Assembly: GCA_003971905.1 (NCBI GenBank)
Contig: RSEE01000074.1
Coordinates: forward strand, 1-64,000
Direction of reading: 5' to 3'
Origin: Moniliella sp. 'wahieum'
Lineage: Eukaryota > Basidiomycota > Moniliellomycetes > Moniliellales > Moniliellaceae
Length of the DNA: 64,000 nt
The notes beneath the pieces were generated by a model, which was given only the letters and a program-made list of their open reading frames with translations, made no database searches and was not told where the DNA came from. A program made the position numbers and the translations under genes. Below, one piece after another: positions 1 through 64,000 of this stretch; position 1 is the stretch's first letter, and each line of letters opens with the position of its first letter.

Positions 1-1344
1 TAGGTGGGGCGTGGTGAGGCTAACTGCTCGAGAAACGTCTCGGTGTCGTGGCCTGCTTTCTCCGCCAAGTGTCGCCGTTTTCTCTGCCAAGGATCGTGTG
101 AGTAGGCGGCTGGGCGCGTCGGCGTCAATCGCGCCTGGATCAGGTCTCTTTTGAGAGCATGTCGGAGCCTGGAAATGGTGAGGCTGGTCAAAGAACCCTC
201 CCCATCATGCATCACACCGCAATTGTGATCTGTGGCCGGGGTTTAAGGGAGTGGGGGAAAATTGGAGGCGTTGCGATGGAAAAGAGTCACCCTAACCAGG
301 TTTGGTAAATGGCTTGCCCGTCAGTCATTGTTCTCCATGGTCAAACAACCTTCCAATTGTGCCGTCATCATCTGGGCGAGGCCACCGTTGAGGCTGCCCC
401 TTCTCCATCTCCTGCATCTGGTTAAGTAGTGACCAAGAAGGGGATTGCCCATTCGCTTTGTAAGCACTTCCCACTTCTCCATTGCTGGTGTCCAAGAGCG
501 CGGCTGCCCTAGCCAGCGGAGCAAGCTCTCTGTAATTGCAAACCACACTCTTGCGCTACGCACTGGTTTCCAGCGGGTGAACGACGCGCCCCCCGTCGAT
601 AATGCGAGCGGCAAGGGCATATGCGGTGCAAGATCGATCAGCAGCACAAGGAAACGCAGCGGTTATTACTGAAGAGTTAAAAGGTGTGGGGGCGTCCTTT
701 ACTGACAGACCAAAATCAATGCTGGCAGAATTTTTGCGCCATAAGGGTATACCGCCCAAGGCACATGTGTTGTGGGCGACGAGCAAGACGGAAGAAAGGA
801 AGTCGGTACCCTATTGTGTCTGGCATGGCACGTACATCCGGCTCGTCTCTTTGTTTCCCACGTCGGGAAGGGGGGCTGCTTGTGATGGCGGTCCTACCTA
901 TGTCCGGGTGCCTTATTAATTTACCGCCTCTCGGTGGTCTAATGGGTCTAATGAGCCGTTGTGCGGTGCATGTGCATGATGGCAGCCCATGGCGGGAGGG
1001 ATCCGATGATGTGCATAACACACTGGAGTTCACATATGGGCACCTGCCAGCCCCACTTGGTGTCTTCTGCTACTACTAACCTCTACTAAAATGCCATCGA
1101 AACCCAGGGCATGATCAACTCCATAGAACGATGATAGCGACACCAGCAAGCGGTGGTCCAGAACGTGTTGGACATCGCTCAACGATGACCAAATCACTGG
1201 TAAGGGTTTATCGGTATCGATTATCCCTCGGCCAGCAAAGATGTATCCAATCCGTCTGCTCCCTTTCCTTCATCTCGCGTTTCCTGACAGGCTCGCTCCC
1301 CTAGTCGATGATTCTGTGTGCCTCCGATGCGAAATCGCAAAAAA
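1..1344. other. Unresolved region with overlapping short ORFs
   Basis: No recognised gene. Two mutually exclusive readings look somewhat coding. On the plus strand, about 602-815 reads as a polar peptide containing ITEELKGVGASF and KSMLAEFLRHKGIPP. On the minus strand, about 330-545 reads as a peptide containing RELAPLARAAALLDTSNGE. Neither has a motif I can name, and both are broken by stops or frame changes. This may be the end of a gene lying mostly outside the window, or a decayed gene. Low confidence in any coding call. Confidence 0.3.
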
Positions 1345-1450
1345 TGAAGGCAGTGGGACTCGAACCCACGAGTGTCGCAGTTCCATCCACTCTTAAGCGG
1401 AAGCGCTTAATGACTTGAATACGATGCCATAGACCATAGGCTATGCCTCC
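1345..1450 (-). tRNA. tRNA-Leu(CAA), probably with an intron
   Basis: On the minus strand the acceptor arms GGAGGCA (1450-1444) and TGCCTTC pair over all seven positions with one G-U, followed by discriminator A and a T-run that fits a Pol III terminator (plus-strand A-run at 1339-1344). The D arm reads GCC...GGTCTA.GGC, as in eukaryotic tRNA-Leu. The T arm is GTGGG-TTCGAGT-CCCAC. TTCAAG follows the D arm exactly where the CAA anticodon loop of tRNA-Leu sits. The total of 106 nt is too long for an intronless tRNA, so an intron after position 37 is likely. It contains a strong hairpin, TTAAGCG-CTTC-CGCTTAA. The variable arm and the 3' anticodon stem are hard to place (TGCGA could pair with TCGTA), so isotype and intron bounds are less sure than the tRNA call. 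Confidence 0.7.
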
Positions 1451-1929
1451 TGATGAGCTTTCTCGCAGCACAATTTCCATATGTTGGCAGATGTGATCGA
1501 ACCTGTCTTCTGCATCTGTTGGTTGAAGGAAAGTACCCAAAGGCAACGCAGTGCGCTCAAGTGAGTTACAGTCGGTCTCACTCTCGATTTCAATCAGCCG
1601 CCACCTTCCGCTGTGGTCCCTATTTACTACCACTCTAGTAGGATGATGCACTGTTAATAGTAGTCTCCTCCGTGAAATGGGTATAACCTGTGTATGGATG
1701 CGAGTCATTGCGGTTTTTTTGTTACCAAGAGCAGCACGCCCCGTCGACTACAGCAGTACTTCAATACCAAGACGGCGAATGAACGAGCAAAATCCAATAA
1801 GATAAGAATAAAAAGCATTTTGTCCCAAAATGCAGTACAGTAGGGGGGGGGGAGGGGGGAAGGAGCAGGGCGATTGAAGGCATCATGGTTAGCGAATGTG
1901 ATGAGGGCTTAGTCCTCATCACTACCACC

Positions 1930-3838
1930 TTACGCTGTTCTGCGTCCCAGGCCACCCGAAATATAACGCCAAAAGGAACGGGATAGGGAGATGCCCCATC
2001 GGTCGAAAGTGGGGTGAACAGTTCGCAGGCAACGTACAGCACAACATAACAAAGAAAGATGTTGAGGAGGATGGTGGCCCAGTAGGGAATGCCTGCCGCC
2101 AGCATCTTTAGGGTTGCTGCTGCGCCAACAGACCAGAACAAACATCCGTGCAGCAGGTACAATGAGAAAGCATTGCGACCAAACACGTTCCAGAACCGGA
2201 GTTGGAAGAAGGTGCGGACCGGTTTGCTCAAGTCACAAAGCAAGAAAAAGGATATGACAAAAACGCCGTCCGTCAACTTGGGCAGATACCATTGCTGCGT
2301 TGTGCCTGCCCACTTGTTAGGACTACCCGTGGAAAAGTCTGGGTGGATTCCCCATTCGTTTTCCATATCAATCACTCGAGCGTAGTCCAGCCAAGTCATC
2401 ACGGCGCCGGTGAAAAGATGAACCAGGCAAAAAGATGGCCCATATGACCAAACTTGATTCGGTACTGGTAGCGAACATCCAAGTCTGCCAGCATTAGCCC
2501 GGCCAAAAAGAAATAGTCGAACGGTTTGCCCACCACGACAACGAAATGCAAGCGGCATAAAAGGGGTAGCGTTTGAAAGGTGCTTTGATTTCCCGAGCGA
2601 TAAGAGCGCAGAGAGCGCAAGTCCAAGTACATTGCACAATGACCGGGACGGTCCACAAGATACCAGTGGCGTAATGCGTCACAAATGGCGTAAGGGAAGG
2701 CGACTGCATCCACCATAAACCTAACCAGTTATCGATGAAGACCCCACATGTTGAAAGTCTTGGTAATACGACCAGATAGAGAACGTGCGAGACGCCAGTT
2801 TGGAGGTCCAGTAGAAGGCTTGCTGCATACCACGCAATTGGAAAAAGGGAAAGGAGTCAATAAGATGAGTAAGTCGAATGGGGCTAGTCCACGTACCACT
2901 TCAATCAAAAAGTAGTTGATCATGATGGCTGCGGTAATAGTCACGCCCAGGCGGGGCACACGAGTTTGAACCAGCTGAGCCAGGTGCTGCAGGTTGCCTC
3001 GCGCCAGAAACCGGTTGCAGACAACGCGAGCCGAAAGAACAAAAAAGATACCAACGTTGAGGCCACCATTGCACATGATCGGTCCCAAGATTCTGAAGAT
3101 CCAAAACTCGAAATGGTAGTGTTGGCCTGACCGGTGGGCTGGGTGGTGAACCCATACTCGTAAATCAGGAAAAAGTGGTGAAGAGAGACGAGGAAACAAG
3201 CAAAACCACGTAGGCCGTCCAGGTACTCTACGCGCCCCCCACCAGAAGAAGTGACTGCCCCTGGCCTTCGTGGACAAAGAATTGGTTTTTGAAGCGTTGC
3301 CAGTAAGAAGTGGGCTGGAACTGGGCAGTGTCCTTCTCATCTTGAGCCTTGACCATCCGGAGGCGCAGCGAGTTGGCCGTGGCCCCATTGCGAGGCAGCG
3401 TGGTTTGTAGGGGCAGGAGTCCAATCAGCAATGGGAGTGACCAAGTCACTGGAGCCCTGAGCCATCCTCCAGCAGTACTGTGGGAGAGATGTGGAAGAGA
3501 AGGAGGGCGACCATAGCCATCGGTGTCAACCAGGGACAAAGCAGAGCGGGTGGGCGTTTCCACGTTCGTGGGTGTGGCGGCCGACTGTTCCATACCATCG
3601 GAGTGGCCGATCCGGAGGGAGAGTGGTTTAAGCCCGACCCTGGCCTCACGAAACCAGATCCAGGCCGGCCCAGGGGAACTGAAGGAAGCGAATGGGCATG
3701 AAGCAAAATGTGGTTCCCTCGGTCGCCAGATCGTTCCAAGGAGGGAGTAGAGTTACCCGAAAGAGCTGGACTGGCCAAACCTGAGCGAGTCAAGTCGGTG
3801 CGTGAAAGCTGGACTTGAGGGGTGACGTAGCCATTCAT
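1930..3838 (-). CDS. Integral membrane acyltransferase, acyltransferase-3 family
   Basis: Membrane acyltransferases of this family (PF01757) use about ten transmembrane helices to transfer acyl groups, often acetyl, to sugars, lipids or other small substrates; the substrate here is unknown. The hallmark YLDGLRGFACFLVSLHHFF is read near 3230-3180, after a Ser/Pro-rich N-terminal tail of about 200 residues. Downstream hydrophobic helices follow, with late-family segments such as FGRNAFSLYLLHGCLFW (about 2190-2140) and a final helix ILLNIFLCYVVLYV. The end at 1930 is chosen because that frame gives SLSRSFWRYI, like the family's C-terminal tail; another frame runs to 1761 through a G-run. At least four frame switches are needed, which I attribute mainly to sequence indels. 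The ATG at 3838 overlaps the stop of the gene upstream. Confidence 0.85.
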
Positions 3839-5292
3839 ACCGGTGTTGGTTGCCCGGAAGAACGAGAGGACCGATCGGCCGCATAGTGCCATGCCTCGGC
3901 CGCCTTTTCGTCTTCGTCCTCGTCCGACTCGCCATCGTCACTTTCCGCTCCCTGGGCTGCCTCGGGTTCCAGTAGCATGTCGGGATGCTCCCATTTAGCC
4001 ATCGCTTCTCCAAACGTGTACTTCTCCACCTCCTCCACCGTGTTGTTATCCAATCGGACGGACGCGAAGGAGTTGAAGTGCTAGTCTCTCGGAAGGAGGA
4101 GCCGGATGAGTTCTCCTTCTCGGCATTGTACTTCGCGTAAAAGGCAGCACGCTTTTGGCGGGTATTGCGGAGACGGCGCAAAACCGTGTAACGTGAGCAC
4201 AAAGAAAATCCCTCCGGAGAGGCCGCGCCGTAAATGGAGTAGACCGGGACGTGACGCTTCTTGCCCTTGTAAACTTGCTTCACCGTCGCCTCTAGATCAA
4301 AGGAGGTCGAGTTACGGAGGGTGTAATCATCCGTAGAGCAGGTGGCGACAGCTGCGGTGGCACAAGCTTGGTTGAACTCCATCTCCCGCTCTGGACGAGA
4401 GGAGTTGAAGAATAAACGTGCGTAAATGATCAGCGAACTAACGGCAGCGTGGATGGGAGGCCCCTGGGACTGGGTTGGGGATCCGTTGGACCAGTGCTTG
4501 TACGAGAAGGGGGCACCCTTCGCTGGCGGCCTTACCTTCTTCCCCGACCACACGGCGGCATTCGATGACACGTTGTTGCCTGTGTTGGTAAAGGAGACCA
4601 GGGTAGGCAACCAGTCCATGCGGTACTCGAGACCGTTACCGTTGTTGCGACGACCGAGAACGAGGGAAGATTGGTTCCAAAGCACAGGATCCGGGGACTG
4701 GCTGCTCGACGAGTACGATACTTGAACGTTACCTTGTCCTGGATTATCAGTATTGAAAAAGGCGGTGCGGATTAGCTGAGACTGGTTCCAAGCCACCTCG
4801 ATATCCAAGTCAGTGCCCTGTTTGTAGGATCCGTGTGGAGGGTTAAGCATGGTGCGGAAGGAGCCGTAACGCATGTCACGCCGACGAGTCTGCAGTTGAG
4901 CCCCAAGAGATACGGTTCTTCGTGTCGGCAGGCGTCACATCCATCCGGAGGCCGTTACCGTTCGGGTCGAGATAGGTATTATTGGGAATAACGGCGGAGC
5001 GCCAAGTCGATGATGAAAAGTCATCCTCCCATTCGTTGATGCGGTCCGAGTTGATCCAGGCTTGCTGGCCGGTACCAGCAAAACCCGCGTTGTCGCGTCC
5101 GTAGCGGTCAGCATATCGCTCGGGAAAGAATACGATCTGGTCGGCTGCGTTGGTCTCGTTGAAGTAAGTGATGACAGCGTCGGTCCAGAGGTCGTTGGTG
5201 GAAGGATCGAGGTAGCCACATTCGCAGGAGGCGCGTACTCTGGCACTGAGGTAGATGGACAATACCGACAGCACCCACAAGATTGGTGTCAT
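3835..5292 (-). CDS. Secreted or membrane-anchored concanavalin A-like glucanase/lectin (GH16-like)
   Basis: The ATG at 5292 opens a signal peptide (MTPILWVLSVLSIYLSARVR), then a cysteine-bearing start CECGYLDP and a beta-rich domain of about 300 residues. It contains ISWG, MRYGSFRTML, DLDIEVAWNQ, YRMDWLP and PIHAAVSSLIIYARLFF. This pattern matches fungal concanavalin A-like glucanase proteins distantly related to GH16, expected to act on or bind cell-wall beta-glucan. I do not see a clean ExDxxE catalytic motif, so activity is uncertain. After the domain, one frame offers a short hydrophobic stretch (GGIFFVLTL, about 4215) followed by basic residues and an acidic cytoplasmic-looking tail (ESDDGESDEDEDEK), suggesting a type I membrane protein. 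Frame switches occur at a CCCC run near 4910 and around 4060-4240. Transcribed towards the acyltransferase with no spacer. Confidence 0.7.
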
Positions 5293-5555
5293 CGTCGGCG
5301 CCCTAGGCTTGTGGCAAAGGTGGAAAGAAGGAAGTGGCAATTAAGAGGAGGATAAAAGTGGGTGGAGATATGAGGGATGGGAAGCTTCATGTGTCGGAAG
5401 AGAGGGTTTGGAGATTATATGTGGGCCGTGGTTCCTAGGAAAAACTGTCAGATCTCGGGGTGCCGCGTCCTGCATGTTCTCCCTCCTCCAATTGATGGAG
5501 CAGTATGTACGACGTAGTGTAATAGTGTGATAGTAAACGCGGAACACTCTAGCGT

Positions 5556-5583
5556 TCAGGCCTCAGGCCTCAGGCCTCAGGCC
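5556..5583. repeat. Heptad array TCA+GGCC, four perfect units
   Basis: Four exact tandem copies of TCAGGCC. Each unit combines TCA with the self-complementary tetramer GGCC. A looser GGCC cluster follows at 5709-5731. Confidence 0.95.
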
Positions 5584-7150
5584 CAACAACGACAGGCACC
5601 CTCAAACCCAGAGAACTGCCCCCCCCGTAAACATTAAACGCGTGAAGCGTCAAGCGTCAGTACTACTCAGTGTGGGAGATGCTGGGGATGCGGTTGCAAC
5701 TTTTGGTTGAGGCCCTCAGGCCCCTCAGGCGCCACAGGGGGGCGAGTGTGGCGCCTGTAGCCTCTCAGTACCTTAGTCGAGATGATCGATGATCATCAAT
5801 ACACCTTTTTGTTTTTTTGCTCCCTTTTGTCACACATGTCACTAGGCCGCGGAGCATGGGAAGCTATGGGATACTACAGGACACTACTCCGTCGATACTC
5901 GATACGATGAGATGGGATGTGGGATACAATGTGATGTGGGATACTCGATACGATGCGATGTGACATGTGATGTGACATGTGATCGCAAGTGATGGGATGC
6001 GATGCACGATGGGGCATAGGATGGGCGCCAAGGAAACCTCGCTGCCCTCGCAGCCGCCATGGAGCATGATGGAGAGCGGCACAGCTTGTCTCATGTCAAG
6101 AACATAATAGGCAACAGTTCTAGTTCTATGACGTTTTGTTGGATCAATATTCAATCGCGTTCAAACGTTTACACTGCTATCAAACGATTAGCAGGCGAGA
6201 AATAATGATTGTGGCGTCCGCTCAACTTTCAGCGATTTCAGCCTCAGCCCGAGCGCTGAGCCGCTCACATGCATCACAGTGCTCTGACGCTTCGGTCATT
6301 AACATTAATCATTACACTCGCCGATTTCAGTGTGCATCACATATGATGCGTGTGATGCAGATGGGCCGCTTGAAGCTGTTTCGAGCGATCCGAGTCCTCA
6401 TGCCATTCTTTCTGATCTTGGTACTCCATATGGTCCTAAGCGCTATTAACCGGATTAACCGTGCTATAACCCCATCAGGATACGGGCGGGCCCACCAGGC
6501 CGGCCTGGCCTCGACCTCACCGGCCTCACCAGTCGTTCGGCGATCTTAGCGCTGATCTCTCAGCTCTCCAGTGGCAGCCGCACAGCCTCTCTCAGTCTCT
6601 CGCACGACCACATCTGGTATATCAACATGAAGAGCAAGTACATATGTCAATTGGGTATAGCGCGAATCTTTACGCGTTAATCGCTTGGAAGGATGGAGGT
6701 CTAGGAGTGCTGGTCTAGTGACCGGCCTAATAAGGCCTCTCTGAGGCCTGAGGTGAGCCTCAGGACTAAGGCCTAAGGCCAGAGTATACTAGTGATTAGT
6801 GATTGATGACTGTGGTAGGTAACTGGTGACCGGTAAAACCGGTAACCATCGATCATGGCTGCGGTCACTGAAGATCACCGGCACCACACGCATCGAGCAG
6901 ATCGACCATTTTGTGATTGGTGTTCTCTGATCATCTTGATCATCAAACAGATCGCCCACACAAGTATGCGCAACAGGCCAGAATAGACCTCGTTTGTTCT
7001 CCTTGGATGGTTAATCGATTAATGATTACACCGATTCATGCATGGTGATGCACCCAGGTGAACCGACGGTAACATACTCGAAGATACTATACTGATTGTG
7101 GGCAACCCACCATGATCCTGTCGATTCTTCTCGCTGTTTATTTTCTTGTT

Positions 7151-7346
7151 TGTCAGGATACGGAGATGGGGGAAAGGGCGCAGATGGATTGCATACATCT
7201 ATGGACGCAGAGGAGGTATATGTACCTCCTCAGGAAGGGGGCACAGTCGAGAGGTGGACACAGGATCTCCCAACTGATAAGAATCACGCCATAGTGCCCA
7301 TACGGGTCTAGTGGCCAAGGGGCCCTAGCACGGCGTGAGTCTGACA
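7151..7346. repeat. Dispersed sequence, long copy (partner at 35405-35492)
   Basis: 7151-7194 matches 35405-35448 with two differences. 7303-7346 matches 35449-35492 apart from small homopolymer-length changes. This copy has 108 extra bases in between. The extra segment is bordered by CATAC at 7192-7196 and 7299-7303 and contains a perfect hairpin, AGGAGGTA-TATG-TACCTCCT, at 7211-7230. Confidence 0.85.
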
Positions 7347-7829
7347 TTGTTAAGTCTCTTTTCTCGCCTTTTGTAGAAGGCCAGTGAGTATTAGGCAGTT
7401 GATGGCGTATTGCATTACGCATGAGCTCTTCGTCATGTCAAGTACAAAACGCGCTTCGAGGCCGTACAGCTACAGCCTCCTCATCCTCTGGACGACGTAC
7501 ATCAGACATGGTTTCCTGCTACTGACGACAGAAAGCGGTACTCCGCCATGCGGGTGAACTTTGCATTAAGGCTGCTGTGGGATCGGCGTATAGACGATGG
7601 ACCGGAGGATAGCATGGGTGATATGAAACGGTGGACCGGTGGACTAGTATGTGAACTGTGGGATGGTGGACGGTGGACGAGGGGGGAAAGATGACGGGGA
7701 CCTTCGAATCGACATGGAGACAGGCCCAGGCGAAGCCCCAGTAGACTTGCAAAATACAGACTCCGGTAAATCACCATCTCAAAATAAGGTACCAGAGCGG
7801 GCCGTACTATAGGCGCGGTGGTCCCCTCG

Positions 7830-7846
7830 TAACGCGTAACGCGTAA
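7830..7846. repeat. Heptad array TAA+CGCG
   Basis: TAA CGCG TAA CGCG TAA. This is the TTA/TAA variant of the heptad rule with the tetramer CGCG. Confidence 0.9.
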
Positions 7847-8149
7847 TAATGCAGAATGAGCAAGGATGGAGTTCTACGGTTGCCTGTGGTGATTAACATG
7901 ATGCCCTCCGCCATTTACTATTTACTACCCTTACTAAGTCACTGTTATCTATCGCTCCCCCGGATAATCGATAACCGGGGATCGGAGCAGGACCGGGCAT
8001 GTTATTGACTCTTTCCCGCCCCGGCCTCACCATTTCGCCTTATCTTTCCCTTGTTTTTAAGGCTTAAGATCTAAGGCTTTTGAAACGTGTCTCCCCATTA
8101 TTGCTCCCTATTCGGTTTTCTGGTTGTACTGCAGGTGATGCATGTGCCT

Positions 8150-8184
8150 TCAAGCTTCAAGCTTCAAGCTTCAAGCTTCAAGCT
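8150..8184. repeat. Heptad array TCA+AGCT, five perfect units
   Basis: Five exact copies of TCAAGCT, making overlapping AAGCTT palindromes every 7 bp. Confidence 0.97.
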
Positions 8185-8230
8185 CTTCAAGGTTATTAGC
8201 CAATCACATTTTTCATGAGTCGCTTATAAT

Positions 8231-8339
8231 AGCCTTAAGCTCTGTCAATGATATGGATTCGAAAGGCTAGTCACTAATAATAGTCACTAGTCACTGGTCA
8301 GTATACTGCATCCATATATCATTGACAGAGATTAAGGCT
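8231..8339. repeat. Imperfect inverted repeat around a CTAG heptad cluster
   Basis: The left arm (8231-8258) and the reverse complement of the right arm (8310-8339) share CTCTGTCAATGATAT and agree over about 28 bases, with one substitution and a 2-base length difference. The 51-bp loop holds several TCA-CTAG units. It could form a cruciform or be a miniature mobile-element relic. No target-site duplication is obvious. Confidence 0.75.
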
Positions 8340-10160
8340 GGGACAACTATAAGAATCGCTGCCCCTAAACCGACCCGTTCACCTGCGTCTGATATTACTA
8401 CTTCTGATAGCCACTACTTAGTCAGTGATAATCATCACTAGTCACTAGTCATTACAGTAGTCCTTTGGCCTGAGACTGAGTACTCAGACTCAGTACTCAA
8501 ACTGAGTCCTAAGTCGTAACTGGCGAAGATGAAGCGCTACTTAAAGAGTAACCGCGGCTTGAAGTGTAACAAATCTGTAAGTAATGATTAATCTGTAAGT
8601 AATGATTAATGACGGTAACTGACGTGTGTTTGAATAAGAAATTACTACATGCGGGGCTTTGCGTCCACAGAGGTAATCGGTAACCGGAGCACCCTGTATC
8701 AACATGCCACAAATTATCGATTATCACTGAGATAATAGTGATAGAGTGTCCTTCACATAGTTAGTTTGCTGAATTATCCAATAGATGCAGGGCTAGTTTT
8801 CTAATAAAGGGTTTGTGCTTCGAGTGCTTAGAAGCCCCTTTCCGATCTAATTTCTCTCCACCCCTTCTTTCGCATTTCACCTTAACACCGCAATGTTCCG
8901 AACTCTCTGTATTTTGGGGGGCCAGTGGGCGTATATACACCTTCCGCTGCATCCCAAAGGTGGGAAAATGAGACTCCAGTGCTCCTGGTGTACTCTATTC
9001 AGTCGACAGATCTTATAGATATTCAGCGAAGGAAGTGCGTTTTTGGGTCCATCTCTCTTTCTGTTGTGTGGGAAGACGAAGGGAATGAGGGAGAGACGGT
9101 TGTTCTGTTTCAAGAAGAAGCGTCTTGACAGAGGAAGGATACAGAGGGGAGAGTCGGACAAGAAGGAGTGATTACGAAAAGCTGACATGTTAGCGTAGTT
9201 TGCAATCACTACGCCAAAAACACTGCCATCCTTCCTACTATGGGTTAGATCAAGATCCTGGTCTACCTAAATAGGTGAATTGAATGATGAGGGGGCAGAA
9301 AGCCCCGCGGAAGTGTGGTTGGTGCTTTAAAGGAAAGCTCTGAATGATATTCAAAGCATCTTTCACACACCGTAGAAAAAGACGACCTTCTGAGGCAGCT
9401 AGGGACGCTCTGCACGTATGATGAGGGCATGTATCGGTGTGCATCTGAATGCCTACAACCGTGGGACAATGACGGACTCGCTCAGGCCACCACCTCTCAT
9501 ATATCGTCAAAATGCAATGAAAATTCACCGAAGCCACCAACGGGGGGTAGTGCACGACTGAGACGCGTCCCCACACCCTTTTACCACGACCACTCCTTTT
9601 TTCGTTACGACATGAGTGCGATGAGTATTTCTCCACGCGCTCAGCCCGTCCAAGAACCATTCTCGTCTATAAAGAGAGGGTGGTGACCCGAGTTGGAAAT
9701 TCAGGTCGGCGGTTACCGGTTACCAGGGAAACCCTGTGATGTCAGGTCCAACACGCTGAGGGGGGCAGGTGGGGGGGGTCTGACCCCCAGATGGCGGCTG
9801 TGATGCGCTGTAATGTGCTTCTTCTCAGCAGTGCGAAAAGGAAGGAGGCTCGCTCAGGTGAGAGCGATTGAATCAACAGCGCGCAAGACGCTTTGGTGCA
9901 TTGCCGTCGGGCAGCGGAGGCAGGACCGCGGCGATGCCGTCGTTGGCGGAGGTGTGGCAAGAAGGCTGGAAGGGGACTGAAAGCGATGACGCAATTCTGT
10001 CCAACGTCAAAATGGTTGGCCGTCCACGGGACCGTCACCGGTGGGTGAGCGGTGGTGGGCACAGGCCAGGTGCCCGCGAAGGGTGTCCACCGGCCACTGT
10101 CGATCAGATATCTGGTCGGTGATCGATGCGGCGCGTCCTGAGTATGTACTCAGGCACCGG

Positions 10161-10203
10161 TCACCGGTCACTAGGTCATAGTCACTAGTCACTAGTCACT
10201 CAG
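10161..10203. repeat. Mixed heptad array, CCGG then CTAG, just upstream of the arrestin gene
   Basis: TCA CCGG TCA, a short irregular spacer, then TCA CTAG TCA CTAG TCA. It lies immediately 5' of the ATG at 10210, within the likely 5' untranslated or promoter region. Confidence 0.85.
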
Positions 10204-10209
10204 TGCTGA

Positions 10210-12475
10210 ATGTCGGTTTTCAAAACCCCTACGCACTCCCGCCGTTTCAGGCGTTGCGCCCGCCACCAAACAGAGCCCGCGCCCCCCCGTCGTCATCCGC
10301 ATCCGCGCTGCGCTCGGCGGCGCTGCTGTCGGCGCTTCTGCAGGCATGTGACGTGCGCGTACGTGTGCTCCAGAACGCCATCTTCTTAGCCCCCCTTCCC
10401 GCCGCCACCCAGCTGGCCGGGCGACGAGCCGACTGGGCCTATCTTACCGACAGCCCGCCCGCTGCGTCCGACGCCGAGCTGGTGCGTGGCGTGGTGGAGG
10501 TGAGCGTGCCGTCGGACCGGATGGTGGCGCAGGTGCGCGTGAGTCTGTGTGCGGACCAGGTCGTGTCCATCTCGACTCGGCCGCGCCACAGTGCCGGTCA
10601 GCTGGGAGCAGACGGCGGCCTTTGATCGCGTGCTCACTTCCCCGCCAGCAGTGGCACTGCGCTTGCCTCGTCCACCCCGAACCACGGCGTTCCCGCTCCC
10701 ACACCCCGGCATCCTCTCGTGCTCTCGTTCCGGCTCCCGCTCCCAGACGCCATCTTACGCCGATTTGCACTTCCTCCCACCTTCATCTGCCCCGCCTCTG
10801 GCCGGCCGCGGGCAGCCCAGCTCCAGCACCGACCGCCGGCCCGCAGCTCTTTCCGTTCGCTTGTCCATGCCTCGCGCTCGCGCTCCCGTGGTGTGGTGCT
10901 GGGCGACGTCGCCGAGCTCGAGTCAGATGGTGAGCCACGCGGCCGGTCGGCACTCAGCAGTGGCCATAGTTCCCGCCCACGCTCGCCCGATGACAACCCT
11001 GAGCTCCGGCCCCGCTCCCGTTCTCGTGGCCGATCTGCGGTTGTACGGCCTGCCACAACAGGACTCTCTTTCTCTCGTACAAGCAGCCCTTCCTCTCGGT
11101 TTTCCCGCCCTCCTTCAGCTGTGCTGACACCACCTACCAATCCTGAGCCTCCCCTTGAGCGTCCCTCCGTTCCGGTGTCGGATCCACCCTCGGATTCACC
11201 TTCATCTCTCATCCGTTCGGCTTCTGCAGGGGTGCGGTCGCTGTCGATCAACAGGTTACGCAGAGGTCTTTCTTCCTCCCGTGGTGGAGAAGACGGAGGC
11301 CGAACGTGTTTTGTCCAGCGCGGTCGGAGTGAGACAGGCCGGTCAGGCGTGCGTCATTCGTCTTTACCTCGACCTTCTCTCGATTTGACGTGGGTTGCAC
11401 GCGACGATTCAATGACGCGCGAGAATGATTACACCTCGGACTCGGGCTCGGACGAGGAAGGTGAAGGAATCTTGCTCGTTAAGGGGGAGCATGCGTACGT
11501 TACCATTCCTCTCTTGGTGTTCCCTCTCCATCTGGTTCTAACCTTTTTTGGCCCGTGAGTAGCTTTGAATTTTCGTTTATCATGCCGTCGGATGCTCCAC
11601 CTTATGAACGCAGTCCGTTTGGTCGCGTGAAGTGGACCATCAAGGCGACTGTTGTCGGTGGCGGTCGGGCCCGATCGAACGTAGAAGATGTGGCAGAGGT
11701 GTATCCCATTGTCATTCCCAATCCTGAGCATTTCTTCGCCACACCCCTCTCGATCTTGTACCACGACCTGCACCCGACTGTGGGGTTGCTATCTCTCTCT
11801 CTCACCTCCACCTCAGTCTCTGTCGGAGGCGTGCTGCACATCGAGGTCCAGTCGCCTCAGCCCCCCCCTGACCTCGCTGTTTACCTGTGTCGCGTCACAC
11901 TGGAAACGACGATTGATCTCACGACGCGACGGAGGGGGAAGCAACGTGCACCCGTCCAGCGACATCGTCTCTTTGAACAAGGCTGGGTCCCACCCAAGCC
12001 GGGAAGTACCAAGCCCGGGGAGGGCGACGAGGCCCAAGGCCCGATCCGCATGCCTGGTTCCCACCAGCCGTGGGGTCTTGAGGCCACCGTCCGCCTGCCT
12101 GATGACAATGCGATCCGGCCGACCACCATGCCTGGGTCCCGCGCTTCGATCCGGTTCACGCATTCCCTATTGGTGGAAATCGTCCATTGCCGCCAAGGGA
12201 CTACGGGCGCTGAGGGCGCACCTCCCGAACTTGCCGAAGGCGAGCGAAAATCAAGGTTTTCGCGCTCCGGCAAGCTGTGGTGATCCCCTCCTTGCGTGGC
12301 GTACAACGCGGTTACGCTCCCTCTTTACACTCGCTCAGATCCTCTTGAGGGCGCCGAGGCTCGACCCCAACTGAACCCACATGGGAAAGATGAGCATGCG
12401 CGGTGTGTGTGTGGGCTTTCTCTCGAGGAGCTCAAGGCCCAGCAACAAGCCCTTTATTTACTGCTACTCCAGTGA
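10210..12475 (+). CDS. Alpha-arrestin-like trafficking adaptor
   Basis: Fungal alpha-arrestins recruit Rsp5/Nedd4-type ubiquitin ligases to plasma-membrane transporters and so drive endocytosis. The N-terminal arrestin fold starts around DVRVRVLQNAIFLAPLPA and VRGVVEVSVPSDR. It is followed by about 250 residues of Ser/Arg/Pro-rich low complexity. The core resumes with GILLVKGEHA, then after an intron FEFSFIMPSDAPPYERSPFG and RVKWTIKATV. The C-terminal domain continues to VTLPLYTRSDP and RCVCGLSLEELKAQQQAL before the stop at 12473-12475. The intron 11495-11562 has donor GTACGT, branch CTAAC and acceptor TAG, and splices in frame (EHA to FEF). The start at 10210 is the only nearby ATG and needs a frame change soon after. 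I see no clear PPxY motif. Confidence 0.85.
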
Positions 12476-13204
12476 TTGCCGAGGCGAATTCCGAAGGCAA
12501 GCGGGAGAATTGCCATCTGACTGGGCGCATCGCCTCAGGTTATCGTCCGAGGAAAACAACCCGTGTTTGACGGGCGGAGGAGAACAATCAAGCGCGTGCC
12601 TCGCCAAGTCTGCAAGCCTCCGCCCCTAGGCTTGTTCCCGACCACTCGCTGCCGGCTATAGCCTCAAACGCGCCACCGCTGTACGACGCACATAATTTTG
12701 CATCATCCTTACCGGCTTGACCAAAACGGTCAATCATGATCTGCATCATCAACGGGGCACACGTATTTATCTGTTGTCGAACGTTTATATCCAGTGCACA
12801 ACGAAGGGTAAATGCTGAACATGGCTGCTATATGGTAGCCCGGTTGTGTATGAAAGGGAGGTAGATGAAGTGCCGCCGGGCACACTGAGGGGTCCTGGGC
12901 CCTGTTCGGCTGGAAGGGTGTAGGTGTGCGTGAGACGGGACTTCTCGCCAAACCGTGGGGGTGTATCTGAGTTTCAAGCATAGGCCTAGCGATCCCCTCC
13001 CCAAAGTAGGTTCGCTACGTGGAAGACATTTGCATTACATGACAACCCAGGTTGCCTGGTGGCTATGTGTGGGTGCACTGCCATGCACCACGCCTTGATT
13101 GCGAGCCAGGGGCTATGGGCCGCCGGCCAACCGGCGGGGGCAGTCTGAGTTGGCGCAGTATGATCGATGATCGATCAAAGCCAAGGGGCTGTGAAGCGTA
13201 ATTG
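12476..13204. other. Intergenic, no supported gene
   Basis: Holds a heptad array at 13161-13177 (TGA TCGA TGA TCGA TCA) about 30 bp before the next ATG. Nothing else recognised. Confidence 0.55.
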
Positions 13205-13747
13205 ATGGCCAACTCCTCCTCCCTGCTTTATCCTCCCCCCTCCCACCACCCCCACCCCCACCGCCGCTTCCGCCCCTGCATCGCCATCATACCCGTCATG
13301 GTGACGCGGCAAGCCGTCCTGCTTTATTTGGTTGCGCTCATCTGCCCCCCGGCGGGGGTAGGTTGGGTGCGCGGCGTCTGGACCTGGTCTACCTTGGCCA
13401 GCATTGTGCCCCTTGTGGGCCACGTATGGGCACTCTACGTTGTCTGGCTCTACACGCGGGCGTGCGAGCAATACGGCCCGCACGGGTTTGTCTACCGCCG
13501 GGGCAAGTATGAACCGTTGTTGCCCACAATTGTGCGTTCGCCGCGTCCACCCGTCTCAGCATGGGCAGCCCGCGCTCCAGCCGGCACCCCAGCATCTCCA
13601 CTCGTCTCACCGCGTCGCCTGCGTCGCCTGCATCGTCGACGGCCAACGGCAAGCCCGTCACGACGACATTGGGCAACAACTCGACGGTATGTCTTTGTTC
13701 TGTTCTGTTTTGATCTGTTTGTTGCTCTTGCTGTGCGGATACAGTAA
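13205..13747 (+). CDS. Pmp3/UPF0057-type small membrane proteolipid with long C-terminal tail
   Basis: The core LLYLVALICPPAGVGWVRG, then SIVPLVGHVWALYVVW, matches the two-helix Pmp3 family, which affects membrane potential and salt tolerance in yeast. Classic members have about 55 residues. This one has a His/Pro-rich leader (unless translation begins at the second ATG, 13298) and a basic, Ser/Thr-rich tail. A 58-nt intron with donor GTATGT (13687) and acceptor ACAG (13744) is likely; splicing in the Ser/Thr-rich frame gives a stop at 13745-13747. Reaching that frame requires one switch near 13530. Family call fairly sure, tail structure unsure. Confidence 0.7.
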   Translation: MANSSSLLYPPPSHHPHPHRRFRPCIAIIPVMVTRQAVLLYLVALICPPAGVGWVRGVWTWSTLASIVPLVGHVWALYVVWLYTRACEQYGPHGFVYRRGKYEPLLPTIVRSPRPPVSAWAARAPAGTPASPLVSPRRLRRLHRRRPTASPSRRHWATTRRYVFVLFCFDLFVALAVRIQ

Positions 13748-14431
13748 AGCGCATCGCAAGGGCTGCTGTGGCCAGACGGGATGGCTGACTGGAAACGATA
13801 GTATGGCACCATTGCCTGACGACGGGATGGCCATCTGTTCTGTAACCCTGAAGACTCTTCGCACGTTTCTCTCTTGGGCCATCACCCCTGCACCGTGGAT
13901 AGCGTGTTGTGCGCGCACCAGGATGGCCCCAATGCACCTTCTTGCTGGTAGGATCCACCACCACTTCTTCTCGCAGAGCATGCGCTTGCCTCGCGCCCGC
14001 CTCTGGAGGCCGGTCGGACGGAGCGTGTCGAATGCTGCGTTCGGGACCGCACGAATGATCAATCTGCGCCACAGGAACCAAGCGGGCGTAGCAGCCGTAG
14101 CTGCCAGACCTATCATAGCTCGCCTGTCCAGCACGCCCCATCCCATTTCTTCTCCGATCTCGATCTCACGCGTCACGCGTCACGTCGCCCCACTTGCCGC
14201 TGCTGCGCAGCGCCCACGTGGCCCGCGGAATGGCGCGGAACCCGCGTCGTGTGGTGTCGCTGGGGCATGGGGCCAGTGTAGGTGGAGCAGGTGCGATGGA
14301 TGGATCCACGGTTGGATGATCCATCCAGCGCCAGATGCAGCCCGCCCCCCCCACAACCACTCTCCCCTCCTTCCCCCCCCCCCCGCCTCCATCCTCCCCC
14401 CCTTCTCACCACCACCGCCAGATCTTCCACC
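13748..14431. other. Intergenic, promoter side of SND1
   Basis: No recognised gene. Contains the heptad array TCA CGCG TCA CGCG TCA at 14166-14182 and pyrimidine-rich tracts (C-runs near 14345-14400) directly before the SND1 ATG. Confidence 0.5.
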
Positions 14432-17305
14432 ATGGTTGCCCTCCTTCCCGGGACGGTGCGCAGCGTCCCCAGCGGCGACACGCTCCTTGTCCTTCCTGCC
14501 GGCGCGGCGCCCGACACTCCGCCCGTTATGCTCCACGTCGCCGGCATCCAAGCCCCGCGTCTCGGTTCGCGTGATCGCCCCGACGAGCCTGGCGCGTATG
14601 CTGCCGCGAGGCCCTCCGTGTCCTTGCGGTGGGCAAGCCTGTCCGCTGGCGCCCGCCTACACTGTCCCCTCTGCCGGCCCCGACAGTTCGGGCCCGGGAG
14701 TATGCGCATGTGTTTCTGCCGCCGGTTGCGGCTGGACCCGGACCGCAACGTGGCTGTTGAGTTGATTACGCAGGGAGCTGCCCGGGTTCACGAAGGTCGC
14801 ACGCCCGCCACTTCCGCGGAAGATGCATGGCGCGAGCCGCTGCGCAATGCTCAGAGCCAGGCCCAGCAGGCTGCTCGCGGACTCTGGGCGCCCATCCCCC
14901 CCCGCGTCCCAATGTGCAGCGCGACATGCCGGCGCCGACGCTGCCTTTCTTTACTGCTCACAAGGACGAGTTGATCGATGCGGTGGTTGAGCAGGTCAAG
15001 GACGGGTCAATGCTGCGTGTGCGGCTGCTGCTCTCGCCGCAGGAACACCAGATGCTCAACCTGGGACTTGCTGGTGCGCGTGCGCCACGCTAAACTCGCT
15101 TCACCCGGACGATGCGACGAACGAGGCTTTGGGAAAAGAGGCCGCGCGCTTTGTCGAGGACAAGCTTCTCCAGCGGACCGTCAAAGTTCGTCTTCTTTCG
15201 CTCCCGCCCAGCGCATCCGCTGCACCTGCGATGAGCACCCTCTTGGCTGGGAATGGAAAGACGCCGGCGGAGGAACCTCCGCAAGCGGCGTCACACCTTA
15301 TCGGAACGGTTCTTCACCCTGCCGGCGACATTGCTCAGTTCTCCTTGCCGCTGGCTTGGCCAAGGTCATCGACTGGCATGCCGGTGTCGTTAATGCGGGC
15401 TTCCCAGGCAAGATGGAGCAGTACCGTGCCGCCGAACGGATGGCCAAAGAGCACCGCCGTGGTCTTTGGGCCAACCTGACCACTCCCTCCTCTCGTGCGG
15501 CACCCACCAACACTTCGTCCGGGGCCGGGATCAAGATCAATGGCCGGGTGCTGAGCAAAGGAAGTGTATTGGAAGGAACCGTCGTTCGTGTTGTTTCTCC
15601 CGATTCGCTTTGATTGCGCCCAATGATGGGGGCGCCGAGCAGCGCATCTTTTTTGCTTCGCTTCGTGCACCGCAAGCTAAAGATGAGCAGCTGGCAGGGT
15701 ACGCCGCGGAGGCGCGGGAGTGGTTGCGTTCCAAGACGATTGGCAAGCCTGTGCGGGTCGTTGGACTACATCAAACCGCGAGATGGCGAGTATGGGGAGA
15801 AAGTATGCGGTACTGTGTTTAGCTTGAACAAGAAGAAAGGTTCGGCGGCCTCGCTGGGGGAACAGTTGGTGGCGCAGGGGTTGCTGCTAATCCACCGGCA
15901 CCGCAAGGACGACGAGGATGTGGCGGCGGGTTACACGGATCTGGTTACGGCCGAGGCCACCGCGCTCGCCGCGCATAAGGGCCTCCACTCTGGCCAGGCC
16001 AAGCTCCAGTCCCGTGTGGCCGAAGCCAGTGAGACTGCCGCGCGGGCCAACACCTTCCTCAGCGGCTTCAAGCGGGCTGGTAAGCTGGAAGGTGTGGTGG
16101 AGCACGTGGCTAGCCCAGCCCGGGTGCGGGTGTACGTCCCTCGCGAAAATGCGCGTTTGACACTCGTTTTGGCTGGTGTCCGTGCGCCTCGCACCGCGCG
16201 CCAGGGCTCTGGTGAGCGGGACCCCCCGGCGCAGCGGAGGCATTGCATTATGCTCAACTTCATCTCTCCCAGCGGGATGTTACATTTGAGTCCATGCTAC
16301 CGATCGGACTGGTGCGTTTATTGGTGTTCTTTACCTGTCGCACAATGACAACTATGCCCTTGACCTTGTCCGGCAAGGGTTCGCCGAAGTGCTTCCACGG
16401 CAGACAGTTTGGACTTTGTCAATGAGCTGTATGCTGCTGAAGAGGAGGCTAAGGCTGAGGGAAAGGGGATCTGGAAGAGGAGGCGCAAGCAGCGGCGGCC
16501 GCCGCTGCCGCCCCGGCCCCACCAAGCCGCAGGCCGAGTACGCCGAGGTACGCGTTACCAACATTCGAGGCGATGGGGGAGAAGACGAACGATTTGGCTT
16601 CAGCGTCCAGCTCTGTCAGCCGCCTCGGAACTGGAACAGCTGGTTGCCGAGTTGTCCCTCGCTTCGACCCAGGCTGCCCCGCTGGTAGCCACCAAGCCGC
16701 GGCCAGGGGATTGGGTGGCGGCGCAGCAGGGAGGCGAATGGGTGCGGGCAGTGGTGCAGAAGCCGAGCCCGGGGCAAAAGGGGGTGAAGGTTCACTTGGC
16801 TGATTCGGGTACGGTGACCGAGGTTCCCCTTTCGGCCATCCGTGCTTTGGACTCGCGCTTTGGCCGAACCCGTCTTCCAGCCCGGCATCCGGCGCGCTTG
16901 GCCTTTGCCCAGCTGTGGGACACGCCTGGGAGGATGCGGCGGGGATGCGATTTGGGCGTTCCGCCAGGCAGTCGAGGACCGCAAGTTGCTCGCGCGCATT
17001 GTCCATCGCGAAGGCGGCCCTGCGAAGAAGGCGTGGGGAGGCAAGGCGGCGGCAGGGCCAGCTTCGTGCGGGGCTTTTGCATGTGGTTCTCATGATCCCA
17101 CGACGAGCGCATCCTCGACCCTGCTCAGAGCATCAACCGCGACTGGTTGCGGCCGGGTGGGCTGTGCCGGAAGGGCGCGCGGGGCTACGCATCGGACCCG
17201 ACCCACTCCCTGACGGCCACTGCGATCGCCGACGCTGCGCGTGACGCGCGCCGGCAGCGTGCGGGGATCTTCCTCTACGGAGACCCGACCGCCGACGAGG
17301 AGTAA
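14432..17305 (+). CDS. SND1: Tudor-SN: staphylococcal nuclease-like repeats plus Tudor domain
   Basis: Tudor-SN (SND1/p100) is a cytoplasmic and stress-granule RNA-binding protein with four nuclease-like OB folds, a Tudor domain and a partial fifth fold. Start MVALLPGTVRSVPSGDTLLV has the Kozak-like ACCATGG. SN1 spans about 14440-14900 (HVAGIQAPRLG). SN2 spans 14935-15470 (LIDAVVEQVKDGSMLRVRLL). SN3 spans 15535-15990 (GRVLSKGSVLEGTVVRVVSP). SN4 spans 16080-16470 (KLEGVVEHVASPARVRVYVP). The Tudor domain is at 16695-16960 (RPGDWVAAQQGGEWVRAVVQ). The C-terminus GIFLYGDPTADEE resembles the family's usual ending. The span of about 955 codons fits the family (about 900) without introns, but roughly eight frame switches are needed, consistent with indel errors. 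The first nuclease folds appear to lack a clear catalytic set, as is common in this family. Confidence 0.93.
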
Positions 17306-18635
17306 CGCCAAAAGAACCGTCTATCGTGAATCGTTCCATGGGGGCGAACCTTCGGCCCAAGCTCCGCCGCGCCAACTGAGCAAAACATCCAAGAACCGCA
17401 TGAACGCTGTGCCAAACAAAAGCATGATCTTTTTGCATGAGATACGATGGGTCATCAAGCTCGGTTGAGATATTCGTTGGACCCGATGAGGTCATTCTGT
17501 AGCGTTTAGGATGTCTGGTTCGTTTTTCCCCAGCAAGCGCAAGGGCTGTGCGGGGGGGGGGGGGGGGACAATGGAAGGATGGAAGGAAGCAGTCTTGAGA
17601 TGAGAACTATGCGATGTCGCTGCATGGGCTGCTTGCGATATCGAGAGGCCCAGTTTGGGCGACAGCATGCATGCATCAATTCTCAGGACATGTGACAGCG
17701 CATCACCGCACCAGCACAGTTGGCAACAGTGGGCTGAAGACCCTGCGATGGACTGCGTTGCACGCCAAGCGGCGGTTGCCCGGCCTCCCTTGCGCGCCGT
17801 AGCATCAGGCCCAAGGGGCCCAGAGCTACACAGGAAGGACGCGCTTGCATCTGCAACGCTGCAAACGATGTAGTCGCAAGCTACGAACAGCCGCACATCA
17901 GCCTGATGGCTCAGCCGGTGGAGGGGAGGCGTGTGAAGCGGGCAGGCTTGCAGGGTCACTAGTCACTCACGCATGTGAGTGCGTGTGTGAAGTCAGCATT
18001 TTCTGGCTTTTTCTTGACGTGCTTGGCGGGGCCGTCGCGGGGACGAGCATGCAGCTGGGCGTGTGTGTTGTGTAGCCTTAACCGCACGACCCTTGCTCCT
18101 CCCCAATCCAGCAGGTGGGAGCGGCGCTGGGCTGGATGCTGGCCCCGCCGCTTGCAATTTGAAACGAGCCTGACCGATGATCGCCCGCCCGAGGCAGCAC
18201 GACACCGCAGGAGCGCGCAAGCGAGCCACTCGCTTCGTTTCACATTTGGGCTGCACTGGCCCCGTGCCGGCAGCCCCCGCCCATTAGAAAGTTGCACTTG
18301 TCTCGCACAAGCGGGAGGTTGAAGCAGCATTCCACGCCCCGAGGAAAGACTGGACCAGGCACAGGTTGACACTGCATTCTACTCGCAGCAGCACGACCTC
18401 CCATCCCTTGCGCCATTCATCATCCATCTGTCCATCCATCCATCATCCATCCATCGCCATCTGCCCATCCATCCGTCCATCCATCCATCCATCTATCCAT
18501 TCATCCATCCGTCCACTTCCATCCATCCTTCCATCCATCCTTCATCCATCCTTCCATCCATCCTTCCATCCATCCTTCCATCCTCTTCCCCTCCCACTCG
18601 CCCCCCCTCCCCCCGCCGCACGCGCTTTCCCTGCC
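17306..18635. other. Intergenic, promoter side of chitinase
   Basis: No recognised gene. Notable items are a G-run at about 17551-17568, a single TCACTAGTCAC unit near 17956, and the CCAT-type microsatellite at 18417-18592. Confidence 0.5.
18417..18592. repeat. (CCAT)n / ATCC-type microsatellite
   Basis: An imperfect tetranucleotide repeat with interspersed CTTC and GTCC variants, ending about 45 bp before the chitinase ATG, so probably in the promoter or 5' UTR. Confidence 0.95.
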
Positions 18636-20132
18636 ATGCGCCTCCCTCTCCGGTCGTCGTCCTCGCCTCCCTTGCCCTCGGCAGCGCAGCTGCCCACGCC
18701 GGCAGCTCCTACCACCACCATGCCCACGACCCCAGCCACGCCGACCACGACCGCCGCATCCTCCTATCTGGTGGCCAGGTGGGTGCCGAGATGAGTATCA
18801 TGCTCCAATTGGCGCACGCGGCGATGCCAATGCCTCCGCCTCTACCCATCATGCCCACCAGTTGGCGCAAACCTCCAGCTGCGGAGGGCGAGTGACGCCC
18901 AAGAACGGAACTTCATTGTTACCGGCTACTGGCCTGATGTATGTCCCTCATCGCTGCCCCTACTTGTGTGACTAACCTCATCTTGCCTTGAAAGTGGGTT
19001 GGAGCGAGTTGAACCCAAGGACATCCCTGGGACAAATACGACCTGATCTATTATGCGTTTGGGATCCCCACACAGGGAGGCGACGTTAATCTGGATCTGG
19101 GTCCGACACGCTGCTCCAGCAGCTCGTATCCAATGCCAAGCAAAACAATGCCAAGGTCATCCTCTCTGTTGGGGGGTGGAGTGACAGCAAGTATTTCTCC
19201 TCGCTCGTTGGCTCTGCCTCATCGCGGAGCAAGTTTGCCGCTACACTCAAAAACTACTACACCAATACTCACTGGTGGCATTGACATTGATTGGGAGTCC
19301 CCAACGACTCGGGTGCCGGATCCAACCAGAAAAGTAGCTCGGACCGGCCAACTTTGCCACTTTCCTCACTTTGCTCCGCAGTGAGATGCCCAACGCTATC
19401 CTCTCCACCGCCACGACCCAATCAACGTGGAACGGACCGAACGGGGATCCGGTAAAGGATGTGTCCAAGGCCGCCGCCGCTCTCGACTTTGTCTTTGTCA
19501 TGAACTACGACGTCTGGGGCTCGGGCTCCAAGCCTGGGCCCAACGCACCCCTGGCCGACATTTGCGGTGACTCGTCCCAACCCGAAGCGTCCGCTGCAGC
19601 GTCGGTGGCCGCATGGACCGCCGCAGGAATGCCAAGGGAGAAGATCATCATGGGTATGCCCATGTACGGCTATGTCTCCAAATCGTCCGCCACCAAGTTG
19701 CAAGAACGTGCCTCGCTGGATGAAGGAAAAGGTGCTCACCATTCCCACCGTCGTCCGACGCAAGCCGAGATTCAAGAGCAGCAAAGTTTGCTTCACCCCG
19801 GCCAGGGCTCTTCTTTCAAACAATCTACCCTTTCTTCGGGGCAGAACACTTAACGTCATGGTCACCCAGGGCTACCTGATCAAGGACTCGACGGGCAACT
19901 TTAAAGCTCAATCCGGCTGGACGCTCCAGCGGGATGCTTGTTCCGACACTCCCTATATGTACAACCACCAGCAAGTGATCACCTACGACGATCCCTTGTC
20001 GATTTACGAAAAGAGTGTATTTTCTGCCCTGGCCGGCATTGCCGGCGTTGGTTTCTGGTCCATCGAGGGCGACACCAAAACCAAGATTTGGTCAATGCGG
20101 CTATCCGAGGACTGGCACTGCAACCCTTTTAA
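18636..20132 (+). CDS. Secreted glycoside hydrolase family 18 chitinase
   Basis: GH18 enzymes cleave chitin beta-1,4 bonds by substrate-assisted catalysis. From the ATG at 18636, one frame switch gives a signal peptide ([16 protein letters not shown]) and a His-rich mature start. The barrel opens with FIVTGYWPD; a 56-nt intron (18939-18994; GTATGT, branch ACTAAC, AAAG) joins it in frame to WVG. Strands follow: [39 protein letters not shown] with the catalytic Glu, [25 protein letters not shown] and [11 protein letters not shown]. The first Asp of DxxDxDxE is not readable, because the bases before GIDIDWE give Gly after a local frame break. Stop at 20130-20132 after ALQPF. Likely role: wall remodelling or chitin use. 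Confidence 0.92.
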
Positions 20133-21283
20133 CCTCAACCCCTTTTCCCAAGTCCCTATATCGCCACAGACCTTATTATCGTACCACTCGTCCTTCTCTT
20201 CTTTCTTTGCATTTTCGGTCGCTCGGAAGAACAACTTCCTCTCCCTGTACCGTCGTGTTCTTCTCAGCGACCCTCTTTCCCCCACTTTCAGTTGGACACC
20301 TATTTTTGCTGTCTCTCGCACCGCCTCTACGCACACCTTGTACAAGCTAATGTGGGTTTTTGGTTTAGCACGTGGTTTCCGTGTCTGCTGGATTGCTGGC
20401 TAAAGCAGGCAGTCTCTCACTCTCTTTGAGAGGCTTCCAGTATTTCCTAGATGGTAGCCATTGGGAACCCGTGTTCTCCAGTAAAAGGAATCGCATATTG
20501 GTTGCAGTACACCATGTCGTGACTGTCAGCTTAATACAGCCAATAATCGTAGCACCGTTACGTCCACTTCAAGTACATAACCAGCACGATAAACTTGGCC
20601 AGGGCGTTGGGGGAGGGTTGAATTCCATCCAACCCGACCCCCTGTGCCCGGCCTATTTGGACTTCCCGCCATCTGATTCTTGCAGGACAAGAAAGCACCT
20701 TCTTCCTATAATGTACCGACAGTAATATGGTATCGAGACTAAAGGCTACGCAGGAGGCTGACAATGGTGTGTGTGCGAGTAAGTGTGGCACATATTCACG
20801 TGTTATGTGCATTGGCCTGCATCTAGTGATTCTCCCCCACCGCGGCCGTTTTTTTCCCTGCTCACGACATCTCCTATTAGTTTAAGGATCAGCTCCACTG
20901 AAGTCTGTATGCTAAGTTCCTCCCTGGAACACCATCACACTAGCAACTGGATCGCTCTCTCGTCTCCACAGTGAACCCCCCGGCAAAAGGTTGCGATTAC
21001 ATCATACTATAGAGAGCACATATATAGTTAGTCCTTCTTCTCTTCAATTCTCTTCTCTTCTCTTTTCTCTTTTCATCTGTCTATACCAGAGAGCCGCATT
21101 TTGTACTCCTGTGTTTCTTGTAAAAGTGTAAACCGCCAGTATACACAGCCGTGACTCTATAGTCGGGAATGGACGAGGGATCCTGAACGACATTTTTGGA
21201 AGATGTAATGTTGCTTGGTACGTCTCTACGACAATATAATGAAGATCAAAAATACATGTATGCACTAATGTTGGAAAAAAAAT
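20133..21283. other. Intergenic, no supported gene
   Basis: Chitinase 3' flank followed by AT-richer DNA with a TTCTC-rich pyrimidine tract at 21032-21075. Nothing recognisable as a gene. Confidence 0.5.
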
Positions 21284-21371
21284 CGCCCCACGTGGGACTC
21301 GAACCCACAACCGTGAGATGAACCTCTTCGAATAAGAGTCTCAAATTCTACCGATTGAAAGCTAGGCTTGA
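21284..21371 (-). pseudogene. tRNA-Lys(CTT) pseudogene with small intron
   Basis: The 3' half is intact on the minus strand: anticodon stem TGAGA, loop CTCTTA with anticodon CTT, an insertion of about 13 nt in intron position, 3' stem TCTCA, T arm GTGGG-TTCGAGT-CCCAC, acceptor GTGGGGC with discriminator G, and a T-run terminator. The 5' half is degraded: bases at the 5' acceptor position (TCAAGCC) do not pair with GTGGGGC, and the D stem has mismatches although GGTAGA of the D loop remains. It could be a dead tRNA gene or a tRNA-derived element. Confidence 0.65.
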
Positions 21372-21799
21372 TACAAACTAACGGCCATACGCATCACCAA
21401 CGGTACACAGGAAGTTTTCTTGATGGACTGAAAAGCTTCAGACTTTGCCTTCACCAGCTTCTGTGTCGGTGACAATCGATGCCGCGCATCAGATCTCAGC
21501 GACTACTCCTTAAACACTGCCATACAAAGAAACAAACCCTACAGACGAGGCTTTGCCTCGACGTGCCAGCAGCCGCGCCGGTTCATTGGGACTGAGACGA
21601 AGACATCGGCGGGGGGAGCTGTGGGGAATTATATAGGCCACTCTCTCTTCGCCCTCTATAGGACAATGGCAGCGATAGCCCCACGTGCTGCATATCGCTG
21701 ATGCAATATCAGCCCAGCTGTTGGCAACTCCTCTTGGAGCGTTTCAAATTGGCCTGTATATGAGGCTGCCAGTGGTGGCCCGTGTACCGGGGGCTAGTA

Positions 21800-22410
21800 G
21801 TAAACACCCTACGTTGTCAACCTCAACGCGGCCAAGCAGGCGCTCGCCTCGGCGGTGGCGGCCAACGATGTCAAGAAGCAGGTTGAAATCCGGTCGGCGA
21901 CCATCTGTTAAATGGTAGCGTGTCGCATCAACCACTCTCTGTTTTGGAAGAACCTTCTACTAAGCACCGCCGAAGGCAAAAGTGGGGGCCCGCGCTGCCC
22001 GACGGTCCGCTCAAGCAACAGATTGAGAAGGACTTTGGCTCTGTTGACCCGTTCAAGGGCCCAATTTAACACGCTTACTGTTGCTGTCCAGGGCTCAGAC
22101 TGGGGATGCCTGTGGGGTGGAATCCGCCGGCGGGCAACCTGGAATGTACGTTGCCTAAATTTGAACCCAGCCGAAGGACTGAGGGATGTTGAACTAACTA
22201 CAAAAGAACCAATCCGCATTTGGCGGTGGGCGGTGGTGGTGACCGCCAAGGACTAAGACTCACTCATTTGGCACATCCCCATCATGGTTTAGTGGATGTG
22301 TGTTGGGAGCATGAGTACTACCTGCAGTACAAGAACCTCGTCCGTACCTAGAGGCCATCTAGAGTGACGTCAACCCGAAAGAAGCTGGGCACCTCTTTGC
22401 CGAGAGGCTT
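21800..22410 (+). pseudogene. Decayed Mn/Fe superoxide dismutase (SOD2-like)
   Basis: Iron/manganese SODs convert superoxide to hydrogen peroxide and oxygen, usually in mitochondria. Fragments in the right order are visible across frames: YVVNLNAAKQALASAVAAND (about 21810-21870), INHSLFWKNL (21928-21957), QQIEKDFGSVDPFKG (22016-22060), VAQGSDWG-type LTVAVQGSDWG (22074-22106), then WEHEYYLQYKN (22301-22335) carrying the metal-ligand Glu/His block, and VNPKEAGHLFAERL (about 22370-22407). The N-terminal HHSKHHQ half is absent apart from SKH just before YVV. Stops and frame switches are denser than in neighbouring genes, the ligand block has an extra codon (DVC-WEH), and it sits beside a dead tRNA. 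Hence a pseudogene call, though an error-ridden real exon set cannot be excluded. Confidence 0.7.
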
Positions 22411-25400
22411 CCAAAGTCCTAGCGTAGCTGTAACGGTTGCGGGTCCCCAACGAGCTCAGCGGAGGGAAGTTGGCGGTACACGATGATGTGAGTAGACTTT
22501 GTTCAACTCCAATGGACCCTCTCCCTCTGTGTGTCCACGGAACCCCGTGAGGAGTGTTTCATAGTAGGGTGGACTGTCATATACGCAGAATGCGTGGGCA
22601 CCGTTGGCATTACATGCTGCGTGCAAAGCAGTGTGCACTGCTTTCCTTTTGTTCGGCTTGTCCCCCGCTGCTGCACATAATGACCCCAGTAAATGAGATA
22701 GTCTTCCAACTAGTTGTAGAAACCATCAGCACCGTGGCCGGTTCGACTCCATCACAACGAAATGAGGCGCCCGGACGAGGAAACGGACGTCCAGATCCGG
22801 CAGCTCAACTTAGGGCACACTTGACTCAATACCAAAGACCAAATATTTGAAGGAGAACAAAATCAGTATTAGGGACTCAAAGTCGCGCACGGATCTCTCA
22901 GCGTACGAAAGGGACTCGATCTTGGTGGCCCATATCGAAGGAAGCATGATCCTTTTAGGCGCAACGGAGTCTATGGGTTGTTTTTCAGGCGAACCAGCCC
23001 ACAGTGACCCGTAACTTTATCCACCCCCTCACAAGGCGTGTCCTCACGCCGAATGAGAGAACATTTTAACATCCCTCCGAAGGAGAAGGGCTTCAAGAAC
23101 AAGTTGAAGAAGCGACCATCAGTCGAATGTGCACCTCCTGAGGGTACGCTACCCCTACTGAGACGAAGGAGCACACCCGGTTGCGAGCTTGGCCCCAATG
23201 CTTCTCACCATGGTGGATGTGGAAGGCGACCTCGGCCAGTGACTCATCACCCAAATCTTTGGCTGGGATCTACTAATCGTTCTCCGACTCAGGAACAAAG
23301 GAGACGAAGAGATATTGTGGAACTGGTGCCGATAGTAGCGGATGTACAAAATCTTGTCCACCAACCAATGCTCTTCTCACCGTTCAGCAGTAGTCGGTGG
23401 AGGTAAAGGATCATGCCGCGGAGCCACCTCGTCAAAACGGTAAGGCTCAAGACCAGACACATTCAATACCATATGAATCTTGATCGAAGCCGGCAGGTCA
23501 AGAAAAGAAAGGCACCTTCATGCACTTTTGCCTTATAACATCGAATTGAACCAAATGTCTTCACTTCAAAGGTCCACTGGGACATGTGAGGGGATTCTTT
23601 CTTGGTCAACCGTCAAAATCGAATCCCCACCTCCAGCTGAGGAGCTTCGTTACGCAGACGACCTCTCCAGATCGCTTTGCCCGCAAGCAAAAACATGCTC
23701 AAGAGCCTCCTTGGCTGGGATTGCAGCAGTGTCGCGAGCAATCTCATGCCCTTGACCCAACGCCATCTCTCCACCACAGTGTCACCAGGTTTGTGAGTGG
23801 GTGGAACCCATGCATGATGTATAACGGCGACGGGTCCGTCGATACCGAGTGATCAGTACTGTTAGAGCGAAAGCCGTGGCATCCAGATACTCGACCCAAA
23901 CGGACTGCGCACATGGCTGACAAAGTGAAGATGGGTCTGAACCAATTAAGTCGAAAAACCGCTCTGATTATCCATCCAACTGAGGATGCTGGGCAGTGAC
24001 TAAAATTTGACGAATGCGGTCACGGGGGGGGTCTCGAGACGGAGCCCGACCCCAGAATTTAGGGGTGAAGCCCTTGGGCGTGGAATCAGAGTTACATACT
24101 TCGGTAGCCCTGCTTCAGATTCTGGTTGAACGATGAGCGGGTGTAGAAGCAAGGGAGAGACCCTCTATAGTTTGGGCGGCTGCCTGCATGCAAAGGCCGG
24201 CTCAGACACTCCGAGGTAGGAGCCGCGTAGGTAATCGTCAGATCAGTTGAAAAGGGATCCATGAGCTCCGAGATAACGCGGTTTCCCGGTGGAGTTACCA
24301 CACGCGGCGCGCTGTGTAGTAGGCGGAATCAGACGAAGTCCTGGTAAAGAGCCCGCGCGATACTTACTGATAGTAACTGCGGCTTGAAGAGTGTGGTCCA
24401 TGTAAGTCGTAAATTCGTAAGCGTATATGGGTGAAGGATTTACAAGGGTGAAGAGTGGAGAGGAAAGTCGGAGGGGAAACAAGGGTTGGGCTGTGAGGAT
24501 CACCGCCCATTGGTCTACAGAATGTATAGGGGAATCGAACCAAGTGTGGAGAAGTGTGCTGGACCAACCACGAAATGCATGAAGAGAGAAACGAGGCAAG
24601 GGTCAAGGGTCAAGGGCAAAAATGACCCGAGACGAGAACCGAGGTGAGAGACCGAGTCGAATCCATATATCAAGTTTTGGAGTTTAGACGCGCGAAGAGA
24701 CACGGAGAAGAGACATTGTTTTATGGGTTTTATAGATAGGCTGAGAAACTCAACATGAGTCATGCGGCTATAGCGAAAGAGAACATGAACATTGATACGG
24801 AAAGAAGCCGAGAAGCGATAGAGACGATAAGGGTGTGGAGGTGGCTGTACAAGGCGACTTAGTCGTCCCCCCGTGACACTATAATACGCTTTGCGGCATC
24901 TCCATTGCGGTCTCGACAATAGCCGAGTGGATCAGGGCGTCTCTACAGTCCGACAAGACGGAGGCCATGCCGTCGCGCCGCCCCATCCCACCCTTGTTGT
25001 ATCCCACATACTCTCTGCGCTTGCTGCACTGGATACAGGGCAAGCCACGTTCCTACTGTGCGTTGTCTTCACCGACTCTAACGCGCTAAAGGTGTGCCAC
25101 GACAGAGCATGGTCTTTTGACTAGCACGTTGCTCGAATCCTTACCGTCACGAAGCACAAACCGGGCCAGTTATTCTGAGAGTGCACTCGGCTCTCCAATA
25201 CAATCGTCATCAAACAACTAGAGAGATTCTGAAGAAATTTAGATTTGGCGACAAGGAACTGCATGATTAAGGGGACACGTTTGAGTAACGGTGCACCAAT
25301 AACTACATCAAGTTTAGCAAACTGCGGTGTCAGGAGTGGTCTTGGTCTATCTCACCGTTGCTCGGCCCTGCATCTTGCCCGCCATTGCCTCGGCCTCAGC

Positions 25401-25971
25401 CCCAGAGGCAAGGTTCATGTTGGCTGTTATAGTTTGGCTGGTCTCGCTCACATTTCCAAATTCTTTGTCCCGAGCGTTTCGCTCTTTCCCTGTTCTTCCG
25501 CTTGGCACCATATCCTCTGCCTTGTTCTTTCTTCCCCCACGAAGTTCGTGATCGCTACATTCATTGACCTAGTCTCGACTCTGGTCTCCCTCGCCGCAGC
25601 TCCGACCATGACAACGGCCTGAGCCCCAAATCGCAGGATTCAGCCTGCGGAAGAGAAGTCTTATCTATCGCCTGATGGTATATGGAATCACAACGGACTC
25701 TCTTCCCCTTTTGATTGTATAGAGCACAACATGGGGTGTTGTCCTGTGGAGGCGATCGGCAATTGTGAAGGAGAGGTGCGTTACCACACCGTGTCCTCCT
25801 TGTTCTGATGCACATCTCTCACCTACTAGTATAGTAGCCTATCCATTTGCAATTTCCACGGTGGCCTCTCGCCCGCGGTGTGAAGCGTGCGGGTGATGCA
25901 TGATAGTCTGGGCGGGCGTGTTAAAGTACCAGGGGCCTGGGACCCACGCATGTGATACGCGTCTGATGATC

Positions 25972-26002
25972 TGATGCATCATGCATCATGCATCATGCAT
26001 CA
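25972..26002. repeat. Heptad array TCA+TGCA, four tetramers
   Basis: TGA TGCA then three TCA TGCA units and a final TCA. Overlapping ATGCAT palindromes recur every 7 bp. Confidence 0.97.
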
Positions 26003-26037
26003 TGTGGTTCGATGATCAAATCGATGGAGGGAACCCG

Positions 26038-26084
26038 TCACGCGTCACTAGTCACTAGTCACTAGTCACTAGTCACTAGCGTCA
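26038..26084. repeat. Mixed heptad array: CGCG then five CTAG units
   Basis: TCA CGCG followed by five consecutive TCA CTAG units and a closing TCA. The tetramer changes from CGCG to CTAG with no loss of 7-bp register. Confidence 0.97.
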
Positions 26085-27845
26085 CTGTAACGCGTGACAC
26101 ACGGTGCGTGACTTCGGGGTGACTCGGGATCATTGGTCACCGGGGTCACCGGTCACTCTCACTGAATCATCAGTACCTGAGTGCCCTGAGGCCCGAGGGC
26201 CTGAGGGCCTGCGTGCTGAGGCTGAGTACGAGTATTCACATTCACATATTCACATGTCGCAACCCGCTCCATCCGCGCCACGCCACGGCCACACGGGCGT
26301 AGTAGCGAACGCACTGACAGCTGCCGCGCTGACGCACCGACGGCTGACGCGCTGGCATGTGACATGTGACTCACAGCAGGTTTTGGCCACCGCCTGTATC
26401 GGCCCGGGTCAGGACTCAGACTCGGATCTCAGAGTATACTCTCAGTACCTTCTCAGTCCTCTCCGTGCTCAGGCTGAGTTCAGCGTTACTCGGTAGTGGA
26501 CCTACCGCCACCTCCCCTCTTTGACCAACCGTTACATAGGGCATCCTCCTCTCCCCCCTGGACTGTGAGTGGACTATCAACAGATCAACAGAGTACAGAC
26601 TCGCGACGCCAGGCGATGCCCCTTCAAGCTTCAAGTCAAGCTTCATGGCAAATAGGAGCCAGACGAGGGTGACAATTATATAGCGTTCGAGCAAATTTTG
26701 CGTCTTTTCTTTTCACAGTCCCATATGTTCACCGAGGGCGGCGGGGGGAAATGGACTGAAAGAGCAGTTGCACCGTGGCTGCTGTAAGTAGCACCGCCCT
26801 AGTTACAGAGGTTTGGTCTGTACTTGGTGTGGTCTGCGCCCCGCTCCCACATGGCGCCCCCACTCTGGTCCAGTTGTAAGCCGCGCGCATAGTAGACACC
26901 GCTGGCGCATTCCTGTCTGTTCTTCGTTACCACCCCCACCTCTTCGCTCAACTCGTTACTTCGTTCTCGCTTATCTCCTTCTGGTAGCTCTGACCGCGCC
27001 GTCTGCCTGCCGCAGTACGTCGCTACTACATAGCCGCGGTAAGATGAGGTCTATAAAGTGAGTTGGAAAATACCCACCATTGGATCGTTATCTTGTTTCA
27101 GTAGGAAAAGAAGTGAGAATGGAGAGGCCGGGGAGGGGGAGACGGTAAGGCACTGATATAACCAAGGGAAGATGGCGGGGGTTGAGCCCAGAAGTGGATG
27201 GTAGGGATCATCTAGAAGTCTCGTGATATGGCATAGCAAGGTAGCAAGGCATGTTACAGGAGAACGATAGTGGTACCAGAACGTATGGTAGGATATGTGA
27301 AAAAGGTCCAGCAATGCCCGAAGGAATAGGAACCGAGCCGTGGGCGATTCAAAGCAAGTACCAAATAGATTAAGATATGATGCTGACCATTGCATGGCGT
27401 CGGACCAAATGTTCTCACGATAGTACGGACAAGGCATAGCGAGATTGGGTTTGGTTGGCTGGTGCGTTTTGGGGGCCGATGCACGGGTGTACGAGCATAG
27501 CCAGATGGGGGAGCAATGATAACAAAATATTCGTAGTGGCAGGAGGGCGTAGTGCCAGTTCAGCCTGAGCCGGTCAAGGTAGGGTCCAGGGAGAGAGAGA
27601 TAGAAATGTTGTGTGTGGCGATTGCGATTCGCCACAGGAAGCCGAGACGAGCCAACTTCCTCCATTACTGGATGTGAAGTTAAAGTGCTGCCATCAGCCC
27701 GGACGGTAGGAATACTCGTGTGGGTTGGGATGAAGAGAGCGCGGGCCAAAGGAAGAAGGCGTGTAAGCCTCAGCGGGGCGGTCAAAGGACGCAGCCGAGG
27801 TTGACGGGGGCATTTCCCTCGCCGATCTAGTCCAGGGTGGAGTGG

Positions 27846-27900
27846 CCCCTGCTCCTGCCCCTGCCCCTGCCCTGCCCCTGCCCCTGCCCCTGCCCCTACC
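27846..27900. repeat. (CCCCTG)n hexanucleotide repeat
   Basis: About nine near-perfect hexamers. On the minus strand it would encode a Gly-Ala or Gly-Gln tract if the bHLH gene extends here. Confidence 0.9.
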
Positions 27901-28218
27901 TTGTCGGGGATGCTGATCGCGGACAAAGGCCGAGACCGACCGAGGGGATCGTACATCCCTCGGTCGCCGGCACGCCGGACCGAGTTGTATCCACCGTCGT
28001 ATCGATCGGCGGGATTGGACGGAGGATGAGAGGTGGTACGAATACCTTCCCCATACCCATACCCATCTCGGGCGCATACCTGTGCTCCATGTCGAACTCT
28101 TCTCGAGCGGGGTGGGGAGCATCAGGACGGAGGAGCAGGATGGGTGTCAAATGGGTGCGGTACGTTGCGTCCATGATAATACTCGCGGGGCATCGGAGGC
28201 GGTGGTGGGTCACCATGC

Positions 28219-29390
28219 CTAGGCAAGCGATTTGTTTCGCGTGTAGTTCGGGGAGGGAACGAGAGGCGAGAGGCTCATCTCTAAAGCGGAACGATGGAGA
28301 ATCCGCTGTTCCTTTGTTCCTCGCCCGTGGAAGCGTGGGGAGGAATGTAGATACCCGTGAGACCATGAGGCGGTGGCGGGTATCTGAAGGCACTGGGCTC
28401 GAACCTGCCCTAATACGGTTTCGTCCCACTTCGGCGCCTGTCCATGAAGGTGGGTACTCTCTGGGCCGGGCAGTGGCGGAGCAGGACGTTCGCGTGACCA
28501 CCCAGAGGTGGAAGGGTGCCCATGTTGTGCCGACGGACTGCCGACAATGGTGCTCTCGGGGCCCGGGGCACTGATCGGCCGCGTCGAATCAGGGCACGCC
28601 TGGAGTGCCATACGTAGCCGATCGTTCTCCCATAGTAGCTTGTCCCGCTCCTTCTTCACATCTGCAATGTGGTCGATGGCTATAAGAGACAGAAAAGAAA
28701 AACGCAGGTCAGTAATCTGGTGGTTAACTCGCGTACAAATGAGAGATCCACCACCACGTCGGCGGTGCACCACCCATTTTCGCCGGGGTTACCATGATTG
28801 CCGCCGCTCCCCCCGAAAGTGCCTGTGGCCAGAGGCTAAAGCACTGTAAAATGCCATGCCCCGAGCTGGGAACCGTGAGAAAGACGTAGGGGAATACGGG
28901 CAGCAGCACGCCCACAGGGTGCGGCCCAGCGCCAGGAAATGAGAGGAAGTCTTGGCAACTATCCAATCTGGCTAGGAAGGCGAACAAATAGCGGCGGCAC
29001 GGGAAGAAAGGGGGAAGGAACCGTGGTAACCTCAGTCGACGTTGGTGAAGCACCCCCTAGAATAAAAGTAGTGTTGTGACTGTGGCGGATGGGTCTGACA
29101 AGGGAGAAGTAGGGGCAGGGAAGGAAGAGAGGACTCACCTCGTGTTAAGATTTCCCACTTGCTGGTACGGGTGCCATGGTCGTCTGGCAGTTGGTTGCGC
29201 AGGTCCTCGAATAGCTCTTTCATTTCTTTCCTTCGTTTGCGTTTCGGCTAGCTTGTGATTCATCCGCAGCTCGGGGGAGCGGGAGGTGGCATACAAGTCC
29301 ACCATTTCCCCGCTTACCTCGGGGATTGGTCGTCCGGCCTTACTCCTCTCGGCTGGTCTACCATCCCCACCGCACGACGGGAAGAATTCG
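28219..29390 (-). CDS. Class B bHLH transcription factor (partial model)
   Basis: bHLH factors dimerise through two helices and bind E-boxes through a basic arm. The basic region reads RMNHKLAE then RKRRKEMKELFEDL; the frames join if one A is removed from an A-run at 29242-29244. It shows His-x3-Glu-x3-Arg (H..E..R), the class B signature that prefers CACGTG. Helix 1 and loop continue with RNQLPDDHGTRTSKWEILTR. An intron from 29138 (GTGAGT) to 28680 (TATAG) is phase 1 and splices exactly into AIDHIADVKKERDKLLWEND, giving helix 2 plus a short leucine-containing coiled coil. At 459 nt it is far longer than other introns here. The tail to 28219 is Pro/Ser-rich. The N-terminus is open: an in-frame stop lies near 29397, and Pro/Ser-rich ORFs continue to about 30500. 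Confidence 0.85.
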
Positions 29391-30239
29391 ATTCAGAGGG
29401 GGCCGGTCCGAAGGGGTAGGGAGGAGCGGATGCGTGGATGAACCGTGGGACGGCATGGAAGGCAGATGCTCTTCTTTCGTACGGAGTGGGGAGGAAATCC
29501 CTCCCATGCGCTCTTGCGTTAAGGGCCGTGGAGGTGTGACCCGCTGCTCCGTCAAAGGAAGGGATGAGGTCGCGGAAGGCCCGAAGCGGGCTGTGTCGGT
29601 AGGCTGGTGGCTGCCGCCGGATCGAGAATGGAAACCGAGGTGATCGTGGCGTGGGGGTGGTAAAGAGTTGTCACTGTTGGACGGCCGCCGATACCGGTCG
29701 CCTCGGCTGGTATTTTGTGGTGCGGGACAGCACCAGGGCGATGGCCATAGCCAACCCGATAATCCGATGAGGGGTCATAGGAGGGGGGGACTGCGTCAGC
29801 GCCAGGGACTAAGGTGGATGTTGACGTTGTCGGTGGAGCGAAGCCATAAGCTGGGTGTGTGTGTTGTGGAGAGGGGCCAACTCGCGCTCAGCCCCAGCCC
29901 ACCTTGCGTCACGCGCCGCGTCCAAGTCGGAGCGGACGGAGGATGGAATGTAGGACGCATGGGAGGGAGGGAGAAAGATGGAAGATGACGAGGGCCGGGG
30001 TCGGGCGGCAACGCACCCGGGCCAAGCCTGGGACTGTGGCTAGAAGGAATGGGGGTTGACGTAGGCGCAGGCGAGAAGCCTGCCGTACGCGGATCAAGGT
30101 TAGGCATGCGTCGACGGAGGAGGGAGGAGGATGTGCGGCGGGCGGAGAGTTGCCTGCGGGGCGCTTTTAGCAGGCATGGCCGGCCGCAGTGTGCCAACCA
30201 CGGAACAGAAAGTCGAGTGCGACTGCCCGTGGTGCTGAG

Positions 30240-30365
30240 GGGAAAGGCTAGGGAGGAGACGGAAGAGGAGAGGGAGGAGGAGGAGGGGGACGAAAGAGGA
30301 GGGGGAGAGGGGGAGGGGGACGGAGGAGGTGGTGGCGGTGGAGGTGGTTGGTGGCGGCGCGGCGA
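30240..30365. repeat. Polypurine / G-rich tract
   Basis: Over 100 bases of nearly pure A/G on the plus strand with many runs of three to five G. It could form triplex or quadruplex structure. The plus-strand Glu/Gly ORF here is a by-product of the composition. Confidence 0.9.
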
Positions 30366-30473
30366 TGGCGGTGGAGGTGATGGCAGTGGGTGTGAGGATG
30401 TATCGCGCTGGATGCTGGGGTAAGGTGCTGTGGGCGCTGGAAGACCAGCCTGCTGGGCGCAGCGTGCTCAGTG

Positions 30474-30501
30474 TGAACGTTGAACGTTGAACGTTGAACG
30501 T
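30474..30501. repeat. Heptad array TGA+ACGT, four perfect units
   Basis: Four exact TGAACGT units, followed within 60 bp by TCGA and GCGC variants of the same rule. Confidence 0.97.
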
Positions 30502-30717
30502 TGGTGTTGATCGATGATCGGTGACCAAGCGCCGAGCGGTCAGCGCTCAGCCGCTCAGCGCGTCAACGCGTCAGGCTCCGCCGCTGGCTTCTTCTGGCTC
30601 TGGCCTCAAAGCTTCAGGCCAACCAGCCTCAGGCTCAGCCGTTCACTGGGTACGAGCTTGAAGTATAGTGCCAGTGGCAAGGTGACACATGTGACATGTG
30701 ACCGTGACCGATTGCAG

Positions 30718-30734
30718 TCACTAGTCACTAGTCA
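30718..30734. repeat. Heptad array TCA+CTAG
   Basis: TCA CTAG TCA CTAG TCA, preceded at 30681-30700 by TGA CATG TGA units. Confidence 0.9.
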
Positions 30735-32902
30735 CCGACCAGTCCGGACTGTCGGTGGTTTATGATCGATGATATCACCCAGGGATCAAAGGAAGCTGAA
30801 CGCACGCGCTGAACGTTGGCTGAAGCGCTGAAGGTTGACGTTGAGGAGCTTGAAGCTTGAGAGCTTGAGGGCTGGTGCTGCGCTGCGCAGAAGCATGATG
30901 AACTTGACACAACTAGCTTTGAAATGCGAAGTATCTAGTGAGTACCGAGTACCGATGAGTAGTATACGATGAGTAGTACTATTGAGTAGTACTAGCACGC
31001 TAGTGAGAATATTCCAAAGTAAAGCTGTAACAAAAAGTAACCCAGTAACATGATAACACTAACGCCTAAGGCTAAGGCCTAAGGGCCTAAAGAAACCCAA
31101 GCCTGCAGACCAAGGAAAAAGGTTCATTATTCAATGTACTGACCGGTGACCGGCACCGGTAACATGAACGCCAACCGATATTCGGTAGCTGGTAACCGGC
31201 ACCGGTAACCGCGGATCGGGGATTAATTCGATTAATATTCGTCCTAAAGCTTAAAGCTTAAGTTAAGCACCTAGCGAGCGCTTAAAGCTTAAAACTTAAA
31301 GTGAGGAAGATTGATGCAATGATCGAGACACTTGTAGCATGCATGATGCATGACGCGTGACCGCGTGACGGTAAATGTGAGACGCGTGACGCATGACATG
31401 AGGCAGTGCGAAGCGCTGCATAATGCGCTAATGCGCGAAGCGCTAAGCTTAGCGCTAATGCCCGAATGGTTGCGGCGGCTGTCTGATGTTGAGCCTGTTG
31501 GCGCTTGGAGCGACCCTGTGAGCGCGTGAGCGCATGCCCACGGACTAGTTACTAGTTAGCGGTGGCCGGTAGATTGGCAGAACGACGAAGGTGGAGATCG
31601 GAGACCTGGAGGCCAGGCCAGGTGGGCTGCCGGTGTGTGTACCGAGTACGTATAGTGTGGCTCCCACACACAACGCCTCGGGGTCGCCGTTGGACGTTGG
31701 ACGTTGGTTGACAGGCTGTGGTGTAAACTCGGGTTCGGTACCGGGGACGTGGCTGGCAGCCTCCGCAGCCTCCGCTGCTGATCAGGCGGGCAGGCCACGT
31801 GTCCATTGCATCATCATGTCATCAATCCTCGATCCTCGGCATTCGACACTTCCCCAAAATTGGCCGGCGCCGGCTTAAGATGACCCTTTGTGATCTGAAG
31901 ATCTGAAGATCTGAAGGCCAGACCAGACCAGACCAGACCAGCCAGGCCCCAGGGGCTGCCAAGAGCAGAGGCAGGAGTCATTTCCAGTTTGAAAAAATCC
32001 CCAAGCTGGATAGCAAGCGCCACACGAGGACAATTTTCAATCGGCTACTTCACGCGTCACACGTCAGTCACACGTCACGTCACACGTCATGCTCATTCAT
32101 CGTGAGCGCGTGAGCTTCTGTTCCAAGCGCCAAGCCAACTTCAGTTGTGTCACATGTTTGACATGACACATATCACAGTGACACATGCTATGTGACATGT
32201 GACTAGTGATGTGTCGCGTGATCTGCCACCCATAATATGCATGACATGGACACCGACGACGTCGTCTACGTTCAACTTCACATGCTATCCGTTCGCTTCC
32301 GTTCTCTTTTCCCCCATTGGCTGGCCCGATACGGCCGCAATCAGTCATCAGCGTATCAACGGCTCAAAACCTTGGATGTGCTCCGGGCCAGGGGCCCTGC
32401 GGCGCCCTGAGGCTGGCGCTTCCCACAAGTAGGTCCCGAGACTTGTCACCGGGTCACCTGGCCGGTCACCGCGTCACTTCGGCACCCTTCGAACGCAACA
32501 TACCATACACTGAGCACTTCTATGTACTGAGTTGTACACCGATCGATGTTCCGAAGCGTCCGACAGGCCACGAGAGGGCAGCCGGTACGACATCGCATCA
32601 TGCATCATGCATCATGAATTGAATGAATGAAGCTGAAATCTCAGATCTGAGATTGATAACTTCGATAAAAACTCGATAACTATATGTGCATGTGTCGATG
32701 AACTTAACCTGGGTGTGACTAGTGACTGGTCCCGTCCCGAAACGAGGGAGAGGGAATTATTAATTAGGCCTTAGGGAACCCTGTTGTCCTTCTCCGTGAC
32801 GCGTGATCCCCGGGTTGGCAGTCATAGAATGGCTTGAATCGGAACTTAGCACAGCAGGGCACAGCTGGCACAGCTCTAAGATCTAATGTCGCTTGTTAAT
32901 CT

Positions 32903-32967
32903 TCAAGCTTCAAGCTCAAGCTTCAAGCTTCAAGCTTCGTGACGCGCGTGACGCGTGGCGCGTGACT
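32903..32967. repeat. Compound array of AGCT units, then CGCG units
   Basis: AGCT-type TCA units with one short unit, then TGA CGCG-type units. Between the two halves the spacer flips from TCA to TGA. Confidence 0.85.
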
Positions 32968-33144
32968 GAAGTGACGGAATTAAGTACCAACGCTTAGTCA
33001 CTCACTGGTCCCCCTGGCTGGTCAGCTGGCTCAGCGGATTGGTTCGTTGAACGTTAGTTGAACGTTGAACGGGTTGAATTTCACACCTTCAGATGTTCAC
33101 ATGATCATCGGATCACCAGTCCGTCTCCGTCCAGCGAGATGGTG

Positions 33145-33161
33145 TCACATGTCACATGTGA
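33145..33161. repeat. Heptad array with CATG
   Basis: TCA CATG TCA CATG TGA. The spacer changes from TCA to TGA across the tetramer, making the end of the array a longer palindrome. Confidence 0.9.
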
Positions 33162-33848
33162 TTGCCCGCGTCACACGTCAGGCGCGTCAGGCCGCGCGTC
33201 AGGCCCTCAGGCCCTCTCAGCCCATCGTGGAATCGCAAGTCACAATGACATGTATCTTCAAGCTTCGAGCTTCAAGCTTCAAGCTTGAAAGTGAAGCTTC
33301 AAGTTCCGAAAAGTTCCGCAAGGTTCCGAAGCGAGGCGGCCGCGGAGGCGCGGAAGAGTTGTCAGACGCCTGTATATGTATTAGCAATCGCTTCTCGTAA
33401 TTCCCCTTCCAATCTCCAACCTCCAACGTGCGTGTCCCACGCGATCCCACGAGCCACGGCCACTCCCGTTGCTGTTGGAAATTTACCGATAACCTATGTA
33501 ATGATTCATGAACGTAGGGACGTATAGAGTTCGGAGGTACGACTGCCACATGTGCGCCCTGTTTATTGTTTGGCATCATGTGCAACATGCATTAAAGTGC
33601 AACAGGCAGTCTGTTGGGGGACAGAGACCACAGCCCAGTGCACACGTACCAGGCCGTGGCCGAAAGCGCTTGGAATATGGATCCCACGCCCTCTTCTAAC
33701 AACACATGGAACAAGGGAACATGCATTGGTACAGAGGACCAAGTTACTGATGCATGATGTACTGTGACAGTGATGTATGATGTCCTGAAGCTTGGCATGT
33801 TTGACAGCTCAGGTGAGCGACGTTATTCGCGTCATGCACGTCATGCAG

Positions 33849-33872
33849 TCACGCGTCACGCGTCACGCGTCA
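33849..33872. repeat. Heptad array TCA+CGCG, three units
   Basis: Three exact TCACGCG units plus a closing TCA, producing ACGCGT palindromes every 7 bp. Confidence 0.97.
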
Positions 33873-35404
33873 CTGGTCACTAATCATTGTGACCACGCCA
33901 AGAAATGGCCATGTCACGTGATGCACGTGGGAGCTTCCCTGAGATCTGCGATGCGGCCCCACGGAGGCATCGGACTCCAGAAGATTGATTCTTCCTGACG
34001 TTGAAGCAGGCTTCAATCTTCTGAGCGCTGAGCCTCAGCGCTGAAGAAGGCTGAGCGCTGACACTGTGCCGAAGCCACTTATGCATAATGGGGTCTAGGC
34101 GTTGGGCACCTCGGGAAGCGGCACAAAAGGATCAGCCAGCCCCGGGTTGCGCACCTGGGGATAGGACGCGTAACTGTGAATCGCACCCACTCAAGTATAA
34201 GTCTTGCTAATGCCAATGTTTCAGTGGTTGGCCATCGAGGCCATCCAGATATCCAGGGCCGGTGGCCAAAGGGCTGTGCTGTGCTTGTAACGAAGGTTAC
34301 CAATTAGGCGCTTGGCCATTCCCACGCGGTTTGGGGTGCTGAGGAACTCACAGCATTTTCGCAGGACTAACCCACCTCTGTCACACGTATCACGCCTGTC
34401 GTGCTATGATTTTGGTGAGACCCTCGGAAGAGGCGCAAGTCATAAAGGGTCATCGGCCGGTCTCGATTTCATCATGCATCATGGATCAGGCCTGGGCCTG
34501 AGCCTCAGGACTCCAGGTCTCATCGATCATCATGGCATCATAGTCATAGTCACTGGTCACTGCCGGGGCGTTTTCGGACGATCGCCGAGCATCGAGCATC
34601 GGAACCTCAGGCCAAGGTTATATTACCACGCTGGTACCACATACCGCATATGCCGTTCCTCTTGTTATGACACGCATGACGAGGGCTGTCGGAGGGCGAA
34701 GGCTCGGTGCGTATATTTTACGCCACCTGGACGCCCCATCACCGGCATCACGGTCTGTTCTGCGTCACATGACACAGTGAAATGGGTCACTAGTCACTGG
34801 TCGCTGTCATAGTCACGAGCTTCAAGCTGCAAGCTTCGCGCCCCCCAACATCGTACCCTCCCCTCCCTCCCCCCGACCAGCCATCAGCCGCAAATCCCAC
34901 ACTCATCGGCGACTAATGACGTTAATGACTGAGCACTGCACATTTCACATTCACCGCAACACGCGACCCTCGACCGAAAGCCAATTGTTAAACGTTAGTC
35001 ATATCGAATGGGCATGCTGCATCGCCAAGTGGAGCTGCTAGAGAAAACTGTTACTGTTACGCACACGGTGACCGCGCCACATGGGCCGCTACATGTGTTC
35101 CACACAATCGCCGGAGCGTCGAGAATGAGTTCTTCATGACGTTGCGAGGCAGACGGTCGGATAGCATTGATCATAATCCCGTACCGGGGTAACCGTCGTT
35201 GACAGGTAAAACGTGGTTCTAACCTACCTGCAATTCTGGTAGGAAGTACTCTGAGGTAGCTGGAGGCCTGAGCGCCTGCGCCCGCTATGCACTATGCACG
35301 CTATGATAACACCAAGTGATACTAGTCATGCTAGTGATGCATGTAACATGTAACGCCTGAAAGGCTCAAGGCCTGGTACACCTGATGAGGCGCGCTGTGC
35401 GCAG

Positions 35405-35492
35405 TGTCAGGTGACGGAGATGGGGGAAAGGGCGCAGATGGATTGCATCGGGTCTAGTGGGCCAAGGGCCCCTAGCACGGCGTGAGTCTGAC
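35405..35492. repeat. Dispersed sequence, short copy (partner at 7151-7346)
   Basis: Matches the two flanks of the 7.1-7.35 kb copy but lacks its 108 internal bases. At the junction this copy reads GCATCGGG. Confidence 0.85.
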
Positions 35493-35997
35493 ACGCAGAT
35501 GTTCGAACCCGTCAGATCTCAGACTAGATTGAACACACAAGGGGCTGTTATTTGTGCAAGGCAGCGGCTGATTGTAAATAGATGTCGGAGAGTTGGTGCG
35601 CCAGGGTCGCCAGTTGGACATCGGGCTGGACCTGGACGGATATATGTCGCAGCTTGGCACAGCAGGGCACAGTTCGCATACCAGCACGGTTAAGTAACCG
35701 GTGTTTAACAGTGAAACGCACGGTTACCAATATGGCTGATGTGTGCTTCTGGATCTTGCTTGTACTCAAAACACAGTACTCAGCACATACCTAGAATTTA
35801 GAAAGAGCTGATGAAGACTCAGATCTCAGACTGAGAGTACTCAGTCTGGGTTTACTGAGGATCAGTACGTTCAGTCACAGGGACCTGCATGCCCCTCATC
35901 CTCATACCCCCCGTGTGGGCCGGGGGGGATGGCAAAATAGTGGATTGGGCCTTAGGCCTTATTCTTGAATAGCTTGTTTCGAAGAACTGATATGCCA

Positions 35998-36025
35998 ACG
36001 TTGAACGTTGAACGTTGATGCATGA
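35998..36025. repeat. Mixed heptad array: ACGT units switching to TGCA
   Basis: ACGT TGA ACGT TGA ACGT TGA TGCA TGA, all in one uninterrupted 7-bp register. Confidence 0.95.
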
Positions 36026-38706
36026 AAGAGGAGAGCACACCGCTTCACGCACAACCGGCCCAGAAGTGCTCAGAAAACGCGGCAGCGCAAACCCCTAGAA
36101 GCAGAAGAGATCTCGACGTGAGACACGGGGTTAACTGAGGCGGTTTGTTGACAGACACTAGTCACTAGTCAACGACCTTCAAGCTTCGACGTTTGAACCG
36201 TCACCGGCGTCACCGACCTCAGCAAAAGAACAAAATACTTCAACATCAGGCACTTTGAATCATTAATCATTAACCATCCAGCATTTTGCGATGGGCCTTT
36301 CCAGGTATGTGGACAAAAGACCCCGAGCAAGGCTACCTATATCCGTGGTATGGGAGAGAACACAGTCTAGAACAGTCCGTCGACATATATGATTTCGAAT
36401 CGGTCTCTGAGCGAGGCATAGAAGGGAAACATTCGCGAGGTACTCTCGATGCCTAGTAATGATTCCAGAAGACCGATCCATTGGGGGTGTTAACATTTTG
36501 ATTCAGTTGAGTGTCATTACAATGCAGCAAGACAATCGAAAAGAGGGATATTTGAGAGGGAAGGGATAGTAGTGTGACATGTGAGATCAAGATCTGTGGG
36601 GGCGGTGGCATCACGTGCCGCTTGAGTTCTCCACGCTCACTTCTATCATGCGTCATGCACATGATCATGATGCACAATAAATGACTCCTTCTTCGATGCA
36701 TACGCTCGCACTCTCTTTCCGTCTTCACACGGATCGGTCCACATGAGCGTCACCTTGGCCTGGGCTATATGTCACAGTGTGACATGTGACAGTCTATATA
36801 AAACGAGAGAAGGTCAATAAATAATTCAATCTCAACCTCTCAGATCTCAAAATTCAGAACTCAAACCTCCCAATATGCACTACATCGAGGCGGCTAGGAA
36901 GAGATCATCGCGGTGAGAGAAAAGATGTAGGGTATAGATAGCGATTGCGTTTGGCCCGTCTCACAGCCAGGGGCAAAGCTGAGGGAATGATTAATGGCCC
37001 GAGACAAAGAGGTAAGGGCTAAGTTTTTCTCCACAGAAGTAGCAATCGTTCGTGAGGGAAAACCAAACTGCAAATAACATGGAGCAAAGCAGAAAATACA
37101 GGGGGGGGGAGAGAGCGAGACGAAGAAGACTTGAAAATGATGGGGGAGAGATCCCAAACCGTTCACAATTACGTATAGAACCCGAGCCGCAAACTGCTAT
37201 TATATGGAGACGGGGGAGAGAGGAGGCGTATCGTCTTTATGTATGGGAGCAAACTTCCAGATGTATTGATTCTTTCGAAACGCGCAGATCTTGCGATGAA
37301 GTCGCAATCGAGATGAATATTCAGAATGGTGTTGAAAAGGAGAGTGTAAGGACAGGGGGTCCCTGTGGATGCCGCACGTGCCTTGCCTATAGACAGGATG
37401 ACAGATCGCTGTAGTAGAGACGGTATTGCCGGTATGAGCGGGCTGCAGCCATACACGGGGCGACTTTTCTGTTGGCATTTTCATATAGCCTTGAGGCCTG
37501 AGGAGCTTGAGGGGAACGACAACTGTTACGCGTTACGAGCCTCCGTGGATTCCATCCGAGTTGAGCGCTGAGCCCCAATGATTTGTTCGATTTTAACAGA
37601 GCTGCCAGACATCCAGCCTCAGGCCTCAACCAAGTTACGATCAAAGAACGGTTGTACCATGTCCGGTGGTCTAAGCCGACATATCGACCTCCGTACAATA
37701 TCCTTGACAATGATCATGACATACAGTCGCCCCTTTTTTCCACAGTTTTTATATTTTCTGTTCTCACCCACAGCACGATTCTCCTCGTCATTAATCATTG
37801 GGGACGGGGCGCTGCGAGTCCCCGTGTTTCTTTGTCCACCATTCGGGATGATCGATGAACGGTCTTCATTTTTTGTGGCAACTGCGCCCCTGTTCCTTGT
37901 CTATCACTCCGTTCTCACCCGACTGCGTTGTTTGACCTTTAGTCTCCCTGCTTATACGCACTATATGGCTCGTGATTTCCCCCCTACGATCCATTCTGGG
38001 TTCTTCACCCCTTAATCGTCGATCCATACGATATAGGGAGCTTCTCCTGCTCTGAGTTTCCTCTTCTGATCTCCTCATCGATCATCCTCATCTCTTCGCC
38101 TCCCATGCATGACAGCTTCTCAGCTCTCAGCTCTCCAGCTTATCCCGGCAGCTCAGTTTTCGGCTTTCCCTCATCCAATCCGCGACGCTTTCTGTACCAG
38201 CTTTCAGGGTTAGCTCCAAAACCAGTTCTTCTCCATTACAACTGGGGGCAGCGTTGTCCCACCCGGCTGCCTTTCAAAGTTATTCTACTGGTTGTTCATC
38301 ACGTGCAACGGTTGGAATAACAGAGGAAGAGTTTGTAACGGAGACCGTGGTGGAGGCCACAACCGTCGTTAAAAGCACTCGTAGATCAACATGTATACTG
38401 CCGAAGTCAGTGAGGCAAACACGCCCCACAAGTGATTCAAACGTCATTTTCTCGTAGACATCCTTTTGAGCTGCCCGAGCCCCCATGTATATAGGACCAC
38501 ACGATGAAAAATTTGGCCTGTGGAAGAACATATATAACTATGGACGATGGATTGCAATGGTTGATCAACAAGGCCCTACCGATGACTTGAAGCCTAGAAC
38601 TTCAACTTGAAGCTTGAAGCTTGCACGTTGAAGAGGCTCTCTATCAGGCGCGCTCTCCCCTTTTTGGAAAAAGGACAAGTTAAAAGCTACCTCTGTTTTG
38701 TACCCT

Positions 38707-38727
38707 TGCATCATGCATCATGCATCA
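38707..38727. repeat. Heptad array TCA+TGCA
   Basis: TGCA TCA TGCA TCA TGCA TCA, then CGT. Confidence 0.95.
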
Positions 38728-39024
38728 CGTTCCACAGTCCGCCCCAATAGCCTTTTGTCGGTTCCCACAAACCGCAACTGCAGTCCATATGATAGACGGA
38801 CTCCAGCGGCCTTTTTGGGCTGGATGTGGCTGATGGATGTCACCATGTCAACTTCCACTATATATAAAGCGAAGACAACGGGGGGCGTCGTGTGGCTTGC
38901 TCCGCACGGTGGTGTGGCGAAGAAGGGGCCAATAAGTGGTAACTGGTAACGGTGTAAGTGACGAGTGTGGCACCTCAAGCTTCAAGTGGCAAGTAGCAAG
39001 GGCCCTTGTTTAAGGCTTTTAAAG

Positions 39025-39098
39025 TGAAGCTAGTGAAGCTTGAAGCTAGTGAAGCTTGAAGCTAGTGAAGCTTGAAGCTAGTGAAGCTTGAAGCTTGG
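39025..39098. repeat. 16-bp higher-order tandem repeat built from AGCT units
   Basis: Four exact copies of TGAAGCTAGTGAAGCT (39025-39088), then TGAAGCTTGG. The unit is one 7-bp TGA+AGCT heptad plus a 9-bp TGA+AGCTAG variant. Confidence 0.97.
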
Positions 39099-39354
39099 AG
39101 CATCCTGTTCAACGTATACATAACTGTCTGCGGTCTTGCAGAGCACCGTGCTGTCATACATGTCTCAGTGCTTATAACAGAGCCTAATCTATAATCTAAC
39201 CCACAAAACACCGCCGTTGGAAATAAAATAGACCCTTTACCAAGACCCGTTGAAGGCGCACTGCTCTTCAAAAACGTCGCACGCGCCCGACCGGGGTCAC
39301 CGAGACGAGTCTCATGACGTTCCAGACGATGATAGCAATGAATGAACGTTCAGT

Positions 39355-39382
39355 TGAACGTTGAACGTTGAACGTGGAACGT
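39355..39382. repeat. Heptad array TGA+ACGT
   Basis: Three exact TGAACGT units and one GGAACGT variant. TGA TCGA units follow at 39459-39472. Confidence 0.95.
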
Positions 39383-42305
39383 TGTCTAGTTGACTGTGGC
39401 GAATTCGGGAAGACCTCTAGGAAGGCAGGCGATACGAGGAAGAGCAGAAGATGATCAATGATCGATGATCGACGATATCTGGACTCGGTGCCAGAGTTGG
39501 GTCTGGGCACAGCAGCATCGATATGAGACACCGAGCCTGCTCACTGGGTCTCTAAGGGTAGTGCTCGAGAGGTAGATTATAGTCATGGGCGGAGACTCTA
39601 GGCCGGCAGAAATACGTTGACGGAGCATGATATCGAGTACGGGAGGGAGGCATGGCCCATGGTCCATAGCTCCCGCTAATATACACTACCTCTCAAGCAC
39701 GCACACAGCCGCCTTCTCTTTGGAAATCAGATCGATTCTTTTTCAGATCTCACATTATTTTGTTGTCAAAAAATATGCCACCACACGAAGGTCTACCCTC
39801 CTACGAGAAGAGGAAGGGTGGGATCTGAGAAATGAGGGTAGGGGTGGCGTTCCGTTGTTCAACGTTCGTGTAAGACCGGAGGAACCCAAGGGGTTGGGTG
39901 ATGAACCTCTGGAAATTTAGAAAGCAATACAATCGCGGTGTGGTGGTGGTTAGGTCTAATAAGCCTTATGCCACACCTAGAGGAGACAGAGGTTCAAACA
40001 AAGCCTGAGTATACACGAGGAGACTTCGTAGGTCAAATAAGGGGCAAAGGGTGATAAGGCGCCTTGGCCTCTGTACGGGACCGCGGTTCTCAACAGTTCG
40101 TCTGCTCAGCATTTAGCTCTTCTTGCTCAGACCTCATATTGAACGGAAGCCTGTTGAATCTGGTGCTGTGCTTGCGACCAGAATCTTTGGAACGGGGCCC
40201 CACCGTCGTAAAGCCCAGTTCTTCAAAAGGGGGCGGTTTTTGGAGGATCCGTACGGTGGAAAGCCTGTGAGTGTTGGTATGGGTCGGCAGGGCAAGCCTC
40301 CTCTTCGGGGACACGAACGATTAAACGTATACACTCTCGTCCCACCACTCTTGGCACAGACCGAAAAAACCACCAGGCCTCAAGCAGAGCACTCCCTTAG
40401 TAGTATATACATGCGTTCATGCAATTCATGTGTCATTTGCAGAGCTTTAAAGCTTTTATTAGACAAAAGGTTTGCGCCTAAACGTTTCCCTCATTCACAT
40501 ATACTACAGAACACCTTCTTTCGAAAACGTTGACGGCCGGGCTACCTACTTCTACGGACCACTCATGCCTCAGACTGAAGTCTCTTCCCTCTTTATCTGC
40601 CTCATCAAGTTCTGTTACTGTACTAAGCACTCAACCTCTACACCACACTAATGTCACCGAATGACTAAGCTCGCTCCAATTTCCAATTCTGCATGCTGTG
40701 TCTCCCGCTCTTCCCTTCGCTCTTTTGCTTGTGATATCTGCCCGATGCCTTCTGTTTCCTTCCACGAACAATCAGTTGCCTTTCCCTCCGCCTCTGACAG
40801 GACCTTGTCTCCCTCGTTTAGTCCCGACTGTTACATGGCGCGTTTCATGAAGATAGTGCCGAAGCCAAGACCAACTCCATTTTTGGGAGGTACTATCATA
40901 TCACGAGATGCATGTGTTGGAGATGAGGCGGATGAGGGCTGTTGAGCTGTTGATGGTTAGCAACACTACATAGTCGTGATTTTCATGGATGGAATACTAT
41001 GGAACATCTCTCTCCTCAGATCCGCAGCCCTACCCCCTCTTGCGCCAAGAGTATAGTTGCACCTCACATCGTACCAGCCGCAAAGATATGATATCCTTAT
41101 AACACCGTCCACATAGCTCCCGCAACTAATACTGTTCCGACTATCGTCCCCTCTCGCCCTACTATCTTCTCGGAATGTCTCTTTCCCGCTCAATGAGTTT
41201 TTGTTCCAGGCATCTCTGTGTAGGCGAATATCAATGACGCCCCAAGCCGCTGATGGCCACACAAGAAGCACAATAGGGCACAACTGTGATCAATGTTTAC
41301 CTCTGAGCCTGCTAACCAGACTCCCGTCGTCCGTGGCGATATGTTCGACTAGCCAGGTTCGATACAATCACTTGCTGTGTTCCCCTTGATTTACTATCCT
41401 CTGTTACTCACCCATTATCTTGCATAGTTTTGGCCAGATTGCTATATCTCTCTCCTTAGACACACGGCGTTACACTCAACTGTGACTACTGCTTTTGACC
41501 GTTTTACCCTTACACCAGCTCAACAGAAACAATGATTTCGCCTCGCTTTGCGGGGTATTACCAGGTCTTGCCGCTGCTAACGTTCACCCTCGACAGCTCT
41601 TGTCTTGCGTCGGCCGAGTAGACAAAAATCAATTTCTCCAAGCTCTCTGTTGACATTCGCCTCGCATGTGCCGCCGCGGGCACAAGATGTGGTTTATAAC
41701 GCATGACCACATGTGGGCGAGAATATTAGGTCAACAATGCCTTTCCCCTTCAGATGCTGCTGCTCCAAGGGCTGCAGTCTTCGAAAGATCATTTGATCGC
41801 AGATATCTGAATGGACACCATTCTTCTTCCCCATTAGTAGTACCTACTAAAAGATGCATTTGATGGAGCCGGAAATAATCCCACTTTTCTCACGACGCTT
41901 CTATAATAGCCAGATTAATGCCAACGTCCCGGCCCAGATAGCAGACGAAAAGGTATGCTTGCCTATTAGACGTCTAGCATGGGGCATGTTCCTCCGTGAT
42001 GCGAGAGCTGTTGACGTGAGATTAAAGGGTAAATCGATGTGTTTGGATCTAGACAGTTGCATCAAGCGTTAAAGGCCAATGGTCGAACCCAACTCTGGCT
42101 CTAATCCATCACCTTCTCCTCATCGACCTCATCATTCTGCCCGTCCGGCTCCCTATAGGCCAACATTACCCGTAGGATATTGCTCCGGGACACCGATACT
42201 GCGACGCAATTACATTTTCTTTGGTGAGATTTTGAGCGGAGATAAAGTCGGAATTTGGTTCATTTCCAGACAAACCCAGCAGGAGTGTGAATCCACCGCA
42301 GGAAA

Positions 42306-42445
42306 GGGAGACGAGGGGAAATAAGGCCTAAGGGGAGACAAGGGGAGATAAGGGAGGCAAGGGGAGATGAGGGGAAATAAGGCCTAAGGCCTAAGGGGAG
42401 ATAAGGGGAGATAAGGGGAGGCAAGGGGAGGCAAGAGGAGAAAAG
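42306..42445. repeat. Decamer minisatellite (GGGGAGATAA-like)
   Basis: Imperfect tandem copies of a 10-bp G-rich unit (GGGGAGATAA, with GGCAA variants), interrupted twice by AAGGCCTAAGGCCT stretches that follow the TAA+GGCC heptad rule. Confidence 0.9.
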
Positions 42446-42742
42446 GTGAGAGGATGGTGGGGTCGGCTGGGGTCGGCTGAGGTCGGCCATCTGCCGTCGC
42501 CCGTAACAGTGGGCTTGCTACATGAGAGAGTGGGTCTTCGCGTCCATTGTACCCTGGCGAGGGTTGCTTCTTCGGTATCAACTCGGCATTGTGGTTTGCG
42601 GCTTCTTCAGGGCTGCGTGCATGAGTTTGAATATGTTGGTACCCACTCAGTAACTCCGCCCCGCCCCATTTAACATGAGCATTTACCCCACACCAAACAC
42701 ACTGGCGCCATGGGCTGGGTCTGCGCGTATATGAGCGCATGG

Positions 42743-42773
42743 TGCATGATGCATGATGCATGATGGTGCATGA
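42743..42773. repeat. Heptad array TGA+TGCA
   Basis: Three exact TGCA TGA units, a TGG interruption and one more TGCA TGA. Confidence 0.95.
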
Positions 42774-43327
42774 CCAGCGTGGGCCTTTTGCTCCCACACT
42801 CCCCACCTTGGCTGCCCCAACAGACACCGGGTGTGGCCGACGCCATTCCATGACGAGGACGGCGGGCAAGGCGAGCAGGCTGCGGTGTGTGCTGGGTGGT
42901 TTGTGGCTAGGATGGCGCATCATCCACCACTGGTCACCGGCACCAGGCGACCATCGGTGGGCGGTGAGCTGCATCAGCCGTATGGGCCCACAAACAGCGC
43001 CTGTGTTGGTCTGTGCACTGCAGCGGGGAGCCAGCGCGCTGGTGAGCCTCCTCAGGCGCTCAGGCCTCACCTCGGCCTCAATGCCCGAGCCCTTATTCGC
43101 GCCGCGTCTTGCTGCCATCCGCCGGCGGGGGGCGCAGTCCCACCAACTCCCCGGCGCCCACCACCTCTCACTGTAGTCAAGTAGCTGTTCAACCCCCACC
43201 GGCCTCCGGCTGCTCCGTCCCGACTCCACTGCGTCGGCCGGGTGAAAGTCGACAAACGCCAAGCTAAAAGACAGAGTGTATACAGCACCACAACGGTTTC
43301 TCTGCCATCAACCCTGCCCCCATCACC

Positions 43328-44423
43328 ATGGCATCTCCTCAACGCATCCGCACTCCCTCACCGACCTGTTCGGCATCAAGCACCCCACCTTCTGGCCGTA
43401 CGTCTCACCTGGTTTGCTGATTCCCCGCGTGCGCGCCACCCGTTAACCTTTCATATGCTCATAGGGCATGAAACGTCGCCTCAGGCCCCGACTTGGCGGC
43501 CGCCGTCACCAATGCCGGGGGACTCGGCGTGATTGGCGGGCTGGGGTACACCCAAGATGCTGCGCGAGCAGATTGGGTACAAGGAAGGTCTGGTGGACAA
43601 GAAAGCGCCGTTTGGAGTGGACCTGCTCCTGCCCCAAGTGGGTGGTGATGCTCGTAAGACCAATTACGACTACACTGATGGCCGCCTCATGGAGTTGGCC
43701 GATGTGATTGTGGAAGAAGGCGCGAAGCTTTTGTGTCGGCAGTCGGGGTGCCTCCACAAGAACTGGTAGAGCGTCTGCACAAGGCCGGCGTCGTGGTGGC
43801 CAATGTGATCGGCCACCCTAAGCATGCCGTCAAGGCTGCCAAGGCTGGCGTGGACATATCATTGTCCAGGGCGGCGAGGGCGGTGGCCACACGGGCGATG
43901 TGCCGTTCAGCGTGCTGGTCCCACGTGTTGTGGACCTGGTTACCCAGAACGGGTGGAAGTCTCCGTTGACGGGTAAGCCGGTGATTGTGGTTGCAGCAGG
44001 GGGGTGTGGAACGGACGGTCGCTTGCCGCCTCGCTGGTGTATGGAGCCGCCGGGGTTTGGGTTGGCACCCGTTTGGTTGCTTCAGAGGAAAGCGGGGCGC
44101 CACGCGGACATAAGCTTGCGGTTCTCTCTGCTACTCATGAAAGCGACGTCCGAACGATTTATTATGACCGGACGTCCGCTCCGCTTTAAAACGGACCAAG
44201 TACATTGATGACTGGGAATCCCGGCCAGAGGAGATCAAGCGGTTGACTAGTCAGGGGATCATTCCTGTTATCGAAGACCTCAAAAACGATCCTGACGGAT
44301 CCAAGGAGAGGCAGTCCGTGAACGTTACTGATGGGCAAAGTGGCAGCCTGCATCGATGACATTTTACCCGCCAAGGTGATTATCGACCAGTTTGTCGAAG
44401 GGGCAGAGTGCGATCCTGGCTAG
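43328..44423 (+). CDS. Nitronate monooxygenase (2-nitropropane dioxygenase family)
   Basis: These FMN TIM-barrel enzymes oxidise alkyl nitronates, detoxifying compounds such as propionate-3-nitronate. The ATG at 43328 gives MASPQRIRTP, then LTDLFGIKHPTFW. A 67-nt intron lies at 43398-43464 (GTACGT, CATAG). Then come GPDLAAAVTNAGGLGVIGGL, FGVDLLLPQVGGDARKTNYD, GVPPQELVERLHKAGVVVAN, GGEGGGHTGDVPFSVLVP (the conserved Gly/His FMN loop), GKPVIVVAAGG and SLVYGAAGVWVGTRLVAS (phosphate-binding region). The C-terminus includes CIDDILPAKVIIDQFVEGAE. Length is about 340 residues, normal for the family. Several frame switches, for example near 43355, 43735, 43858 and 44010. Confidence 0.9.
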
Positions 44424-45353
44424 CAAGGCGGCGCTTGTTTCGTCCAAACTATGATGGTTTCAAACGCATCCAGTCCACCTTTCTCTTCCCGTTTCTGTGG
44501 TACTTGTAAACCATTGAAGGAATCTGAGCGCTTTGGTTTGGTTCAATGTCGTTTGGGTGCAAGCAACGGCTCTCACTAGCCGAGCGCAAAGGTGGGGGGG
44601 GGGGGGTGATCGATAATGAGTCAGTCGAGTCAGTACAGTCAGTCCAGAGGGTACAATGCAAGACAGGAAACGTGAACAAGCGCGAAATAGCGGACTAGTG
44701 GGGAGAGATGAATAGCAAGATGGGGTGTGCCTCGAAATCTTGTGGTGCGAGGAGTGTGGCAGCCTCTCGGCTATGAGGAGATGCCACCTGCCCCCCCCCC
44801 CCCCACAAGGCAGAATAAGCTAAAGCCCATATCCGGCTCGTGCCCCATCAACATACATATTGCGCGTTGCCGAAGGGAGTTTTACCACAGCCATCCAGGG
44901 CCTTGGTAACGTTTACCTTGCACCCGAGCCGTGACGTGTCCGTCAGACCAAACGCCAAATCCAGCATATCAGCCTTCTCGTCCCCGGTTCTCCAGTTGGT
45001 CAAACACTTCCGGTTCGAGGATCACATGGCACGTACGCTAGCCATGGCCAGCGACTTAGTGGTGCTCATTAATCATTGGCCAAGTGAGGTAGCGATGGAA
45101 CTGTACGGATGGCGGAGAGAGGGCGGGTGGGAATGAGAGCGATGAGATGAGAGAAGGAGAAGAGAGCAGCAAAAGGAAACCTTTTGCAGAGTGAGATCTG
45201 AGACGAAGCAGATGAATGATCGCGGTGACCGATGATCGATGATCATGCACCGACCGATCACCGATCATTGGTCTCCAATACTCATCGATCGTCTTGCCCA
45301 AGGCCCGAGTTCTCCACTTCCACGACCAGCTCCCCCCTCTTCCATCCAGCCCC
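44424..45353. other. Intergenic between nitronate monooxygenase and ARP6
   Basis: No recognised gene. Contains a G-run near 44595, a C-run near 44793 and TGA-TCGA heptads at about 45230-45245. Confidence 0.5.
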
Positions 45354-47643
45354 ATGCCTGCCGCCGTGGCGGATGCGGGTGCGACGAGGAGCATTCCACC
45401 CACTCGCTCGCTGTGCTGGACACGGGTGGCGCCAATTTGCGCGTGTGGCTCTTTGACGGCCCGGCCACGCCCGCTGCGCTCAAAGCGGCGGCGAGGCGGG
45501 ACGTTGGACGCGCTCCAAACGAGCGGAGCCAATGTGCTGGTGCTGCCCAATGTGGTTGTGCGCCCCGTGTCGGCGGTGCAGCTGGAGGCGGCACTGCGTC
45601 CGCGTCTTCTTCCCGTACCTACCTCGCTGGCCCTGAGATTGGGGAGCAGGTAGGTGTCTATGCCCGCCTTCAACTCCGTTCGCCCGTCGAGCGTGGCTTT
45701 GTCACCGACTGGGCCGCCCAAACGCTCTCCTGTCCACCTCGCTTCGCCATGCACATGCGCTCCAGCAGCAGCAAGAGCTTCTTTCTGCACCATCGAGCAG
45801 CTGAGCAAGCGGACCCGAAGAACGGGCAATCCAGGCCCGGAACCTGACCCTGTAGCTCGGACGGCAAGTCTGACCTCACCCCTGCTCCCACCCGGCGCAA
45901 ATCGTCGGCGCGCACATCCACTACCCAGGCAGACGTGGGACAGCCATGGTCCGGGCAAGGGCCAGAACCATTGCTGTGGGCCGGACAGTTCTGGTCACGG
46001 AGCCTTACTTCAACATGCCCGAGTTGGCCGCTGCGATGGACACGCTTCTGTTTGAAGAGTCGGCGCCGCGGCCGTCTTGCGTGCTTCTCCTGCCGAGCTG
46101 GCCGCGTGGTGTCTTCGTTCCCTCCTGCCACAGCCATCACGGATGTGGCGGGGAAAAGTCCAGGGTCGACAGCAGCCATACTCTCTCTCTCTCTCCCTCT
46201 CGGCCGAGGACGCACCTCTACCTGCGCCTGGGCCGACGCCGCCCGTACGCGCCGCGCCTGCAAAACGGAAACGTGGGCTGGGAACTGACAAGGCCGCGGG
46301 CGCGATTGCGACGATGCGTGCACTTCCTGAGGCAGCCTTGGTACTTGACTGCGGCCAGCTATTGCCATGCCGTACCGCTAGTCCGGGGACGTGTTTGTCT
46401 GGGGGCGGTCAAACGGTATGTTGGACATTTCGACGTGGCGGTGCTCGTAGCTGACGTGTGTGTTCGTCCAGCCTTGATTTCGGCGGGAAGCATGTAACCA
46501 ATCTGTTGAAAACATCGCTTAGCTTTGGCCAATGGGATCTATCTGAGGATGCATGGTTGGTGGGCAAAATCAAAGAGCGCACTGCCTTTGTTGCTGCCTC
46601 GGCTGGGCCCAGTCAACGCCAAGAAGCGCGGAAAGCCGCCCAGTCCATCTTGAAGCGGGATCCGAGCGAACGCGGATCGTTGCCTGCCTCATCGATGGTC
46701 TTTTGCGACCCTAACCGAACTGTCGAAACTCGCTGCCATCACGCCTTGCGCGGACCCTATCGCGCTTGAGTACTTCCTCCCGGACTACTCGATCCCGTCT
46801 TCTGCTCCTTCCCCTACGACGATCAAGGACGCGACCGTAACTGAACCCCAGCCCGCCTCACCCTTCTTCCATGTGTCCTCCACACTTCCAACGCCTCTTA
46901 CCCTAGAGAAGATCGACCGGGCCACCTTCTGCGACCGGTACGCACGATTGCTCCCTCGGATGCGGCCATGCGGGAATTGCTGCCGTTATCGAGCAAACAA
47001 TGGTCCAGTGAACAAAGGGACCGGTTCCTCTGTCCTCCCCGGCCGTTACCGATTCGCAACAAACGTTCTGCCGTGCCTGGAGCCGAAGCCGAGGAGGAGG
47101 CACAGACCCTTCGCCTCACCACCGATCGCTTTGTCCACACAGAAAACTTTTTCGCCCCGAGTCGGGTACCAGGTCTGGGCCATCCATTTCCTGAGCAACT
47201 GGGCCTAGCGCACCTGACAGTGGCCGCTGCGTCCGAGGCGGAGCAACTGGTTTTGCACCGCGAACTCAAGCAACACAAGCGGGGTCGTGGCGGGCGGGAG
47301 AAAGGGTGGGGGTGGGGCTGTTGTTGGCCAACGTGTTGTTGGTGGGAGGGGCGGCGTGCATTCCTGGTCTAACGGAACGATTGGAGGAGGAACTACGACC
47401 GTTGGCACCCGACGACCCAGTCCGGGTCGTGTTCCCCTCAACCCCATCTCGGCCGCTGCCGAGGGGGGCGCAGCGTTTCTGCTGGCCTCGCTGGCTACTC
47501 TGTATCCGTCGACGGCGGCGGCGTCGCGCCGTGCTTCCGCTTCCCATGCCAAAGACCAAGAGTGGCAGGCCCAAGCGTTGGCGGACCTGCCGGGCCGATT
47601 TACAACCAGGCAAACCTACCTCGATCGGGTGCGCGGGACATGA
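45354..47643 (+). CDS. ARP6: Actin-related protein 6, SWR1 chromatin-remodelling subunit
   Basis: Arp6 is a nuclear actin-fold protein needed by the SWR1 complex to deposit histone variant H2A.Z. The actin-fold start reads SLAVLDTGGANLRVWLFDG, then VLPNVVVRP, TYLAGPEIGEQ and PVERGFVTDWAAQ. The Arp6-like segment LLVTEPYFNMPELAAAMDTL appears as VTEPYFNMPELAAAMDTLLF near 45996-46055. VPLVRGRVCLGAVKR joins LDFGGKHVTNLLKTSLSF across a 56-nt in-frame intron (46416-46471). Next come LVGKIKERTAFVAASA, the second phosphate loop NVLLVGGAACIPGLTERLEE, and the terminal RFTTRQTYLDRVRGT, which corresponds to the late VT..EY segment of Arp6. About 6 frame switches. Convergent with the RTP1-like gene, whose stop lies about 87 bp away. 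Confidence 0.82.
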
Positions 47644-47729
47644 GAAATGCTATGGCGATGGCCACGACCACGGCCACGGCCCAGGCGCAGCACACGACAA
47701 CGGCAGAGCGACATAGACAAGATAAATGC

Positions 47730-48409
47730 TTAAAATAGAGCAGCAAGCGTGTCCGCTTGCTCGGCACAGGACGTGGCCAGATCTTGAACCACGGGGTCCG
47801 AATCGGAGGTGGCAGCAAAGCGGGCGAGCTGCTTGATACGCTGGACCAAGGCCGGGTCCAGCAGTGTGCGTTCCTGGTGGTCTTGCGGGCCGAGATGATG
47901 AGGCAAGAGGAAGGGGACGCCTGCTTGCTGGGCAGACGGAGAGCAGGGAGCCCGGCCTCAGAGAGGCGCAGAGAGGACAGATGCTCGGGTTCCCGACGGG
48001 CCGAGAGCTGGGTTTCGGCGGCAACGAGAAGCAAGCTGAGCAGCAGGTACCCGGCGCGTCGAAGCTGGGGCAAGGAGCGGTCGACACTCAGCGGATCATC
48101 TTCCAAGTCATCTCCTCGTCCGACTCGGCGCCCATCTCGTCCACGTTGGTCCGGCCTGTGACGGGGCTTGGGACGGGCCGGCCGGCGTGACTAAAGGCCT
48201 CCTTCCCCCCTTCGACGGTGAGCAAGTCGATGCCAAGCGGGCCAGCTCGTCACCAGTGCCACTGAGTGCCACAGCCAAGGGCGTCGCTTCGACAAGGGTG
48301 CCGAGGAGTGAGATGGTCGATACTCACAGCGTTGTAGGTACCTGTGTATTCCGCACAAACGCTAGTAATGGGTTGACGACAATCGAAACTAGCGCGAAAC
48401 GAAGTCAGA

Positions 48410-48440
<31 letters not shown>

Positions 48441-51400
48441 TGAGGGAGGTGGAAAGGATAACGTACGTTTTGGGCGTCATTGCCTGCCCCAGACGTTGAA
48501 TCACTGACCAATCGCTTCTCCCACACAGACTACGGTCAACTTGAACAACGGTGGTGGGCACCGTATCCAGCTTTTCGGATGGAAGAGCTGATTCGGGCGT
48601 GGAAGCAGATGCGGGCGTCGGTTGGGCTTACCGTACGGTGCCCATTTTCTGGCGCTAGGGGTTGGTGTGTGGGGGGGAACAGTGCTAGGGGGCGAACCCT
48701 GGACGTACATGCCGACCAGGCGACGGAAGACTTCGCCACCATCGGGGCGAAGAGCCAATTGGGCCAACCCCTTGATGGCGTTCATGTACACATAGCTGTC
48801 TTCCTCATCCAGGGCGACCAAAAAGACATCTAGGACGCGAGCGAGTTGCGCCGCCGACAAACTGGCCTTGGGGGAAGAAACTTCGACAATCAAAGGTCGG
48901 CGTTCTCCCACACCCACCTCATCCAACGCAACCAGTTGGGTGAGCAGGACGAGGCCATGGCCTCGGACCGGAATACTGGCATCCTGCACAAGCGTCATCG
49001 CTTCCTTGTACTGCTGGGCCGTCTGCTGTTCGGGCGTGGGAGTGGTGGTGGTGTCGGTGGGAGGGAGAGGGACGCCGTCGCCTGCGCTACGCGCACGGAG
49101 AATGAGACGCAGCGTAGGTAAGACCCTGCTCAACGGTTCCAACTCCTCGCTGGGGCCGAGCATGGGACGCCTTGGTGAGACGGGCTGTGAGACGTGCCGG
49201 TAACGATCGCCTCCAGCTTGTTCATCACCACTCCAAAAGTGGTGTGTTTTCGAGGGAGAGGGAAGTGTTGTTGTACAACAGTTCGACCAACAGGCTGGCC
49301 GCAGCCGGGCGCATGCCCGTAGCCAAGATGGCCTGGGCTTTGGCCTGAGACTCATCTTTTCGACCGGGCGGAGCGCAGGTTCGGCTGCTTGCTCTGTCTC
49401 GTCCCGCTCTTCGGAACCTTCAAGCGCATAGTCGATAAAAAGCAACACAGGCAGTGCATGCTCCGTGTAGAGCGATGGAGATGCACGAGGAAGTACGGTG
49501 GTAATGCCCTGGAGCAGTACGGCCGAGTGGGCGAGACGTTGACTGGTGTCCGCCAGGCGAGAGCGCTGGACTCGCAACAGTTCCATCAAAAGCAACTTGA
49601 GCAAGTCGTCCAATAACGTGCTCTTGTTCTGGTTTTGCACAGGCGGGTCGGACCGCTCGATCGTTTGAGCGTGGCCCAACAGGTCTACCACCACTTCTAC
49701 CATAGGTAGGAAGGTTTGGATGGGGTCCGAATCGGAAGAGGTCTGGGGACTGGTAACCAGTTTGGTGTCTGTCGAAAGACGCGCCAGCAAGGACGCTAGC
49801 GCCTCCGTTTCGTCCCGCTTTTCATCCAACACGACCCGGCGGACGGTCAAGTGCCCGTGGTCCCAATGCCAAGACCAAACGGCAGTCGAAGGCGTGGGGA
49901 GCTTGACCGAAGCAGGGGAGAGTGCGCCGCCCGGCTGGGGACCGAGTACATTCAAAATTTCCTCGTGGTGATCAACATTTCGCGTACTGCACCATCTTTC
50001 CAGAGCGGCTTGGACCGACTGCATCAGAGCAACGGGGTCGATCGTCAGCGGGTCAGATGAAGTGATCTCCTGCACCTTGGGTCCAGATGAGCCGGACCCC
50101 TTTCTCTGGTGGAGGAAGCCAGCGAGAAGAAGCAAAGGATGAATGTACTGGCCCAGACCCAGCACCGTGTGGAGAAACGTGGGATCGGGTGGGCCAATGC
50201 AAACGAGGGCGAGAAGAGTTTGGAGGGAGAGGACCACAGCCGACGGTGACGCCAGCTCATCCGTGTCCTCGTCCTCTCCTTTGGTGGGGAGGGGAGAAAA
50301 GGGAAACGCAAGCCGATGGGAGAGGAAGGTATACACCTCGGGATGGAGAGAGGCAAGGTGCTGAAGGGCAGTAGCCGCAGTGGAGGCATGGACCTGTTCG
50401 ATGCCCCGCACTGCGCGTGGCATGGCAGTCAACAACAATGGCGCGCCCGCATCCGCAATGACTTCCAACAGTTGAGGTACCACCGCCGCAAGCCATGGAG
50501 GTAGAGGAAAGTGCGGAGGTGGAGTAGCCAGCAAGCTCACCACTCTTTGCACTTTGGCAGGAGCCGGGGGGATCCACCTCGTGCTCCAACACCGAGTCGG
50601 ACACCTCCTCGGCAGGCTGGGAAAGGTGGTGTGGGGGGGGGGGCGGGTTGCCAGCAGCGCGTGCGCCTGCAACGGGGCGGAGAAGCAGGATGTTGAGCAT
50701 GGCCCGCACGCCTCCGGGACGCAAGAGCTGGGCCGATAGGAACCGGCTCGCTTGCGACGAGAGGCCCGGAGGCAGCGGCACGGGCGCAGCCTGGTTGGCG
50801 TCCTCCAGCACACCACTCACGCCCTGGACAGGTTGCCCGCCATGCACCCTCGCCGTCACCCGACAGGGCAGCGTAGCACTGGAGCACGTTCAACCGCCGC
50901 AGTGCCGTCTTGAGCAGCGCATTGGCCACTGCGGAGGCGCCGCGCCCGAAGCGGACAGTTGGTTCCCTCCCACAGCCAGAGAGTCGTAGGCTACCCGGAA
51001 CGCGAGGCGGAAGAGCGGAGCGGCAGACGCACGCAGAACCAAGTTCGCCCGCCTCCTCCTCGTCCGCTCCATCTCGCGGGGCAGCGGCGGGTGGCGGCGG
51101 CTTGCCAGTCTGGGCGGCCTCGATCACGCGCTGCACGTCCACCTCAACCACGTGAGCATAAGAGCGTAGCACCGCACCAGACACGAGACGCACGTCCTGC
51201 AGACGCGCAAACGGGTCGGCAGCACTGCCAATCTCGTACAGCGACGCACGGCCCCCGCGGGCAGCCTGGGAGTGCCCTCGTGCGGCGGCCGAGGCGCGGT
51301 CGTACAGACTGGCCACCAGGTCAAGCGCCCACTGGCTGACGATCAAAACGAGCGTATCGAGCGTCTTGTGGTCGGCAGAGCCCAAGAGCGGGGCATCCGA

Positions 51401-51934
51401 TACCGGCACGTCCTGCTCCTTCCCACCCTTGGGCGAGGCTGGCGCCGCAGCCTGTCGATTCGCAACAGCCGTCTCGAACGACGAGCCAATCCGGCCCAGC
51501 GCATCGAGCGCAGCAAGGCCCGTGCGCACCTGGGTCAGTACGAGGGAGAAGGAAAGCTCGGCCTGGTCGTCGGCTGTCTCCTGTGCCGGCGTCCGGGGGC
51601 CCGCCGCCTGCACGACGGGGACCGGCGGGTGCAAGCGCGCGTCAAACTGCGTTGGATCCGCCGCAACGGCATGTGCATACGCCTCCACCCGCGCCTCCAG
51701 ACGTCTGCGCGCGGCTGGAACAGAAGGGTCAGTCGGGGATGTGGAAGAGAAGCAGGGGGGCGGGATGCGCACTGAGCGTAGCGAGGCGCCAGAGGGGTGC
51801 AGGGGGTCGACGGGGGAGGCGGCTGGGGTGAGCCCAGGCTCAGCGGCGGCGACGGCGGAGGCGATGTGGGGGTCGGCATCGCGTTCTCCCGTCAGGAAAC
51901 GGGCGGCGGCGAGCGCGTCCACCAGCGCAGCCAT
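47730..51934 (-). CDS. RTP1: Rtp1/TANGO6-family HEAT-repeat protein
   Basis: Rtp1 in yeast helps import RNA polymerase II, and TANGO6 is the animal relative. ATG at 51934 (MAALVDALAAARFLTG) is chosen over upstream alternatives. The long helical N-terminal half reads well from 51930 to about 50900, then 50850-49050 in helical repeats. The diagnostic C1 block is near 49000-48707: DASIPVRGHGLVLLTQLVAL, then LARVLDVFLVALDEEDSYVY and MNAIKGLAQLAL. The C2 part shows VGEAI, VIQRLGQAMTPK and GTLVEATPLAVALSGTGDEL. A likely intron (GTACGT, 48471 down to about 48345) contains a short TTTCTAC repeat. Stop at 47730-47732. The predicted size of about 1,300 residues fits the family, with several frame switches. 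Confidence 0.8.
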
Positions 51935-52501
51935 GGCGGAGATGGTGGTGGTCGCCACCCCCACACCCACGCCGACGTCCGCCCCGACCTGTGCACCACG
52001 ACGGGCCCCAAATGACGACCCAAGAAGAGCAAAGGGCGTGGGCCGCCACACAGCTAAAACTTTCACCGCCCAAGTCGCGCCCGCCCACATAATTTTTTTG
52101 CGGGAGAAAGTATTCTCTGTGGACGGCGTTCCAGCGGCCGTCCGCGGCAAGGCGACGCAGTGAACGCGCGTTCTCGTTCTGGCGGACACGAGGGAGCACA
52201 TCGCTACCACACACTACAAACCCTCGACGGAGACAGGCCGAGGCCAAGGAGACGCCCTGGTGGCAAGCGTACAAGAACGTATATGATAGTATTAGCGGGG
52301 CAGTGTCGCCTTGGCTGGCCACGAAAAACGGTCCATAAGCGCAAGCGGGGGGAGGGAGGTCTGATGAAAAGGGGGGGAAGTAAACGAAAAAAGGAGAAGA
52401 GATCAGAAACGAGCGAAGCGCCGAAGCACGGCACGAACCGGGCGCGGGAAAGAGCCAGATGGGGGGAAGGGCCAGGTGATGGCCGAAGCTTGCGTCGCGC
52501 G

Positions 52502-54032
52502 TCAGGCCGACAGGTCCGACAGGCCTACCCGCCCTGGCGGACGACCCAACGAGGCTGTCCGCCCCTTGTCCGCGCCGTGCGGGCCGAGCTCGCGAGTCAA
52601 CTTGCCGCAGATGCGAGTGCGGGAGCGCAGAGCGTCGTCCGGGTCCCACAGGAGCGCGACGGAGCGCATCAGGTCCCTGTGCGCCCGCTCCACCAGCAGC
52701 GACAGCCAGTAGTCCACCGTGCTCTCCACTGCCAGATCGGGCGGAAGGTTTCGCAAGGCCTCCCGGACTCGTGCTGCCCGTGCTTCCGTCTTCCGATGCG
52801 GGGGGGGCCCGAACGCAAGACGGTAAGAAAGTGTTCGCGGCGCATGCCGGTCCCGCGCGAGGTGAAGCAGGGAGAGTGCCAGTTCGTCCCTAGCCGAAGG
52901 GGCAGAGGAGCCCGTCGGTACGGGGGCTCGGGGATCGTGGGGAGCAACGGGGAAAGAGCCCCGATGGGAGCCTCCGGGGACCGGCTCAACCGACTGGTTC
53001 GACAGGCGCTGCTGAGGGGGTAGATAAGGGTGCGAAGTAGGGCCGCCGTACGAGCCACCTCGTTCAGGGGGCGGCGGTTCAGAAGAAATGTCTGTCGGGT
53101 AGGAAGGACGGGAAGGATGGGCGGGGGGATAGCCAGCAGGCACAGGCAACGGCAGAGGATAGCCTGCGGGAGCGGAGGGGGGGGCAAGCGAACGGGTCCA
53201 GTCGACGAGTGATGAATGTCGGGTTGCGAAGCGGAGATATGGCTCCCGGCATGAGGGACGGGAGGATAGGGAGCGCCAAAAGGAATCGAAGGGGGAGGCG
53301 AAGTCTGCCCACTGCCCTGTCGTAAAGGGGGGCCGGTGGAAGAGGCGAGGTAAGCAGCGCTCGAACGCTTGCGCTCTCTTGACACAAGCTCGTCGTCCGA
53401 TCCTTCCGGCAGCAACTCGTCCCGGAGCGAACGGCGACTGCGCTTTCGTGGCCGGTCAGCCGGTCCACTCCATCTTCCGAGCCCCCCTGGCCAGGCGGGT
53501 CGTTGTGCTCAGCGGTGCGCAAGGTATACTGATCGCCGCCGACGGCACGCATCTCTTCGTAGAACACAAACGCAGCTTGGTGCACCATATCTGCGCGTTC
53601 TCGATTGGAGCTGTCCTCCCGCAGACGACGCCAATCGTCTTCGGAACCTTCGAGGCGGCCGCACCGGCGCGATTGTAGCGCAATGTAGTTCCGGGCCATC
53701 GTTCCGGGTCCAAGGCCCAGGTGGCACGAGTCAGTCGGACAAGATAATCCAGCGGTGCTTGACCATCGCACCACTTAGTTGCCGTTCGCGGTCGCCATCC
53801 ATCTCGGGGCGGTTGAGCACCTCGGCCAGACGTTCCCAAAATTCAGCCTAGATAGACCAGGACGGGTTAGTAATTTGTGGCTCACTGGAGGGGTAGACAA
53901 GCCAGCAGTGGGTCGGAAAACAGGAAGCCGAGGCAGAGGACATACAGGCAAAGAGGATGGGTAGCGAGTAAACTCGCCAGCACGCAAGGCTTTGTATTGT
54001 TCAATCAAATGGAGCGTTCGGCGCTGGGACAT
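52502..54032 (-). CDS. Uncharacterised protein, possibly conserved in fungi
   Basis: Not assigned to a family. The ATG at 54032 gives MSQRRTLHLIEQYKALRAGE. A canonical intron (donor GTATGT at 53945, branch TACTAAC, acceptor CTAG at 53848; 98 nt) joins in phase 0 to AEFWERLAEVLNRPEMDGDR. Then LDYLVRLTRATWALDPERWP and RNYIALQSRRCGRLEGSEDD, followed by MVHQAAFVFYEEMRA. The middle is Ser/Pro-rich. A helical C-terminal region has AVESTVDYWLSLLVERAHRD and RSRTRICGKLTRELG, with a stop at 52502. The mix of short folded segments and disorder would suit a nuclear or regulatory protein, but no function is claimed. A Pro-rich open frame lies upstream (54175-55188). Confidence 0.6.
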
Positions 54033-54174
54033 GCCTTTCCTTCGGGGCTTTTGGGCGCAGAATCGGCTGGAGGCAGACGAGAGGTGGCGGGTATGATGCC
54101 CGAGGCAGACAAAGGGGGAGCCACTGTGCTTTCCCTCCTTCTTCCGCCGGACAAAGGAGAGAGGGAAGTGGATG

Positions 54175-55240
54175 TCAGGTCAGCGCGCTCGTCGTGGAAT
54201 GGCGTAGGGGGGAAGCCGCCGGCCCCGAGTGGTACCGAGGAGGAGGAGTGTGCGGCTGGGCTCTCTTCTGCGGTCTCGACCTCCTCCCCAATGGTACGCT
54301 GTAAGCGTGTCGATGTCCGGGGGCGGCATGGAGCGGTGGGGCGCGGTCGTCGTCGTTGGACGGGCCGGCAAGAGTGAAAGGGGGGCGCTTGGGTGTGTTG
54401 GTCTCAAGGGGAAGGGGGGGCTTGGGAGGCGATGAAGTGGACGCCACGGGTGGGGGGCTGGGAGAAGGATCCAGATCCTCAGGCACGTCACCAAGGGCTG
54501 TTGAGCGCGTAGACGAGTGGACACGAGGGACGAGGCGGAGCGTGCGCCTATCGGGCCGTGGTGCTTCCCGCGCCGGCGCGCCTGGTGCGGGAAGAGAAGT
54601 GGCCACAGACGGGCGGCGCACGCTCCCGCCGGCGGCGGCGGCGGCGACTGATGGGCGACGCAGGGCGGCTGGAGGGCTGGTGGGGCGGGCAAGGAGCAGG
54701 GCCTGGTGGGCCTTGGGCTGCGGCGGCGGGGGGGGGGGCTGGGAGGGGGACGGCGGGGGCTGGAGGACAGAGGGGTGGGCTGGCGCGGCGGCGCGTCGGG
54801 GGATGGCCGAGGGGGCGGGCCGAGCAGGGGGAGGGGGATGGGTGCTGGTCGGGCAGGGTGCTGGTCCAGCTGCCGGGGGGGATGGCGGCGCGGCGTGGCG
54901 GGGGGGCGGCAGCGGGGGAGGCGGATGGCGCCGGCGGCGGAGGCTCGGGCGAGGCGCTGGCGGCCATGGAGGGCGGGTGGCGGTGGCGGTGGCTGGCCGC
55001 GGTGGCGAGCAGCTGGCGAGCAGCTGGCGGGCAGCTGGCGGGCGCGGCGCGGGCAGGCGGGTGTGGTGGAGCTCTGGCGCTTCGGGGCGGTGCGGCGCGG
55101 TGCTGCCGGGCGGCCGCCGAACAAACCAACGCAAAAAGCCACACCGCACCCAGCCGCGCCCGCCACTGCCCCCGCGCTGCTGTCTCACGCCGCTGCTGCG
55201 TGAATTCAGTCGGCATCAGCGCTGCGCTGACATCACCCAT
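54175..55240. other. Extremely GC-rich low-complexity region with open frames on both strands
   Basis: The minus strand is open for 337 codons (Pro/Ala/Ser-rich) and the plus strand for 398 (Gly/Arg-rich, 54356-55552). Neither has a domain. Biased composition (long runs of G or GGC) removes stops, so openness proves little. The minus reading could be a disordered N-terminus of the gene at 52502-54032. Confidence 0.4.
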
Positions 55241-57144
55241 CCGCTGCAGCCGCGCAGCAGCCGCACGGGGGCACTGTCACGCGCGGCGGGCACTGCGGGC
55301 GTCGTCTGCGCCTGCCGTTTCAGTCGTTTTTCCATCTGCATCCTACGCGTACTCCGTCTGAGTACGCAGTGCCTCAGCGCAGCCCCCGCACCGCCTACCC
55401 GCTCCCACGCTGGCGTGAGCTCAGCTCTCGTGACCCCTGACGCTCACGCTCACGCCTCAGCACCTCAGCCTGACGCCCAGACTCCCCCCGGTAAGCTCAC
55501 CGACCGAGCGGCTCAGCGCCAGCGGGACGGGCCAGGCGCTGGCCTGTGCTGACAGGCGCCGGCTGCCTCCCGTCCAGTACAGGGCCAACTTGAATTGTTG
55601 AGCTGAGCACGCAGAGTACTGCCCTACTAGCACTACTCGTGGCGGCCGACGACCCAGATCGTTTTGACAGAACTTATCAAGCTCTAGCTTGAGCAGGGCT
55701 TGAAGGCGGAGTACAATTGGGTCCTGGGCCTGCCAGAGCACTAAAGACGAGTGCTCAGTGTGTTCAGCCACACTTCACATGGAGGGCCTCCGTCAGCGCG
55801 TGGTGCCGCCTGCATACTAATAGTGGCACCGATATCTCAAACACCCGGTTTTCTTAGGTGCATTCCATCCGATATTCCTTCCTAGAGGGCAGGAATATCC
55901 TCTACACTTTGTACCCTTAACGCAATCAACGTTCAACGTTCAACTATTATATCTGCGTGTCTGATCATCGAGTTACCTAATCATCGTTACCGGGGCCTTA
56001 CTGGTTACCGACGCTCAGCGCTTAACTATGCGCTTACCGGTTACCACGCAACGTACTTGAAGATTGAACGTTGAACGCCAAACGACGCGCCACGCGTCAC
56101 GCGCAGGGATTGGAATCTCAGAAACTTTCTCACAGGCCTCGGCCTCATTGCCTCATCGATCATCGAGCACCGCACTCACTGTGCACCGTGCGCGTACAGA
56201 CAGGTGCTGCGACTGTACGCAAGCGGCTTTGAGACGCAAGAGGTTCATTAATCGATTAATCATTGTTACGTTCAACGTCACGTTCTGTTGAATGGAAGCT
56301 CAGCCTGAGCGTTCAGCGAGCGGTTCAGCGAGCGCCGCTCAGGCTCGGCGTTCAGTCTCAGATCCCAGCCTTACCAGTTATAGGTTGCCGGTTACCGGTT
56401 ACCGTTACGCGCTACCGGTTACCGGCCTCAACAAGCGACTAGTCGCAGTGACTAGTGACTGGTGGCGCGTGACGCGACGGAGGGGCCCGGCATGTGTCAT
56501 CGTAATGTGATCCATGTGACACGGGACGGTCAATGTCCTGCCGCCCAGCGCCCGTGTAACACGTAAATCAATATAAATAGCCTCCCAGTTCGATTTCAGT
56601 CCTCTCAGCTTTCAGTGCTGGCCTGTATTGGGTTCAGCCGCTGGGCGCTTAGCCCTAAGTCTACTCAGTACTCAGTTTCAGTGAGTACTCGGTAATCCTC
56701 TGCAGCGTTCCGAGCGCAAAAAAGGCCATGCTGTACAGCGGTGGACCACATGCTGCAGGAACCCAGTCCAACATCGCCCATCCTGCATCCGTCCAAAGAC
56801 AACCTGTCGATCCTGCTATTGCAACACGACATCGAGCTAGGCACTAGTCACTACTACTTCATCGAGTCAGCTAGTCCTAGTCATCGATCATCTCGCAATG
56901 GGGCCGAGGACAACATCCGATAACTTGGTACTTACAAGTTATTAGGTCCCCAAATCAGTAACCCGTACTCTGAGATCTGAACGTCTGAACCCAGACATGC
57001 GCGTACTGTGCTTCTAGTGATGATATTTCGACAACCAACAATTGAAGCCACATCGACCGGTGGCCATCGACATCCAGCATGCCAGGCCAGTACCAGGCCC
57101 TGCCCAACCACACCCAGGGCATGTGGCAGGTGACATGTGACATG

Positions 57145-57207
57145 TGAAGCATGTGAAGCATGTGAAGCATGTGAAGCATGTGAAGCATGTGAAGCATGTG
57201 AAGCATG
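57145..57207. repeat. 9-bp tandem repeat TGAAGCATG, seven perfect copies
   Basis: Seven exact units, preceded by TGACATG heptads and followed by TGAAGCTTGA. The unit is a TGA triplet plus AGCATG, and CATGTGA remains as a sub-motif. Apparent ORFs through it (repeating HAS, HML or CFT triplets) are artefacts. Confidence 0.97.
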
Positions 57208-57331
57208 TGAAGCTTGAAGAAGCCGTCGGAGAGACAGGTGTCCGGTAGGAGCGCGCACACCTGAGATGTTCCATCGATGACCTTATTATAACAGAGAGTG
57301 TATACGCGCAGGCGCTCGCGCTCAAGCTTCA

Positions 57332-57458
57332 AGCTTCAAGCTTCAGTTCTCAAGCTCTTCAAGAGCTTCAAGCTTCAGTTCTCAAGCTCTTCAGAGCTTC
57401 AAGCTTCAGTTCTCAAGCTCTTCAAGAGCTTCAAGCTTCAGTTCTCAAGCTCTTCAAG
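57332..57458. repeat. 32-bp minisatellite, four copies
   Basis: Four units of 32, 31, 32 and 32 bp that contain AGCTTCAAGCTTCAG and CAAGCTCTTCAAG. It is rich in AGCT palindromes and follows a plain TCA+AGCT heptad run at 57321-57343, so it seems to be a higher-order derivative of that heptad. Confidence 0.95.
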
Positions 57459-57516
57459 AGCTTCAAGAGCCTCTCTCCGCGAGGGTTAATGCCAAACGTT
57501 AAACGTTATCGATCTG

Positions 57517-57555
57517 TTACATGTTACATGTCACGTCGTTACGCGTTACGCGTTA
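57517..57555. repeat. Heptad arrays TTA+CATG and TTA+CGCG
   Basis: TTA CATG TTA CATG TCA at 57517-57533, then TTA CGCG TTA CGCG TTA at 57539-57555. Confidence 0.95.
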
Positions 57556-57996
57556 CGCAAGATACATATCGCGCGTGTGGCATATAAAAGTGTGCTTTGA
57601 CGGTGAAATTGGTGAAGCTTGAAGGGTAACCGGTAAGGCCGGTAATCGATAATCGACGACCCTTGTGCATGCTCGCGCTCATGTGATGCTCAGCGCTGAG
57701 GCTCAGCTGAGCGCGCCCATGCCATCCATGACAATGTGACACAGAGAAAGCCAAGGCGGAGATGAGATCGATGAGACCGAAAAACAACGTAGGCATCTAT
57801 TGAAGTTCTTTTTTTCTGGCAGCAACAAGAGTTGGTTTGGTACTGATTCGGAGTATTCAGACACGTACTGAACGTACTGAGTAGTACCGACGTACTGAAT
57901 GTTGAACGTTGAACGTGTTATACACGTAACGTTGAACTCGTACCCAGTATACTCAGCGTTGGACTGAGTGAGGCCTGAGGCCTGACTGAAAGCATG

Positions 57997-58038
57997 TTAA
58001 CGTTTAACGTTTAACGTTTAATGTTTAACGTTTAACGT
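57997..58038. repeat. Heptad array TTA+ACGT, six units
   Basis: Six tandem TTAACGT units. The fourth has ATGT instead of ACGT. This is the longest TTA-spacer array in the window. Confidence 0.97.
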
Positions 58039-58100
58039 ACCGTGTAGTACGTGTATCGTCGACGTATCATCGATTGATTTCGTTCATTATCATTCCCTCA

Positions 58101-58124
58101 TTATGCATTATGCATTAACGTTTA
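58101..58124. repeat. Mixed heptad array: TGCA units switching to ACGT with TTA spacer
   Basis: TTA TGCA TTA TGCA TTA ACGT TTA, one register. This parallels the ACGT-to-TGCA switch with TGA spacer at 35998-36025. Confidence 0.95.
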
Positions 58125-58544
58125 ACCTCATTGACCATTCCGTACCATAGCGTAACGGCGACCGGTAACTGACGGTAACCGGTAACCCCCCGTATATAGT
58201 AGGTCACTAGATCACTATACAGATTGGTAGAGTATGACTTACGAAAACACTCGCGATCCTATATGGATCAGCTGCAAATTCAAACAGCCTTCATCAGATC
58301 TTCAGACAAGGCGTGAAGGCAAAGGCTGAGCTTGTGCTAACGTCTGCAAGCGTCAAGCTTCAAGGTGAGATTTGACATGCCGTTTTTGCCCGTAGAAATA
58401 AACAACCAGAATGTTTCGCCTCTCCACAAACAATCGCGTGTTGAGAAAGAGAGAAGATCGACGGTGGCCGGGGTGTAGGATGTGTGACATGTGAATCTCA
58501 TCGATCATCTCTGTCATGCATATTGAGACCATCGGCCCTGAGCC

Positions 58545-58569
58545 TGACCGGTGACGGTCACCGGTCACC
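58545..58569. repeat. CCGG heptads with spacer inversion
   Basis: TGA CCGG TGA CGG TCA CCGG TCA CC. The spacer inverts from TGA to TCA across a shortened unit, so the whole forms a near-palindrome. Confidence 0.9.
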
Positions 58570-59450
58570 CCACCATTCCACACCGGGCTCAGCGGCTCAG
58601 CCGCCGCCTTCTCTCCTGTTGCTGCGGTGATGGGGTTGGATGACTCGTTGACCCTCCTTTTGTTGTTGGGCAGAGAAGCGGCTTGCGGGACTTAGATCTT
58701 AGAGGGCACTTGCCGTTCACACTCTCATTCTCTCAGAGATCACTGTTCAACTCAACGTTGACCCTGAATCAGGCCTCCCTTCAATATAAATCAGCCATAT
58801 AAGCTCTAGGCCACATCGGCCTTGCACAGGCAACCTTACCGGTATTGACCCGAGGTGAAATCTGAGATTTCGATGGGATGGGAGATCTCAATCGTCCCCG
58901 GACCCAATCCACTTCTCGGGGAGTACCCGCAGTAGTACGCAGTAGCGCGTGCCGTACCCCTGATCCTTCATCTGCACATCCACACATGTCCATGCATGTC
59001 CATCCCCATCCCCATCGCAGATCACTAATCACTGGCGCGTCTAAACCAAAAAGGGAGAAACGCCTGACACCTACCATTTGCTTCCCCCCCACGCTGCAGT
59101 CGAACCGCGGTCGCGGTGGATGCGCCGTGGAGGCTGGTCGTGCGAGACAGTGCTACACTACGAAAGGAGCGGTCCCCGTCCGCGCCTGGATCGCGAGACA
59201 AAAAGAGCGAAGTGGTCATTGGTCCAACGGGGAACAAGGGGGGTATGACGGAACGAGGGCGAAAAAAGACAAGGATCAAAGGACATGAACTGATGAGGCG
59301 GAAAAAGAGAGCAACAGTCACAGCGAGATAATGAAGATGGGAGGGGGAGATGGGATGGCAGAGCAAAATCCCACCGTCAAGGGGCGAGTCAGCGTGTGGC
59401 CTAGTAAGTTAATAATGGTAAATGAAGGCAGAGTGGGGGGGGGGCAGGGG

Positions 59451-60377
59451 CTAGTCGAGCGGAGGGCCAAATTTGGTGGTGAACCAAGTGCCCAGGTCTT
59501 GCCAGAACCCCTCGGCGCGGACCATGTACTTGCGGCTGGGCTCGACCGGCGCCGGTCTGCCGCCAACGGAAGCAGGTCGTGCGCGGGACAGAGGGCGGGG
59601 GACGGGGCGGGAGGGCGGTCGAGCAGTGCCAGCTCCGTTCCGGGGCCGGGTAGGCTGGGTGGGCTGCCGCTCGCCGGTCCAGGTGCGCGGGAGACGGGAC
59701 GCGTTGGTGGAGGAGCACAGTTTGGTCAGGACCACCTGGCTCTCGATGGCGTATGGTGTACACTCGGTGCCAGGCACCAGGGCGTGGCAACAAAGTTTGG
59801 CCGCGCTTCAAGGGCGGATCCAACCGGGCGAGCGGGACGTGACGTTTATTAGCTTCCTCTGCTACGCGGACATCCAACTCGTCCGCACTGTTCGGCACGT
59901 AGGGTGCCCATGCCCAGTCCCCACGCGCACTGTACCCTCCGAAACCGCATACGCTTCCCCCAGCCCCCACCCTTTGCTCGATGCGGCGCGCGCCGAGCGA
60001 CCAGTCATCGACGGTGTCGCCGTCGCTTTGCCCCGGCCCCAGTGCGCTTGTCGACTGCCGGCGGCCGAGCCGAGTGCGGACCACGAGCGACCGCCGCGCG
60101 GCGCAGGCCGCGGCTCAATTGCCGCGGGCGCGCCACCGAGGCCCGAGCGGGGTGGGCGACGGCGTGGGCGCGGTGCGGGGCCGGGCTTGGGGATTGTGGT
60201 GCGGACAGAGGAGGGGGGGACGGCATGGGGCTCGCAGTAGTAGAACTTGGTCCTCGACGGGACGCGGGGACACCAAGTCGTGTGCGCTGCCATCTTGGTG
60301 GCCTGGGCTTGAAGGTCAGCATGCGACCGTCGGATCACTTCCTGGCTTGCCTTTCTCTTGTCGACTCGGCTGAACAA
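59451..60377 (-). CDS. Uncharacterised basic/Pro-rich protein (tentative)
   Basis: An ATG at 60377 opens MFSRVDKRKASQEVIRRSHA, then a Pro/Arg-rich stretch. After frame changes the region ends with EGFWQDLGTWFTTKFGPPLD and a stop at 59451. No family recognised. It could also be the 3' part of the gene lying upstream on the same strand. Confidence 0.35.
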
Positions 60378-60599
60378 TGATCAAGTCCGGAAGCGAAACC
60401 GAGGCGTTGGGGGAGTACGAATGCCGGCTGGAACGGCTCGGTAGCTTGGGACAGGTAGAGCGGGAAGAGGGGTGGGCATGGAGGTCGATGGATGTGCCAG
60501 GAAGGAGGCGTTGGTACGGGCCGCTGAGGGGGATTTGGGGCAGAAGCAGTCGGGGGAGGCTGCTAAGGCCTTAGCGCGCGTGGGGGCAGAAGGGGTGGC

Positions 60600-63529
60600 A
60601 TGAGCCACTACAGGTGCAAGGGCGTGGAACTTTCACCAGGGTGGAATGGGTCGGCGAACGACGAGGCATGAGGAACGACGATTTGGGGCGGGGGGTAAGC
60701 GAGACATGACTCCACTTGTTGTAAACCAAAGTGAGGTAGATGGAATCGTCGGCAACCGGGCGGGTGTGGGAGACGCAGCAATCAGATCGGTTGGGACGGG
60801 GGGGAATGGTACCTTCTGGAAGCCACTGGCTGTTGCTGGCGTCGTCCCACCCGTCGAGGCAGGCGATACCGACGAGGACAGTTTCGTATGGACGCGGAAG
60901 CAGCAGCTGAAGCAGCGGTGGGAGAGGGGGAGGCGAACGGGGTAGAACCACGGTGCCCGTGGTGGTTGCAGTCCCCGCATTAGAGGGAGAGAGCGAGAGC
61001 CCGCGCAAGCCACGCCCTGGCGAAGGGGAGTAGTTTCCCCTTGAACTGGCACGAGACCCACCGCGCGAGGTTCGAGCGAGACGAGAGACGGTGTGCGAGA
61101 TGGAGGGCGAGAGGTAGGATGGGTAGTAAGGGGGAAGGAAGGCCGACGGTCGAAGGGGGTTGCGGAGTGTGTGGTTCATCTCTAGGTGATCGACGGCTGA
61201 AGCGGACGGAGAGGGTCAGCAATACTAGCAGATAATTGCAATGATTTATCCCTTCGTCCACAGGAGCAAGGCTAAGGCAGCGATCCGGCGTTGTACCTTT
61301 GTTGCGTCCCGCGCGAAAGCGGCAAAACCCGCGGTCAGAGCGTCATGACGTTTGTCTAGTTCCTTGGCGTGGACACGAGGTGGCCATGAAATGCACGTTC
61401 GGCCAAGGCAGCCAGGGCAGTCCGGGCTCGGGAAAGAGCAAGAAAGTACTAGTCTTTTCGATTCGTCAGCGCCCGCACTGCCGAACTCAGCTCGTCAGCC
61501 GTTTTGGGACAGCAGAGACGGCTCGACCTCGTGCGAGCTGGCAGAGATCTCTTTTTACTCTTTCCGGCTGATCCAGACCATCCCGAGCGGTCCGCAGGGC
61601 CATCTCGAGCGCCGCACATAGGTCTGACGCATGGTTGACCGTGGAAAAGGCGCTGGCCTGGTTATCGGACTTGGCCTCGTCCTGGGCCATCCGCGCCTGG
61701 TTGCATCCGGGCCCAGCATAGCCCCAAGTGTGGTGCTGTGTTTTCAGCGAAGCGATAGCACAAGCATCGCTGCCCGTGGCCCGGGCGCAGACTCCCCGGT
61801 AAGTGGGAGCGAATCGGATCGTTCTCGTCCATGGGTTGGCTGAGGGGGCGGACACGGTCAAACTGCAGTCCCAAGGGGTTGGATCCCGTCGTTTTGTCCA
61901 TGTCCATTGCGGCGAACTGCGGGGAGCACTCTGCCGCCCATGGCTCTGCTGTCACTCGCCCCAAGCGGGTGGGGGCAACAAGGACTCGGATCAACTCATC
62001 GTCAAGCTCCCATTGGTCTCGGTTGTGGCGGTGGTGATGTAGAAGCCATACTGGTCGTTCGCGTGTGAACATTGGCACCGTTTCCGAATGGAACTAAATC
62101 GACGTGCGGCAATGTGCCTTGAGCAAAAGCTCGTTCCACCTCAGGTAGTATAGTGGCTGCTTGATTGGCACATTGCTCGGCCTCCGCCATGGTTTGATCC
62201 AACCGAGCGGATACGGTGGCTAGCGCATTCTCTTGGTCTATTCCTGCACCACCTGCCACCACATCTGGGGAATGACGCACTTCCTGGAACCGAAAGAGAG
62301 CGGCTTGGACGGCCTCGATTGCTTGGCTCCATGCCGCGGCGGTACGGATGGCCATGGCGATGGATACCTCGGTCTGGTCAAGTGAGAGGGGGATCTTGCT
62401 GGGGCCTACACTGCGGCTGGGAAAGGGCATGGCGTCAGCGGCAAGCGGCTGGGGATCTCGGATATTGGACAAAGGAAGCACCCGAGCAAGGGTGTGTCGC
62501 AGGCCGTCGGATACGGAGACTGTGCGGGACCGAGGGAGGAAGCCATCGGAGGCAGGGCTGTCAGGCGGTACGGGTACGGACGATGAGCGAGATCCAGGCC
62601 ACGGGGTGGTGGGGGTGGGGCCTGGCGTGGTGGGAGTGAGGAGGTGCGGCTGGTGGGGGCCGGCAAGGGAGCGGGAGCGGGTGCAAAGAAGCGCATACTT
62701 TTGGGTGGTTCAGGCGTGGGCGGCGATGGCGGCGGGGAGGGGGGGGGGGGTAACGGCGGTGGCAAGGATGAAGACCGCGCGGCGCAAGAGATGGGCGGCG
62801 GGACGAGGACGAGGACGATGGCAGGCATGGGGAAGATGAGTTGGGGAGGGGCACAAATGGTGCCAGAGGATGGGCGCCGAGGGTGTTGGCGATGGGGGAA
62901 AGCGGGGCAGTGGAGACAGGGTGCGGGGCAAGCGGTGGCCGAAGGGGCACGGGCGCGTGCAGTCTGAGCAAAGCCGAGCGTGCAGGCGAGCCGGCGGACG
63001 ACATGTCGGCGGTGGAGCGTGTCTGGGCAATGGCTCGCGCACGGGCCCGCGCCCTGGCTACGGCCGAAGCGCGGTCGAGCGAAGCGACAGGGGGGCGCGG
63101 CACATGCACCGGCCTGTCCACACCATCCGCCGCACCCACCGCACCCATGGCATCTGCCGCGCAACTGTGGGATCCAGGTGCTGGGAAGATGTGCGGACGT
63201 CCGCGGTGGTTGCCGCGGGCATGGCGATTGCCACCTGCACCAGCGCCAGTGCCATCACCAACACCATCACCAGCACCGACACCATCAGGACCAGGGCTGG
63301 GGGAACGGGCCGGGCTGTCTGGACCAGGGCCGGATGCTTGGAGGGCAGCCGAGGAGGAGGGGCCATCGGGTGGGCACTCCATGTGTGGCGGAGGGCAGGC
63401 ACTGGGGCTGTGGGTGGTGGGGGTGGCGGGGGGAGGCGGTGCCTGTCCGTCCTCAACCGCAACGGTGTGTGGACGAATGGCCATGCTAACCACACCCTGT
63501 GTGGCGCAAGCGCAAGTTGAAAGTGGCAA
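60600..63529 (-). CDS. Uncharacterised helical protein with disordered N-terminus (tentative)
   Basis: The N-terminal half (63529-62500) is Pro/Ser/His-rich. A helical region follows: LDQTEVSIAMAIRTAAAWSQ, then LATVSARLDQTMAEAEQCAN and ILPEVERAFAQGTLPHVDLV (62380-62095), continuing through frame changes with WELDDELIRVLVAPTRLGR, QPMDENDPIRSHLPG, ASDLCAALEMALRTARDGLD and, near 61340-61260, KRHDALTAGFAAFARDATKV followed by QRRIAALALLLWTKG. Long alpha-helical, coiled-coil-like character suggests a scaffold protein, but I cannot name a family. The 61180-60600 tail is Ser/Pro-rich. Bounds and unity of the gene are uncertain. Confidence 0.4.
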
Positions 63530-64000
63530 AAAGCCAGCTGCATGTGCCCTCCAACGCCATCGACGTCATCGATCAGTACTGAGATCCTGCAGCACCCACA
63601 TCTTGTGCGACCGATGTGATCTGTGTGTGACAGCTGGTTGATTCAGCCCTGGCCGCTTGCCACATCTGCTTCCCCCCTCCTCAGCCCACCAGCACGCCCA
63701 TGCGACAGGGCGCATCGTGGCGAGCGCCCTCCGCTCTGCCATGCAGTGGGGCAAACGCCAGATGGGTGTGCGAGGTGCAACACATGCATGCATGGTTACT
63801 AGTTACGCTTACTGGTTATTAGGGTGGGGCCACCTTTTGCTCATTAACAAAGCAAATCCTCCCCACAATTTTAGACGCAGGGGCCTATCTGTCCCTTTTT
63901 CACTTCGACTGGTCCTATGTATATACCACCCCGCCCTACACCCCTCGCCACCCGTCCCAGCATCAGCGTTGTTGCTGCCCACCGCTATTCAGCAGCAGCA
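63530..64000. other. Intergenic, right edge of window
   Basis: No recognised gene. Contains TTA CTAG TTA followed by TTA CTGG TTA at about 63796-63819, and a TATATA box-like stretch near 63920 that may belong to a promoter beyond the window. Confidence 0.45.

Follow-up and report, generated by a model that had tools for sequence, protein, structure and literature searches.

Palindromic heptads in the window and in the genome sample

The window, as we call the whole 64-kb stretch of DNA analysed, carries arrays of period 7 in which a TNA triplet alternates with a self-complementary tetramer (P4), together with single TNA-P4-TNA units and a solo LTR (Table 1). Such runs number 133 at a length of at least 12 bp and 73 at a length of at least 14 bp, whereas 100 dinucleotide shuffles of the window gave means of 0.74 (maximum 3) and 0.05 (maximum 1), respectively; the shuffled control proposed in a preliminary description of this DNA is thus far exceeded. 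That description had named twelve places as arrays, each with a different palindrome. At every one of the twelve, a palindrome stands at least once between TNA triplets that share their N, but they are not all pure arrays, at least six switching between TGA and TCA (those of TGCA, CATG, TCGA and, most strongly, CCGG, GCGC and GTAC).

Table 1. Arrays, scars and other features located in the window (C78, a homologous contig)
Feature	Position	Strand	Remark
Scar-rich stretch, 5 kb	5300..10300		28 TNA-P4-TNA
(TCAGGCC)4 array	5556..5583		
(TCAAGCT)5 array	8148..8184		
(TCATGCA)4 array	25974..26004		
(TCACTAG)5 array	26044..26079		
Scar TGACT to TGACT-AG-TGACT	26107..26107		in C78, absent from window
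Scar-dense stretch, 9.2 kb	30400..39600		73 TNA-P4-TNA, 137 footprint-like duplications
(TGAACGT)4 array	30474..30503		
Scar AGTTA-CT-AGTTA	31544..31558		in window, absent from C78
Scar TCATC-GA-TCATC	32096..32096		C78 only
Composite array aaTTA-TTAA-TTA-GGCC-TTAgg	32755..32775		
Scar TCTAA-GA-TCTAA	32875..32881		in window, absent from C78
Scar TCAGG-CC-TCAGG	33177..33177		C78 only; empty copy with another TCA 7-9 bp off
(TCACGCG)3.7 array	33848..33873		
Scar CCTGA-GG-CCTGA	33993..33993		C78 only
Scar TCAGA-TC-TCAGA	35818..35824		window only
Scar TTACT-AG-TTACT	35851..35851		C78 only
Scar GCTTA-GC-GCTTA	38137..38137		C78 only
Solo LTR, family LTR1	39868..40096	+	before/after platform
9-bp scar CCTCATC-GA-CCTCATC	42118..42126		empty in C78 and repeat relative L015
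Scar TGAGA-TC-TGAGA	45192..45198		window only
Densest stretch, 3.2 kb	55800..59000		42 TNA-P4-TNA
Scar AGTTA-CT-AGTTA	56375..56375		C78 only; empty copy with another TTA 7-9 bp off
8-bp scar TCTGAAC-G-TCTGAAC	56976..56983		full 7-bp duplication plus 1 base
8-bp scar GCTCAGC-G-GCTCAGC	58586..58593		
Scar TTAGA-TC-TTAGA	58691..58697		window only

Counts were also made in a sample of 264 kb, consisting of the window and 20 stretches of 10 kb. The pattern extends beyond the window: each of the 20 stretches holds at least one array, although density is higher in the window (133 in 64 kb versus 161 in 200 kb). Between identical TNA triplets, the four-base word (W4) is palindromic in 360 of 625 cases; the share is 0.60 for TCA/TGA and 0.51 for TTA/TAA, against at most 0.12 for each of the other 60 trinucleotides. 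Runs of at least 14 bp number 149 for TNA+P4 and 0, 1 and 1 for ANT, CNG and GNC, these counts being halved because both strands had been counted. Genome-wide, three copies of TCACTAG gave 262 matches and the reversed control none, overlapping places within one array being taken separately; three copies of the non-palindromic permutation TCACAGT gave one match, as did its reversed control. The triplet copy is direct rather than inverted (TCA-P4-TCA 164 versus TCA-P4-TGA 15). Non-palindromic TNA-W4-TNA, the other comparison suggested beforehand, stay near background: their 265 cases compare with 238 ANT pairs at that spacing, palindromic or not. All 16 palindromic tetramers are found among the 360 cases, including the all-A/T ones that had not been seen in arrays, which are only rarer (TTAA 11, ATAT 3, TATA 1, AATT 1). 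GCGC (9 versus 31 predicted) and GTAC (9 versus 18) fall below the expectation from composition. Gaps of 5 and 6 bases between TNA triplets are also present. Among period-5 repeats, 112 of 412 units are odd-palindromic, about the share given by chance, and G+C-rich words that contain no TNA are the most frequent.

Each palindrome is copied from its own TNA site

Comparison of the units with their flanks demonstrated that a site abTNAcd takes one of two new forms, abTNA-cdd'c'-TNAcd and abTNA-b'a'ab-TNAcd, in each of which the two triplets share their N. The palindrome is cd followed by its reverse complement, or the reverse complement of ab followed by ab, taken from the flanks of that very TNA site. 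The heptads are thus duplications and not a microsatellite family, and the palindromes, first described as a family of motifs, are each copied from two bases beside their own site. The TCA and TTA of the original grammar belong to one class of triplet, TNA, for which a target-site preference is the best reading. The proposal of one shared generating process behind a dozen motifs, other than ordinary slippage, is upheld.

Isolated pairs were sorted by joint type. TNA exceeds ANT at joints (4,0) (54 versus 2), at joints (0,4) (42 versus 0), at (4,2) and (2,4) together (15 versus 2) and at joints compatible with several readings (79 versus 2), whereas the blunt joint without extra bases, (2,2), is not enriched (10 versus 13). 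Rarer products keep the 7-bp duplication and add 1 or 2 bases, which tend to complement a neighbouring end; at spacing 8 the extra base does so in 26 of 29 full 7-bp duplications, when about 13 are expected by chance. Even joints (175, TNA at spacing 7) far outnumber odd ones (at most 21, spacing 8). Neither flank matches in 50 of 313 single TNA-P4-TNA units, which we put down to later mutation. The target requirement around scars is very weak, T and A only. Single scars also show a symmetric signal, T at -8 and A at +8, which was considered as a further target preference and set aside, since it reads as decayed neighbouring heptads.

Long arrays are in the minority: among 294 arrays, 253 have only two TNA triplets, and 31, 9 and 1 have three, four and five. 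The first array step has a ratio of 0.12, comparable to the 0.08-0.16 of TNA sites struck in the three scar-rich blocks. The second step (9/31 = 0.29) exceeds the first, so that some slippage or hot sites are possible. Because the new site d'c'TNAcd is itself palindromic, most later strikes would yield a perfect heptad; repeated strikes at one site also predict composite arrays with matching flanks, and such arrays occur. The count is 43 uniform and 16 mixed (model ratio 3:1), and in the 16 mixed arrays both flanks match their own palindrome in 8, one flank in 7 and none in 1. At 32755..32775 both overhangs of one original site, aaTTAgg, have been used, in line with the model. Arrays, composite ones included, have the look of repeat strikes on scarred sites.

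Scarred and empty copies of the same site

The predicted insert is present in 5 of 23 copies of the solo LTR family LTR1. It measures 7 bp in L029, L033 and L038, 14 bp in L043, where one base is substituted and the match imperfect, and has the same form with 6 bp net in L036; one 11-bp insert, in L038, does not fit the model. In the younger family LTR2 the predicted insert is present in 0 of 42 copies. When the window was aligned with homologous contigs, 21 of 84 indels of 5-11 bp fitted the model with a TNA pivot, including 17 of the 28 indels of 7 bp and the LTR1 case L029, whereas the other 15 pivot classes had only 0-4 fitting indels each; 63 of the 84 do not fit. In 14 of the 21 the empty copy lacks any other identical TNA at a distance of 7-9 bp; in 7 it has one. 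In C78 the LTR1 copy of the window is present at the corresponding site and carries GGTGA-CC-GGTGATG. The 9-bp scar at 42118..42126 is a gain, because C78 and a repeat relative are both empty there. C78 also holds an insert of about 1.4 kb inside the (TCATGCA)4 array, which by its ends appears to be LINE-like.

Proposed mechanism and search for the element

We consider it probable (about 0.77) that the heptads are footprints left when a cut-and-paste DNA transposon excises. On this model the palindromy is a by-product of hairpin opening. The element would insert with a 7-bp staggered cut centred on TNA, creating a target duplication NNTNANN whose putative length is deduced from the scars themselves. 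On excision both flanks would be closed as flush hairpins, and a host nuclease would nick each hairpin 2 nt 3' of its tip. Each side would then bear a self-complementary 3' overhang of 4 nt (left cdd'c', right b'a'ab), and its recessed 5' end would fall exactly at the TNA. One of the two overhangs would be ligated to the opposite recessed 5' end, the remaining overhang removed and the gap filled.

A search of the 264-kb sample for a resident element bounded by terminal inverted repeats and flanked by a 7-bp NNTNANN duplication found none; in nearly all of its TNA hits one heptad array had paired with another, and one or two others (e.g. L018:1277-2277) were at the level of control patterns. 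Large differences between the window and its homologue, inspected by eye, contained no element with an NNTNANN duplication; those from C78 were LTRs, a LINE-like element or indistinct. The repeats found were mainly solo LTRs, several with 5-bp duplications. Profiles of hAT (PF05699, PF14372), KDZ (PF18758) and Plavaka (PF18759) had no match in the genome, and RAG1 (PF12940) had none at E<=5; the control genomes also gave no match to any of these. The MULE profile PF10551 had no match at E<=1 in a six-frame search in which introns were not handled, while 4 of 14 control genomes match. The rve profile, which matches in its controls too, had 148 matches, and a protein search with the RTP1-like exon had none. 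Glyoxal oxidase, GH18 and copia-type RVT_2 domains were also detected, and point to a fungus, perhaps a basidiomycete. The element probably has a low copy number and hops fast; abundant scars would then be consistent with the absence of a resident copy from the DNA read.

Alternative explanations

An inserted element might be dispensed with if a host or domesticated recombinase or nuclease cut NNTNANN with a 7-nt stagger and hairpin ends, repair writing the duplication directly. The many scars with no resident element in the ~300 kb read, the silent transposase profiles and the very weak target requirement agree with this; we nevertheless hold it unlikely, as it requires a 7-nt stagger that is filled as well as hairpins at the two ends, both of which insertion followed by excision yields by known chemistry, and a low-copy hopper would equally leave 0.3 Mb without a resident. 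Replication slippage promoted by hairpins in self-complementary heptads, which would be a microsatellite process, could draw on the self-complementarity of the arrays apart from N, on the 7 of 21 fitting differences with an identical TNA nearby and on the second array step, and slippage may add to long arrays. As the source of the heptads it is very unlikely: 14 of the 21 differences begin at a site without such a neighbour, the equally self-complementary ANT, CNG and GNC analogues are nearly absent, and slippage does not make composite arrays whose palindromes match their flanks. That founding events are seen at single-copy sites and within copies of an LTR also speaks against it. Microsatellite length changes are confined to existing repeats of any unit, whereas here most of the fitting differences arise away from a neighbouring unit and the units are TNA only.

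A PIF/Harbinger-type element with a 3-bp TNA duplication, its remnants giving the palindrome, is suggested by the central triplet, TNA or TWA being typical of that superfamily. The target duplication of canonical Harbinger elements, as described in PMC12730594, is indeed 3 bp, but such a duplication cannot bring cd, which belongs to the right flank, to the left copy, nor ab to the right one; the duplications at spacing 8 and 9 require 7 bp and already contradict it, and element ends would give a constant rather than a flank-derived palindrome, making this origin highly improbable. Least credible is selection for sites of a bZIP-like or other protein reading TGA/TCA half-sites. These half-sites do lie at fixed spacing outside long open frames, but every one of the 16 palindromes is found as the inner four bases, which follow the flank of their own site, N is nearly free, and scars lie inside solo LTRs and differ between homologues; these observations already contradict it. 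Snap-back copying was rejected on two grounds: the two triplets carry the same base at N rather than complementary ones, and only T-N-A works though C-N-G and G-N-C would pair equally.

Implications and comparison with known systems

Transposon activity is normally counted by resident copies; here the scars are of a known kind and unusually dense, and no copy was met in the DNA read. If the sampled stretches are typical, 161 arrays per 200 kb extrapolate to about 56,000 in 69.5 Mb. Each scar records the target, the position of hairpin opening and the strand joined, making a natural genome-scale assay of hairpin opening and end joining. The scars illustrate one way in which intergenic DNA can grow, usually by about 7 bp per strike, and apparent families of palindromic microsatellites can be repair scars. 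An undescribed mobile element or recombinase is predicted, active recently enough to differ between two homologous copies. More tentatively, and at less than even odds, the agent may be a domesticated recombinase or a transposon belonging to a new group, one that combines RAG-like flush-hairpin chemistry with a 7-bp stagger and almost no target requirement (T-N-A), and that struck about one in ten TNA sites in scar-rich intergenic blocks. Its repaired breaks, not element copies, would be a main source of new intergenic sequence. If true, the genome would be partly written by V(D)J-like joints. A literature search of titles and abstract openings returned no description of such scars at such density.

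V(D)J recombination by RAG proceeds through flush hairpins, which Artemis opens 2 nt from the tip, leaving P nucleotides, and RAG/Transib target duplications are 5 bp. The scars resemble RAG-Transib products in the flush hairpin and the even P-nucleotide palindromes, and differ in a duplication of 7 bp rather than 5 bp; the wider RAG/Transib clade is described as making duplications of 2-5 bp (PMC12730594). Footprints of hAT elements (Ac/Ds, Tam3, Hermes) likewise keep the target duplication and add palindromic P nucleotides, and where Ds has excised in Candida albicans, short deletions or insertions of palindromic P nucleotides remain, for which hairpins on the flanks are the explanation given (PMC5873905). 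The hAT palindrome as described there is odd, having at its centre the complement of the base next to the element (PMC5873905), whereas here it is mostly flush and even; hAT duplications are given as usually 8 bp (PMC12730594), and no hAT domain matched here, or in the controls. A 7-bp target duplication in a fungal DNA transposon is described for hAT7 of rust fungi (PMC12730594), a likeness drawn here from NNTNANN repeats with 1-2 inserted bases, as seen in scars alone. Short palindromic repeats of organelles, such as the double hairpins of Allomyces and the A/T palindromes of Fusarium, are also optional palindromic inserts in intergenic DNA (PMC7218506); as described there they are fixed elements or homopolymer palindromes, whereas here each palindrome comes from its own target.

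Palindromic heptads in the DNA surveyed

The DNA surveyed comprises the window (C74:1-64000) and 20 stretches of 10 kb, taken from base 400,001 of contigs C1-C20, 264 kb in total from an assembly of 69.5 Mb in 223 contigs, whose genes and retrotransposons suggest a eukaryote. The preliminary description listed 12 arrays of TCA or TTA plus a self-complementary tetramer. At all 12 places the named palindrome sits between TNA triplets; at least six of the stretches also contain switches between TGA and TCA. All-A/T palindromes, which it had missed, do occur: among 360 palindromic tetramers between identical TNA triplets (TNA-P4-TNA) all 16 kinds are found, from AGCT, the commonest (50), to AATT and TATA, the rarest (1 each), many at frequencies that track composition.

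Controls of the kind that it had proposed bear it out. Runs of TNA plus palindrome with period 7 and at least 12 bp number 133 in the window, compared with a mean of 0.74 and a maximum of 3 in 100 dinucleotide shuffles. Genome-wide, three tandem copies of TCACTAG give 262 matches and their reversed control none; a non-palindromic permutation and its own reversed control give 1 each. We also counted XYZ-W4-XYZ, W4 being any tetramer, for each of the 64 trinucleotides and scored the share with palindromic W4, which in the 264-kb sample is 280/467 for TCA/TGA, 80/158 for TTA/TAA and 44/378 for the next-best trinucleotide, CAT/ATG. Runs that reach 14 bp or more, with both-strand totals halved, number 149 for TNA, 0 for ANT and 1 each for CNG and GNC. 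The unit is palindromic in 151 of 249 two-copy repeats of period 7, 149 of these 151 containing TNA, and in 112 of 412 of period 5, about the chance share. The analysis confirms the heptad observation and accounts for the DNA products, though not for the agent behind them.

Every sampled stretch holds at least one array (161 in 200 kb); scaled up to the whole genome this would be about 56,000, an approximate number because the stretches were not randomly drawn. Blocks without long open frames, picked after the density map had been inspected, carry 5.6-13 TNA-P4-TNA and 11-25 footprint-like duplications per kb, against 0.3 and 0.8-0.9 per kb in two gene-rich blocks. Judged from open frames, the dense blocks appear to be intergenic.

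Anatomy and growth of the scars

The two triplets usually share the same N (164 TCA-P4-TCA versus 15 TCA-P4-TGA), hence the heptad is a direct duplication. Among arrays of at least 11 bp, those of 12 bp are the commonest and usually have the form TNA cd d'c' TNA cd or the mirror image of it. Position-by-position covariation showed that TNA pairs spaced 8 or 9 bp are often 7-bp direct repeats, NNTNANN, with 1-2 bases between them, and at 9-bp spacing these bases tend to complement the adjoining repeat ends. In 150 single scars (294 kb) target preference extends to T and A only, with fewer A at N.

To classify joints (x,y), the left and right bases carried beyond TNA, we took isolated pairs and allowed each end up to 2 complementary extra bases. 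TNA exceeds the ANT control for (4,0) joints (54 versus 2), (0,4) joints (42 versus 0) and joints open to several readings (79 versus 2); the blunt duplication (2,2) is not enriched (10 versus 13).

Arrays with 2, 3, 4 and 5 triplets number 253, 31, 9 and 1. The first growth step (31/253 = 0.12) is close to the fraction of TNA sites that are scarred in three blocks rich in scars (0.08-0.16; 28/364, 73/655 and 42/266), so repeated independent hits can account for much of the growth. The second step (9/31) exceeds the first, hence slippage or hot sites may contribute to the longest arrays. Slippage predicts no composite arrays, and we found 16 beside 43 uniform ones, although homologous copies were counted too (e.g. 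window 31344 and L090:7842, on the homologous contig C78), so the composites are not all independent. Under the model proposed below, a site that already has a scar and is hit again should yield a uniform array in three cases of four; in the fourth it should yield a composite whose left palindrome fits the left flank and right palindrome the right flank. Among the 16, both sides match in 8, one in 7 and neither in 1.

Units of nine and sixteen bases, based on TGAAGCT or TGAAGCA, form tandem arrays at 39023-39101 and 57141-57194, the latter 54 bp shorter in C78; they are perhaps heptad scars later enlarged by ordinary unequal exchange.

Scarred and empty copies

In 23 aligned copies of LTR1, a 219-bp solo LTR family, the predicted insertion is present in five, one of them imperfect (Table). 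An 11-bp insertion in L038 is the one other gain of 5 bp or more, and it does not fit. In LTR2, a younger family (42 copies, 0-8 substitutions each), there are no scar insertions.

Table. LTR-like repeats of the window and scar insertions in LTR1 copies
Feature	Position or stretch	Ends or form	Target duplication or gain	Source
LTR-like repeat	7151-7346	TGT..ACA or similar ends	5-bp duplication TTGTT	
LTR-like repeat	25425-25614	TGT..ACA or similar ends	duplication not clear	
LTR-like repeat	35405-35493	TGT..ACA or similar ends	5-bp duplication CGCAG	
LTR-like repeat (LTR1)	39868-40096	TGT..ACA or similar ends	5-bp duplication GTTCG	
Scar	L029	GGTGA-CC-GGTGATG	exact 7-bp gain	LTR1 alignment
Scar	L033	CCTTA-GG-CCTTATG	exact 7-bp gain	LTR1 alignment
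Scar	L038	TGAGG-CC-TGAGG	exact 7-bp gain	LTR1 alignment
Scar	L043	three-unit array, one base substituted; source a single TAAGG site	14 bp	LTR1 alignment
Scar	L036	AATGA-TT-AATGA in form	net gain 6 bp, one G fewer nearby	LTR1 alignment

The region of the window is present in two homologous versions in the assembly, the window itself being matched by C78:2001-42000 (L089-L092) and C203:6001-14917 (L093) with per-block identities of 74.6-95.1%. A heterozygous dikaryon, diploid or hybrid would show such a pattern. Block-by-block alignment (25.6 and 11.3 kb, mismatches 4.6% and 6.0%) left out two blocks below 78% identity, 57399-57892 and 7668-8570. Joints pivoting on TNA fit 21 of the 84 indels of 5-11 bp, and 17 of these belong to the 28 indels that are 7 bp long; each of the remaining 15 pivot classes fits 0-4 of the 84. 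For 14 of the 21 fitting indels, the copy that lacks the scar has no second identical TNA at a distance of 7-9 bp. The direction is gain for the LTR copies, of which the L029 scar is the same event as the indel at 39896, and likewise for 42118, whose site is empty in a third copy; most other fitting indels involve two copies alone, in which gain and loss are not distinguishable.

Other repeats were noticed as well. About 108 internal bases are missing from the LTR-like copy at 35405, which C78 does not have. C78 carries an insert of about 860 bp that is not in the window (L089:7784-8643; 10-bp inverted ends TGTCACGGGC, 5-bp duplication GAGAC), probably a solo LTR. A putative LINE-like element of 1.1-1.4 kb has two copies with like starts and ends (L090:960-2385 and L089:2875-3976; TAAAAGA end), one sitting in the heptad array equivalent to window 25974-26004. 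In another stretch, L016:4339-5069 is an imperfect inverted repeat of about 730 bp matching repeat sequence in L011 and L019.

Proposed mechanism and related systems

The data call for ends with 7 duplicated bases and then reverse-complement extensions, as a transposon's target duplication plus opened flank hairpins would provide. The products are observed; from them we infer, with a probability of about 0.77, that the heptads are excision footprints of a cut-and-paste DNA transposon whose flank hairpins were opened. A nick 2 nt 3' of the hairpin tip would leave a self-complementary 3' overhang of 4 nt; the recessed 5' end would lie exactly at TNA, since the 7-bp duplication extends 2 bases beyond TNA in each direction. 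If one overhang is then joined to the recessed end across the break and the other overhang is lost, the main products would be (4,0) or (0,4); nicks at 0 or 1 nt would give spacings of 8 and 9.

Some sequences are scarce: GCGC and GTAC palindromes are 2-3 fold below expectation from flanking composition (264-294 kb), and cd is almost never AA (0) or TA (1) among 150 single scars. A bias in hairpin opening or ligation could underlie both shortages.

No resident element was found in the DNA surveyed. Transposase profiles PF05699, PF14372, PF10551, PF18758, PF18759 and PF12940 gave no match; since controls matched only for PF10551 and the rve integrase profile (148 matches), these negatives argue weakly for absence. 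With a few dozen fast-hopping copies in the genome, about 0.1 copy would be expected in this DNA, so the missing resident favours neither an element nor a TE-free recombinase.

No report of scars at such density was found in the literature searched. The scars resemble V(D)J joints, whose palindromes are even and flush. In rust fungi there is a hAT group with 7-bp duplications (PMC12730594). In a study of Ds excision in Candida, P-nucleotide footprints are interpreted likewise, and the palindromes described for Ac/Ds are odd, whereas the scars here are even and flush (PMC5873905).
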